From: Heterotrichella gracilis
Taxonomy: Eukaryota; Sar; Xanthophyceae; Tribonematales; Xanthonemataceae
Direction of reading: 5' to 3'
Assembly: GCA_032358255.1 (NCBI GenBank)
Contig: JAULBX010025164.1
Coordinates: 1-64,000, forward strand
Length of the DNA stretch: 64,000 bases
Position 1 is the first letter of the stretch, and the number at the start of each line of letters is the position of its first letter. The position numbers were made by a program, and so were the translations under genes. Shown here piece after piece: positions 1-64,000 of this stretch. The notes below the pieces were generated by a model. The model worked only from the letters and a program-made list of their open reading frames with translations, had not been told where the DNA came from and did no database searches.

Positions 1-75
1 CCCCTTGCTTAGTTGAACTCAAGACTCAACTCAAACTCAGGTGCTGAGCCAACGGCTGGGTCGACCGTTGGAGGG
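1..75 (-). mobile_element. 5' part of a tRNA-derived SINE, cut by the window edge
   Basis: The first 75 bases match 58561-58635 with about one difference. That second site is the head of a complete SINE-like element on the minus strand (see 58336-58637). Only the part upstream of the B box is present here, because the window starts inside the element. It holds the A-box-like segment and the short hairpin at the element's 5' end. The window edge hides the target-site duplication. Confidence 0.7.
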
Positions 76-540
76 GATAAACTAAATCAAATAGATCCGG
101 CGCCTTGACGAGGTCAAACAGGGGCTGCACACTTAACGGTGTACCACATCCTGAAAATCTGTTATACTCCTGATAATACGAGTATTAGAAACTAATAATC
201 CAAGTTGTTGTAGAACCAAATGAAGTGAATAAAATAAATGGGAAAGAAGTATCGTGATGTTTGGCTGCATGAGGTGGTTACTTAGGGGTTGTGCACACTC
301 CACAGCCTGGGGAATTGCGCTACTCCTTTCCATAGTGGAAAAATAAGAACACGTTATAATATGTATTTGACAATTATAAGATTTTACAACATTTTATTTC
401 ACAGGTCAGTAAGTAGTAGCAAGGGGATTCTGTTTGACAGTTACATTTAATAAGAAAATACATTTACAACCTTGCATGGGTATATCCATGAATATTTTAT
501 AATAAATACTTTGGATAATTACAATGCCTCCTCCGTGCAG

Positions 541-3510
541 ATCCTGCGTGCCCGGCGCACCGATCGCGGCGCCCTGTCATTGGCATCACCAGAGGTCAGA
601 TTTGAGATTGACACAGAGACACTGGACCCCCTGGATGTGGGCATGTACCAGGTGAGCGCGACAGAGCATTAATTAATGCAGAACCCTAAATTGTACCACA
701 CATCCATTGATATTGATTTAAACATTCGTCGGTGTAAATCGTTTTCTGCTATTTTATATGTGACTGGCAAATAAATCTTGTAAATCGTGTTATTAAGTTT
801 AATTTTATGTCGTTATCAACAATGAGGTAGTTCGCCTTTTTGCCTCTTGCTTGCCTCCCCCGAGGTCTTGTTGAGGTTGGCATCGAGACGCCGGACTGAC
901 CTATCCACTTCCCTGCCATTCAGTTGCGGGATACCAACCAAATGGTGGAGGAGATGATGCTCCTGGCCAACATCACAGTGGCCGAGCACATTCTCAAGAC
1001 CTTTGCCACATGCTCGCTGCTGCGGAGGCATCCGGTGCCCCCGCCTCGCCAGTTTGAGCCGTTGCTGAGGGCGGCAGCTGCGGCGGGGTTCACCATCGAC
1101 CCCTCCACCTCCAAGGTGAGTGACTGGGTTTAGGGTTTATCATTTAGGGCTTCAGGGTCTCGTGATGGATGAAACTACCTCAAAGGTGAGTGGTTAGGGT
1201 TTAGGGTTCACAAACAATTACCCCGCCTCGCACAGTTGAGCCGCTGCTGAGGGTGAGGTGTAGGGCATAGGGTTTATGATGTAAGGTTATGGGGTTCACA
1301 ATGGATCCCTCCACATTTGAAGACCAAGCCCCTGACATCCATTGCAGCCCTTTAAGTTTAAAGATGTTCTCTTTCCTTACGACATTGGCAGCCTCTTTTC
1401 AACCAGGCTGTGTGCACCATCCAATAGTCCCCTTGAGAGTCAGCCCCTCACACATGCTCCCTCCCCTGCAGACGCTGGCCGCCTCCCTTGACCACGCCGT
1501 GCGCAGCAGCGACCGCTACTTCAACACCCTGGTGCGCATCATGGCCACCCGGTGCATGACGCAGGCGGTGTACTGCTCATCTGCCGACCACACCCTGCCT
1601 GAGTTCCTGCACTATGGCCTGGCGGCGGCGCTCTACACGCACTTCACCTCGCCCATCAGACGGTGCGGCTGGGTTTGGGGTTTGGGGTTTAGAGTAAAAA
1701 GGACAATCGTTGTAAAATTATAAGTATAATCCATTTCTCACAATCTCATAACAGTTTAATTTATCTGTTTGTTATTAGCTGCAGCCATTGAGATCAATAG
1801 ATGCTATAATCAGTGCCGACACACTTAATAACATCCTGTCCTGACCAGGACAGAAGCACAAGACTGGCTGCTAACCTGGCTGTATTGCTGGAATGAATGT
1901 AACTTACTAAATAATTGGTCAGCTACATAGGCGAGCAATACAGCAATTGACCAATTCACATGGGCATAACCTACACCACCCAGAACCCTTGGAACCTCGT
2001 GCGCTTAGAAGCGTTCATTTTGTCGGCTGCAGGTATGCAGATGTGGTGGTGCACCGCCTGCTGGCGGCATCCCTGGGACTCATCAGCTTGCCGCCCAGTT
2101 TGGAGGATAAAGACAAGCTGCATGCAGTGGCGGACAACCTCAACGTGCGGCATCGCAACGCGCAGATGGCTGGCAGGGCTAGCGTTGAGTTGCACACAGT
2201 CATCTTCTTCACTGGCAGGGATGTGGTGGCGGATGCGCGGGTGACAAAGGTGGGTGGTGGGAAATATGAAACCCTGGACGTTGGCAGAGGTGCGGGGCTG
2301 GATCTGGTGGGACGGGGCACCTTTGAGTGCGGGGCATGTAGGGTTTAGGGTATAGGTGGCTGGCAGGGCCAGTGTGGAGCTGCACACTGCCATCTTCTTC
2401 ACTGGGAGGGATGTGGTGGCGAATGCGCGCGTGAAAATGGTGGGGTGCCTGAAAGTTCTGGAAACATGAATCCTAAAACCCTAGACGGTGACAGAGGTGC
2501 GGGGCTGGACCTGGTGGGACGGGGCACCTTCGAGTGCAGGGCATATAGGGTTAAGGGTATAGGTGGCTGGCAGGGTCAGTGTGGAGCTGCACACTGCCAT
2601 CTTCTTCACTGGGAGGGATGTGGTGGCGAATGCGCACGTGAAAATGGTGGGGTGCCCGGAAGCCTAAACCCTAAAACCCTAAACAGTGATGGACCTTGTG
2701 GGACGGCGAGTCCTCAATGCGGGCATGCTAGGGTGGAGGATTTAGGGTTTAATGTTAGGGTTTGAGTGGCTGGCAGGGCCAGCGTTTGATATGCACACAG
2801 CCATCTTCTTCACTGGGAGGGATGTGGTGGCTGATGCGCGTGTGACAAAGGTGGGTGCCTGGAGCATTTACCCTAAAACCCTAAACAGTAAGGAAGGTGC
2901 GGGGCTGGGCCTGTTGGAACGGCGCACACCTCAATGCGTGGCATGTAGGGTTTAGGGTTTAGGTGGTTGGGATGAATGTGCTTTTTAATAATGGTTTCGC
3001 CTCTTTTGTGCAGGTCCGCTCCAATGGGCTGATTGTGTTTGTACCCAAGTACGGCATCGAGGGGCCCATCTACCTGACTGCCAAGGGGGAAAAGGGAGCC
3101 AGTGAAGAGCCTGACTACACCCTGGATGAGGACAACCAAACAATCATTTCCAAGGTATTGGTTTCTCGTTTTCCCCCTCTAAATGTTCTTTCTGATGATG
3201 TTGCATTGTGCTTACAAAATCATCTGATTTTGGATCAGATGAAATGGGTTGTACGAAAGTGCGGTGAGCAGCTACACCGTATTTGCAAGGCAGTGCATCT
3301 TTTTTGCTTACATGGAATGGTCCCGCCTTTTTTATTGTATTTTTTTCTATTAGTTCTTGGTTGCCCGCACAGGATGGCTCCACCCGCTACACCGTGTTTG
3401 ACAAGGCGGCCGTGCGCATCTTTGTGGAGGTTTCGCATGGCGGCAGGCGCCAGCTGGTGCTCAACCTGGTACCTAGGGAGCAACTCCCAGAAGCAGACCG
3501 CATGGGCTAG
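541..3510 (+). CDS. DIS3: DIS3/RRP44 exosome 3'-5' exoribonuclease, C-terminal part (5' end outside window)
   Basis: RNB-domain hydrolytic exoribonuclease of the RNA exosome, the nuclear/cytoplasmic RNA decay machine. Exons seen: 541-651 ([16 protein letters not shown]), 924-1115 ([17 protein letters not shown]), 1472-1662 ([20 protein letters not shown]), 2033-2249 ([23 protein letters not shown]), 3014-3154 ([14 protein letters not shown]) and 3373-3510 ([14 protein letters not shown]), ending in TAG. These are the hallmark segments of eukaryotic DIS3: the late RNB domain, then the S1 domain. Exon phases agree where checked. The N-terminal PIN and cold-shock domains and the RNB Asp cluster lie before the window. 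Between exons 4 and 5 sit three extra diverged copies of part of exon 4, and a copy of the last exon lies after the stop. DIS3L2 is less likely because the SPEVRF and [10 protein letters not shown] segments fit DIS3 closely. Confidence 0.93.
1085..1330 (+). repeat. Decayed copies of the 3' edge of DIS3 exon 2
   Basis: The exon end (CACC..CCAAGGTGAGTG) recurs in the following intron near 1165-1195 (CCTCAAAGGTGAGTGG). A piece of the exon body recurs at 1219-1255 (CCCGCCTCGCA..AGTTGAGCCGCTGCTGAGG), and another exon-end copy lies near 1290-1322 (TTCACAATGGATCCCTCCAC). Telomere-like TTTAGGG runs separate the copies. Confidence 0.7.
2167..2956 (+). repeat. Four-unit tandem array of a DIS3 exon-4/intron junction
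   Basis: Unit 1 (2167-2356) holds the last 83 bases of the real exon 4 and its intron start. Units 2-4 begin near 2357, 2563 and 2767, with a period of about 190-206 bp. Each has the segment encoding FFTGRDVVA and then a shared intronic block ending in TAGGGTTTAGGG-type sequence. In units 2 and 3 the AAGGTGGGT donor has changed to AATGGTGGGG and is lost; in unit 4 it is intact. Units 2 and 3 are closest to each other, which suggests stepwise duplication. Confidence 0.9.
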
Positions 3511-3642
3511 CTAGGGTAACACCCTGGAGCTTCCCTGCAGTGCAGCATACCTGGGAGTTTTGTGAGGGCTCTTTGCAAATGTTTGCTGACTCAGTGCCGC
3601 GTCATGCATGACTGGCTGCAAACAGGGTGTGTGGTATATACG

Positions 3643-3730
3643 TGTGGACGTTTTGCATGGAAGCAGGCGCCAGCTGGTGCTCAACCGGATGCCCAGGGAG
3701 CAGCTGCCAGAGGCAGACCGCATGGGGTAG
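3643..3730 (+). repeat. Copy of the terminal DIS3 exon, with its own stop codon
   Basis: This segment repeats the last part of the terminal exon (3424-3510). It encodes the same HGxRRQLVLN..[12 protein letters not shown] ending and then TAG. Only a handful of positions differ. It lies 130 bp after the true stop and may be in the 3' UTR or act as an alternative last exon. Confidence 0.85.
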
Positions 3731-4989
3731 CATCTTGATTCAACATCTTGAAGGAAGTAGAATAGCCTCAACAGCGTATTCGATTAGGGAATCCTGGTTC
3801 AAGAGATCCCACATATTCAATTGTGACGATCGAGTTGACAGTGGGATGGGTCCTGAGGGTGGTTGAAGCCCTGTCCTTGTTTGTTTGTCTAACTCTTGTC
3901 TGAAGCTTCTGAATGCATAAGACCTGGAGGGTTTGGATTTGCCAATCGGGAGAGAGCCGTTTTGGAACTGAGTTGGCATGTCAGTATCAAATAATGATTG
4001 TAATAACCTGAGGTGCAACTTACCTGTAGTCAGGCCCTGGGCCATCTACAGTGCGTGCTTGACCAAAATAAGTCTATAGTATACTAACTTGGGCTGACCT
4101 TGTCCTGATAAATGCAAGGAGGTTGCCAACCATTTTCAGTGGAATAGTTCAGCCACTGTGGCACTCACCGAGTCTGTGACTTTGTTACACCTTAGCATCC
4201 CACTAGTATAATACAATAATGATTACTGCTGGCAAGCCCTACATGTATACATGCGTGCACGCTGCACATATGTTGAGTTCTTCATCATCATTTTATCAAT
4301 CTCCAAGAGTCTTTTAACCGATCAGTCCAGCGTGGGTAAAATTGGCACTTGTAGCTGCGCTTGTCCTCCCCTCCAACTCCGCTACGGCTCCCCCTTGAGT
4401 CAGTGAACCACCTGGCAATTGTGCCCATTAAACTTCTTCATCAGATACTTTCCGGGATAGCTGACACTGTAACCTTCCCTTCAGCTTCGAAATTTGAGCG
4501 CACAGTGTCTTACTATCTACAGGGTGCCTAGGGTGACGTCAGAGGGTATTCAATCGTACCACAGCTTGCCTTGTCCAGATTAGTTGACCGGTAGTGACGT
4601 CAGCCGTCCCGGAGCAGGTACAGGTGCGTCTTGGCTCAGCAAATAGCCACACGTGGGTAAATAATAATAATACCAGCAAAAAGGTGGTTCCACACACAAT
4701 GCGTATGCTTCGAAAGCAACCACGCGGCTGGCGCAATATGCCCCGAGCCGGCATGCCAACGCATGCCAACCGGGTGACGTCGCCCACGTAACAGCTCGCC
4801 CCATCCAGTCCGCATACATCCTACACTTATACCCGATCGAAACCCTTCCGACGGTGAGCACTTTTTGTGCTTTGCAGCAACCTGTTGAACCGTCGAGCAG
4901 TGCAAAGTGTGGGCCCCAACCATCTACCTTGGGTGGGTTTGACCCAACCCAAGCACGCCCATCATAAAACGCTGCCTGGGTCCTTCAAG
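3731..4989. other. Intergenic stretch between DIS3 and the H+-ATPase locus
   Basis: No reading frame with recognisable protein similarity or paired splice sites is visible. The DIS3 3' UTR and the promoter of the ATPase locus must lie here, since both genes are on the plus strand. I see no clear TATA box or other defined control site. Confidence 0.5.
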
Positions 4990-7811
4990 ATGCTGGCAGA
5001 AGTCACAGTTGTGAGCTCCAGCAACGGAAGTACAGGTGGCGATGGGGTAGAGGGAGCCAACAACACCAAGAGCAGTACAGGGGGCGATGGCAAAGCCAGC
5101 ACCTCAGCCCCCACAAGTAATGGTAGGAGAAACCGTGGACAAGAGGGCAATGCCCTCCCCTCGGAATACTTTTCTCTCTCTGCAACCACACCTGTCAAGG
5201 GCAAGCTTGCTAAGTTACTTATATTTCTTTCATTTGTTTTGCTGCAGTTCACAACCTGGATGAGGCGGGAGAAGCGAGGGAGTTTCAACCCTCAGAGGGG
5301 CTTTCTTCAGCAGGTCTGTACCAAACAACCCTTGCCAGTTGTCCCACCAACCTAGGCGCTATTGGGGGGTGTGCGCCCAGGGGGGGAGCTGGGGGGGTCA
5401 TGGGGGGGCGCGGGACGAGGGTTGGGAGGGTTTTGCTTGCTGACTGGCTGGGGTGTGTGGTGAGTCTGGCTAGGGGTTTGCCTGTAGGTATATGTACCAT
5501 GGTCGCTGCTACTGGCACTCAGGCCACTTAATTGGGGAGGGGAGTTGGGGTAGATGAGTCTCTCTTAGGGTTTAGCGATGGGTGTGGTCTTGTGCACATG
5601 CTGGCGCAGCCGGCGGAGGGGTATGGTGGGCCTTAAAATAGGGTTCAGTGAGGGTTTATGGTGATAAGTTCGGGTTGGGGGCTGTTCATGATAGGTTTTG
5701 GTGAAATTGCTGCTAGGGTGTTGGCTAGGCTGGGTTGGGGGATCTGCTGACCCGTAGCCTGTGTAAAGATAGAAACGCGATCATCACTGACAGGCAACAG
5801 ACTAACATACTATTGGCCTGTCACGCCAGAACATCCCGCCTATCCCGATAATCCCGCCCCTTGCGGTACCCAGCTCGGTGCTGCATGTCTGGTCAGTCTA
5901 CTTAGTCTGATATAGGTGTCCTGTTAGATAGCAGCCAGCAGTCCACCAGCGTACTCGTGTGTTGATATCAATATTGCCTTGCTGTGCTCTATGGCAACTG
6001 GTGTGGTGGTATGCTGCAGAAGCTGAAGAGCTTCTCAAGAAATGGGGCAGGAGCGAGCTTGAAGAAAAGACAACTCCTAAATGGCTTGTCTTCCTAAAAC
6101 AGGTCTGTCAAGCATAACCTATGGAACCCATGCGGTTGTGTGCTACGTAGCTGAGTTGTCCAAGGTTGATCCAGCTGTGTTCATAGCATCAAATCATGCA
6201 CACCGGCAGCGCCTGTTCCACGCACACCGTTGAACGGAAATACACATTTGACATTGATATGGGTGTCACAAGGATTATATAAGCACAATAATTAAGACTA
6301 GAGCCCTGTCAAAATTGAATATTGTTCCATGGACGTGCGCAGCTATGGGGCCCCATGCCCATCATGATCTGGCTGGCAATCATCATCGAGGCAGCCACAC
6401 AACACTGGCTGGACATGGGTATCCTCATTGAAATCCAGCTCGCAATGCGTTCATCGGCTGGTACGAGACTGTCAAGGCAGGGAATGCAGTGGCTGCTCTC
6501 AAGGTAGGGTCCTTGGAACTAATGTACAGGATTGGAAATCTTGCAATCATGTATGCCCTTCCCTGTGCAAATCCCTCTTTCAACGCGCAGGTCTTGTTTA
6601 ACGACAGGCTGCCTGATTGTAGTTTTTTTCCTTTTTTGTATCTCTTTGTATCTCATTGAATTAATTGAATGCTTGTTATTTATTCGTTCATTTTCGAATG
6701 CTCTGAAGGCCTCCCTCAAGCCCATCGCCACTGTGAAGAGGAATGGGAAATGGCAAAATATCGATGGCGCGCTGTTGGTGCCCAACGACCTTGTCCTCCT
6801 GAACGCTGGCAGTGCAGTGCCAGCAGATTGTCTGGTAAGGCTGCACAATCTTACCTAATTATAAAAGGTGAATTAATGGTTAAGCATTAAGCATTACTGG
6901 CTTTGCTTCTGGATCACCACGCCAAGTCTTCAAAGCCTGTTTGCGCAGTGCGCTATTGGTCGACAGGTGTGAGAGGACCAGTGCCTCAAGAATGCAAACC
7001 ATGACTGGTCCCATGTGTTCCTGCGTTGCGACAGATGCAGTGCATGTTTTTTCTGCATTGGACAACAATTTTGTGTTGTGCGCATGCCGACCTGACGTGT
7101 GTGCCCTACATCAAGGTTTGTGTCTTGAAGGTGAATGCCGGACAAGTGGACATTGACCAGAGCGCTTTGACAAGGGAATCCCTTCCCGTGACAATGTACA
7201 AAAGGGACTCGTGCAAAATGGGCTCCACTGCCACACGTGGCGAAGTTGAGGCCACAGTGGAGTTTACAGGTGTGTGTACATAATGCACAAAAGCTCAAAA
7301 CAATTAAAAAAATTAAGGACATTTCAAGCTGCCATCTTGTCACAGGTTCAGGATGCCTAGTTACAGGGCAAGTGTTACCATGGACTCTGCACGTCTGCAA
7401 CTTATAATATATTTCTGAAGCATGTGGCATACTACGAAAGATGGGGAAACATCATTTAGTGTAAAAATATCTACTATGGTCAATTTTAGACAGCACACTG
7501 TGCGCAATTGCAGGGAATTTCACATTCTTTGGAAAAACAGCGTCCATGATCCAGTCAGTGCAAGGACTCGGCAACCTGCAGAAAGTGTTGCTGAAGGTCA
7601 TGACTACCCTGCTGATTATCTCATTCACACTCTGCGGCATTGCACTGATCTATCTCATGGTTGATCGGGACACAAAGTTCAAGACCTCACTGGCCTTCAC
7701 TGTGGTTCTGCTGGTTGCCAGCATCCCTATTGCAATTGAGATTGTGTGCACAACCACGCTAGCTATAGGTAAGCACCTGTGTCTTCTTCTGTAATATGTC
7801 ATATATGCGCA

Positions 7812-7929
7812 GTGTGATATGACTTGTCAGAAGTCTAGCCCTGATAGTAGTGCTTCAAGCTGAGCCTTGGGTGTGATATGTCTTGTCAGAATTCTAGCCC
7901 TGATAGTAGTGCTTCAAGCTGAGCCTTGT
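7812..7929. repeat. 59-bp intronic tandem duplication
   Basis: Two direct copies (7812-7870 and 7871-7929) differ at only a few positions. They lie in the intron between the PIAIEI exon and the DKTGT exon and contain no exon sequence, unlike most duplications in this window. Confidence 0.9.
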
Positions 7930-9050
7930 GAGACGTTCACGCATTTGACCAGCAATGCATCATCGGTAACCTCATCATGAGGCACCCTGATATATCATGA
8001 TAGGAAACTAATTCAGCCAGCATAAATTTAACAGTTTTTCATTAAACTGCTAAATTTAGTAAAATCCCAGGCTCTCGGAAGCTTTCTGTCCATGGGGCCA
8101 TCGTCACTAAGCTGACAGCAATCGAAGAAATGGCGGGAATGAACATGCTGTGCTCAGATAAGACTGGCACACTGACGCTCAACAAAATGGTCATCCAGGC
8201 AAGTCTGGGGGTTTTCATCGTGATTATCCTCATTTATAATTATACATGGTCATCTATGCAGGCATACTTCAGGATATTTCATGGATGACTATCCTCATTT
8301 TTAATGTGATTTCAGTGGCAATCCCTGGCCAGGGCCAGAGCTGAATCCTCATGTACAATTGCAGGATGATTGCCCCATGTATACGGAGGGATATGACAAG
8401 AAAGCGGTTCTGCAAATGGCAGCCCTGGCTGCAAAGTGGAAGGAGCCTCCCAAAGATGCATTGGACACCATGGTTCTGAAAGCTGCAGACATTCTTGCGC
8501 TGGACAGCTACGAGCAGCTCGAGTACATGCCTTTTGATCCAATCACAAAAAGGACTGAAGCCATCCTCAAGGATCCCTCTGGCAAGAAGTTCAGGACTAC
8601 CAAAGGAGCGCCGCATGTCATCCTTTCTCTCTGTCACAATAAAGCATAGCTAGAACATGAGGTCGACAACAAGGTGCACATACCCCCTGTTCGACGTTCA
8701 TTCAAATGCATCTCAGAGTTACACAAAGATTCGGTAGCCAGGCCTGTTGGCACAGAGGCACTTCAGCCAAAGGGTTGCAGATAGTTCCTATGCGCAATTG
8801 TTTTATAGCTCATACACGACTGTTCACACTGCATGCACAGAATGCGCTTTTAATGCAGGAGTTAGGAAACAAGTCTGATTATTGGACAGTGGAGGTTAAG
8901 ATCAGTGTGCCTTAGCCATTGCTCAGTGTTACTTCTGCGCTATGTGACCGGTATCTCAACAGTACAGGTTCAACTATTTCAACTTGAACTGTTTTATAGT
9001 GACTTGATCAACATCTGCAACACTCAATGCTGCAGGTGCTAGAGCTTGGC

Positions 9051-9080
9051 TTGCGTGGCAATGCCACCTGATTGCGTGGC
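9051..9080 (+). repeat. 21-bp insertion with a 9-bp direct repeat inside an ATPase exon
   Basis: TTGCGTGGC occurs at 9051-9059 and again at 9072-9080, with 12 bases (AATGCCACCTGA) between. Removing one repeat and the 12 bases restores the family sequence LRGIRSLAVA. The insert adds an in-frame TGA. A short inverted repeat (TGGCA/TGCCA) overlaps the left junction. It looks like a transposon footprint or a slippage duplication. Confidence 0.75.
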
Positions 9081-10721
9081 ATCAGGTCATTGGCGGTTGC
9101 CGCTACGGATGATGATGAGTGCACTCGGTGGAACCTTCTGGGCATCCTTACCTTCCTTGATCCACCTCGCCAAGACACCAAGCACACCATCGAGCGTGCA
9201 ATGGAGTTTGGTGTGGATGTGAAGATGATCACAGGCGATCACACAGTGATAGCCAAAGAGGCTGCCCGCCAGCTGGGACTGGGTATCAACATTCAGGTCA
9301 CGCCATAGTATGGAAGCATCTTACCTACTTCGTGCATTCCATGAAAAGCAATGCTACCATAAGCGAGATTTGTGTAAAGGAACGTGTACATGTACAGGCG
9401 GCCCATTGCCCAGGGAATCTCAATAGTGGCATGCAGTAAGCCTGTGATGCAAGACGAGCGCTGCGCAGCCTACGCAGCCTGTAATAGAAGTACATTCATC
9501 ATGATCATAGAATGTTTGTGGTGACTGTAGGGGGCAGAAGGGCTACCAATGCTCGATGCAGATGGCAAGGCTCCCAAAGACCTTACAAAATATGCGCCGA
9601 TGATCATAGCAGCGGATGGCTTTGCCAAGGTCTGTATCTATGCATGCATTAAAGTAAATTTAAATTTTATTGCTCCATGACTCTGAAATCCTTGCATGTA
9701 TGGGCTGGTCCATATGAATTACATGAATGCGGCACCATAAAACATGCTGGTAACCATCTGGCTCCCCCTGACATGTGGGTTGTCTTGGAGTGCACAGGTT
9801 TTTCCTGAGCACAAGTACCTTATTGTGGAGACACTGAGGCAAGTTGGCTTTGCTGTGGGGATGACTGGTGATGGTGTGAATGACGCCCCGGCCTTGAAGC
9901 GAGCAGATGTTGGCATTGCTGTGTCGGGGGCAACCGATGCTGCACGGGCAGCTGCGGCAATTGTTCTCACACGTGAAGGTAGGTTACATGCAAATAAGAA
10001 CAAAATCATATAAATAAAAGAACAAAAAATAACTACACAGCCTACATGGCCCACGTTAAGAAAAGGGCTTGATACACTGTTGCAAGTCTGGGGAAATTGC
10101 ATCCTTTCACAGGCCTGCATAGAATACAGCGAAAGGAAATTCTTTCAGCTGCCAGTCCTTATGCTCATGCTCATCACATTGCTCAATGATGGCACGTTGA
10201 TTTCCATTGCCTATGACAATGTCATTCCTTCTCCACGCCCAGAGAAATGGAACTTGAAGGTGAGTGCGCTGCATATATGCAAATGCTGCGTGTGCATGCA
10301 GATCTACTGATCATGCAGACAACTATGCAGAGTTTGGCCCGAAGCACTGCAATGTCAGGGTATAACTGAGAATGATATGGCAGTAGCCACATGCTTTTCT
10401 CTGTATCAACGGATATATATATATATATAAATAAACATTATTGCTGCGTTGGTTGCACTTGCCACACTAGTGCTATTTTGGAATCGCCATTGGTGTCCTA
10501 CATGTAGATGTTGTATGTCTAACTGCGCTTACCCATCACTTGTGGATGCGCAAGGAACAGTGCCATATGCACGCATGTTTTTATGCAGGTGTTATTCACC
10601 ATTTCCTCTGTGCTAGCTACTGTTGCCCTTGGATTATCCTTGCTCCTGTTGTGGTCTGCGCTAGATTCGCATAATGCCAACGGACTGTTTGCCAAACTGG
10701 GGCTCCCGGGCATGGAGTATG

Positions 10722-10840
10722 GACAAATCATCACAATGATCTACTTGAAGGTTGGTAATCCGTTACATATTATATTATATTTAAGGGATAAAATGACAGT
10801 TCCCTGCAGATTATCACAATGATCTACTTGAAGGTTGGTA
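10722..10840 (+). repeat. Duplicated exon end (ITMIYLK) in the ATPase locus
   Basis: The last 27 or so bases of the exon ending at 10750, plus its GTTGGTA donor, recur at about 10806-10838, preceded by CTGCAG. A smaller copy of the acceptor side of the next exon (CAGGTGTCATTGTC) lies at 11159-11173, upstream of the real one at 11266. Both copies retain splice-site sequence. Confidence 0.85.
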
Positions 10841-12520
10841 CATATCACACGGGATATTATTAACACTTTTCTGAAGGATGCAAGCACATCGAACAACCTC
10901 TGAGAGACTCTTGTACTCCGTCCATATGTCTGAGCATAACTTACTGCCTGCGTGGCACTCGACTGTGCGCCCTGCAGGGTAGCATGCTTGCAATACCATG
11001 GTCAAGTACTTGAAATCGTGCACATAGTTGCAACTTATTTCCGTAAGAATGTGGTGTGCACCTACAGCTCTACCTGGTCGTTGTCATCCGGTGCCTGGAA
11101 AACATGTCTGCTTGAATGCATATATATATATAAGTAAATAAAAGCACATCCACTTTACAGGTGTCATTGTCCAGGCCTGGTAATTGCCTGCAGGTCCCCA
11201 TAATACATGTCAGCATGAAATATATTCTGATAAATAACAGCAACTAAAAACAAAGGGCCATTGTGCAGGTGTCATTGTCTGATTTCCTCACCTTATTCTC
11301 GGCACGAACAGATGGCCCATTCTGGTCGTCTGCCCCATCCCCACTCCTGCTGTGCGCAGCCTGCATTGCCATGGGCATCTCAACCATCCTCGCCTGCCTG
11401 TGGTCAGCCACCACCATGGATGAGATCCCAGTCATGGGCCTCTGCAGCTCCAAAGGCCACTACAAGCTGTACGCGCTGTGGGTCTGGATCTACTGCATCG
11501 TCTTCTGGTTTGTGCAGGATGTCTGCAAGGTAGGGCACCTATGGAAATCTAGTGAAACGTAACATAATGATTTTCACAACAATCAACTTGAATTAAACAA
11601 AACTTTAGTACTCTTGTGCTTTACTTATTTCTATTTTTTATGTTATCTCATTCTTTTGAATGTACTGATGGGGACCGGTCTGTGGCAACAACCTTGATTG
11701 GAATGCTCCGTACAAAAATGGTGGCGCAAACCGTTTGGGCCATTGAGATGGAGCAAAGCATTCCTGCGTTCAATGCAGTTAAACTGTTCTAAAATGTGTT
11801 CTTTGGCGTTTTACAAGACTTCCGTTCAACCCAGTGAAATGTGGGTGAGCAGATGGCAGCATTCTGGGTAATGCACAGATACAACGTGTTCAACATCAAC
11901 ACAGCCCGCCTCGTCAACATGAGGGGTGCAGTGAGTTTTAACAACCCCAAACGGCCACTTGCACGCCAGTCAGCGGGCGTCGTGGAAACCAAATTGATTG
12001 GGATGAAAATGGATAATGCAAAGAAGGCTGCTATGGAATCTCTCACAGCTGGTGCTGCTGCGGATGTTGTGCCAATGAACAGGGTGTCTGCTTCGATCGT
12101 GCTGGCGCAAACATCCATCCACAAGCTACAAAGAGCATCTATGGGTAAGTGCTACAAGCTGTACATGTGTAGTGCTCCAGGTCTGCGCTCAAGCAGCCTG
12201 CAAAGACCATTTCATTAGCCACACTGCTTGTGTGAAATGGTACTAGCAATTTAATGTGCATACAAAATGAGCGCTCAAGGATGTAACCAATGCCGCCGCG
12301 GCATTGGCAATCTAAAGGTGCTGCATCATCTATTCACACAGGCACAGGTGGAGCTGCAGCACATGTCATCGATGAGGCAGTGGATAGCGTCCACGAGACA
12401 GCAGCGATCGCAAATGCCTTCTCGCACTCACATGCCAGCCTGACAGCCTCCGAGCTGAGCGTGATCTCACAGACAGCTGCCAGCCTAGCAAGGATCAGCA
12501 AGGCGGTGGACCACAATTAA

Positions 12521-13713
12521 AGCTGTCCAGGGGGCCATGGTGCAAGTGCGCAGCATCAACAGGCTGGTGCAGGAGCCAGTGGGGAGGTTCTGCATGCCAC
12601 AATGTGCATGCACGCATTGCTGTGGGCACAATACTTTGAACGGTACTCAGTCATGACACGTGTTCACTGACAGATGCTCTTATTGCAGCACTAAGATTGC
12701 CAATGGGTAACAACAACAGCGAGGCGCCAGGCAATAATGGTGTCCTTGCCATCAAATTTTGTTACCCCCAGTTTATCGTCATTAATATATTGATTGCAAT
12801 TACCGATTCTTAATTACACTTTTCTGGCAAATTGTATACAGTCTCTGCAAATAATATGTTGCCATTTCGGACTTCACTGTTTGTACAACACGTTGGTTTT
12901 CTGACAGCAATTCACTGATTTGTTTGCCATGGTTTCATTGCACCCATGCATGTCAAATGTACAAAAGCTGCTGTGAGAGGTCCCACTGAACCTGGAGACG
13001 CAATTCCCTGGGCCTTTGAAACCCACTTGCTCACAATCCCCGTGTAAATACATGCCAGTGATTGCTTCATCCTGCATAGTATTATATATAGGAAATGCAT
13101 GCATATAGTATATGGATGTGCAGTGCATATGCAGCATACCATATGAATAGTTGTTAACAACATTATGGTATGCCATTGGCTCGTTACCGTGCATGCATAT
13201 GGAATTTTGCAGGATTCCAAAAACGTTCATTGCAAAGTTGTTAACAAAGTCCATTGCATCAAAGTTAATTGCAACAAGCAAAGTGCTGGGTGCATGGGAC
13301 AGGTATTCACAGTGCAGGTTGCAAAACGTGTGTTGAAACATCACGGGCAACCACAGGGTACAGTAGGTATCGCCTTAGCTAGGGTAACCGCTTCAAGCGT
13401 GGATTTACTTGGGACGGATCCCATCAGATGGACAACAGTACTGGGTATTATGATTCCAAAACAGTACTGGGTATACTCTGCAAAGTAAACCAATGCAGCG
13501 TGGCAGAAAACCAGGCAGTGCGGGGTAAATGGTAGACAACAATGGGTCAAACATGGGTGCATATAATTGATCCCATCAGTATTGCAACATGTTGTAGGCT
13601 AAGCGTACAACATTTGCAGGCGTTTCCAGCAAAAATAATATTTGGCAGTGCTAGCAAGGTCAATGCATTTCCTGACAGTCCTATTGCACTAATACTACCA
13701 GTATGATAACCTT
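12521..13713. other. Convergent intergenic region (ATPase locus / coiled-coil gene)
   Basis: The two flanking genes point at each other, so this is 3'-UTR and spacer. The first 120 bases contain a frame that looks like shifted ATPase C-terminus. The rest is AT-rich (notably 12770-13350) with no recognisable gene. Confidence 0.5.
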
Positions 13714-16700
13714 TCATATCCACTTTGTTTCTGAGCACAACGCCTCGCCCTGGTCCTCAAACTGTCTCTTGATAGACTGCGTTGTGTAGGCAAAGGTGGG
13801 CACACCATACAAGGCACTACCTACACTACCCGGCTGTTCTTGCACCACTGTCAGCCTGTCCGATTGTGGTTTCCCAGATCTGTCGGGTGCATAGAGACCA
13901 GCAGCTGCCCTTGAGCGTTGGGAGTCTTGTGGCGAGTCGCTACTTGGCCTCCCGGCTGTGGTGGCCCTGGGAGGAGGGAAGATGAACCAATCAATAGCCC
14001 AATACACAAGAACATAACAACTGGTTGATGATCAACATAATATCATATAAAATGATCTTTGATTGCCTGTCTGAGTACGTACACAATACAACTCCTTGCA
14101 AAGCCCGCTTTCTCGAGAGCTCATCATTGGGGGTCCAATGATGCGTATGGAATATTTACCCGATAAATGAACCAATGACCATGCAGCCTGTCATTGCAAA
14201 GGCCGTGCAACGGAGTAAACGGAGGGTGCATGCAATCATCACTGGAGATTTAGCGACATATAACGACGTTAACAACAATTTTGCCCGCTATACCCACTAC
14301 CTGCTGGTGGCAGCCCCTGTGGCGACATGGTTCAAGAAGTCGTCCAGTGCATCCGGTACCCCCATGCCCCCCCGCTGCTCAACTGCCTCCAGCCTGCGCA
14401 GCCTGCCCTCGTTGCGTGCTGCCAGGTCGTCCACCTGGCGGATAATAAAATTAAATGAAAAACAATGGATAAATAAACTGCAGGCTCGCTTATGAAGCAG
14501 GGGAGAAGCGAGCCTGTGACGGTCCTTAAACAGGTTTAATTGCAATTCATGAGCAATGGGAGTCAGCGAAGAGGAGGGCGTCTGATCAGCATTATGATTA
14601 CCCTCCTGACCACTGAGTCCCAGTCATGTATACCTTGCGTATGAAGCTGTTCATCCTGGATGGACTGACAGCATGTTGGGGCCGAGACTGGGCATGTTGC
14701 GTGTTTGAAGCAGGGTTGGGTGGAGGTCTGGGAGGTGGTGGGCGGTGTGCGAGGAAGGTGCTGCTTGAAACCATGTGGGATTCAGTGTCCAGAAGCTGGG
14801 TATCCGGCCTGCAGGTTGCCGCAAGTGAACCAGGACTTGATGATCATTCCTCCACTGATAGTGGTCTTTACCACATGGAATATGATCACCCGAGGTGCAC
14901 ACACATCTGCACACGCTACAGCTTTGTGCATAGTTGTGCCAATAAATGCAAGCTTACCCTGCGCCCACAATTGCTCCTGGCATTGAATCCATCGAATACA
15001 TGCCATGGCCATGTGCCTGTGACCTTGGAGCGCTGCCAACCTGTGCACGCGCCCAGCGATCCAGCGTGTCTGGACCTAAAGGCATATCCACAGTGCTGTG
15101 TTAGGGCTTAATCGGGTTTACAGTTGCTGAAGCACACTTTCAGCACCAGGTGCGTGCCGCACAAGGGTGGGGTTTAGGGTTTAGGGTTAGGGTTTACGGT
15201 TGCTGAATCACACACTCACCATCAGGCACATGCCAAAGTAGTGAGGTAGGGTCTAGGGTTCAGGGTTGGGGGATTACCCCGAGAAGCTCCAGGCATGGTC
15301 TGTGGTAGCGCTTGATACGCGCCGTGTGTGGGGTTTGTTGTTCCACCTGGTTGACGCATGGTTCCTGATGGCTGTGGAGGACCACTGTACGTGTGCGTGT
15401 CCTCTGCTGCGGGGGATAAGCGCGCCCTGTCCGCCATGTGCTCCTGGAAGCAGATACATATTTTTAGATATTATTTAATTAAAAGAATAATATATTTGTT
15501 TTAAAAAATGAATGACAATCAAAATGGCTGCGCAGCTGTCCTACTATGCAACTGAACAGGCGCGGGTCATTTGGAAGCGTACCTTCCGGATAGCATCATC
15601 AGCACGCACTGACTAGTCATTACCAAACCTAGGAGGCATGTTCAAGGCTCTACCGGTTGGGTACAGTACTCATTAGACACCATGGCCGCAATCATTCGTT
15701 CCAAACATTGTATCATTGACCATGGGCCATGCCGATCCCCCTTACCTGTCTCAGCTGCTGCAACTCTGCTTTGGTACGCTCCAGTTCTCGCCCTGCCAGC
15801 TGTTCTTTGCTCCTCATCTCCTCGACATGCTTCCTCTGCAGCAAAACACGATGTTAAATACAGCTACAGCAGGCAACACGATACTGCCACTTTCCCAATG
15901 CCAACTCTGGCAGTGCGCGTGCCCCTTCCGGCTTTTTGTGCATTGCGATGCAAAACCTTTGGACATATTCCAAATTTGTGTGTAAATCGGTCTATTGAAA
16001 GCATGCTTGATTTAATCTGTTCATTCACAGTTCGCTAGTGCGTGCAAGCTTACGTAAGCTTCAGTGTACACTTCCATGCTGGCACCTATACCGCACAAAG
16101 AACTTGCCTACCATCTAGTATATCTAGTAAGCCCAGCTCAATATTGCTTCCATGCAGCTGTTGAAATTTACATCTGGCAGTTAGCTGCATGCCATGCTTG
16201 CCCTTACCTGCTCTCGTAGCTCCTGTTGCATCTGCTCCCTGGTCTTTTGGAGCTCATCTTGCATGCGTGCATACTCAACCGCATTTGCAGCCATGGCGGC
16301 CTCACTGGCCCTGCGCTCAATGCCAGCCTGCAGGCACGTGTTGGGGATGGCATCACCCAGTAAGGTACACTCAAATGCACGTGCCAGTCATTTATGCAAC
16401 TGCCTAGGCCTCAACAGTCACCAGGTTGCAGATTCTATTGCGGCAATGATAACTGCAACCTGACTCTTGGGCATGCAGGGTGTGCAGGGTCATGATTGCA
16501 ACTCCATTGTCTTCAGGGCAGTACAACTGTAGTGAAAGGCAACTTTGCCGACAGATGATCACATATGATCAATGCCAATTTTGGCGTATTGCCTTGTGTC
16601 CCATCGCACAGCACATATGGAACATCATGTGATATACTGCAGTTGATAACACCGTAACGGGTGGCAATAAACTGCACTAGTGTACTTTCGAATAGGTAGT

Positions 16701-19700
16701 ACTTTCGAAAAGGATCCTGCAATCTGGGACTTGCCCACCCATATCTACCTGAGACTCCAGGTCATAGTGGTGGGACCGTTGGGGGCGCATGCTCCCCCCA
16801 GGCTGCGGAACTTGCTCAGGCCTCAGTTCAGGCTGGTTTTGTTGCTCGTGGACCGTTGATGGGCGCAAAGTACGCTCAGGTTGCGATGGAGGGGGTGGCT
16901 GATTACAAGCTGATGTGGACGGCTGCAAGAGGTCCGACAGAGTACGCATGTGGTTGGCAATTTACTATTTACTGGCTGGCATTTACTGGTTGACAATACC
17001 AGCTGATACATATACCTGTGCTGTGCTAGGCAGCCCAGGATTGCAAAGCGCTTTTTTGTAGCTGACGGGGTTGTATACAGATGTATACCTACTTAGGTTC
17101 ACAACAGGTAACCTCAGGTAGCAACACACCCCATGCTGCAGCAGAGCATACAGAGCAACTTCTCGAGCAACTGCGCTTACCTGTGGCAGCCAGTCAGCAT
17201 CGAGGGCTGGAGCCTTCTGCCTGCCCCTGCCAGCTGGCACCTTGATGACAACACCTGCACTGCTGAAATCCTCCTCCTGGGGTTTTGATGGTGGGGCAGC
17301 TGGGACGCTGCTGGGAGGAGGGGCGTTGCCTTCTCCTGTTGTAGTGGTGCTTTGGTCGCCGCTTGCCAGTTGAGCATTGGATCGTGCCAGCTGGCGGTGT
17401 ACCCGCAGCTCATCCTGAATTGGGTCGTGGATTGCATTAGGCAGTGCATCGTCCATGCATTAAACGTGAATTGCATTGTATCAGATTAAGTCAGCTGGCA
17501 GTGTATCCGCAGCTCGTCCTGCATTGGGTCGTGGGTAGCATTGTGCAGTGCATCATGCTGGAATCCTTGCGTTGGTTGTGGGTAGCATCGTGCAGTGCAT
17601 CATGCTGTAATCCTTGCGTTTTGTGGGTTGCGTTGTGCAGTGCATCATGCGTTAACCTTGCGTTGATCGTGGGTTGCCATCCTATGCAATGAATCATGCA
17701 AGCTGGCGGTGTAGCCGCAGCTCGCCCTGGTATTGACAACGTCTGGTAGGGTTACTCCCCAACCCAATGGCATGATTTTCCAGGCTCAGAAGCATCCACT
17801 GCTCTCAATGAAGATGTAGAGCACTGCACACTCCATTTCATGATACCATGTCCTGTTTACAATTATTTTGAAAGCCCCAGCTGTTCCAAGCTGTGCAATT
17901 AGGTGGGTGCGGCGGGAACACCCTAAACCCTAACACATTAAAAGGTGAAAGCCTTAGATTGAAAAGCCGAAAACGCCACACCCTTGCCCACCTGGCGCTC
18001 ATCCTCCTCAGCTTTGCGCATCTCCTCCTCCTTGCGCCTCTTCTTGTCCTCCATCTGGGCCACCAGGTCCGCCTGCAGCTGGGCGCGTGCCTGCTGGCGC
18101 TGCTGCTGCTCGTTGGCGGTCATGTAGGCGTGGTCAGACCTGAAGCTCACCTGGAGAGTACACATGTACACAAGAAAACGGTTACATCACAATGCCCTCA
18201 ACCCTAAACCCTACTTCCTACTAAAATGTTGTCTGAAGCCTAAAGCACGGTAAAGCTGTGCCAAAACGGTTGGTGCTCATGGCCTGCTGGCGCTGCTGCT
18301 GCTCGGTAGCAGTCATATAGGCGTGGTCAGACCTGAAGCTCGCCTGGAAGGTACACAAAAAGCATGCCTGCATCCACTTTTACAATATATCCCTCATCTT
18401 TGAAAAGATGACACTGAGCGTGACACCCCAATAAAACTTACACCCCATTTGGCATGGTATGCATGACAAACCATTAAAAGTACTTGTAAACTAGTGAAGA
18501 ATTGTGAATACAAACTGTACACCCAATGAATTCCCAGTGCCGTGAGCTACGCGCCTTGAACGGTTCAGAAGGGGACGCAGCCGCAATAGCTTGGGCCTGC
18601 CGTGCCGGGAACTGGTTGACGGTACTTGGATGCGGCTGCGGGTGCTGTTGCATGGCCCTAGGAAGTGACCTGGCGGGGCTTGCAGCTGCACTTGGTTGGC
18701 CCAATGAGCTAAAACCACCCTCAGTTGCGGGCTGGCATAGCTGGTGGTAATCTACTTCTAAGCCTGCATCCTCATCTGCAGTTGGCACCTCATGCCGATG
18801 CATAGGTTGTCCCCCTTGGTCTGCTTGGTCGGTGGTGAAGGTTCCCTGGCCTGTCATTTGTGGAGCGTTTTGGCTGGCTGCCCCTGAATTGGCTTGCATT
18901 TGCGCTCTGTTCTTTTGCTGCCTAACCTGCATGTCCACCCATGACAGTTCTCGCTTGATCACGCTACCAGTGTCAACCCTATTCAGCATTGTCATACAGG
19001 CACTGATGAGCGTATTGCACTATGTTTAAACCTAAATAGGGAAGCTGCAGAAATAATGTAATCAATTGAAAGTCAAATATTTCTGATTTCACTTGCATTC
19101 TGAAAACTGCAAATTTAAACCTCATCAACATGCATGTTTTGACCTGACATAACCTACCAATGTGCTCGTACCTTGTTCAGGTCTGAGACGATTCTGCCAT
19201 TCTCATCACGCATGGGGTCCCCACCTCCGCCCCCCAGCTTGCTTTTCATCATGATGTACAGCTGTGCACTGCGCTCCTGCTTGGAATCCTCTTCATCCAT
19301 GCGCTGTTTTTCTTTCTTTTTGGCCTCCTGTTGCTGCTTGATCTGGGCCTCAAGCTCAGCCCTGCATGAGTTTAAGAAATTAGGGGTTAGGGTTTAGGGC
19401 TATGGATTTAAGTTTTGGATTGTGAGGAGCCACTTGTGGCTGCAGCTACAGTAGGGGAAGCCTCTCAGATGCACCCTAAACCCTATACCCTACACCGGGG
19501 ATTTCCTGCTATATGATCGTGCTTGTAAAGTACCCAGTCCATATGACGGTGATTCAATAGTGAGCATTGCCAGAACTGGTGAAGCGCAGGCCTGTGCAGT
19601 ATGCTGCCCGTACAGTATGTGAATTGAAGGTCTGTTGCCTAAGACTATCACCCATACTGCACCTGTACGCCGCCTTCCTCCTTTGCGCTTCTGCAAACTT

Positions 19701-20969
19701 GTCTGCTTGTTGAGCCTGCGGGGCAGCAACGCCGCCACGAGCTGCAAGCTGCCCCGGTTGCCAATGCCCAGGAGAGGATTGACCTGTATTCTTGCGCTCA
19801 CTTGACTGCTGGATATGCTGAGCAGCAGGCAGCGCTGTCTGATACCGCATGTAAGGCTGGTCCCTTTGATCGCCATGGAAGCTGGCGGGTTGAGCATATG
19901 TATTTTGCTGGTACTGTGCAGGGCTGCCGTAGCTCCCATAACCACTGTTTGTATTGGGACCTTGGAAACCCTGTGCACCTGTCTGCATCCCCCCAGCCTG
20001 GTAGGGTACACCAGCTTGGTCAAACCTGGGTGCCATTCCTGTCTCGTAGCCTGAAGAGCATGTTGGTCGGAGCAACGCACTACCGGAAGGGATGGGCTCT
20101 CTCGGGCCATCGCCTGCTGCATACATGGCTGCAGGGTGTTGGTAGTGGTGCGGCCCTGGGCTGTACTGGCGCGCCTGCTGCGCAAAATGCTGACTAGTGT
20201 TGGGGCTGTTGAGCTGCTGTGGTTGACTCCCATCTACATGATAAGGTCTGCTTGTTGCACCAGGAGAATATGCCTCTTGCTGCAGCTGGGCAGGATATGC
20301 CATAATCCTCTGGTTATCGGCTGCCTGTCTGGGGCTGAACTGGTGCACAGGTTGCGGGCTTGGGTGCAAGGGAGGCGCAGTGTCTGCTGGGGGAAAGCGG
20401 CCCTTCTGTACTTGGTTGCCGAGGAAACCCACAATCTGGAGGTGAGCACAAAAAGTAGAGTGTTCCACAGGTCACAGGACCGCCGAGCTCACATATAAAG
20501 GAGTCACTGTGAGGTAGGAAGAACCGTGCTTTTGACTCAAAAGAATACTATTATTGGCAGTTTCCAAAGGGACGCTTACTGGAAGGCTTGCTTTGGTCTG
20601 GTCCCTCAAGCGCAGCATTTCCCTGGACTGCAGCAGAGCACGTTGCCGTTCCAGCCTCTTTCTCTCCTCCCTGTCCCGAATCTGTTCCTGCAGCTCTGCT
20701 CGGTAGTCAAGCTTCTTCTTCATACCTACATCCTGCACATGAATGACATGCCCTTTTTGCTGGCACCACTTTTGATACCCACAGCAAGTGCAACGCACTC
20801 TTCTTTTATCTAGTTCTTGCAAGTGTGGCAGAGACAAGACACAGCACTGCCACCAAGCATGACATAGAGCTGTGTGATGCAAGAACTTATGCTGCAGCAA
20901 TGGTTTCAAGTGCTTGCTTGCCTTCTGTCTGTCTGGAGAGGTGTCTGCTCCACCCAGTATTGACTTCAT
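13714..20969 (-). CDS. Long coiled-coil protein, centrosomal/ciliary type (CSPP1-like, tentative)
   Basis: Probable start ATG at 20967-20969 (MKSILGGADTSPDRQK). Exons: 20922-20969, 20574-20732, 19663-20435, 19172-19361, about 18530-18926 (3' edge unresolved), 17992-18150, 17181-17414, 16749-16922, 16208-16327, 15746-15835, about 15284-15444, 14634-14808, 14301-14434 and 13714-13966. Charged helical modules recur, e.g. DYRAELQEQIRDREE and AYRAELEAQIKQQQ, then a GGGGDPMRDENGRIV motif, QARAQLQADLVAQMEDKKRR and ELERTKAELQQLRQ. Between them are Pro/Gln/Ser-rich disordered blocks. Such an arrangement is typical of microtubule-end and basal-body proteins, so a structural role there is inferred. The first intron uses a GC donor. 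The junction 15284/14808 does not close in phase in my model, so an exon or donor is misplaced. No catalytic domain is visible. Confidence 0.72.
17390..17730 (-). repeat. Copies of a coiled-coil exon start plus a short internal tandem repeat
   Basis: The 5' edge of the exon at 17181-17414 (ELRVHRQLA) recurs upstream at about 17493-17525 and 17700-17732. Between them a roughly 50-60 bp unit containing GTGCAGTGCATCATGC is repeated four times with drift (17530-17700). This appears to be nested duplication of a duplicated exon edge. Confidence 0.8.
18284..18352 (-). repeat. Copy of the start of the SFRSDHAYMTA exon
   Basis: This repeats 18088-18150 (minus strand), including the acceptor CCAG and codons for SFRSDHAYMTA.EQQQRQQ, with few changes. 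It lies in the upstream intron and could be used as an alternative exon. Confidence 0.85.
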
Positions 20970-22354
20970 GACGAAACAATTATGGTAAGATTTCAAGAGG
21001 AAGAGTGAGAGCCGCGTTCAATATGCTGTGCTCGTTTGGTCGTCACAGCATGGTGTGGTGGTCACCGACCCCATGCATGCATGCCGCTTGTCAACGTTTC
21101 GTTTGCCAGAGCCTACTAACCGCTCAACTAAAACTTCTGCACATATGCGAGTCAGTGCAGATAGGGTGCAAGCATATATGCTTGCATATATGTGCGCGCT
21201 CTACAGGAAACTCAGAGTCACCCTGCCCGGAACCCTGCCCGAAAGCGGGTTACATATGGTGAGTGGCAGCATGACAAGTCCAAATCCTTTTCTTGTGAGA
21301 CCTTAGGTTACCAGTGTTGTGTTTCTTTCCTTCGACAAGATAACATTCCTCTTGATTCCAGTCAAATTCGGCTCAATTGCAGGGCATCTCCTCCCCTGCA
21401 TCTCCGCGTTGCCTTCTGCCCCCTTGAAACCACCTCTCAAACCCTAGTTGAACCTAAGGCGTTGGAAAGACTCCATGTGCCCACCCCAATCACCGGTGGC
21501 CTCTATGGTTACCTCGACCCTATTTGCTGGCTGCAAGGCCATAATGGTGTAGCGACACGAGTGTGCAAGGCCATAGTGCTGTGCGGCATGGCACGTTCAG
21601 AACTCTGCCACAAGAACACGGTATTTGTAGTCAACACAAGAGTTACAAGCTAGAAAGCCTTTGAAAGAAAGGGAACGCACAGAGACGAGCTACACATAGC
21701 AAGGGGTATATAGAAAGAGTCTCTTTCTATATACCCCTTGCACATAGTAGCAAAGTGCCCTAGTAGGGCCACTACACACGTATACGACGTATACTATAAG
21801 TAGTACGGCCACTATACACTCGGAGTTCATACCTGGAATTAACTGAGAGACAAAGGTTTCACATCGATTCGGGGTTCAACCACATCAGTCCAGAAGCCGC
21901 ACTGCCCACCTTGTGTAAAAAAGTTGAAAGGCAAAGCCAGTTCAACAACCTTTAAGCACAACAGCACGCGCGTGGGCTGCAATCAATATAAAAAGCTTCA
22001 ATTGACTCACGTTTTTTGACAACACCTGATAGAGTTCCTGGGTGACGCCAAGCGGAGTGCAGACATGAGTAAGACAGCCCCTGGACTGCAACTGGGCAAA
22101 ACTTGCAGTGCATGATAAAAAAATGGAAGCGAAGTAGGCTGCAGAAGGGGCATTATGCAGCCTAGATATGACCAGCCTAGTATGACCAGGCATTTGATGC
22201 CTGAGTGTCAACCATACAACGTACAAACACTGCCACGTGTTGATGCAACATTGAGCAGCAACAAGGGATGGTAGCCCTGCAACCTTTTCCTTCAAACAAT
22301 GCTGGAGTAACTTGCAGAAAACGTCAGGGGACCTCCCCGGCTTGGCATTCCTGG
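20970..22354. other. Intergenic region between the coiled-coil gene and the lipase
   Basis: Both neighbours are on the minus strand, so the promoter of the coiled-coil gene and the 3' UTR of the lipase lie here. A 153-codon plus-strand open frame at 21192-21653 has no recognisable similarity or motif, and I do not call it a gene. The stretch holds the palindromic insert at 21693-21747 and a smaller palindrome (AAGCATATATGCTT) near 21175. Confidence 0.5.
21693..21747. repeat. 41-bp perfect palindrome flanked by a 7-bp direct repeat
   Basis: Arms 21700-21719 and 21721-21740 are exact reverse complements around a single T at 21720. CACATAG flanks the palindrome at 21693-21699 and 21741-21747, like a target-site duplication. 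Transcribed RNA would form a perfect 20-bp hairpin. It is either a very small fold-back transposable element or a precisely inserted hairpin. Confidence 0.9.
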
Positions 22355-25300
22355 CTAGGGCACGAGCTTGTGGAAGAATTCTGGGAGTTGCAGGCGCAGG
22401 GGCATCGACCAGCTTGCGCTGTTGTTGCTGATTGCTGCGGTGGATACCGATGACAGCTGGGCCTCGTACAGCTTGCATAAGGTGGAGTAGAGGTACTGCA
22501 GGGGCGGAAAACGCGGGTGGGTCAGCAAGTGGGGATGACATATCGCAGCGTCAGGCTCATAAGGTGTTGCGTGTGGCAGCTGAGCATCATTCGGCTTGCC
22601 AGTTGTTTGAGCCGTGCTTGCGGGGTGCTTGCTCGAACATATTCAAAGGTATGCAGACGCCAAGCTATGCAGAAGGTGAGGGCCATACAGAGCCACACCC
22701 GATTGCTGTTTTTGCTATAGCCAAAAGCCCTTCCCATGCACTGCCATGCCAATGATTGTGGGGTGCAAGCAGTACAAGATGCTGTGGCATGCACATATGC
22801 CCAGCGAAACCCACTGCACATGCCGGCCCTACCTGCGGCATGTGGTCCGCCATCATACGCTTTGACAGCAGAATACCCTCCTCCATGAGGTCACCAGGGT
22901 CTAGCCACACAGGCTCGTAGCGCCGCTTGCCTGCACGCGTGTCGCTGGCTCGGGAGACTGGCCGCAGGAAGATGATCCTGCGCAGCGGACTAGGGTTTAG
23001 GATGTAGGGTGCGCAGCGGACAAGTGCTTAGAGTCAGGGTTGGCATGACTAAGCTGACGGCTGACAATGTTTACGGTTCAGGGTTAACGGTGTTGCAACT
23101 GGTGGCCCTAAACCCAACCCACTTGGCTGACTAGGCTGCCAGCTGACAATTGCCTAGGGTTTAGGGTGTTGCAGCTGGTGGCCCTAAACCCCGCCCACTG
23201 CCAATGGGCTGTGGGGTTGGTTTGTGTGCGGCATTTTAATTACCGCATTGAGAGCCACCAAACCCCAGCGCTGCACGTCCTACGTTTCAACCAGCCCATC
23301 TCACGCGGGAGCAGCAAGCGTGAGGCCGACTTGTCCCACTCACACCTAGGCTGTATAGGCTGTAACCGCTGCGACCTGTTGCCACCCATATGATTGCTCT
23401 GTGCACCCCCACCTTGCTGGAGGCTGGAAGGTGGCCGCCAGCACCACCCGGGCTCGTTGAGGGTTTAAGGTGTAAGATTTAGGGTTAGGCTTTCTGTGCA
23501 CCCCCGCCTTGCTGGAGGCTGGAAGATGGCCGCTAGCGCCACCCAAGGCTTGTTTAGGGTTTGGGTTTAGTTTTTAGGGTTAGGCTTTCTGTGCACCCCC
23601 ACCTTGCTGGAGGCTGGAAGGTTGCCGCTAGCGCCACCCAAGGCTCGTTTAGGGTTTAGGGTTTACGGTTTAGGGTTTACGGTTTAGGGTTTCTGTGCAC
23701 CCCACACCTTGCGGGAGGCTGGAAGGTTGCTGCCAGCGCCACCCGGGGCTCATTGGCGTCCCGCCGCCGCACAGACTCCTGATAGGTTGCCAGCGCCTCG
23801 AGTGCTTCACCCGACAAGGCCTCGGGGGGGAGCAGCAGCTCTGCTTCGGTCCATTTCCTGCCAAAGATGGATCGTAGTACGTACACCACCTTAGGCACCT
23901 TGCAGCGGGCTGCGGCAAGGACCTGCGCATGGCAAGGAGTGGTCAGATGGTTGGTGATGTGGGTTGCTTGGGAAAGAAAAGTGGGGGAAATGGTACTTGG
24001 GTATAAGCACTTCCTCTTGAATAGGCTAAGATAGCAACGATGCAGAGCTTTGGCAGGTCCCAAAGTGGCTGTTTTACACCAGCTGGACTGCGTAAACTGC
24101 CAGACGTACACCACATTGGGCACCTTGCCGCGGGCTGCGGCAAGGACCTGGGCGGTGCAGAAGCATGTTGGTTACACGGGGTTGTGCAGTGCCTTGCAAT
24201 ATGAGAACTCTGGGCTGAGGTAGCAGCACCAGTAGCTCCTCCTAACGGCTGGCAGTGGGGCTTTTTTTCCTATACAGGCGCTTGCTTGGCTGATTGAGAC
24301 AGCAAAAACTGCCAGGCAAGCGCCAGGGTTGACTGCGCCAAGCCCTCGATGGTTGGGATTGGCGCGAGGGGGCAGGCATGGGCCCTGTACCCAAGGTAGC
24401 GATTTGGGAGTTCGAGCGCTTACTATAGACAAGAACTGGGCCTGCTACACTGTTTCACTCGTTAAGAGTCCCAGGTCGAGACGTTCATACGGAGTTTTGT
24501 TCCTAGACAACAAGCACACTACTCGGGATGCAGTGGAAGGTCTACATGCCCGTGCGTATGCGGAGCATCTTTAAATACCCCCACCACGAACAAACAGCGA
24601 CCATATTTGAAACAAACGACAGGTTAGCTTGCGTTCTGAAAGTGGGTTTACTTTGAACACGGCGAGATGTTTCGAACTCGAGAGTCAATAGGTAAACAGA
24701 AAGGTCGGAAATTCTGTTCGATACATGCGTTCCGGGGATGTAGCTCAAATGGTAGAGCGCTCGCTTAGCATGCGAGAGGCAGAGGGATCGATGCCCTCCA
24801 TCTCCATGTACGTTTTGCTCTTTTTGCCATTTTTGCTATTTTGCTTCTGGTGCTCCTAATACACTGCAAGTGATGCAAACAGCATGTTTTTGCTGTTCTT
24901 GCATGTACATAGGAAAAGCGCTGCAAGTGTGCGCCGCTTCATCCATCGACTTCATTGTTGCAGTGATATCACACCATGTCAGGGTAAAACCTACTGAAAG
25001 GTAAACTTTGCAAAGTGGTTAAAAGTTTTTGTTTATTTGCAGGGTGGACAGCTTCATATTTATTCAGTGTGGACAGCTTTATGATAATCTGCAGAATCTG
25101 CAGAATTTGGACTTGCTGGATTGGCCGGCATGACCCTGCCACCATGCAGTGACTGCCAGTCAGTGCATGTGTGTGCATCTGACTTACGATATTGTCTCGC
25201 AGCCTGTCCAGTGTGCCAACGCTCAGCCTTGGTATCCACTCCTTGCCACAAACCACAGCGGTGCACCAGGACCGCGTCTCCTCGGCAGCATTGGGTGAAA

Positions 25301-28300
25301 ACAAGCCGCCGGGGGGTGAATAGGCCCAGCACTTCACCCTGCACGACGGGGCACAGCTGCTTCAGACAGAGAAGGATATGCACGCCCTGGCGCAGTAGTG
25401 CGCCCCACGTGGGCATGTGGTTGTTTAGGGTTTAGGGTCCACTTCCATGCAGGAATCTCAAACCCTAACTGCACAAGTTCCCATAGCGCAAACACTAGAT
25501 CCACTTGATATATGTCATTATTTAACCCATACCGTGAACAGCGGCTACCTTACATATGATGCAATTTCTATTAAACTACGCCATTTCTACTCATGCACTT
25601 GCTGTCTCGTTTTAGTGTGAGCCCACCGTTTGTAGAAGTGGCGCAGGTACATGGCCACAAACGTGGCTGCCCCTACCCCCAGGCTGTGACCTGTAACCCC
25701 ACAGCTCACAGGGGCCGACAAATGCACCAAAAAATGCGTACTACTGATTTGACCGATAGTTGATATAAATGCCTGTTTCACACTTACCCTACAGGTCGCT
25801 TTTTTTTTTATTTGCACGCGCACCGTTTGTAAAAGTGGCGCAGGTACATGGCCACAAACGTGGCCGCCCCTGCCCCCAGGCTGTGCCCCGTCACCACGAT
25901 ACCCCACTGCTCATAGGGACCCCCAGGCCCCACAAGCTCTGCCAGCTGGCCGGTGGTCTGCAGGTCAGCCACCAGGGCACGCGCGGAGTCCAGGATGCCG
26001 CTGTGGCCGGCAAACGTGGTGGTGCGGCCTGCATAACCCACAATGTACGTATTTTGGTAATTTAACCATTCTGTTTCTTAATTTATTTCCATTAATTTCC
26101 TTTATTTTCTGTATTTACGGCCTGCCCAAGCGACATTCGCTTCCATCACCCGGCCAATTTAAGCACCCCTTCTTACCTGCCAGCTGCAGCGGCGGCGCGG
26201 ACATGGCATGCGCATCCCCGCCGCCCCCCTCCGGGCCCCGCATCCATTCATCCAGCGACGCGGGGTCAAACAGCAAAATTGGTAAGCACCATTTTCAACA
26301 CTCACACCCACCCACGTAACCTGCCACACCAGCAGTAATGCACATATGCCCTGTACACTTCCTTACCTGCCAGTTGGAGCGGCGGCGCAGACATGGCCTG
26401 CGCATCCCCGCCACCCCCCTCAGGGCCCCGCATCCATTCATCCAGCGACGCGGGGTCAAACAGGAGGTCAGTGAGCACATTGTCGACGCTCAGCGAGCCC
26501 CGAATGGAGATGATGATGTGTTGGGTCTCGTGATCCAAGCCTAGGAAGTAGACCAGGCAGCCCTTGATCTCGTCCTCGTAGCGCACGAATACTAGGTCTG
26601 CTGGGGAGAATTGGCTGACCTGCAGCAAGAAATGGGGTTTAATAACCAACAAAACACACACACTTATATATATGGTCTTTATTTACCATCAAATTGTATA
26701 CATTGCCAATTGCAATGTGCTGGGGCTTCTTGTCTAGGCCTATTAAAGACAAATCAGCCTGCTCATAGACCCTATACAAACCCTGAAGAACCCTAAACAA
26801 ACAATAAGCAAACCCTAAACCCCCATCCCTGCCCACCTGGTAGATTGCCTCTTTGTCAAACTGGTTGCGCAGCTTGAGGTCCCGCACGCGCTCCTTGAGA
26901 GCAAGCTCCCGCCTTGCCTGTGCACCCACCGCCCCCAGGAACATGGCGCAGTTGCGGCCAAAGCACAGCCCGCAACACCGCCTGCAGGGCCAAAGGCGGG
27001 CTTACAGCACGGACCTGGTTTTAAGGGACAGGTAGGTCACATCCGCAGTTACAAGCAAGGTAAGATAGGTTACAGGGAGAGGCAAGACCCTCCTTGCCTG
27101 TGCCCGCACCGCCCCCAGGCACTCGGCGCAGTTGCGGCCAAAGCAAAGCTCGCAGCGCCTGGGACAGCAACAGTATCTCAGGGAAAGATGAGGAAATGTG
27201 GGTGGACAAAATTACAAGCCGGTCACAGCTGCTGTCACAGGCAAGGTAAGATAGGTTAATGAATGATACCAGGGCAAAGATGGCATAGTAAATGGCCCTT
27301 TCTAGGGTTTTAAGTCAGGGTTAGGGTTCAGGGCTTGACCCATACAACACGTACTTGTGTGGTGCGTCACTGATGAGGTACAGGAGGTACCCATAGGCAG
27401 CCAGCGCAAATTTGGCATAGTAGGCGGCATCTTTGAGATCCCGGGGACCAACCGCCTTGAAATCCCCGATCCCCCGAAAGCTGTCCTCGCTGCAAGGCAC
27501 AGAAACCCTTAATTTGCCACGTACTCCGATGCAACCGTCCAACAAAACCCTTGGCCTCAACCGTTATTTTGCCTCATACTCCAGATACAAGAGCAGAATC
27601 CCTTGCAAGTATAATCTTCAGTAAGAACAAGCTTTGTGCCAGAACGCTGTGATGAGTATGTGAGCTAGATGCACATCATGCATGTTGGTACGCTGTCGTC
27701 CACATACCCGTCCAATGTCACAAACAGTAAAACCACTTGTCCATCTTCATCCTACTGTGCGCTGTCCACCAAGAAATTAAAAACAAACCCTACTTGCCTG
27801 TAGTTTGGTATTGAAACCGGCGTGACCAGCTTAGGCCTGTGCGAATAGGCTGTGGTGAGTATGTGGCCCAGCTGCACATCATGCACTTACGCTATTCTCC
27901 GCCAATACACCCTAAATGTCCCAACCAGCAGAGCATGTTGGTCCCTGCATTTTTTTGCCTACAGTGCGATCCATAACACCTACTAACAAGAACAATACTT
28001 CATTACTTGCCTGTAGTTTGGTATTGAGACCGGCGTGACCAGCTTGGGCCTGTGCGAGTAGGCTGTGGTGAGTATATGGCCCAGCTGCACGTCAATGGTT
28101 GCACAGTCGGGAATGCGGCGCCCACTGGCCGTCACTATCGCAGCGTCCGAGCGGCCGGCGGAGGGTGTCTGGTGCAGCAGGCTAGCGGCTGAAGCTCCCG
28201 ATGTATCTGTATCAGAGCTTGGACTGCCTGAGACGAGGTGAAGAAGGGGTGAAGGAAAGTTAAGTGCATGCCTGTTGTACTCATCCCACCATGCAATTGC

Positions 28301-31300
28301 AAATGTATGCAATTTTGGAGACGTTTTGATGAAATGGTCTGAGCGGCCAGCGGAGGTGTCTGATGGAGTAGGCTAGCAGCTGAGGCTCCGCAGGTATCGG
28401 TGTCAGAGCTTGGACTGCCTGGCCTGAAGGGAAGTAAGGGTGAGGGATTGTATGCTTGCTGTACTCATCCCACCATGCCATGCGCTTGCAATCGTATGCA
28501 TTTTGACACAAACCCTAGTTCCTGCGCATCCAAACCCTGGGAAATACAACCACGCCTGCCAGCACGCCGCTGGTCATTCCCAGAGAGCTGTCCTGTCGGA
28601 GCTCCACCCCAGCTTGTATGCCATTCACCTTGAAGCGGCACACCCTGTGCCCAGTCTGCACTTTCCAAATCCCTCGAAAGCAATCACAAGGAACCCATGC
28701 TACATCATAAACCCTACACTCCCACACTCTAGGAAATGCAACCTGAAGCTACAACCACCCACCTGCCAATGGGCCGCTGGCCATTCCCAGGGAGCTGTCC
28801 TGTGGGAGCTCCACCCCAGCCTGCGTGCCGTTTACCCCTTGGGCAGCCAGCCGCATGGCCAGCTTCCGCCTCTCAAAGCGCTGCGCAGCCACCGCTAGGA
28901 ATACCCCCACTGTCAGGTCGGTGGGGGTCATATCCATGTGACCAAACATCTGCAGGCGGGACATGGGAGAGTTAGCCTGCGCGCCATACATATGCAAGCT
29001 TCCACAATGATGTGTCTGCTGGGGTCATCAGTGGCGAGACATGGAACTGTTTGCCACCCAACAAGGGTGTATTTTGCTTGCTCATGCGCAGAAGGAGAAT
29101 GAGGCGGTGGTTCTCTGAGGAGCTTGAACCCCTGTGCAAAGTGCTTGACCACGATTAAGTGGAGATTATAAAACGTCCACCTTGACTTTGCGTTATAGTG
29201 GCATCGGTGCAATCGACAGGCAAGTGGGGATGAATACCGTACTGGCGATAAGGTTCGCCCCCCATTTCAGACAACAATATAAAGCATGGTTTTCAACGAT
29301 GTTTGGAGAGCCAAGTTTAGGTTTGGGCACGAACAGGAGCAATTATAGCCATTTCGCCCCGCAGGGAGACAATTTTAAGATTTAAAATGCATTTTGCCCC
29401 AGACAAAACGATTAATTATAAAAATTCTCCAAAAACAAATATATAAGTATTGGGGGCGAACCTTTATCACCAGTACGGTAATTCAATGGGCAACTATATA
29501 GATTACCAATCTGCACATCCCATGCACATAGTACACAACACCATCCCATTACATAAAGGTAGTGTACCCTACATGTACCCTACCGTGGCAAACAGCCTGC
29601 CCAGCTTGACCACCAGTGGGGTTTTGTTCCCATGCTCATCCTCAGGGATGTCGTCTCGGCGCACGCAGCAGTAGATGCAGCAGCATGCCGCGCAGCACTT
29701 GCAGCGCCTCTCCCACGAGGTGGGGTTGCGGTAGTCTGGGAACAGGTTGTAAGAGACCACCAGGATGATGAGCAGGAATGCGATGATGGCCCAGGTGGAC
29801 CAGATCAGGGCCTGCGGGGGGTTGAATTAGTTAAAATGATCAGAAGTATGATCAGCAGGAAGGCGATGATCGCCCAGGTGCACCAGATCAGGGCCCGCAG
29901 GGGGTTGAGGGAATCAAAAGGCGCTTAGCCGATGCCAGGACAATCAGGTGGACCAGAGGTTTACTCAGCAAACATAGTCCAGCCCAAAACTGCAGAAACA
30001 TTGCGGGGGTAGGCTTGTGCCCAGTACCAGCGATGCTGCATGCGTTGTATGGAAGGTCCTTTTCCCCTTCATTCATGTGCAGGCGGTTCGTCCTATCATC
30101 TGAATATTGAAGTATACTCCCTTGTGATTTACCATTGCGTGCAAATTGCTTTGACGCAACCAAATTCTGAGGCAGAACCCAGCAGAGCAAGGCTGACTAC
30201 ACGCAGAGGCAAATCACAGGGGGTTCAACTGCAACACAGCTTTTGCGAACAATTTATGGTATGCTCGGTGGTACATAGATGTGGGGCGGGGGATGAACTT
30301 CATGTGTGCACTCTTCAGCGTCACTGGTATTGTATTATGGTTTCTCTTTTCAATTCTATAATATAATGATACAATACAATTATAAAATGAACTACATTTT
30401 AAATTGTTTAATATTTCGTACAAAAGCCTTCTTCATTCCTGTAGATTTGTGACTCACCAGTATCGTCTCTCTAGGCATCCAGGGAGAGCCATCCTCTTGG
30501 AAGCACACAGGCACATCACCATAGTAGAGCGTGGTCCCGTACACTGCACAACAGCAACCGATCCCACATTCAACACCAATGCAGCTGACCTTGGATAATG
30601 CAAATTTCCAATGTTGTTGCATGCGTTGGCTGATCACCTTGGGGGCAAGATCCAGGGCAGAATGGTAGGGTTTTTGAAGGGTTTTCGTACCATTCAAGCC
30701 CAGCTGTGCAAGGGTGCACACCACCCCCACATACAGCAGATTTGGCACCCTCCGCCTCCTTCGAGTCTCAAAGATGGAGCCTGCACACAGCACATAGTAA
30801 ACAAAGCGCGATCTTAATGGCAGGAGCCATGTGTAGACCCTATATGCATGCATATGAGCAGTTGCAATCCCATACTGGGGTTGTCACACAGCCGAGGAAC
30901 AGTTACCCAATTACTTCCTATAAACAGTAGAATAACTCAGAATCCTGAGTTGTTGAGCATACGGAGTGACAAAGCTGTGCAACATGCATGCATGCCTAAT
31001 TTGAGCAAACGGCACAGGTTCTTGTAACAAGCCTCTACAGCACAAGAAGGGGTTAAGATGTATTCCCATATCAGTTTGTTACCTCTGGTGCTGACAACGG
31101 CCGTCCAGGTCTCCAGGACAAACGACAGCGCGAACACGCCCAGTAGCGAGTACAGGAACAGTTCATAACTGCCGCTGACTGGCGTTTTACACCGGGCGTC
31201 CAGCTCCACCGTCACCGCCGTTTTGATCAGCAGGATGACCCAACACAAGTGGAACGCTGCCGTGATCGTGCTGGGTATGGTCAGGTCGTCAGAACCCAGG

Positions 31301-31335
31301 AGCCAGCGCCTGCCGAACCACTTTAGGGCTGGCAT
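22355..31335 (-). CDS. sn1-type diacylglycerol lipase (DAGL), complete, 14 exons, 816 aa
   Basis: Membrane serine lipase that cleaves the sn-1 acyl chain of diacylglycerol; in animals this yields 2-arachidonoylglycerol. Exons: 31083-31335, 30691-30780, 30458-30543, 29584-29811, 28763-28949, 28011-28227, 27355-27489, 26837-26981, 26367-26619, 25824-26028, 25188-25338, 23708-23922, 22833-22977 and 22355-22495; total 2451 nt, all phases close. The N-terminus (FGRRW.LGSDDLTIP) matches DAGL-alpha/beta, followed by hydrophobic membrane segments. A Cys-rich stretch (CKCCAACCCIYCC) lies in exon 4. The lipase core has IISIRGSLS, the nucleophile elbow GHSLGAG (exon 10), CWAYSPPGGLF (exon 11), PPARIIFLRP, and MMADHMPQ, which fits the catalytic His of the family. 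The long regulatory tail of DAGL-alpha is absent, so it is more DAGL-beta-like. The exon-6 donor is GC. Many exon-edge copies lie in the introns. Confidence 0.95.
23400..23755 (-). repeat. Four tandem copies of the 3' end of lipase exon 12
   Basis: The real exon end is at 23708-23755 (ATFQPPAR). Three further copies lie downstream at about 23597-23646, 23502-23551 and 23405-23455, with a period of about 95 bp. Each keeps the AAGGTGGGG-type donor and is separated by AGGGTTTAGGG-like sequence. Because each has a donor in the same phase, splicing could in principle use any of them. Confidence 0.92.
24105..24150 (-). repeat. Copy of the 5' edge of lipase exon 12
   Basis: The segment repeats 23885-23925: acceptor plus codons for VLAAAR.KVP.VVYV. 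It lies upstream of the real exon in the same intron. Confidence 0.85.
24734..24806 (+). tRNA. tRNA-Ala (anticodon AGC)
   Basis: A full cloverleaf can be folded: acceptor GGGGATG with CATCTCC, including the G3:U70 pair that is the alanine identity element. The D arm is GCTC..GAGC, the anticodon arm CTCGC-TTAGCAT-GCGAG reads AGC, the variable loop is 5 bases, the T arm is GAGGG-ATCGATG-CCCTC, and the discriminator base is A. No intron. T-rich runs just downstream (GTTTTGCTCTTTTT) fit RNA polymerase III termination. The gene lies inside a lipase intron, on the opposite strand. Confidence 0.96.
25617..25715 (-). repeat. Copy of the lipase nucleophile-elbow exon end
   Basis: Repeats the 3' half of exon 10 (25824-25905), including codons for VTGHSLG.GAATFVAMYLRH and a donor. 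In this copy the elbow reads GHSLGVG rather than GHSLGAG. Confidence 0.9.
26170..26275 (-). repeat. Copy of the 3' end of lipase exon 9
   Basis: About 100 bp nearly identical to 26367-26470, encoding LLFDPASLDEWMRGPEGGGG and ending in the same GTAAG donor. It lies in the downstream intron. Confidence 0.92.
27080..27165 (-). repeat. Copy of the 5' edge of lipase exon 8
   Basis: Repeats 26900-26985 (codons around FGRNCA.FLGAV.AQAR) with moderate divergence, in the upstream intron. The flanking intron sequence (AGGCAAGGTAAGATAGGTTA) itself occurs twice, near 27055 and 27240. Confidence 0.85.
27797..28425 (-). repeat. Copies on both sides of lipase exon 6
   Basis: The real exon is 28011-28227. 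Its 3' end plus the GC donor recurs at 27797-27890 (codons for KLVTPVSIPNYR). Its 5' edge recurs at about 28335-28425 (SPSSDTD..GASAASLLHQT). So one exon has a decayed copy in each flanking intron. Confidence 0.9.
28558..28640 (-). repeat. Copy of the 3' end of lipase exon 5
   Basis: Repeats 28763-28845, with codons for NG.QAGVEL.QDSSLGM.SG.LAG and the donor side, in the downstream intron. Confidence 0.88.
29000..29583. other. Lipase intron 4 with AT-rich filler
   Basis: Between exons 5 and 4 I see no gene. A small plus-strand open frame (29182-29385) has no recognisable similarity. Unlike most introns here, this one has little telomere-like sequence and no obvious exon copy. Confidence 0.5.
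29838..29905 (-). repeat. Copy of the 5' edge of lipase exon 4
   Basis: Repeats 29762-29821: the acceptor side and the codons for ALIW.TWAIIAFLLIIL, just upstream of the real exon. Confidence 0.88.
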
Positions 31336-32698
31336 ACTAGCTTCAACGCTGCGGCGTTACAACCGTAGACCCCATGTCAACACCACCGCAAGACTTGTCT
31401 GCCTTTTGAGCCCTCTGCAACGCCCATCGGTGTCATGCCACAAAGGAATGAAGGGTGGCACAGGTCACCCGTAGAATAGGGCTACTCAGGTGGGAACAAG
31501 GCCTGTGCGTTGCCAACAGCCATCGCTAACAACATGCAACAAGGCTTCTGCCGCCAATACGCCACACCTTCAACCTTTTGCTCTTGCGTTTGAGCTCCTT
31601 CAAACTGTAAAGTGGCTTAATAAATCTATGAAGGTCAGGGTTATATAACCCTAGGGCACCTTAGGCTAGGGTTTAGGCCTCAATGCTTGCAACCCAGATG
31701 GCACACCACAGTCACTGCAGCAGGGCTTTGCAAATATGAATGGCACAGCAAAATCAGATGGGACGCCACAGTGCTTGGGTACCCTTTCAAAGTAGTATAG
31801 CACCTTGCATTGCCACCGTTGGTTGCCAAGGGCAAACCCAGGGCCTCCAGCTTAGAATATTGTGTGCGGCAACACCATATCAAGTCGCAACAGCACACTG
31901 TGGGCAGGGGTTTGGGGGACAGGATCCTGGGCCAGGCCGGGAGCTTTCCACTGTCTACGATGTAGGACACCACGGCGCAAGGATACCTTAATGTGGCACT
32001 CCACACTGGCAGTTCATCGCTACACCCTCATCAGGGTTATCACGTAGCCCACCGAGTCTGATATAAAGCAGGCAACCCTTGACCCTAACCTATAAAGCTA
32101 CTAGCAAAAACACCCTATGCAAGCACTTCATATAGTATACAAGTCCTGAAATGTCGCAAACCCTGAACCCCAACCCCTGACCAGGCTCGTCATGTGGTTT
32201 TCTGTACACTGCCAGGCTGAACAGGTGTGGGGCGCTGCTGCGCCTGGATTAAATTGGTCGTGGGTGCTGGATGTTCCAGTTTGGCCAATCAGGCACTCAG
32301 CAACGTAATTGGAATGAACACAGAATAACTGCCAAGCACAACCGCAAGTTCATATATCCGCGGCGCCAGCCAGCGTGTCCAGAAAACCCGAGTTTTTCAA
32401 GGAGGAAAAACTCAACAGCTTTTCAGAGCTTGCAATGTCACTTCAACCACCTACCATGCCTTAATACCGTCCAAAACCCTACACCCTAACCAGGCCGTGC
32501 ATGTCGCTTGGCTTTCATACAATTACAACTACAACAAATTATCCTAGTTGATTACAGGCGTATGCCATATCATTATGATGTAGTAGTTCAATTACTGCAA
32601 TGTAGATTTTTGATTTTCATAGAGTCCCACGCATCCCAAATCCCTAGATTCTGAACAGGCTCTCTCCACGTCGCTCTTCAAGCATGAGGCGCAACGCA
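31336..32698. other. Intergenic region, lipase 5' side / K+ channel 3' side
   Basis: Both neighbours are on the minus strand; the lipase promoter and the channel 3' UTR should be here. Scattered single CCCTAA/TTTAGGG motifs occur (31650-31680, 32085-32185, 32475). No gene is recognised. The tract just before the channel stop is a run of 10 C's (32702-32710 plus 32711). Confidence 0.5.
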
Positions 32699-34879
32699 TT
32701 ACCCCCCCCCCTTGGGCTTCATACTACTCCGCATGCCCTTGGCACCCGGGCCTGATGGCAGGAGTGCATCGCTCACCACATCAGCCTCTGCAAAACACAG
32801 ACCAAGCGTCGTAACTTTGGACACAATGATTTGTGTCATACACTAGGGGGGTCGTTTTTGTTATGGGAAGTGACTCCCCATCTGTGCGATATGGGAGTCC
32901 TATTTTGAAGGGTATGCGTAGTGACGCCCCATGTGTGTGTCCATGACTGACGCAGGCCTCCTCCAGTGTGGTTTCAACTGCTCTGTTCAACATGAATAAG
33001 GTGATAGGCGGTGGTTGATGGACATGCCTGCAAACCCCCCAATGTGACCTGCTCACAGATCCTGGCCCAAACATGTGCAGGATAAACCCTAATTTGTGGT
33101 TGATGTCGTGCTACATAATGTAGCCCACAACCCCTGCACCGTGCAGAGCGGAGACATTCCTCCAAACCCCTCACCTGTAACGCTGTCCATCTGCCGCACA
33201 AACTCCTGCACATCTGACACACCCATGGCGTGCAGCAACTGCTCGGGCCCAAACGCCTGGCACTGGGCCGCCCTCTGCTCCCGAGGATACGCCGCCAGCT
33301 GGCGCTGCAGGTCGGTTTTCAGGCTGTACAGCGCGTGGGTGTACACCTCTGGGTGATTGGCAAGGACCACCTGCACCAGCAGATATAGGATTTAATCACA
33401 AATTATAAATTGAAATACATTTGTCTTTTTGCAATTTTACAGCTGTACACCTCTGGGTGGCTGGCAAGGACCACCTGCACCAGCACATATAAGTTTTAGA
33501 CCTACAACTATAAACGGAATTATATTTGTACATATTTTTTGTATTTTTTAAATTGTACAGATGGAGTACAATTGAAATGTATAATAAAATATGTACATTA
33601 CATCACATCTTTTAATGAACATCTGGAACGAAACTTCCGCATCTGGAGTGTAAGGCTGGTAAAGAAACGACGGTAATCGTGCTCACGATCACACTTGTGA
33701 TCGTCGTTGCCATGCGACTATGATTATGACTGATTGCATTTGCAATGAAGTACTGGATTGCGAGTTCTTGGTTGTTGCACCACTTACATCCATGTTCTTG
33801 ACGTCCAGCTCCCACAGCTTGCACCAGCCAATGGCGCGCAGGGAGTAGGGCCGGAATTGCGCCTCAGGGTATTTGTGTGAGAGAATCGCGGACTCCCCTA
33901 CCAGCACGGGTGCGCCATACACTGCCAGGGGTTGGCCTTGGAAAAGGGCCAAAAGTTGGCCCTCCTGAAGCCATGACACACAAACTGCGTGTGAGTTTAG
34001 CCATGTTTCATGCAGAGTGCTGGCCAGCCTCATTGATATAACCCTTGCAGAATTAAAATAATGCGTTCACTCCATAGGTCAGTGATACATGCATGCGAGA
34101 TAATGTTTTGGTACTGCTGGTAGCTTGGTGCATAGTTATTGTTGCCGATTCCCGTCACAAAACGTTTTTGCAATCCCTGGACATTTACTTGCACCTCGCC
34201 TGCAGCACCCAAAGCATTTATGCTGTTTGCCTGGTCCCCTCGCAGGCACAGGTTAACCAGCGACTTAACCCTAAGCCCTAAACCCTCCAATACCTTAAAC
34301 CTAAGCCCTGAATATCCTCCGTAGAACCATGCACCCCCACCTGCAGCACCCAGATGCTGTTTGCCTGGTCCCCTTGCTGGCACAGCTCCTGGCCAGGCGG
34401 GATAAACGCTAGCTTCAGATGCCCAATCAGGCTCTGCTGGAGGCGCCCATCCAGCGAGGAAAAGAACTCCGATTTTGTCAACACAGGCCAAACCGCGTTC
34501 TTGGCGACCGCGCACCGCAGGGTGTGCGGGAGCTCCCGGAAGAGGGTCATTTGCTCGATGTCGTGGCTCCCGGACCACACGTCGCGGTAGTAGGAGCGGA
34601 TGCGCTTGCTCAGGCCCCGGGGCACACGGTTGGCGGCCACGAACCGGTCCACCTCGCTCAGCTTGTCCAAGATGGCGTGCGCTTGGCTGCAAGAAAATGA
34701 GAAATGTAAGAAATGTAAGAGTTTCTAAGCTAATTTTACAACTGTTTTCTTTATCATATTGGTGCATTTTTTGTACCCGCACTGGGGAAAAAGCGCGTAC
34801 TGTGATTGACTGCGACAAAGCGGTCCACCTCGCTCAGCTTGTCCAGGATTGCGCTTGCTTTGCCGCAACTATATAGGCG

Positions 34880-34910
<31 letters not shown>

Positions 34911-37900
34911 GATGTACTAAACACTAACATTTCAATTTGGAAACTGGTGTCTATTTAAAAAGTATTTACTTGCACTGGAAAATTGCACCCGCCATGCTGC
35001 AAGCCCACTCCGGCATCAATTTACCACCCACCTGTTGGCTTGGGTTGCGTTTGAGACCAGCTCGGTCATGTTGGACAGGAAGAAGCCGAAGAAGGTGACA
35101 CCGCACAGCATGATGGCCATGGCCAGGCAGCGCTCCACTGTGTTGCCTGCGGTGATGTCCCCATAGCCCACAGTGGTGAAGGTGGTGGTGACATAGTAGA
35201 TGGCAGCCACGTACTTAACAATGTCGTCGGAATCCCGCAGATCCTGCAGGAGGGTTCACCAATGGTAAATGCGATTGTGGCCGATTGAGATCTAGTCTAG
35301 AACCGGTTTAAGGGCGATGTAAGGTGGTTTAATAATCGGCTTGGAGCTAGCTCAAATGTGATGTCCCCATAGCCCACTGTGGTGAAGGTGGTGGTGACGT
35401 AGTAGATGGCAGCAATGTATTTGACAATGTCGTCGGAATCCCTCAGGTCCTGCAGGGAGGTTCACAAGTGGCTTATAAGGGAGGTTCACAAGTGGCCTAT
35501 AGGACGGCAAATGTGACCTGGTCTGGTCTGATCTGATTTTAGCCGGTTAAGGGGGATAGCTTCAGAATTCGATGGGAAATCATCCAAGGCTGAATTACAT
35601 ATGGTTAAGTCAGTACAACCACACCTCAACAGCCACACATGTGCTGTTGCACTCACCTGTCCATCCACACTGACCAGCCAAGGTGTCATCTGCGCATCCA
35701 CCCTAAACCCTTAACGCTAAGCCCTAAATAACCATGCCTGTGTTTTTGCACTCACCTGCCCATCCACGCTGACCAGCCAGGTGTCATCCCCAAAGTCGGT
35801 CCACTTGGCGCAGCCATACCACAGGCACCCGAAGAAGTTGATGCATGCTGCTGACAGGTATGCCAAGTAGGCAAGGTAGATCCCTGTGGTCGACACGCCT
35901 CCCCACCGCTGCACGGTTCGCACACACACGCCCAGCGTCTGTATGAGCCGAATCATGCGCAGCAGGCGCAGCCCCAGGCAGGTCTGGATGACCGCCGCAG
36001 GCATGATACCTGCACCAGGGGGGTAAAGTTATAACATAATGTATACAACACAAAGAAGAAAGCGGGGGCACCAGTTCGGCGTGCATTCAGATATTAGTAC
36101 GTCCCACTCCACTGTGCCACGAGACGCAAGAATGGGTATGTAGCGTCTGTATGAGCCGGATCATGCGCAGGAGGCGCAGGCCCAGGCAGGTCTGGATGAC
36201 CGCCGCAGGCATGATACCTGCGCCAGGGGGATAAATTTATAAAACAAATGTATACAACCCAAAGAAGAAAGCGGGGGCACAAGTTTGGCATGCATTCAGA
36301 TCTTCATGATCTCATCTACATCATGAGTACACTCCACTCCGTTGTGCCTTGAGGCTCAAGAATGGGTTAGATGGGTATGTAGGGTCTGTATGAGCCGGAT
36401 CATGCGCAGCAGGCGCATGCCCAGGCAGGTCTGGATGACCGCTGCAGGCATGATACCTGCACCAAGGGTTTGATTGGGGTTAATTTTCCAAATAATTTAT
36501 ACAACTCAAAGAAGAGAGCACAATCACCAGTTCGGCGTGCATTCAGATAGTGCTTTTCATCGTTATTATGTTAGTCTTATATTCAGATAATGAGTACACC
36601 CCACTCCACTGTTCCATGTGATGCAAGAATGGGTATGTAGCGTATGTACTGGCCAAAGCATGCGCAGCAGGAGCAGGCGCAGGCAGGTCCGGGTCCCTAA
36701 ACCCTAACCCCCAAACTTTAAACACTAGCCACGCACAGCTGGGAACACCTCCCTACGCTCAAAACCTTGAACCCTAGCCACGCACTGTTGAGGATGACTC
36801 CGAAGAGCAGGTAGGGCGCGACGGCTATGACGTCATACACAAAGGTGCCGCTGGTGATGTAGTACTTTGCCGCCAGGTTCCCATCGGTGATCACCCGGAA
36901 GCGGCCATCATTGGAAATCACAAACCCAATGTGGAATCCCATGACCACATCAACAGCTGAGATGATGCCTGCACAGCGACACATCAGGGCTAAGCTAGGG
37001 TCATGCTTTTTGCGATTTGACCACCAGTGCAAAAGTTGCAGGTTCCTCAGCCCAGGCTGTATGCTGAACAAAACTTGATTGTTGGGCACTTGTGCGACGC
37101 CATCCCTGCAGGAAACCGTGAAGCTAGTACCGCAAAACATGAGAGATGCCAGAACACATGTCAGAGTCAAAATTGCAGCTGCCGTTCTTTGCCATTGCAA
37201 TAGCTCAAGACAAGAAGGGTGCAATAGCCAGAAAAAGATGTTGACTTGCATTCCACGTGCCCTCCTCACAGGCATACACCCGCACCTGTGACAAAGGCAG
37301 TGATTGTGAACCAGTCAGCCCAGCTTTGCAATGACCATGGCAAACAGAGAGAAAAGACGTGTACAAGGACCACGAAAAAGCAGATTTTGGCAGCACAGCA
37401 CATGACATGAGGTGATGCGTCATGCAACGCCATGCCAGATTCGAGCATACGCTCAACAGCTGTAGGGAGGGGCGCAACAGCTAGAAGAGTATGTCAAGCG
37501 TGCCTCACAGGCATGCATCCGCACCTGTGACAAAGGCAGTGATTGTGAACCAGTCGGCCCAGTTGTTGGTGGGGATTTTGTCTGTGAAGGTGATCGCAAT
37601 GGGCACCAGTAATGCAGTGTAGCTCATATCCATCAGCAGCGTCAGGAAGAACCACAGCCTGCGGGTTGCGAAAGGGTAATTCAAGGGCTTGCAAGGGGTC
37701 GCATATGGGTTTTCAAAGGCCAAAACAAGCATGATAATAGGGTTAGGGCGCAGGGTTAAGCTGTGGTATCCATAAGCAGCGTCAGGAAGAACCACAGCCT
37801 GCAGGGTTGCGGAAGGGTACGGAAGGGTAAACAAGGGCTCGTGAGGGGTGGCGAAAGGTAGAAAGGGTTCGCGAGGGTGGCAGAAGGGTAGCAAAGCGTA

Positions 37901-39515
37901 CAAAGGCCAACATCGGCATGCTTTAGATGTGTAGCTCATATCCATGAGCAGTGACAGGAAGAACCACAACCTGCAGGGTTCCGGCATCTGACATTTTGTA
38001 CCGTGCAAATGATGTTATTTTCTATATAAGCATGCTGCTATGGTGCATGCAGTATAAGTACTGCTATGCTATTGGTGGCACTGCACCTCACATGGTGATC
38101 CAGCGCAACAAACTGCAATTGTCTCATGCTCAAGGAGCAGCAGCTGACTGCTGATCTTGCTGTCAATGCATGTACATCCACTCAACTAAATTACAGGTAG
38201 ATAAGTTACACCTCGCAGGTACTGGCGCATGCACATGCCATATACTTGCCTTGCAATGTGGCTGTCGGGGCGGATGACTGGCAGGAAGCACACGGAGCGG
38301 TGGCGGCGCTTGGCACTGCGGCTGGGGGCCATGCTACTGGTGTGTAACAGGCCCGTGTCTGCAGCACGCAACGCCATGTAATTTCTAAGTTATCACTGGT
38401 AACAACAGGCTTTGTCATGGTCATACAGCGACCATGGGGAGTCCACCTGTGCCCCCTGAGTCGTATGGCGACTACTTACAACAAGTACAAGCAATCACCG
38501 ATAATCCACGGTACAAGTAATCCCACTTACTTACAAGTAGTTACAGCATGGGAATCCCACCTGTGTCAGCTGATTCGTACAAAGACTCCCCGCCCTCCTC
38601 CTCTTGCCCAGCCACCTGCTCCACCTCCCTGTCATCGTCCATCAGGCCAAGATCCTGGATCAAATGCGTTGCATTAAATGATTGCAAGAAATTACATCAA
38701 CAATACAAAAGGCAATTGGCATCCATATACTTCATGGCAACGAGTCACTGCAAGAAATCATGAGAACATTTACAAAAGATACCGTGATTGAAATAAACTA
38801 GATTCGTTTCTTTAGTACATCGACTTTCTCATCAATTGCAAGTAACAGGGTGTGCCATGTTCAGGGCACAGCCATCATGGGGGGAACCCACCTGGATGGC
38901 CTTAATCAACATGACATCCAGACATGTGCACAGGCAGCATGAAGCACAAGGCAACCCACCTGAATGGCTTTGAGCTCCTTTGGGCTCAGCGAATTCGTGT
39001 ACCATGATACCCCCCCAAAGGCATCCCATGTCTCGCGATCCACTTGCACAAGCCGCCCAAAGTGGATGCCGATCGGATCCTGCAGTCAACGCTTATTTTC
39101 AAAGCTTTTATTGTATACTATGCTGATGCAAAGTGATGCCACAGCATAGTCGTTTAGGGTCTAGAATTTATGGTCACGTATCAGTTCTTCAGCGTATTCA
39201 CGGTCCTTCTACTTCGTCCTACAGGGTCTCCAGGAGATAGGGTTTAGGGTTTAAAGCTTCAAGGTTTAGGGTCAGCCGTACAGCGTATTCGTGGTCCTTC
39301 TGCTTCCTCCTCCGGAAGGGTCTCCAGGAGGACAGCCGCCCCTTGGTGGCCCGTGCTAGCTGGTGGATGGGTCTGTGTGATCCCCTCCAGAGCTTTGGAT
39401 CCTGCTCCTTCGCTGGTTGTGACACCGGGTCCTCGATGCTTGCACCTGTGTTGCTGTCATCTGCGCTGTTCACTGCTCCTGTTACTGGGGCTGGTGGAAA
39501 GGCTGGGGCGTCCAT
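32699..39515 (-). CDS. Voltage-gated-type K+ channel with cyclic-nucleotide-binding domain, complete, 12 exons, 715 aa
   Basis: Six-transmembrane channel of the EAG/HCN/plant-Shaker superfamily. Exons: 39282-39515, 38960-39079, 38561-38654, 38250-38358, 37525-37658, 36786-36968, 35756-36009, 35032-35243, 34341-34686, 33788-33964, 33175-33370 and 32699-32787; total 2148 nt, all phases close. S1 (LWFFLTLLMDMSYTALLVP) is at about residue 145. S2-S3 lies in exon 6. S4 has spaced arginines (LRLLRMIRLIQ) in exon 7. The pore reads TTTFTTVGYGDITAGNT, and TVGYGD is the K+ selectivity signature. Next come the C-linker (FVAANRVPRGLSKRIRSYY) and the cNMP-binding fold (FIPPGQELCQQGDQANSIWVLQ, YGAPVLVGESAIL). 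No ankyrin repeats are seen. Whether a cyclic nucleotide binds cannot be told from the residues seen. The exon-4 donor is GC. The stop follows a 10-G run. Confidence 0.94.
33430..33490 (-). repeat. Copy of the 5' edge of channel exon 11
   Basis: Repeats 33340-33400 (codons for VVLA.HPEVY plus acceptor and intron), in the upstream intron. Confidence 0.88.
34195..34260 (-). repeat. Copy of the 3' end of channel exon 9
   Basis: Repeats 34338-34400, with codons for GDQANSI..L and the donor, in the downstream intron, next to CCCTAAACCC-like sequence. Confidence 0.85.
34803..34866 (-). repeat. Copy of the 5' edge of channel exon 9
   Basis: Repeats 34636-34690 (acceptor plus codons for QA.AILDKLSEVDRFVA) in the upstream intron. 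A (TA)n tract follows at 34889-34910. Confidence 0.87.
35355..35465 (-). repeat. Copy of the channel pore exon start
   Basis: About 100 bp nearly identical to 35150-35250, including codons for DLRDSDDIVKY.AAIYYV and TTTFTTVGYGDIT, in the upstream intron. It carries a full selectivity-filter coding sequence and an acceptor. Confidence 0.92.
35650..35702 (-). repeat. Copy of the 3' end of channel exon 7
   Basis: Repeats 35750-35790 (codons for WLVSVDGQ with donor), next to CCCTAAACCC sequence at 35701. Confidence 0.85.
36060..36705 (-). repeat. Array of copies of the channel S4 exon start and its upstream intron
   Basis: The 5' edge of exon 7 with about 80 bp of intron (35925-36090) recurs at about 36130-36300 and 36362-36545, and in decayed form at 36615-36705. 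The period is about 230-250 bp. Each copy holds the acceptor and codons for the start of S4 (IMPAAVIQTCLG.RLLRMIRLIQ). Confidence 0.92.
37258..37325 (-). repeat. Copy of the 3' end of channel exon 5
   Basis: Repeats 37499-37566 almost exactly: codons for WADWFTITAFVTG and the GTGCGG donor. The segments CTCACAGGCAT and GGTGCAATAGC (or close variants) also recur on the flanks. Confidence 0.92.
37765..37985 (-). repeat. Two copies of the 5' edge of channel exon 5
   Basis: The real edge is 37620-37665 (LWFFLTLLMDMSY). Copies lie at 37765-37812 and 37928-37982, each with an acceptor. Between them is a short degenerate repeat built from GGAAGGGTA/GCGAGGGTGGC units. Confidence 0.9.
39185..39240 (-). 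repeat. Copy of the 3' end of channel exon 1
   Basis: Repeats 39280-39335 (codons for RPFRRRKQKDHEYA) in the downstream intron, with TTTAGGG between the copies. A smaller copy of the exon-2 donor side lies at 38882-38910. Confidence 0.85.
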
Positions 39516-40629
39516 GGGTTGTCTTCAACCCACGGCGGGTGGGTGCTGGAGTAGAGGTTGTGCTGTTTGGTTTAGGGCTGGTGCTCTGAGGTTGTGTTGC
39601 TCTGGTAAGGCCACTGGTGCACCTGGAAAGGGGTCTGAGTGCCCTGGCCAGGGGAGGTAGTCAGCAAGCAGCAGGCTGTAGGGCGAGCTCCCAGGCGTGT
39701 GCACAATGTCATCGTCCAGACATGCTTCTGGCACAAAGAAAGGGTACCACAGGTGAGCGTCCCTGGTCCGCACAGTGTCTGTTGCAAGTGCAGCACCAAA
39801 CAGCTTTGCCAGCGTCTCCTGAAGGGAGAGTTTGAAGCTGCTCTAAAATCGCGAGAGTGGTCCCTTGTTTACCCCGTCGATAAACAACTGGTGTCACAGG
39901 CAAAAGCTCCAGGCGCAATACAACCACGTGGCCAAGCTGCCTCGTCAACCTTGACAACCAAACAGCCCCAATTATGTGTTTCACCCAGTTCAGTCAAAAC
40001 CCACCAGCAACAGTGTGTACAAGAATTTGGGGTTGCAGGCCGCTACTAAGCTAGGGAGAAGCACGCTAAAAGTTCTTCTATGCCTTCCTACCTGCTGCAA
40101 CTACGCCCAACAAATAAAGATTGCATGCATAAATGCATGCAGTTTGGTATCTCCCGTATTGGTAGACGTATTGTATTTCTTTTTGGGCGATTGCCATCGA
40201 CGTGCCACACTCCTGTTCAGTGGGTTGGCACTTCTCATATCTCGATCATTGTCTGGCGTTTTGGCAGTTATCAGTGTGCTTTCATGTGGGTTGCAGTGTA
40301 TGTGGGGTACAGTTTGTGCCTGTTACTGTATGCATGGTAGATACCTACCTGCTAAACACACTCGCACTTGACCCAAAACCATTTCCAATTACTGCCCCTC
40401 AAGTTGACAGTTTGACAAGGCCTGATACTGCCAACGCCTTCCACACACGCTCAGACCTATACCAGACTCGCCCCTTTCCGGCGAGAATACCCTAAACCCT
40501 AGCTTTGAACGCCCTCGGCCACCACCCTTTCACCACTAGGGCAAAACCCTTTGCAACTGCCCTCCAGTGCGGCTCCCAAGCCCTCCCATACCCTAGCCAC
40601 ACTGCCCAGCTGTGACCCTAGCTGTCCCT
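39516..40629. other. Divergent intergenic region (channel / DUF423 gene)
   Basis: The two genes are transcribed away from each other, so both promoters should lie here. Open frames on both strands (e.g. 39639-40049 +) show no recognisable similarity. No clear TATA box is identified. Confidence 0.5.
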
Positions 40630-42337
40630 ATGTCTGTCATACGGTCACGGAGGCTGTGGCACACAGTGGCAGGCCTATCAGGGGCAGCAGGTGTGGGGTT
40701 GGGTGCGTATGGAGCCCACGCCTTCAAACCTAAGGACCCTTATTTCAAAGAGGTGTTTGCAACAGCGAGCAAATACCACCTCATCCACTCGCTGCTGATC
40801 GCGGGTGCCCCGATGGCAAGGTGCGCACATCAGGGTTTATATTTTATGGTTTAGGGTTTTACATCGAGCTCGCTTTATCGCAAGGAGGTGTTGGCAACAG
40901 CGAACAAGTACCACCTCATCCACTCGCTGTTGATTGCGGGTGCCCCCATGGCCAGGTATGCCACGTAGGGTTTTAGGGTTTAGGTCCAGACCCAACCTAT
41001 TGCTGCTAATTGCATGAGTCGCGATGGTCAGGTACGCAAATAGGGTTTAGGGTTTAGGGTTAGGGTTTATGTCCAGACCCAACCTATTGCTGCTGATTGC
41101 ATGAGTCGCGGTGGTCAGGTACGCAAATAGGGTCTAGGGTTTAGGGTTAGGGTTAATATCCAGACCCAATCCATCGCTGCTCTTAACGGGTGCCCCAATG
41201 GCCAGGTGAGCAATTCAGGGTTTAGGGTTTAAGGGTTTTCATCCAGCCCATTGTATGCATGCGTATGCGTAGTGCTTTGCTTTACATCCTTCTTGCAGAA
41301 TGCGTGTCTGTGTGCAAAACGCACGAGTTGTATTACTGCCGCTGATGCTTGTAACCACTCATGGCATGGCGCAGGCGACCACACTTGGTGGGAGGGCTGG
41401 CAACAACTGGGGTGCTTCTCTTCTCTGGAAGGTATGTACCCATTTTATTATATTATAATCAAACAAGGATATTACAGAAAACATGTTCATTGTTTTCTTT
41501 TGTAGAAGGTATTTGTCCACGTGACTTGTTGTCCAACTTACCTTGCATTTGTTTGAGAACAATTACCCATGAATGGAGAATGGGCAATGTGACATAGGCT
41601 ATGCCCACTTGTGAATCATCCCAAATTATCATGAATCATCCCAAATTATCATGAATCAAAGGTTATGTTCCACATGGGCTATGTGACGTGCCATTTGAAG
41701 TGTGTTCTGTGGATTGTAATCTGAAGTACCGCTGAATGGAATATTGCCTATTTTCCATTGTGAAGTGCCATCCTATCCACAATATTGGGTTATGTGTTAA
41801 CTGCCCCAACACGCTCGTTTGCTGTGCAGCTGCTATGCAGCTGCAATCTCCCAAGACCGTGGGAAGGGTATGCTGGCGCCAGTAGGGTAAGTGCATGCTG
41901 GCTTCAGTAGGTATGCTGGCGCCATTACATTAAGTGTACAGAGAGGCTACCAATGCTGGAGGGAAATTAGTATAAAAATTGCTTGCTTACTTATTTTCCA
42001 GCAGTACAGGCACGACAAGCATTGCTGTATCATGCATCAGAAATTGATGCATTATTGCCTGTTGCTGCCGGGATGCATTGCCTCTGGCAGATGATCTGAT
42101 GGCCACAATGAACAGGTGCAGTGCCCACAATGCATCAAGGTCATTGCGTTGCCAACATGCAACTTGAGGTTCAACTTGTGTAGCTGAAGCTGAGGCATGG
42201 CATCCAATCATGATGATCCGACAATGTCACTGACATGCCCTGGGGCCACGGCATGATGACTCGGTGGGTGACGATGGGTGTTGATGCCCTGCAGGGGGAT
42301 GGCGCTCATCGCTGCATGGCTAGCGCTGGCACTGTGA
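40630..42337 (+). CDS. DUF423/TMEM256-family small membrane protein, complete, 4 exons, 115 aa
   Basis: Small hydrophobic protein of the DUF423 (bacterial YgdD, animal TMEM256) family, function unknown. Exons: 40630-40820, 41375-41431, 41830-41886 and 42295-42337; total 348 nt with stop, phases close. Motifs: GLSGAAGVGLGAYGAH, YHLIHSLL, GVLLFSGSCY and LAPVGGMALIAAWLALAL. About four hydrophobic segments; the length fits the family (about 110-130 aa). ATG 40630 is chosen because it is the first ATG in frame before the conserved core. Exon 1 is followed by four decayed copies of its 3' half before exon 2. A two-copy echo of the exon-3 end lies at 41905-41925. The last exon is only 43 nt. Confidence 0.93.
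40741..41235 (+). repeat. Five-unit array of the 3' half of DUF423 exon 1
   Basis: Unit 1 is the real exon end (40741-40840). Copies follow at 40875-40985, 40984-41066, 41070-41150 and 41158-41232. Each ends in a CCAGGT or CAAGGT donor-like site and is joined to the next by (TTTAGGG)n-type sequence, the longest at 41041-41070. The copies shrink and diverge, and units 3 and 4 are almost identical to each other. This is the clearest example of the exon-edge/telomere-motif pattern. Confidence 0.93.
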
Positions 42338-43513
42338 TCATGTTGGCCACGTGGCTGCTGGCGCTAAGCTGTGGGGTGCCACCACAAGTTGTGAATACTG
42401 AGGCAGTGGCGAATACTGAGGTGTGGGGGTGCCATGATTCATACTGGGCGGCGATGAGCTCTGGGTCAGCGGTGCTTGCCCTTTGCTTACGCATGCTCAT
42501 TGCAACTGGGACGCTGGTGTCGAGTAACTGTTTCGGCTGGATCGTGCGCGGCATGGATCATCAATGTATTACGTGGAGGAGGATGTTCACAGCCGTATGG
42601 ATCATTGTAACACTCCATTTTGATATCAAACCGCACCATGATGAATCGAAGAAAGGAAAAAGTGGGAACACGCAAGGGCGGACCTTCCGGCAGAGTACTC
42701 CCTGACGTCAAACTTTAGGCCGGGCCCCGGCCGGGGCACTGAGCTCACACCAGAGCTAGCCTGGCCATGGCCTAGACCCATGCATACAACTTGCGCACAT
42801 ATGTCCACTGCTGTACGTGCAATGGGCTATGGGGGGAACCCTTTTGAGTTAAAGTAATGTAACGTACAGCCAAATGGCATTGAATGGCATTGAATGTTAA
42901 CAAGCCCATGATGGAAGTGTCCACAGTGACCGTGGAATGCACCGTAATACATACGTATGTCATGTAGTACTATAGCATGTCATGGGTCAGTGACATTGAC
43001 CCCTCATGAGTCTCTGATCAGTGAGCTGGGGAACAGCCGAATTGGATCATCCGGGAGTTCTACCGTAGTTGGTATACCAAGCAGGCACAGCCAGTTAATG
43101 ATAATTTCTTATTCAACAGCTGCTGCAGACCTTGACTATCTTGAAGTTGAGCCCTTCTGCCAGCATGTTATCGATATGTAGCTACAGCGCCGTGAGTAGC
43201 CTCAGTGGCTGGCTGCATGGCATGCATCAAGTTGAAATAGAATCGTGACATGCTCATACGTAGCTGCTGCTAGCAGCCTGCCCCTGCCTGAGGCCAGGGG
43301 TGACCGTCAGCGCCTAATCGGCTAAGCCTTCGGAATTTGGCATAATCTTATTGTACTTGCCGTACTTATTAAGATGATGAGTATCGTAATAAAACGATTT
43401 TACGATGGCTGAGGAATGACAGCAAAGGAACTCAGGGTATTAATACTATTGACCTGAATGTCAAATACAAAAACAGGTGTTAAACTTTATCATCATCAGT
43501 GCGCACGCATATC
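42338..43513. other. Convergent intergenic region (DUF423 / DUF3533)
   Basis: 3'-UTR and spacer for both genes. The open frame 42235-42705 + overlaps the DUF423 last exon in another frame and has no similarity I recognise. GC-rich inverted sequence (GGCCGGGCCCCGGCC) lies at 42719-42733. Confidence 0.5.
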
Positions 43514-43514
43514 T

Positions 43515-44062
43515 ACACCGCCAGCAGCGCCACCTTGCCCGGGGAACGACAGTTATTATTTAAGTAATTTACTCACTGGCCTGAGATACAGGCGTTATTA
43601 AAAGTTCAACAACTGCGCACTTACACAGCCAGCAGCGCCACCTTGCCCATCGCCGACACTGGATCCTCACTCGCCTCTCCATCCTCCCCTCCCTCCACAT
43701 CCCCCCCCTTGCCACCCCCACCCCTACCCCCCGCCGTCGCCGCCGCCCGCGCCCACAGCAAAAGCCTTTGCCGTCATGAGCGCCAGGGCCACGCAATGCA
43801 CCGCCCACACCAGCGCATGTACACCGCTGGCGAGCGCATTCACACCGCCAGCATTGCCACCTTGCCCATCGCAGACACCGGGTCCTCAGATACCTCTGCC
43901 TCCTCCCCTCCCTCCACACCCCCATCCGCCGCCCCCGCCGCTGCGGCCGCCCATTATCGCATCACGGCCTTTGTCGTCATCAGCGCCAGAGCACCTCCGG
44001 ACAGCGCATGTACACCCCTGGCAAGCGCAGTTACACCGCCAACAGCGCCACCTTGCCCATCG
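43515..44062 (-). repeat. Four-copy array of the DUF3533 C-terminal coding end
   Basis: The segment coding for SAMGKVALLAV and the stop occurs at 44031-44062 (the real end), 43838-43868, 43622-43652 and, truncated, 43515-43540. The upstream part (ALALMT.KAVM and the Gly/Glu-rich tail) is also repeated in the two longer units, giving a period of about 190-215 bp. The copies lie after the stop codon, so they are probably 3' UTR. Confidence 0.9.
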
Positions 44063-47000
44063 CCGACACCGGATCCTCCCCCTCCCCTTCCTCCCCTTCC
44101 TCCACATCCCCCCCCTTCCCAACCCCACCCCCGCCCGCCGCAGCCCGCTGCCTCATCACCGCTTTGGCCGTCATCAGCGCCAGCGCCACGCACATGCACC
44201 CCACGTTCCACGCCGTGAGGACTATCCAATCGACCCAGAGCGTCTCTAGACCCCAGCCAAAGAAGATGGTGCGCAGGCCGCGGGTGCCGTAGGTAAAAGG
44301 CAGGGCTATTCCTATGGAGTACCACGGGGATTGTAGCTCATTGGGCATGATGCCCCCGCAGGCTGTGAACTGGATGATGAGGACCAGGGCGGAGAGGGCG
44401 GAGAAGCGCGTGGGCCCGATGAGGTGGATGAGCACGGCGTTGAACGCGATGAAGGAGAAGGTGAGGTACCTGCGCGCAGTGAGAGGCACGTGTGAATCTC
44501 ACATGCGCAATATACCCTTTAGGGTTTAGGGTTTAAGATTTGTCAAAAAGGCCCCCGCAGGCGGTGAACTGGGTGATGAGGACCAAGGCGGAGAGGGCGG
44601 AGGAGCGCGTGGGCCCAATGAGGTGGATGAGCACGGCGTTGAACGCGATGAAGGAGAAGGTGAGGTACCTGCGCGCCGGGGGAAGGGAGGGTTGGATCAC
44701 ACACGCGCAATACCCTTTAGGGTAAAATATAGGCCCCGCCAGGTGGATGAGCACCGCGTTGAAGGGGGTGAAGGAGAAGGCCAGGTACCTGCGGTTCGGG
44801 GTTGAGGGTTCAAGGCAGGAGGGGAAGGTGGTGGTCAACCATGCGGGGTTGCCCTTTTCGGCATTGTGGGCACAACTGCACGCTGCGGGGGATTAAAATA
44901 ATATAATGCATTAAATGTCAGTAAATGTGGTGAGTGATGTAGCGAGTGGGTGGAGAAGCAGGTTGACCCCGACAGGCGAACCCCCACGAGGAATACCCTT
45001 TAGGGTTTAGGGTGGGCCTGGCGCGGTGGATTAGCACGGCGTTGAATGCAACAAAAGACAAGGTGGGGGAAAGCAAGCTGGCTTTGGAACATTGGGTGGT
45101 GGCGTTGTTCTTGCCACGGTGGTGACCTGACTTTGGCGATTTACATACCAAGTATGTACCTCGAGTATGTAAACCACTGGGATTAAAAGCGCCCACTCAC
45201 CACAGGAAGGCCCACGCGTACGCCCCGTTCTTCCCAACTAACCCAAATTTACGCTAAATTAGGATTTTAAATGGGCGCAGCCACTCACCACAACAAAGCC
45301 CATGCGTATGCCCCGTTCTTACCAACTAAAGCCAAATTTACCCTGAAATAAGTTTTTAATTGGGCGCAGCCACTTACCACAGGAACGCCCATGCGTACGC
45401 CCCGTTCTTGCCAACAAACTGCGGGCTGCCCCCCAGTCCCGCGCTGCCCACCCCCTCCAGCACCCCTAGCAGCATTGCGCTCAGCACCAGCGTGAAGGTG
45501 TATGCCACCAGCGCTTTGACAAGGCCCAGGGTGGCGGCCTGGGGTGGGAGGGAGGAATTAGGGTTTAGGGCCGGGTGTAGGGTTTGGTGATGGCCAGAGG
45601 AGAGTCCTGAATTAGGGTACTGAGAACAGGGTTTAGGGTTTAGGTATTTAGGGTTGAATGTTTAGGGTTGATGATGGCCAGAGGAGAGTCCTGAGTTAGG
45701 GTACTGAGAACAGGGTTTAGGGTTTGGGGATTGGTGATGGCAGCATGGCACACGGCACCAGGGTGAAGGTGTATGCCACCAGCGCCTTGGCGATGCTCAG
45801 GGTGGCGGCCTGAGGTGGAAAGGAAAGGCAAACCAGGAGTAGGGTTCATGTGTCAAAGATTTAGGGCTTGCTGATGGCCATTGGAGCGTCCTGAGTTAGG
45901 GCGTGCATGGCACCCACCTGGATGCGTTGTTGGCGCGAGGTGCTGGCTAGGACCACATCCGACACCAGGATCCCCTCCGCTGCCAGCCCAAAGTCCCACA
46001 TGGCCGACACCACAAAGGTGCTGCCCAGCCACAGCAGGATGCACAGGATGTAGGAGGCAAAGTTCTGGCCGTAGTTGTTCACCTGCAGGAAAGGAATGAA
46101 ATAATAAAAACAATGAATAGGATAAAAAAACAGAGTATCCTTTCTTGCCGTGGTTGTTCACCTTGAGAGAAGGAATAAGAATAAGAATGAATACAGAAAA
46201 AAAAAGAAAGGATTTCTGGCACCCTACACCTTGCAAGGCAGCACTCCCTGTTCAATGCCTGCCTGCCCTAGGGTTTAGGTTGGGGTTTCACCTTGGCTAG
46301 GTTGTTGCTGTTAAGCAGGATTGGCTGCAAGTAAAAGGCGGGGTACACCGCCAGCTGATTGGATGCCAGCTGCTGCTGGTTGGCCGCCACGGTAGACCCC
46401 AGGGTTTGTGAAAGCCCGCTGACGACCTGGTTGACTATTAGGGAGATGAAGCCATAGGCGGAGTAGCTGCGGCCCTGCAGCGGAAGAAGGATGGTCATAT
46501 GCAGCATTTAAGGGTTTTGTACAGCAATGGCAGCATTTAAGGGTTTTGTATGATGACGGTGTGTGTGAAATTGCCAGGTAAACAAACTCCAGCCCATCTC
46601 TTCTGTGTTGATCCACCCAGGTCTTCCTTTCACCCCACACCCTACACCCTGCACCTACCTGTGGAAACAGATACACCATCTCCGCTTGCTGATACCCTCC
46701 CCCCGCCCCCCCGCTTGTGTTATACACCCCGCTGGCCGCCGCGCCACTGAAGTTGCCAGGAACGTAGAGCGCCGCCCAATAGGTTGTGCTGTTCATGAGT
46801 ATTGCAGTCAAGGCATCGGCACAACCAGATTCAGCATCCAGGGCGCATCCAGGGGAAGTAATTGACGCGCCGCAGCTGCAGAAAGGGAGCAAAAAGAGTG
46901 GCAAAAAAGAGAAACATTACAGAGCTCCAGAGGATGGGCATGGGGTAGGGGTTGGGAAAGCATGTAGGGCGCCGCCCAATAGGTTGTGCTATTCATGAGT

Positions 47001-49367
47001 ATTGCAGTCAGGGCATCCGCGCATGATGACTCAGCATCCAGTGCGCATCCGGGGGAGGTAGTTGACGCGCCGCAGCTGCAGAGTGGCAACACAAGGGATA
47101 AAAAGGGAAATGAGCCAGCTACAGGGCATGGGGTCGGGGTTGGGAAAGTATGAAGGGGCCCTGCACAATAGGTTGTGCTGTTCACGAGTATTGCAGTCAA
47201 GGCATCTGCGCACGCTGACTCAGCATCGGGTGCGCATCCAGGGGAGGAAGCTGAGGCGCCGCAGCTGCAGAAAGGGAGCAACAAGAGTGGCTAAAAAAGA
47301 GAAACATTACAGAGCTACAGAGGATGGGCATGGGTTTGGGGTCGGGAAAGCATGTAGGGCCATGCCAAGTAGGTAGTGCTGTTCATGAGTACTGCAGTCA
47401 AGGCATCGGCACAACCAGATTCGGCATCCAGGGCGCATCCAGGGGAGGAAGCTGAGGCGCCGCAGCTGCAGAGTGGCAACAAACATGTCGCATCAACAAG
47501 AGAAAATAAAAGGTAGAGAGGGGAGGGCGGGGGGAGGCGTTGATCGCAGCGCCCCACGCTCGCACATAGAAGTTCTGCCATGTGCGCAACCCCAGTGGCG
47601 CTGGATGCCTCCACACTGACTACCCTGATAAGAAGGTAAAATTACCTCCCCACCCAAAACAATCTGGCCCGCACCTGAAATTCTGCCATTTGAGCGCCCC
47701 CAATGTGGGGCTGGATGCGTTCCACACTCCCCTCTCCTAAAAACACATCCAAACCAACCCCCTGCCCCGCCTTTTCCAAATTTTGTGTATTGTTTTTCGT
47801 GTTTTTTTTTTTGTCAGGGCACAAAGCCAGGGGACCAAATTTGGTCCATCAGACGTGCGAGGTAAAATTCAAATGCGGCCCGCACCTGAAATTCTGCCAC
47901 TTCAGCGCCACAGATGCGGGGCTGGATGCGTTCCACACCGAGGCCCCCAGCAGCACCTCAGCCAGGGGTTGGCTGGGCAGGCCCGCAGCCGCCACTGCGC
48001 CCGCCGCCTGGGTTGAGTACCCCCTGTCGCAGTTGAGCACCGCAACTGTCAGGTTGCCGGTGCGGCCCTGTGGCGGGGGGAAGTATACACACGTTAATGA
48101 ACCACAATATAGATTTAAATGAAAATTCATGCTATTAAATACATGGCCACGTCGCAGTTGAGCACCGCCACTGCCAGGTTGGCGGTGCGGCCCTGTGGCG
48201 GGGAAGATATACGTTATTAAATGAATAGCATTTGATAAAAATAACCTATTATTTATAGCCCTGTCGCAGACGACCAAGGCCACTGCAAGGTTGTCCGCCG
48301 TGCGGCTTGAGGTGTTGGGGACATACACGTATAGTAGCATTTGTAATAAAAGCAATATATAGCCAATGTCTATTAAAAAAAAAATTAAATATATTCCAAC
48401 TTGCAACTACGCACCCCGTCCACTGGTGCGGGACATAGGCAGCCTCCTGCAAGTGCATCTTGGCCCTTGGGTGTGGCCCATGGCAGTGTAGGGCTCAAAT
48501 GCTGTTGCCCCGGTTAGGGTTTCCCCGCCTACCCCAACCTAGGGCATTCCCACCCCTTCCCAAAACCCCAGCCTAGGGTTTCTCACCTGCGGGTACCACG
48601 CGGTGCCTATGTAGAGCCACCCCAGTATGAAGACGATCAGCATGGCCAGGAAGACTGTGGGCCACATGCGCCAGTTGTGGGTAAGAGCGCGCCCTGCGGC
48701 AAAGTAGGCCACCTGCGGGGGGTGGGGCAGCGGGTGGGGTGTGGGGGCATGGGATGGGAATTGCCAGGTGACTACCCGGTGTTGTGCACCAAGACGAAGT
48801 CTACAACCCCCTAAACACTAAACCCTAAACCCTAAACACCAGATGAGCCAGGAATGCTGTGGGCCACATGCGCCAATTGTGGGTCCGCGCACTCCCTGCG
48901 GCAAAGTACGCAACCTGCAGGTGTGAGGCAGGGGGGCAGTGCGTGGGGGGATGGGCCATGGAATTTGGGTGGGTGGTACAGCTCGACAACCTGTACAGCC
49001 TTTGCAACCTAGAGCATAGAATCTTAAACCTTAATCATCAGATGAGCCAGGGGTGCCCTTCCCGCCTTGTTGAGGGAGAACCCCAACCTGCAACCCCTAC
49101 ACCCTAACCTGTAAACCCTATCAGAGCTGCACCACGCTGTCCATGGGCTCGCGAGCTGGGGAGACGCGTGGTCATGCACGACCCTAAGCAAGGGTTGCCA
49201 CGTACCTTGCCGGCGTCCTCCTCCCCTTTGCCGCCCTCGCGCTTGCTCCCTGGGGCATCGTTGTGGTCGACAATGACATCGGCTTGGTTGCCAATTACGC
49301 CATTGTGGTTGACATTGACATTGTCTTGGTTGCCAGTGGCGCCATCTTGGTCCTTGAGCGCTGCCAT
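44031..49367 (-). CDS. DUF3533/SNG1-like multi-pass membrane protein, complete, 8 exons, 544 aa
   Basis: Exons: 49206-49367, 48587-48712, 47886-48067, 46659-46875, 46292-46474, 45918-46082, 45378-45538 and 44031-44469; total 1635 nt, all phases close. A hydrophilic, Asn/Asp-rich N-terminus is followed by one transmembrane helix (VFLAMLIVFILGWLYIG). Then comes a long non-cytosolic-type domain starting NLTVAVLNCD, with several Asn-x-Ser/Thr sites and Cys residues. The C-terminal half has about five helices, including GIALPFTYGTRGLRTIFFG, and a Gly/Glu-rich tail. This layout (one helix, large loop, five helices, P..Y....LRTI motif) is that of the DUF3533 family, which includes yeast SNG1 and resembles YhgE/Pip ABC-2-like proteins. 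Substrate unknown; a role in membrane or drug response is only inferred from SNG1. Confidence 0.82.
44550..45070 (-). repeat. Three copies of the 5' edge of the last DUF3533 exon
   Basis: The real edge is 44355-44475. A near-complete copy lies at 44553-44675 (codons for YLTFSFIAFNAVLIHLIGPTR). Shorter copies lie at 44735-44797 and 45015-45070, interleaved with CCCTTTAGGGTTTAGGG-like sequence. Confidence 0.92.
45185..45330 (-). repeat. Two copies of the 3' end of DUF3533 exon 7
   Basis: The real exon end at 45365-45415 (codons for VGKNGAYAWAFL and donor) recurs at 45270-45325 and 45185-45240, with a period of about 90 bp. Confidence 0.9.
45740..45815 (-). repeat. Copy of the 5' edge of DUF3533 exon 7
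   Basis: Repeats 45475-45545 (AATLG..KALVAYTFTLV). The flanking intron (GTTTAGGG..TGATGGCCAGAGGAGAGTCC) is itself repeated near 45585, 45665 and, partly, 45872. Confidence 0.88.
46762..47475 (-). repeat. Four-unit, 200-bp-period array of DUF3533 exon-4 start
   Basis: The real exon 4 edge (46762-46885) encodes CGAS.TSPGC.LDAES..ADALTAILMNSTTYW. Copies lie at 46961-47085, 47160-47275 and 47360-47475, each with the CTGCAG acceptor and coding frame largely preserved. Coding changes are mostly conservative, so the duplications look recent. Confidence 0.94.
47555..47735 (-). repeat. Two copies of the 3' end of DUF3533 exon 3
   Basis: The region 47886-47935 (SVWNASSPASVALKWQNF and donor) recurs in diverged form at about 47670-47730 and 47560-47620. 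Confidence 0.82.
48145..48310 (-). repeat. Two copies of the 5' edge of DUF3533 exon 3
   Basis: The real edge 48025-48072 (GRTGNLTVAVLNCD) recurs at 48148-48198 and 48258-48306, each with an acceptor. Period about 115 bp. Confidence 0.9.
48838..48918 (-). repeat. Copy of the 5' edge of DUF3533 exon 2
   Basis: Repeats 48638-48714 (codons for VAYFAAG.A.THNWRMWPT.FLA) in the upstream intron, with AACCCTAAACCCTAAAC at 48818-48834. Confidence 0.92.
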
Positions 49368-51217
49368 GGGCTATGGGACCCCGTTTGCCGTGTGTGGCCG
49401 CGCAGTGTCAGTCAGATGTAAGGCCCCACACACCCCTGGTTAGGGTCCTTGGGCAAGGTTCCAAACACCCTTGGTTAGGGTCTTCAGGCAGGGTTGACCG
49501 GCAATTGTCAGTGGCGTCCGTTCTGGGGCAAATGGTGGGTTTGCCAGTCAGGTGGGTGGGGTTGGGTTTGTTCCTCTTTCCAGCACTGGTTGGGTAGCTA
49601 GCCACAGTGGGAGGAGGTAGAGGCAACCCTGAAAAACAACAAGGGAGAAGTGACATGTATGCCGCTGAAGAGGTTGTGACAGATACTCCCCACAATTAGA
49701 CAAGGCAGGTAAAGGGAGCAAGAATGAGACAAAGCAGGGCGGGACAGAACAGAACATCTGGAGCAGTACATGTACAGGGCCAGGGAAAGGTTCATGGCTT
49801 ACAACTGCCCAAATACGGCTAAATGGTGTCTTAAGCTTAGTTCCGAGGAGTGCTATTGACAGATGCAAGGTAAGGCGACTACTATGAGCTAAAGTACGAG
49901 TATAGGGTACCGTACCTCTAGAAAGCTTGTCCAGTTAGGGGTAGAATTGAGCCAGGGCAACCGCTAGGCAACCTTAGAACCCACAAATTTAACTACGGAG
50001 AACATGTAGCCAAGTGTGACATAGCGTATGTGTCAGCTAGGAACCCAGTAGTGTCAGGAATATTTATGGTTCGTGGGTTGTTGGCATCAGTACAAATGCA
50101 AATTAGGCCGAATATCGGTCACAAACTGTTGGAGGCCGACTAAGCGAGCAACTCAAACAAGGATGCAAAGTGTACTAGGACGTGCAACGCCGCTCGATGA
50201 GGGTTTCCGTGAGGGTGTCGTAAGGTTGGAGCCAACATTCACATGCATGCATAATGCTTTCCTCCAAAGTGGCCTTCATTGGTACCAGCCACCGTGTCTC
50301 CCGGCCACCAGTGCCACTGGCATGGCAAGGTAGCAGGGACAGACTTTTACGAACTTGCAAAAAAAACGTTCTCTGGCATCCCACTGCCACAGTGTTGAGA
50401 CTGACCACTGTAGTGGCATAGTACATGCACTTGATCATCAACGTCACTTTAAGGATGGGCGCCCAATTGGGGACTCAGGTGGCACCCAAACCCTTTGCAA
50501 GTCTATCGTTACAGCCCCGCCTTTGTGGGCTCCCTTTATTCTTTATTTCTACATGAATTCGTCACATGCCGCCAGGGAAACCATCCGTACCAAGTTTACT
50601 ACAGTGGCATGCCATGGCCGTCCGTATATTAGAGGCCTTGTTCTTTATTCAACTTGAAAGCGACTCTCACTATAGTAAACTTGGTACAAAGCAAACTTAA
50701 TACGGAGGTCCACATGCAGGTGGCCTGTAATCATTTTATTCCCAAGTACCAGCCCTGTAAAATCTAAAATTAAAAGGAAAAGAAATAGCAAACGTGCAAA
50801 GACAAGCTAGTCATGTACCAGTAAAAAACCCAAAGTGTGGCAAGCAAAGAACCAAACAAGGACACCTTCTTGGAACACGGCTCCAACCCTACACCCTAAA
50901 CAAAACACTGGTGCAGAGTCTGGTAAGGCTTGGCAGTAATTTATTCACCAACAATATAATTGACTAAACAAACACTGCATTTCTGTCTTGAAATTCTGCA
51001 GGTTCACTCACGGGAAATTGTGGTAAACACTTGGAAATAATGGCAAAAAAAAATAGCAATTTATTCAAACTAGCATCCAACCTGGCGCATGCGTACCATT
51101 CGAGTTTGGCTCAATCCTAAAAAGGGACCAAGGCTTGTGAGCGGGAAAGCAAGGGAAACCGTTGCAATGTGCAATATGGGGGCTGTGCCACAGGTGACCT
51201 GCTGCCAACTGTAAACC
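49368..51217. other. Intergenic region between DUF3533 and the receptor kinase
   Basis: Both genes are on the minus strand. No conserved frame is seen. An inverted repeat at 50587-50687 is listed separately. A kinase 3' UTR and a DUF3533 promoter are expected here but not identified. Confidence 0.5.
50586..50690. repeat. Inverted repeat, possible MITE
   Basis: GTACCAAGTTTACTA at 50587-50601 is the exact reverse complement of 50673-50687. The match extends a few bases further with one mismatch. The loop is about 71 bp. No clear target-site duplication was found. Confidence 0.6.
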
Positions 51218-54200
51218 CTAAATCCTAAACAGTGCTGCCAGTTGAACAGCAAGGGGTGAGCTCCCACTACCTGAGGATGATGATGTAGAGGGTGTGGTGC
51301 CATGCCCTTGTGAAGAGAATCGGCTGTCTAATGATCCATGCTGCTCTTGGCAGCCGCTGAGTGCATTGCCCCTCAAATCCAACAGCCGCTGCAGCGCGGC
51401 ACGTTGTGCAGAGCTACCTTCAAACGCGTTCCCTCTATTTAATGTATCGGCGCTGGCTGGCTGGCTGGACGATGAAAAATGCCATAGCGCCGTGTGTGTC
51501 GTTGTATACGCGTGATCCCCTTTATTACCCTTTATTTTACCTTGCAAAAGGGCTGACTCTCCGCATAGGCCTGGGCAGCGCCAACTGCTGTGCTCCCGAG
51601 GGACCAACCTCCTGCTCGCTGGGATCAACTTGAGCAATTGCATTCCCAGGAATCATGCCAGCCGCCTCCACTCCATGATCACCCCCATTCCTAGGGTTTG
51701 TAGGGTTTGTCGCCAGGCTCCTGCCTGACACCCCTGGCTGCAGCGGCTCTCCAGATTCCTTGGCGCTGTCCCACCTACCCCAGCTCGGCTGTGTTTTCCC
51801 CCCTGAGCTGCTCCCCGCGGCCTGCTCCATCCCGGATATGTATGCTGCAATCCCGGGGATGCTTTCAAACTCTGCATCCTCGTGCTCCTGCACCGGTGCC
51901 AGCTGTGAAAGGCTTTGGCGCACAAAGGGTGCCCCGACACCGGTAACCCCAGGTTGGGGCGGGTTGTTGTCTGGTGTAGATCCGGATGTTGACGCGCTAG
52001 AAGCGCCCGCCATTGGTGCTGAGAGCGCCTCAGCCGCTGGTGGTGGTGGTGGTGGTGGTGCTGCTGCTGCTGCTGGTGGTGGTGGTGGTGGTGATTGCAG
52101 GCCAGCGTCCATTGAAGGCGCAGTGCAGGCCGCATCTGGTAGAGGCGCCAGGAGCTGTGCTTGAGCCATAGCAAGGCTCAATCCTGAGGTCTCAGACCCT
52201 ATAGACCCTATGAGAATGAGATATGTGGTGGTTGCAACGAGGACACAAACAGGGTGTGGGGTGAGGTGACGTTTGCAAGGCCCACTACAACTCTGCCGCC
52301 ACCATTACCAGCAATCAACTGCAAAAGCTTTGTGTCTGAGAGTCTATTGTCACTCCCGGAGTACGTCCCGGATAGCATCAATTTTGAGCGGGAATGCATG
52401 TCTTTGTATTGGAATTTAAAGACATTGGTTTCGAAGCAAAGGTGGAGGCCTTTGGGCCTCACTAACTCATAGTTGTTTTAGTAAGCGAGGTGAATTCTTG
52501 CAAACACCTCCAAGAGTTTAATGAGCCCTGGAAAAAGGTTTTTTCAAAAAATATATATCCGTACCTTGCTTCTGGCCCCCACTTCCTGCTCGCCGGATGG
52601 CCACACTGTCTGCAACTGCCTTGCGCAGAATTGGCAACACCTCACTGACAGTGGGCCGACCACATGCCGAGCTTTCCATGCAAGCCCTCATGAGGTCGCG
52701 AATCTCGACAGGACACTCTTCGGGAACCCTGCATAAGGGTTTTGAAAGGGCAAGGGTGTGAGTGACCGGCAAGAGACACGAGTTGGGAACGGGTATGGAC
52801 GGAACCCTGCGATAGGGTTTTGCAGGTGCGTGAGCAGTACAGGCACATGGCTTGGCATGGTGGTGGTGGTGGTGGGCAAGGGCTGCTTATATTTTGATTG
52901 CCGGTTGACAGCGTGATCGACAACGTGTTTACATTGGAAAAGAGCAAGAATATTTGGCCATAATGCTTCAATTGCATTGATTTTTACAAATTCCGGCAGG
53001 AAGCTGGGATCCCTATTGATGTGTTGCCACTCACCTGACCGGCCGCAGCCTGCTTCCCCTCTTGGGCACCTCCCCCGTTATTATCTCCCACATCAGCACT
53101 CCAAAGCTGTACACGTCAGACTTGCTGCTGATGCCCTTGCCTGCAGCATGGCCACACAATTACTTAACTAATTAACAAAAAAGAAAAAAGGGGGGAAATA
53201 ATTGCGGCACCCAAGCTGGAGATGTTCTTGCCTGAAGCATGGCCACAACATTGGATTATTAAGACCCCATGCTATTGGAAATGTGACACAGCTACATCCA
53301 ACTACAGCCACGCACCACATATGAGCTCCGGTGCCATCCATCCCCACGTGCCCTGCAGGTGGAACTGCGCGTCCTCCTTCCTCACATACTTGCTGTGCAG
53401 CATAGTGGCCAAACCCACATCGGCAATCTTGGCGGTGCCCTACATACACATCCTGGCAGTATGCATACGGCTCGCAAGGTGGTCCTGGTTTGCCTTTATT
53501 CTCCAGTGGGACAAAACAGAAACTCAAGTGCTACATAAATGCGTCACTCAATACACAATGTGCACCGTGCCTGCGATGAAAAAATAAATGCATGCGGACT
53601 GTTGTTGAGATTTGAAGGCCACCTCACTTACCTCGCGATTTAGCAGGATGTTGGGACTCTTGATGTCTAGGTGCACCACACTGTGGAGGTGCAGGTAATG
53701 GAGGCCCTGCGCCACATCCAGCGCTATCCTGTCCCCCCTGCATGGGCACCATTGTTGTGTGGATACATAGGCCCCATGGCCCACAAGTTGTGTGGGTATA
53801 TAGGCCCTATGTGCATGCATGGTTGTGTGGGTGCTAGGTCCCTACGTGCAGTGCATGTAGGGTACAGAGAGAAAGCACACCCAGTGAACCGTTGGCACTG
53901 CAAGCAGCAGTGCCGCGTGCCCAGATATAATGGAAGGTAAGTGTGCACAGCAAGGAAAATTAGATGCGATATGCCAATAGCGCCGCTATTTTCAAGTAAA
54001 TACCGGTATTCTGCGCAGAATGGCAATGGGCCGTAACAGCACAGGGCACAGCATTTGATGGCCTTGTTTTTCAATCCTCCGTGGTAATATTATATATTGG
54101 ATCATACAAGATCAAACTGGACACTCGAAAGCCCTTCCAACTATTTAACCATGTGCACACAAATGTCTTCATTTGCGCACCTCTTGTTCCAATCCACTGA

Positions 54201-57200
54201 TCCCTTTGCAATGGCAAATCCCAAATCCCCACCAGTCATGAGCTCAGTCACCAGGAGGATCTTGTCGGGACACACGCACGCACCCAGGAACTGCAAGGAA
54301 AATGCGTGGGAAATTTTAGTAAGGGTTCCTGCAAGCGCACGCTTTGTACTCCTGGTAGTAACCAAGAAACTGTTTAGCATATGCCTTATTTTTTGCTAAC
54401 TCTCCTTCCTTTACCCACACGCCTGTTCAAGCGCAGGCTGCGCATTCATTTTCTTTATTCTCATTCATTTATTTCATGCCACCGCACCTGCACAATGTAT
54501 GGGCTCCTACCGACCCTTAAACTAAATGACAAGTTGCATATTTTATGAAACTCATGTTAACTTATGATTTTCCAGTTAATTTATGCCGCCGCACCTGCAC
54601 AATGTATGGGCTCCTGCAGGCCCTGAGTATGCTGATCTCGCTTGCCACTGCCTCCTTGTCCCCATCATCCATCTCCAAGTGGTGCATGACCTTCACAGCA
54701 ACAAAGGGGCCATCCACCCACTGGGCTTTGTACACCTGGGGTGCATGGCATTAGAATATTCATATTCATATGCATAACAACATGAAAAGTACATAATATG
54801 GATTAATCAAGCAACAAAGGGGCCATATACCCACTGAATCTTGTACACCTGTGGTGCATACCCAAGAAGCAAGTAAACGTTCATTACTGGGCAATACAGC
54901 ATGTCCTGTACATGTCCTGTACATGGGTTTACTTCTTGAGGTGCACAGTGGCAAGTGTATTCACCTGGCCATAGTTCCCCCCTCCCAGCCTCCAGTCCTC
55001 CCCATTTGGCCTCTTGCAGATAGTCACCTCCTCCTCTTTGACCTCCCAATCAACCCTCTCAAACCTCCACTTCTTGTTCCCTTCCAGCTGCTCAGACGCC
55101 AATCCACCCCTATAGGATCTGTCAAGCTCCTCCCCAGTTCCTAATTGCCTGTCCCCGGGACACGTGAGGGAGTGGGTAGAAGCAAATGGAGCGCCCTGGG
55201 ATTCCACATCCTCTCCAAAATCCCCACTTGGCCTGCTTGGCAGTGGCTGGGGCTTCCCTGCTCCTTCGGTTAATGCAGCTGCTCGCTGCTTCCTTCTGTG
55301 CCTCACATACAGGCATGCTGCTGCAACCAAGGCCGCGACTGCTACTATGCACACAACCCCTGCAATCACCCCTGCGAGGCACAGCAGAACACAGTGGAAT
55401 GAGGTGGTTTAGGGTTTAAGGTTTACGGATCTCCTCAGGCCGCCACTGGCGCTGAAGACACATGTACCAGTGAAGTGGCAAGAAGGTGACTCGGCATGGT
55501 AGCGATTCACAACATGTGCGATTCGGGGAAATCTGCAAGTCAACTGCTGCTTGTGGTGCAATTGACCATCGACGCAATGTATTGCAGTAGGTCATCTGAG
55601 GGATAGTGCTACTGCTGATGCAGATGCGGATAATAGCATTGATCAAGTGGGATCGTGGCACCGATGATAATGATAGCATTTTCAAGATCATGATCATAGC
55701 ATTGATCAAGTGGGGTCGTGCCACTGGTGATGTAGATGATGATGATAGCATCGATCAAGATCATGATCACCAGCACCACGATGTGCCATCTAACTTGGTC
55801 TTAGATGGCAGGAGAGAATCAAGACCTTTGATTGCAGGATTGGATGATTTTGCAGAATCGTCTTCGTCACTTGCTGCTGCAGGTGGAGGTGGTGCATGGC
55901 GATCACCTTCTGCTGGGAAGGCACCCGGGCCACCAACCACCGAGGAAACTGCACAGGCAAGGGACTTGCAATGAGGAGCGTGGTATACATATATCTGTCC
56001 GTACTGTTTTTATTTTGTTTATCTTCTTTATTTGTGCATGCGATGCAATGCGGGATTTGTCAGGGAAAAAGTGTGATTGTCATTGTGTGATGCCATAGTT
56101 TAAACCTTGCGCGATGGCCACACATTACGTCCACTTGTAAAATACAGGAATGCTTGGCATGTACAGATTGTTGGGAAATGCATGAATACCACTTGCGCTA
56201 TGCATATGTCTGGGACCAGCAGTGTGCCCATGGGGATGCCAAGTGGAATCACCCAATGTTTCAAGTATTCCACATGCTGCACGTGTGCAAAAACAAACAA
56301 CCTAGATGGTGAACATGACACTGCAGGAACCACTTTGTAATGTAGTATCAAAGGTGAACAAAAAGTATAAAGAGCACTTGAATTTACTTTCTTATATTAG
56401 TAAGATAATTATTTACATAAGAAGCGTATATGCCAACCGCACCGTAGTTGAGTGACCCTTGGATGCCATAAGCCAGCGTGAGGGCGCCATACGATGTGGT
56501 GTTGATGTCAGGCCGGATGCTGCAGCTGTTTGTGGCTGCGCTGCAGTCCTGGGGAGTGAACTTGAAGGCCTCCAGAGGAGGGGTGCAGATGGTAAAAGTG
56601 CCTCGCGCGCCCGTATACAGCTGCAAGCAAGGATTCAAGTGAGCTTCAAGCAATGCGAACAGCTGTGACGCAAAAAGCAGTTTGAAGGGTTTGTGGCGTG
56701 AACATTTATGGTCGCTACTTTCTGAATCAAAACAGTGAGGGTGAAGAACTCAAGGGGGGGGGGGGTACATATCATACAAAAATATGATGGTGACGGTGAA
56801 GGTGCCTCGAGCGCCAGTGTACGGCTGCATGCAAGAATTGCAACCGATTAACCCAACTGATCTCTTGAATCCATCTGATTAGTCCAACTCTGTGAAGTAA
56901 ATAGGCACTAGCGGCGCTACTTGAGCACACATCCAATAGCGCCCCTACTAGTACATTGCCTACTGGTACAAAACCATGCCTAGTGGTACAAAAATATATA
57001 TGTGTCACATGGGTTTTGCCTCACCTGCACCGCTGTGTCCTTTACCATGCTGAAACAGTCCGTCCCAAGGGAAGCGGTGCATGTGCATGTGAAGGTGAGG
57101 GAGCAAATAAATCCTTGCAATTGCGCTGGCAGTGCTACTGATTGTGCACAACGCCAGCAGCAACCCTACTAGAATTGCGTACTGGTATCAAAAAAACATG

Positions 57201-60200
57201 TGTGGCAGGCTTTGGCTCACCTGCACCGCTGTGTCCTTTACCATGCTGAAGCAGTCTGTTCCAAGGGAGGCGGTGCATGTGCATGTGAAGGTGAGGGAGC
57301 GGAGCCTTCCTTGGACGACGCTGCCATTGGCCAGTTTCTGTGGAGCCACAAAGTTACGCCAGTCATGACTCATGCTGGATCGTCGCGTTTCTGTTCAAGG
57401 ACAGACTGCGCAGCCTTTCATACATGCATATGCATGCGCAGCCTTTCATTCATTCATGTGCATGTGCATGTGCATGTGCTGTTTAGGGTTGTAGGGTTTT
57501 GCGGTAGGGTGTTGGGCAACCCACCGCTTCCCGCAGATCTACCCTTGTGGACGCTTGGCGGCAGCGGGTGTTGCAAGAAGAACAAAACCCTCCACCCTAA
57601 CTTGAACTCTAAACCCTACACGCACCGCTTCCCGCAGGTCTACCCATGTGACGCTTGGCGGCAGCGGGTGTCGCCAGAAGGACACCAGCCCTGGCGAGCA
57701 TGACCGCTCAGCCACAGCCTGGGATGTGTTGGCAAGGCCAGTGACGTCGCACAGCATGAGCCGACACTGTGCGGTGTACCCTGCACGGACGGGGTTATGT
57801 TAAACCTCTGCATTAACACCTCCAACACCCCTGCCTCACGTGGTTCCCACCATCAGCTTGCCTACCCTATATTCTCCCCTTTGCCTCACCTCCACTTTGG
57901 TCCTTGAGGGACCCCAAACTCTACACCTTAAGCCCTAAACCCTAAACGCCCTTCTGCCTCGCCTCCACTCTGATCCATGAGGAACCCCAAACCCCAAACC
58001 CCAAACCCCAAACCCTAAACTTGCCTTTGCCTCACCTCCACTTTGGTCCTTGAGGATCTCCACAGCCTCCTCAGACCCCGAGGGATGCGGCATGTTGGCC
58101 AATTTGCAGGTTCCATCCCTGGGACAGCTGCTATCCACGACTTGGGAGGAATTTACGACCACCACCGGAGGGAGGGAGGTGACCGTGTTGTTGGGAAGCA
58201 GCGCCAGGGACTGTAACCGTTTCAAACGAGCAGGGGGTGAAAATTAGGGTTTCCAGAAGCAGCGCCAGGGATTGGAACAGTTCCAAATGAGCAAGGGGGG
58301 GAGGGGGGGGAGGGTTTCCAAAAACATGGTGTAAGTAAGTAAGTAAGTATTTGCTTTCCAGCTTTGAAGCCAGGTTAGCATGTCTAAGTATGCCTCACCC
58401 CAGTCCTAGAGCCAAGGCTTAACTGACACTGTTTCCAGTGTGGCAGATGGTGGCCAACCAGTCGTGCCGCTTACCGCACTTTCGTGCTCCCCATTTTATC
58501 CCGTCGCAAAGTTCAGGGAATTTCGAAAAATATCGCTACCCTTCGGATTCGAACCTGCGACCCCTTGCTTAGTTGAACTCAAGACTCAACTCAAACTCAG
58601 GTGCTCAGCCAACGGCTGGGTCGACCGTTGGAGGGGGAAAACATGATGTAAGCACTGTCAAAATGGCACCGCACATGCGCTGTATACAATCATACCTGCC
58701 GCTCAACCTGCTTTGAAAGGGATCCTGAGGTATCAACAAAAAATATACTGCGAGACAAAATGGCACCGCGCATACAACGTACCTGCCGCTCAATGCCGCG
58801 CACGCGTGCAGTGCAGTCTTTGACTTGCGGTCCGCAGCCACAGGTGGTGGTTGTTTGCACGCTGTGGAAGGCGCGCCCACCCTGTGTACCATGCGCAATT
58901 GCTTAGGCCAACATTTCAAACAAGTTAGGATTAGGGTTTAGGGTTTCGTGACTCTTAGTAGTGCTGGCCAGTTGTCCCTCGTGTCTCTACCAATCCTGGG
59001 CCTGTATCACCTCTGATACCCTGGGCCTGTAATCCTGTGTCTACCAATCCTGAACCCTTTTATAACGGCTGTCGCCTACTGGCTGGCCCATATCATTTAC
59101 CCCTTGCTGGTCACATGCCCTATAGCGCCACCGTCCATCTGTCTATGAATGGCCACAAGCATATCCCCCATGCCCATATGCGTGTGCCCAACTGCCAAAT
59201 ATGCTAAATATGCAAATGCCCTATGTGTCCTCAGCATGTCCCATGTGCTTGTTTGTGTGGTACGTGCATTTGGCCACACCTGGTACACCTCCCACTGGCT
59301 TAAGCTTCAGCTCACATTGACAGATGCCGGCAGCGTGAAGGACTTAAGGTTAAGGGTTTCCTACCCTTGTGCGTGTATGTGTGGTATGTGCATATGGCCA
59401 TATCAAGCGCTGTATGATACACATCTCGCTAGCGCTGGCTCAACCTCCATCTGATTTTGACAGCCACTTGGCAGCGTGAGGGGTTGCCAGTGCCAAGCAA
59501 GACATATTTAGGGTTTTGTGTGGGTAGCACAGTATGTACCTGTGGCCACACCAGGCGCTGGTACACCTCCCGCTGGCTCAGGCCCCAGCTGACATTCACA
59601 GACACCCGCAGCGATAGCGGCTGCTCATCCTCAGCTGCAAAGATTTGCGTCGAGCAGAAAACTTCCGAGTTCCCATCGCAGTAATCCCAGTCCGACCCAG
59701 CGGGTTGGGCATGGCAGGTGCTGGGGTCGATCTCACAGCGGGCGCTGGTGTGGGTGTTGAGGGTGTCTAGGGTATTGCTGGCGCCCTCTCCAAGCCCTTC
59801 ATGCACGCAGGCGCCCGCCACTTGGAGCTGAGACCCTAAGGGTTCTGCTGGCACTGTGTACAGCTCCTTGCACCTGCACCCGCTCTGCGTTGTTGGTGGG
59901 GCGGGGCCTGTGAAGGAAAGGGGGGAAACAAAGATGCATAAATGGGGAGGTGGTATATACAAGAATTTATATACAAATAACAAAGAACAGTGTACCCGTC
60001 GCGCCTCTACATGCCAGTTGCATCAGGAGGGATAAGAGTCTAGCTGCTACCTTCTACACCACATACAACCCTTGCTTGTATGCATGCTTACCGATGCAGT
60101 AATCGTAGGTGATGCCATCCAGTTCCAGAGGCTGCCTCCCAGGGTTGCACGTCTTGGGATCAACCACGCAGACAGGGAAGCGGATGCTGGGCTGGACCAG

Positions 60201-60776
60201 GAAGCAGTTGGCGTAGGGGCTTGAAAGGTACTGCCCTGGGTACAGCTTGGAAGGCCATGGCAAACTGGTACATTCACATCCAGCCAGCGTCTTCTGAGGG
60301 GCAATCACCTCTAGCCCTGAAAAATTGACCCATGCAAGTTTGTGAGGCAGTATTGTCTTTTAAGGACCAGGTCAGGCCTTATATAAGCACTAGAGCAGGT
60401 GGTGGCTCACTGGCGCTTGCAGGCATGCACACATGTGGGCATGCGTGCCGGTGCAGAGCAATATAAGTAGTATAAGCAACCTCCGCCTTGTGAAGAAGGT
60501 GTTAAAGAAAAATTCAGGGGTTCGCAAACTTGTCCTACTAGTTGGGCATTGCAACCAAAACGCCCACTTGGGCCTATGAGCAATGCATGTCAAAACCTCC
60601 AAAAAAGTCAAAACCATACCTTCTTTCTTGATCAGAACTTCCTGAAGCACCCGAGTCGCGAAGCATACCTGCACACAGCGGAGGCAACACCATTCGGACA
60701 TAGTCAAGGCGGAGCCACCCTGCAAGATGGCCTTCTGCCCTTGTGATGCACGTGTGGAATGCATGCATGCGTTCAA
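51218..60776 (-). CDS. Receptor-like protein kinase: Cys-rich ectodomain, one TM helix, kinase domain, long tail
   Basis: Approximate exons, 5' to 3': ~60610-60776, 60093-60318, 59540-59908, 58782-58880, 58034-58210, 57632-57779, 57222-57340, 56423-56621, 54965-55373, 54593-54738, 54182-54292, 53632-53740, 53331-53441, 53035-53139, 52565-52729, 51545-52174 and 51218-51452. The ectodomain has repeated short Cys modules (GCECTSLP, SGCRCKEL, WDYCDG, YDYCIG) and N-glycosylation sites; I do not recognise a named fold. The TM helix (VVCIVAVAALVAAACLYV) is followed by the kinase: LGGGNYGQV, VAVKVM, VVHLDIKSPNILL, ADVGLA, GTWGWMAPEL and SDVYSFGVLMWEI. The catalytic Asp is present. DFG is DVG, which keeps the metal-binding Asp. 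The tail is rich in Pro, Ala and Ser, with stretches of PPPPPP and AAAAA. The true N-terminus and signal peptide are not identified. Tyrosine-kinase-like (Raf/RLK) by the C-lobe motifs. Confidence 0.85.
53105..53250 (-). repeat. Duplicated exon/intron junction in the kinase C-lobe
   Basis: The acceptor side of the exon at 53035-53139 (GCCCTTGCCTGCAGCATGGCCACA) has a diverged copy at 53222-53246 in the upstream intron. Confidence 0.75.
54478..54852 (-). repeat. Copies flanking kinase exon 54593-54738
   Basis: The 3' edge (54585-54620) recurs at 54475-54513 (GCCACCGCACCTGCACAATG). The 5' edge (54695-54742) recurs at 54808-54853. The single exon therefore has a copy on each side. Confidence 0.85.
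56785..56835 (-). repeat. Copy of an ectodomain exon 5' edge
   Basis: Repeats 56588-56635 (codons for YTGARGTFT), next to a run of 11 G's at 56754-56764. Confidence 0.8.
57010..57305 (-). repeat. Duplicated ectodomain exon end (TFTCTCTASLGTDCF)
   Basis: 57205-57301 and 57013-57104 are near-identical over about 95 bp, covering codons for TFTCTCTASLGTDCFSMVK and the donor. The intron part with TACTGGTA..AAAAA is also duplicated. A similar pair for the next exon upstream is 57630-57675 and 57525-57570. Confidence 0.92.
57886..58295 (-). repeat. Copies at both ends of an ectodomain exon
   Basis: The exon is 58034-58210. Its 3' end (CCTCACCTCCACTTTGGTCC) recurs at 57956-57984 and 57888-57914. 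Its 5' edge (AGCAGCGCCAGGGACTG) recurs at 58255-58293. A variant telomere-like tract, (AACCCC)n then AACCCTAAAC, lies at 57983-58020. Confidence 0.9.
58336..58637 (-). mobile_element. Complete tRNA-derived SINE with 15-bp target-site duplication
   Basis: On the minus strand the element begins near 58637 with a short hairpin (CCAACGG..CCGTTGG). It has an A-box-like TGGCTGAGCACC (58600-58611) and a perfect B box GGTTCGAATCC (58545-58555), spaced as in a long-variable-arm tRNA (Ser/Leu type). An unrelated body follows, ending in a (TTAC)n tail at 58332-58348. AAAACATGxTGTAAG flanks it at 58321-58335 and 58638-58652 with one mismatch. The T stem does not pair fully, so it is not a working tRNA. 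It lies in an intron of the receptor kinase. A second copy starts this window. Confidence 0.88.
58655..58802 (-). repeat. Copy of the 3' edge of ectodomain exon 58782-58880
   Basis: Segments AAAATGGCACCGC.CAT..CTGCCGCTCAA occur at 58658-58708 and 58758-58795, a tandem pair covering the exon donor. Confidence 0.8.
59240..59625 (-). repeat. Three copies of an ectodomain exon 3' end
   Basis: The real exon end is 59540-59620 (VNVSWGLSQREVYQRLVWPQ). Copies lie at 59395-59475 and 59275-59345, with flanking intron (TGTGTGGTA.GTGCAT.TGGCCA) also repeated; period about 130 bp. Confidence 0.9.
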
Positions 60777-63729
60777 TCATGTTTTAATGCCACGTCATGC
60801 AACAGGTTCGCAGAAGAACCATCTGTGGAGATACAGCGCTGACGAACCTCGAGTAGACACAGCACCGCCGCAGCGAAGACCGCCGTGGACGGTCTGCAGA
60901 GCTGCCTCCCAAGCCGCAAACCGCCGCTCATAGGAGTGGTTGACTAACTTGCAAGTGGGCGCGCAGCGGGGCTGACAGTGGGTTCCATCGCAAGTCTGTC
61001 GTCTTCCTGGTGCGGCTGTCAGCAGTTCCAGGCTTGGAGGTTGACTTTGATTACGTTGACGCTGCTAAACTCAGCGCCCAGTGGCACAGAAAGTGGCTGC
61101 GTGGGCATGCGCATGGGCCCACGGGGACGGCTCCGAGATAGCCTGCAGATAGCTGTACCACGGGCTGTAGGGAGCAGGCTCTTCCGCTGCAGCCTTGGTA
61201 GGACTATACTGTTCTTTAGAGCAGGGCCGAGCTGGGCTGTTGCTGGAGGTGGACGCTGGTAGAAGAGCTGTCGCTTGGCAGAACTAGCTGGGATGTGCTC
61301 CGAGTCACGTCGAGCACTGTGTGCTATGCTAGTGCTACTGTTTGTTCGCTTGTCTTTCAAGAAAGCTGTTTCTGGTCCAAGACGTAACGCTTTACGAGAG
61401 AAAGGCCCGGAAGCTCGGGTTCTGAGTTTGGACTCTGTGCAGACTCTGTGCTTCCATTCTCTTCAGGTTGGACCCGGTGCGGCGTATGAGATTCGGCCTG
61501 TGCAACAGCCTGTTGCAGTACTGCTTTAGAAAGTTCTGCGGAGTTTTGTCGCAACCCTGGTGCCCTGAGGAGTCGTCAGTGACGACACCCTGCGTGGTAT
61601 TCGTCGTTCAGGCTTCTACAGTGCCCGTGCACGGTGCAACCTTCCTGTGTCTGTTGCAAATGGAACAAACCTGGGCGAGATGCTGGTAGCCAGACACAGC
61701 CATGTGGACAAAGTGGACAGTAACAAGTGCACATGCCAGCTTCCAAGATAGCGAACCCACCATACATATCATATGCTGATACAACTGAGGCTGTCGCTTG
61801 GTTGCAGCTTGTGCCCCACTAGTGTGGCATGCCATGCCGCTGTATTTTGGGTATTACTGCTCTAGGCCCTGCCCAGCTCGAGCAAGCGTTGTACACGCCA
61901 GGTAGGGCGGTGTTTAGGGCTAGACTACTACCGACACTGTGGCAAAAGGTGTCGGCTATAGACTGACCTGAGGTTGAGCTAAGATACATCATGTGTGTTG
62001 AAATATGTTGCTTGTACACCGCATCCAGGTCTGCCCAAGGCTGCACGGGGCCAGTGTTAGGTGGCAGGAGGACTCAGGTCAGGGCCTACGTTTTACTGGC
62101 TAGATTAAGCCTCATTACGTGGGACCATGCAAAAGATGGGCCCCATTGCAGTTCGATGTACTCCGACCTTTCAGTCATTGGTAACTGCGATTCAGGCCAC
62201 TGAATGGCTGGTGCACAGTGTATTAAGTGTTGGAGTGAACAAGTTGTAAACCAGCTTTGGGCAGTGATTACAGTGATCATCTTCAACCCAGATTTAGGGG
62301 GAAGTGGGCAGGCCTGTTGTGCAGGCACCAGAAGTGGCATAGTGAGCTGCGCTTTCCACCCACCATGTACCACCCACTGGCCATTGCACTGCCAAGCACC
62401 TGGATGCACCAACCCACTGCACTTCCGCACCTTCAATCCCTTCCCCACTCTCTTTAGGATTTCCGGTGTCGGGTTTTAGGGTACTGGACACGCTGCGGCA
62501 TTCATTATTTGCAAGGTGCTATGGGAGCACGTTTATCTGGATTTTGGCGTCAAATACCAAGCTGACTAACAAGCCTGGAAACTAACAAGCCTGGAAATGT
62601 GGGGTTGAGCAGTGAAAAAATACCTTCTCACTAGTACACCAAGCATTTATCTTGTGATTCTTCAAGAATTTAAATGCCGCAACTAGCCCATGGGCTGGGC
62701 GCCCAGCCCCACCCAGACCTCGCTGGTCCACAAAGGCCACATCACTGCCATCGGCTCACTGGCAGGGACCAGAATACTTTACAGAGTCACAAATCACAGC
62801 AGTTTCAAAGGCCTTGATAGCACTGCAGCACACAGCCTTACATAATGGTGACCAATCCTGGCACCGGCAAAGCTCATCGCCCCGTCCGGGATCACGGCCG
62901 AAAAGCTCATCACCCGTTTCGCCAAATCATCCCTGGGTTCGCATTTGGTGTATTGCATCCCAGATATTGTACTGGTGATCCCCAACTCGCGGCGGCCCCG
63001 TGCAAAAACAGGGAGCATCATCACTGAGCATGCTGCTCTTTTACCAGCTGTGCTTGCAACCAGTCCAGTCGGGCTCAACCAGTGAGAGGAGTGTGAGCAA
63101 TTCTGGTGTAGTATTTGCAAACAGCTCCTTGGTTTGATCGTGTGGGGTAACCTAACACGGTTCTTAAACGCGGAGCTTGGACCCAACCACCAAGGAAACA
63201 GCGAGGCGGACTCTCGCAGAAGCAATATGGACGGGGTATGGGCTGTTGTGGTCTTGCAGAACGTCGATGCACTGCACATCGTGCTTGTCCCTACATCATC
63301 CGACAATAGGCAACCCTTTCACTTTCCCTTGCCTTGTTTGCGTTGCAGGGGCACGGCAGAGACAGGAGGGACAGGTGGGTCACATATTTCAGCAATTTGC
63401 AGTCCTTGTCGTGTGGGTGTGCGCAATTGCCTTAGTCGACCGCACGTGATGTGATGTTGGTGGGATGCAATATGCATGCATGTGCACCATGCTGTGTGGT
63501 TGTAACCCAACCCGGTAGGTGGGCATCAGGGAAGGGACAACAGCGAACCAGCGATGCCTTTTTGCGCACACACATCGTGACCCCCCTCGTCCTACACCAC
63601 CCTCCTAGCAGCTTGCACAAGCCATAACTGCCCCCAACCCCCCCACACACACGTGCCTTGATGATGTTCCCAGCAAACCTGGGCGTACCACCTCCATGGG
63701 GTTCTAAAAACCTCCGATACCACGCGCAG
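60777..63729. other. Region between the receptor kinase and the RS-rich gene
   Basis: I find no gene with recognisable similarity. The longest open frame is on the minus strand (62794-63306, about 170 codons, no ATG at its start). It has no motif I recognise and no paired splice sites, so I leave it as a possible hypothetical or remnant. Other frames around 60978-61554 are similar in quality. Earlier exons of the RS-rich gene may lie at the right end. Confidence 0.4.
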
Positions 63730-64000
63730 GGATAGGCCTCGCGATGTGGACAGGAGTAGAGACAGGGACAGGGACAGGGACAGGGGTGGCAAGGACCGGG
63801 AGAGGGATCGGGACAGGGAAAGGTCATCCCGGCGGTCCCGGTCCAGGTCCAGGTGCGAGTCAGGGTGTTTTTATTGCATATATGCGCGCACTGCTCTGCA
63901 CACCTCTGCTACCCCTGTCCTAGCTTGTTGTCTATGTCCCCTGGGGCGCAGAAGGAGCAGGTACAGTATCACTCTTATTATCTTTTAATTACTATTCTAT
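63730..64000 (+). CDS. Part of an RS/RD-rich (splicing-factor-like) protein, continues beyond window
   Basis: The exon 63730-63852 follows a GCGCAG acceptor and encodes alternating Arg-Asp then Arg-Ser (SRDRDRDRDRGG, RRSRSRSR), ending at a GTGCGA donor. After a 99-bp intron, a 9-nt exon (63952-63960) between GCGCAG and GTACAG would continue the frame as Arg-Arg-Ser. Such tracts occur in SR proteins, U1-70K, DDX23-type helicases and PRP38. With no folded domain in the window, the family cannot be decided. Upstream exons are not identified. Confidence 0.6.

Follow-up and report, generated by a model that had tools for sequence, protein, structure and literature searches.

Intron gain by tandem genomic duplication was reportedly described by Gao and Lynch in 2009 and by Hellsten in 2011, and plant tandem duplications are said, in work of Schiml in 2016 and of Vaughn and Bennetzen in 2014, to arise from paired nicks or patch-mediated repair. 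The plant events are direct duplications from staggered lesions and in this resemble the copies described here; they are not known to be linked to an exon-edge preference or to telomeric filler. In three accounts of tandem-duplication intron gain (PMC3443670, PMC4974935, PMC2891723) a local exon duplication reportedly carries splice signals, as it does here. The duplication there creates a new intron within an exon (PMC3443670), whereas here the copy enlarges an apparently pre-existing intron. The edge copies also share a copy-filler-copy structure with a known system whose repeats are described as short (PMC3296678), while the blocks here are tens of bp long and lie at the intron border. Interstitial telomeric repeats that primates and rodents acquired during double-strand break repair are likewise short internal telomeric tracts, some with duplicated flanks; flank duplication was counted there at 6 of 130 informative loci in rodents and at 4 of 25 in primates (PMC2246262). 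Here, direct-repeat flanks were found at 16 of 30 and 5 of 26 tracts, though the counting methods differ, and the duplicated block lies mostly at exon edges. Introners, reported from 5% of species (PMC9860276), resemble the copies in being intron-related insertions genome-wide; they are sequence families, whereas each spacer tested here is confined to its own locus.

To detect edge copies in the window, i.e. the whole analysed stretch of 64,000 nucleotides, each predicted exon edge was compared with up to 600 nt on its intron side, using reversed sequence as control. Copies were found at 34 of 190 edges (control: 0 of 190) and belonged to 27 of 95 exons, in agreement with the at least 25 exons of the original prediction. 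Edge copies are not confined to the window, since 200 kb of contig C2 carry them at 34 of 486 edges (control: 0), the window being approximately 2.5-fold richer. Such duplications were seen in every sampled part of the genome except one 10-kb piece. The copies are local and direct, with roughly 70-98% identity and one to about four copies per edge, just as the predicted one to four recurrences. Their intronic position, recurrence across genes and contigs and wide age range were supported as well. Among 69 events from the window, C2 and five 10-kb samples, 30 one-edge events involved a donor and 24 an acceptor, such that copies indeed occur at both kinds of edge.

Copy-free joins of parts of the eight gene loci matched Pfam families above cut-off in six cases (RNB + Rrp44_S1, E1-E2_ATPase, Lipase_3, Ion_trans, DUF423 and protein kinase). 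The DUF3533 join fell just under it (27.1 vs 27.6 bits), and the join of the coiled-coil gene matched no Pfam family. Matches in the edge test were obtained at six of the eight loci; the H+-ATPase and DUF423 copies come from the self-BLAST pair list, and their exons are absent from the tested set. Self-BLAST pairs closer than 1 kb were mostly direct: the window had 75 direct pairs and 3 inverted ones, C2 had 57 and 13, and the five 10-kb samples had 16 and 5. At a slightly stricter setting 72 direct pairs in the window compare with none in one locally resampled control. The claim that copies lie on both strands is true because the genes do; the copies themselves are mostly in direct orientation. 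Likewise, their presence in nearly every gene holds for the window, while the C2 figure beyond it counts edges and not genes. That introns are generally built from edge copies was not borne out, copies being present at 18% of the edges tested in the window and at 7% in C2. The local exon-edge copies in introns are real, and the original observation is partly confirmed.

Exon-edge copies and related duplications in the window (positions in nucleotides; percentages, identity of the copies)
Range	Strand	Gene	Feature	Source
1039..1253	+	Rrp44-like	1039-1071 inside exon 924-1115; copy 1221-1253 in next intron; TTTAGGG tracts between	
2164..2256	+	Rrp44/Dis3-like	source copy, donor edge of exon 2033-2249	
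2354..2970	+	Rrp44/Dis3-like	tandem array, three more copies of this donor edge; period ~190-207 bp; telomere-like tracts in spacers	
3423..3731	+	Rrp44	donor edge 3423-3511 of exon 3373-3468; copy 3643-3731	
10724..10840	+	H+-ATPase	donor edge 10724-10757; copy 10807-10840 (94%)	self-BLAST pair
17374..17729	-	coiled-coil	acceptor edge of exon 17181-17414; decayed copies to 17729	
18089..18357	-	coiled-coil	acceptor edge 18089-18164; copy 18282-18357 (91%); telomere-like tract in spacer	
23398..23755	-	lipase	donor edge of exon 23708-23820; three copies; 95-bp period; GTTTAGG repeats in spacers	
23879..24153	-		short whole-exon pair 23879-23928 / 24104-24153 (92%); either may be the used one	
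25621..25895	-	lipase	donor edge 25818-25895 (GHSLG exon); copy 25621-25698 (91%)	
26172..26463	-	lipase	donor edge 26362-26463; copy 26172-26273 (94%); block end GTAAG	
26897..27154	-	lipase	stretch of exon 26837-26981; copy 27077-27154 (86%)	
27635..28504	-	lipase	tandem duplications 27635-28094, 28145-28504; exons 27798-27871, 28126-28188 involved	
28545..28836	-	lipase	donor edge 28750-28836; copy 28545-28629	
29762..29908	-	lipase	acceptor edge 29762-29825; copy 29845-29908 (89%)	
33340..33529	-	K+ channel	acceptor edge 33340-33424; copy 33444-33529 (83%)	
34190..34385	-	K+ channel	donor edge 34330-34385; copy 34190-34251; degenerate CCCTAAA spacer	
34630..34868	-	K+ channel	acceptor edge 34630-34692; copy 34806-34868	
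35152..35471	-	K+ channel	pore-exon acceptor edge 35152-35265; copy 35358-35471 (89%)	
35624..35788	-	K+ channel	donor edge 35723-35788; copy 35624-35690; degenerate telomere-like spacer	
35934..36692	-	K+ channel	acceptor edge of exon 35756-36009; three copies	
37264..37983	-	K+ channel	exon 37525-37658; donor-edge copy 37264-37323 (95%); two acceptor-edge copies 37767-37819, 37929-37983	
40740..41237	+	DUF423	donor edge 40740-40838; copy 40875-40973; three-unit 87-bp array; TTTAGGG words in spacers (by eye)	self-BLAST pair
44352..44801	-	DUF3533-like	acceptor edge 44352-44525; copies 44551-44723, 44741-44801; TTTAGGG spacer	
45193..45901	-	DUF3533-like	exon 45378-45538; donor-edge copies 45193-45329; acceptor-edge copy 45740-45901	
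46764..47505	-		intronic tandem array, 3.6 units of ~189 bp	
47666..47938	-	DUF3533-like	donor edge 47877-47938; copy 47666-47727 (90%)	
48645..48967	-	DUF3533-like	acceptor edge 48645-48763; copy 48847-48967; CCCTAAA tract in spacer	
54466..54859	-	kinase	exon 54595-54735; one copy of each edge	
56977..57300	-	kinase	donor edge 57176-57300; copy 56977-57104 (87%)	
57519..57684	-	kinase	donor edge 57620-57684; copy 57519-57584; spacer resembles degenerate CCCTAAA array	
59260..59613	-	kinase	donor edge 59532-59613; decayed copy 59260-59335 containing stop	

On predicted exons the duplications show a preference for exon borders. In the window 31 of 44 clustered events touched an exon edge compared to 40% when both copies were placed at random (p = 5e-5), and in C2 33 of 48 compared to 33% (p = 5e-7). 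The preference persists in young copies, because at ≥88% identity 11 of 14 events touched an edge vs 33%, and 11 of 14 vs 24%. With a more lenient edge control the expectation was 24% and 19%; with the corrected control the preference is about twofold. The copied block measures about 65 bp, is mostly exon and ends past the splice signal: in 20 young one-edge events the intron part had a median length of 14 nt and the exon part one of 51.5 nt. As in intron gain by tandem duplication, the duplicated segment comprises, judged on predicted exons, exon sequence and splice signal. Copies within exons were rarer than expected from random blocks, and the copies inspected lie inside an intron away from its far end, e.g. 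at 26172-26273, where the next exon ends at 26028. Inspection by eye of 20 young one-edge copies found AG directly before the block in 3 of 10 donor-edge copies and GT directly after it in 0 of 10 acceptor-edge copies. The large reservoir of cryptic exons that had been proposed is doubtful because copies carry one splice site each. Overall, the original interpretation is partly supported.

The spacers vary widely in length, with up to about 200 bp between copies, and lie mostly outside the repeat unit: for pairs of 89-96% identity, counting both sides, 5 of 62 noncoding continuations had z > 3. Exact 10-base words of the TTTAGGG repeat occurred in 15 of 45 spacers compared to 17 of 450 matched noncoding stretches, and in a second set in 4 of 48 compared to 7 of 480, while six control motifs occurred in 0 of 93 spacers. 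Spacers free of an exact telomere word form the majority (30 of 45 and 44 of 48). Upon fuzzy scoring the reversed motif was raised too; in the other samples a score of 20 was reached by 0.40 of spacers vs 0.07 of controls, equally for the true and the reversed motif. The direct-repeat flanks of telomere-type tracts (the two counts above and 2 of 8) compare with 11%, 3% and 5% of control positions; at loci picked by an exact telomere triple flank repeats were weaker (6 of 17 vs 15%). TTTAGGG runs also stand at the starts of contigs C70 and C140.

With a probability of about 0.52 we regard the copies as products of a real mutational process, in which local duplicative insertions with a preference for exon-intron junctions arise from break repair, in some cases with telomeric filler. 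The duplicated block, exon end plus splice signal, would measure about 65 bp and be copied in direct orientation around the spacer. The most likely origin would be repair of a staggered break with filling-in of the overhangs, giving long direct repeats that flank filler DNA, which in part of the cases may contain telomere repeats provided by telomerase or by captured telomeric DNA. The copy would end up in the intron and then decay; because it falls into the intron, the normal splice site and frame would survive and the insertion would be tolerated. Some exon-spacer-copy units may later expand into arrays, through unequal exchange or through conversion, the pattern of such an array being seen at locus L037: two 206-bp units, whose first edge copy matches the exon in 101 of 103 columns and the second in 89 of 103, with spacers alike at 100 of 105 positions. 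The edge counts, the border preference, the block ends, the exact telomere words and flank repeats, dominant direct orientation, absence of dispersed relatives for the spacers tested, the shortage of whole-exon and in-exon copies and composition drift in the copies count for junction insertion; the many spacers without an exact telomere word, the raised reversed motif, the weaker flanks at loci with an exact telomere triple and the low pN/pS of the window (see below) count against it. Staggered breaks leave the stop of the block at the splice signal unexplained. A process aimed at splice junctions, with breaks or template switches just inside the intron, copying of exon end and signal, telomeric filler, and splicing or exon-border chromatin steering the growth, appears unlikely.

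The same pattern could result if units of about 60-240 bp were duplicated anywhere in genes, by ordinary tandem duplication or by slippage during replication. The edge pattern would then be secondary: selection, perhaps conversion, anchors the exon part and rapid intron turnover erases the intron part. Such an origin is rather unlikely. It accounts for the full-unit arrays (2164-2970, 27635-28094, 46764-47505), for the periods of 78 non-overlapping events, which with 4 exceptions lie at 56-240 bp, and for an edge preference of only about twofold, and conversion or exchange predicts what is seen at L037, where the first copy is close to the exon though the spacers differ by about 5%. However, at 89-96% identity an alignable intron part would still be expected, which the noncoding continuations rarely showed; the intron extension of the block does not shrink with age, and among young events just 3 of 14 and 3 of 14 touch no edge (2 and 2 of them noncoding). 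Abutting copies or a repeated spacer, the mark of plain tandem duplication, were lacking in most two-copy events but present in arrays such as 2164-2970 and at L037. A mobile introner or transposon family inserting beside exon borders with long target-site duplications would give the copy-insert-copy structure; we give it very little credence, since spacer lengths vary widely and no dispersed relatives, i.e. no insert family shared across loci, were found for the sequences searched, namely the spacers of three introns plus two larger regions.

Alignments of orthologous genes usually stop at such exon-edge points. If an assembly artefact, or DNA received from a diverged relative, placed sequence of a second, diverged haplotype or strain next to the first, only conserved exon edges would seem duplicated and the introns would look unrelated. 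The block ends match these alignment limits, periods above 240 bp are few, and the divergence in the window is that of two constrained sequences: pN/pS between exon and copy was 0.245 (0.18-0.32) with 2 stops, within the 0.16-0.30 simulated for two constrained copies at omega 0.2 (also given as 0.11-0.22). Simulated neutral copies gave 0.40-0.71 (also given as 0.51-0.56) and 7-10 stops, all above the observed values, such that the low replacement divergence in the window fits neutral copies badly. An artefact is nevertheless improbable, given arrays with three and four copies and a search, skipping simple repeats and common words, that found no second diverged locus for two regions. Overlapping contig joins would moreover make whole-exon copies 29% of events in the window and 12% in C2, where 1 of 28 and 0 of 33 were found; compared with blocks placed at random (8% and 3%) no depletion is seen. 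In addition, third-position changes from exon to copy drift in composition (154 G/C to A/T, 70 reverse). Selection of the copies as alternative exons or decoy splice sites would also suit the pN/pS and few stops of the window, as well as an acceptor AG retained in 22 of 24 copies. It is very improbable, though: donor GT was retained in just 21 of 32, the second splice site was usually missing in the 20 copies viewed by eye, and the copies do not each have both splice sites and an open frame, as alternative or mutually exclusive exons would, whole-exon copies making up 1 of 69 events. In the other samples pN/pS was 0.412 (0.34-0.50), near the bottom of the neutral 0.40-0.68; 8 stops compare with 9-13 simulated, and 27 of 45 pairs had gaps within their coding overlap.

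The copying has the appearance of an intron-enlarging process tied to repair, with a preference for exon borders, which would be unusual. Intron growth and the long introns of some lineages are an old question, of which few cases have been caught in the act. In one small genome there are here many junction copies that range in age, some of them associated with telomere repeats, and the mutational source of intron length could therefore be dated and put to a direct test. If true under real annotation, the border preference, together with blocks that end at the splice signal, would surprise the specialist, because slippage and random break repair predict neither. Three features had not been part of the original prediction: the TTTAGGG-enriched spacers, the stop of the block just inside the intron and the rarity of whole-exon copies.

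Copies of exon edges in the adjoining introns are real and occur well above chance expectation. We checked every exon edge for a copy at most 600 nt away on its intron side and used the reversed target as control. Such a copy was present at 34/190 edges of the window, in 27 of the 95 exons, versus 0/190 in the control, which bears out the original observation that exon edges recur together with their splice sites in the neighbouring introns. For C2, a comparison contig of the same assembly, 34/486 edges versus 0/486 were obtained. The duplications also stood up to comparison with resampled DNA (one local resample each for the window and C2): 72 pairs in the window and 46 in C2 were found within 2 kb, compared to none in the resamples. 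For the window, self-comparison returned 75 direct pairs at distances below 1 kb and 3 inverted pairs; the counts were 57 and 13 for 200 kb of C2, and 16 and 5 for five 10-kb samples. By sample the direct pairs numbered 6, 3, 0, 6 and 1, with L031 as the sample that gave no pair. The window may be a hotspot for local duplication.

In total 314 kb of the 68.5 Mb assembly (903 contigs) were compared, including the window (C266:1-64000) and, from the single contig C2, 200 kb. The gene models came from our own gene finder, which was trained on the same DNA without transcripts, joins neighbouring genes and calls some copies exons. The copies, their orientation, edge preference and block ends, the telomere words in some spacers and the depleted event classes were all observed on such predicted genes. 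Exon score cut-offs were unequal (9 for the window, 12 or 15 for C2). Before the edge, block, placement and identity-class counts, 31 predicted window exons resembling copies were pruned by hand, 22 of which lay above the score cut-off. Overlapping tandem pairs were excluded from the codon, pN/pS, continuation, splice-dinucleotide and anatomy counts, and the pN/pS and codon-position analyses used unpruned predicted exons of at least 9 codons.

On these predicted genes the copies showed a significant, approximately twofold preference for exon edges. After clustering into events, 31 of the 44 in the window lay at an exon edge, 11 in noncoding DNA and 2 within exons; for the 48 events of C2 the numbers were 33, 9 and 6. 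As a fair control both copies were placed at random and the better one was scored, as for the real events. This predicted edge shares of 40% for the window (p 5e-5) and 33% for C2 (p 5e-7), while the more lenient placement of one interval predicted 24% and 19%. Without hand pruning the window gave 32/44 versus 46% (p 3e-4). Pairs of at least 88% identity were at an edge in 11/14 cases both in the window (expected 33%, p 6e-4) and in C2 (expected 24%, p 2e-5), such that slower decay of exons can at most be part of the cause. For older pairs the shares were 20/30 versus 45% (p 0.012) and 22/34 versus 38% (p 0.0017).

The copied block is short, with a median length of 66-67 bp. From 69 non-overlapping events that touched an exon, 54 involved one edge (30 donor, 24 acceptor), 1 a whole exon and 14 the exon interior. 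Among 20 young events at a single edge, the median extent of the block was 14 nt on the intron side and 51.5 nt on the exon side. Blocks typically ended at GTAAG, at GTGCGC or in the pyrimidine tract preceding the AG. Beyond the block only 5 of 62 noncoding continuations (both sides of a pair counted) aligned above shuffles at z >3. Since the continuations are mostly unalike, the spacer usually lies outside the duplicated unit. Searching three spacers directly and two larger regions revealed no dispersed spacer family. Two regularities were considered and rejected: a quantisation by nucleosome length (the window periods cluster at ~80-110 and 180-225 bp, those of the other samples spread over 56-226 bp) and a constant sum of block and spacer (Spearman -0.12 and -0.08).

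The link between the copies and telomere repeats is real, yet limited to a minority of events. Words of 10 bases matching the TTTAGGG repeat exactly occurred in 15/45 window spacers versus 17/450 matched noncoding stretches, and in 4/48 spacers of the other samples versus 7/480, while six control motifs were absent from all 93 spacers. Fuzzy scoring at a score of 28 gave 15/45 versus 29/450 (window) and 14/48 versus 12/480 (other samples), but these figures are unreliable as support since reversed and permuted motifs were raised too, in the other samples at score 20 by as much as the true motif. Telomere-type tracts were flanked by direct repeats in 16/30, 5/26 and 2/8 cases, compared to 11%, 3% and 5% of control positions; for loci picked by an exact telomere triple the count was 6/17 versus 15%. 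A preferred tract orientation relative to the gene was discarded, the orientations being roughly balanced by eye. Overall, the window was about 2.5-4 times denser than C2 in local duplications and in telomere-type sequence.

Growth into arrays is seen at L037, a channel gene on contig C366 that is related to the channel gene of the window. Past one of its donor edges lie two 206-bp units, each consisting of ~105 bp of spacer and ~100 bp of exon edge, with the latter part extending 9 nt into the intron. Of the two copies, the first agrees with the exon in 101/103 aligned columns and the second in 89/103, while the two spacers are alike in 100/105. An older exon-spacer-copy unit was therefore multiplied or converted, for which the simplest route would be unequal exchange, with the exon edge and the copy as partners. 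The array in the Rrp44 gene may be a later stage of such growth.

An assembly artefact was considered in which contigs from two haplotypes are joined at their overlapping ends. Such joins would yield whole-exon events in 29% (window) and 12% (C2) of cases, whereas 1/28 and 0/33 were found, which matches random block placement (8% and 3%). Events inside exons were too few against random placement (2/28 versus 31% in the window, 7/33 versus 50% in C2) but not depleted under the join model, which predicts 8% and 25%. These proportions favour selection acting in a living genome over joins, though not conclusively, and for two regions a search of the assembly found no second locus. We favour, with a probability of about 0.52, a duplicative insertion of the break-repair type, partly with telomeric filler, that is tolerated in introns and sometimes amplified. 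Staggered breaks would be the origin of the insertions, telomerase might supply the filler, unequal exchange could form the arrays, and the process would still be running. Repair-linked duplication, telomere insertion and introns born by duplication are each already known. No title or abstract opening among the open-licence PMC articles listed described intronic copies of exon edges that have telomere-like spacers, which does not prove their absence; within the same material the combination of these three processes with an exon-border preference did not appear.

Between exons and their copies, 302/1426 third and 290/2868 first and second codon positions differed in 72 pairs, a ratio of ~2.1 compared to our rough estimate of 1.7 for neutral copies. 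Third-position changes from exon to copy comprised 154 G/C to A/T versus 70 in reverse. For 35 non-overlapping window pairs (665 codons) pS was 0.269 and pN 0.066, i.e. a ratio of 0.245 (bootstrap 0.18-0.32) with 2 stops. In simulations with a single symmetric mutation spectrum and fixed ages, neutral copies acquired 7-10 stops and had mean ratios of 0.51-0.56, with a range of 0.40-0.71; two constrained copies gave 0.11 at omega 0.1 and 0.22 (range 0.16-0.30) at omega 0.2. The window value fits neutral copies poorly. It may reflect constraint on the copies, a diverged source or chance, as the window was chosen for its copies. The other 45 pairs had a ratio of 0.412 (0.34-0.50) with 8 stops, the neutral simulation giving 0.49-0.56 (range 0.40-0.68) with 9-13 stops. 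Within arrays the copy-copy ratio was 0.506 versus 0.433 between exon and copy, a comparison that was set aside since some predicted exons are themselves copies. That the copies have one splice site speaks against a use as exons; by eye, 3/10 young donor-edge copies had an AG immediately before the block and 0/10 young acceptor-edge copies a GT immediately after it. In the window and samples together, donor-edge copies carried GT in 21/32 and GC in 7/32 cases, and 22/24 acceptor-edge copies kept the AG. Copied donors are possibly weakened, with the caveat that the gene finder favours GT in the exon called real.

The window is eukaryotic, as seen from 43 exon-level matches to light-harvesting proteins, TTTAGGG runs that open the contigs C70 and C140, and window protein genes with GT-AG introns found by our gene finder. 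From the light-harvesting matches and the TTTAGGG type of its telomeres, the source is indicated only broadly as a plant-type alga. Gene parts of eight loci were joined with the copies skipped and scanned against Pfam, and at six of the loci families scored above cut-off (Rrp44/Dis3, P-type ATPase, class 3 lipase, ion channel, DUF423 and protein kinase); a DUF3533 locus stayed just under it (27.1 versus 27.6 bits) and the partial join of a coiled-coil gene matched no family. Queried with one copy retained, the window channel matches solved KCNH, AKT and SthK channels. Two distant repeat pairs were listed for the window, an 82-bp pair and a 27-bp telomere-like match.

Positions of individual features in the window and at the ends of two further contigs
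Feature	Position	Strand	Remarks
Rrp44 array	2164-2970		
tRNA-Ala (AGC) gene	24734-24806	+	close to lipase gene of - strand
Near-perfect palindrome, 43 bp	21699-21741		
Minisatellite, 42 bp	49261-49352		within predicted exon; codes repeated 14-residue stretch
82-bp repeat	1-82 and 58561-58642		96% identical, 58 kb apart
CCCTAAA repeats	C70 and C140, first bases		probable chromosome ends
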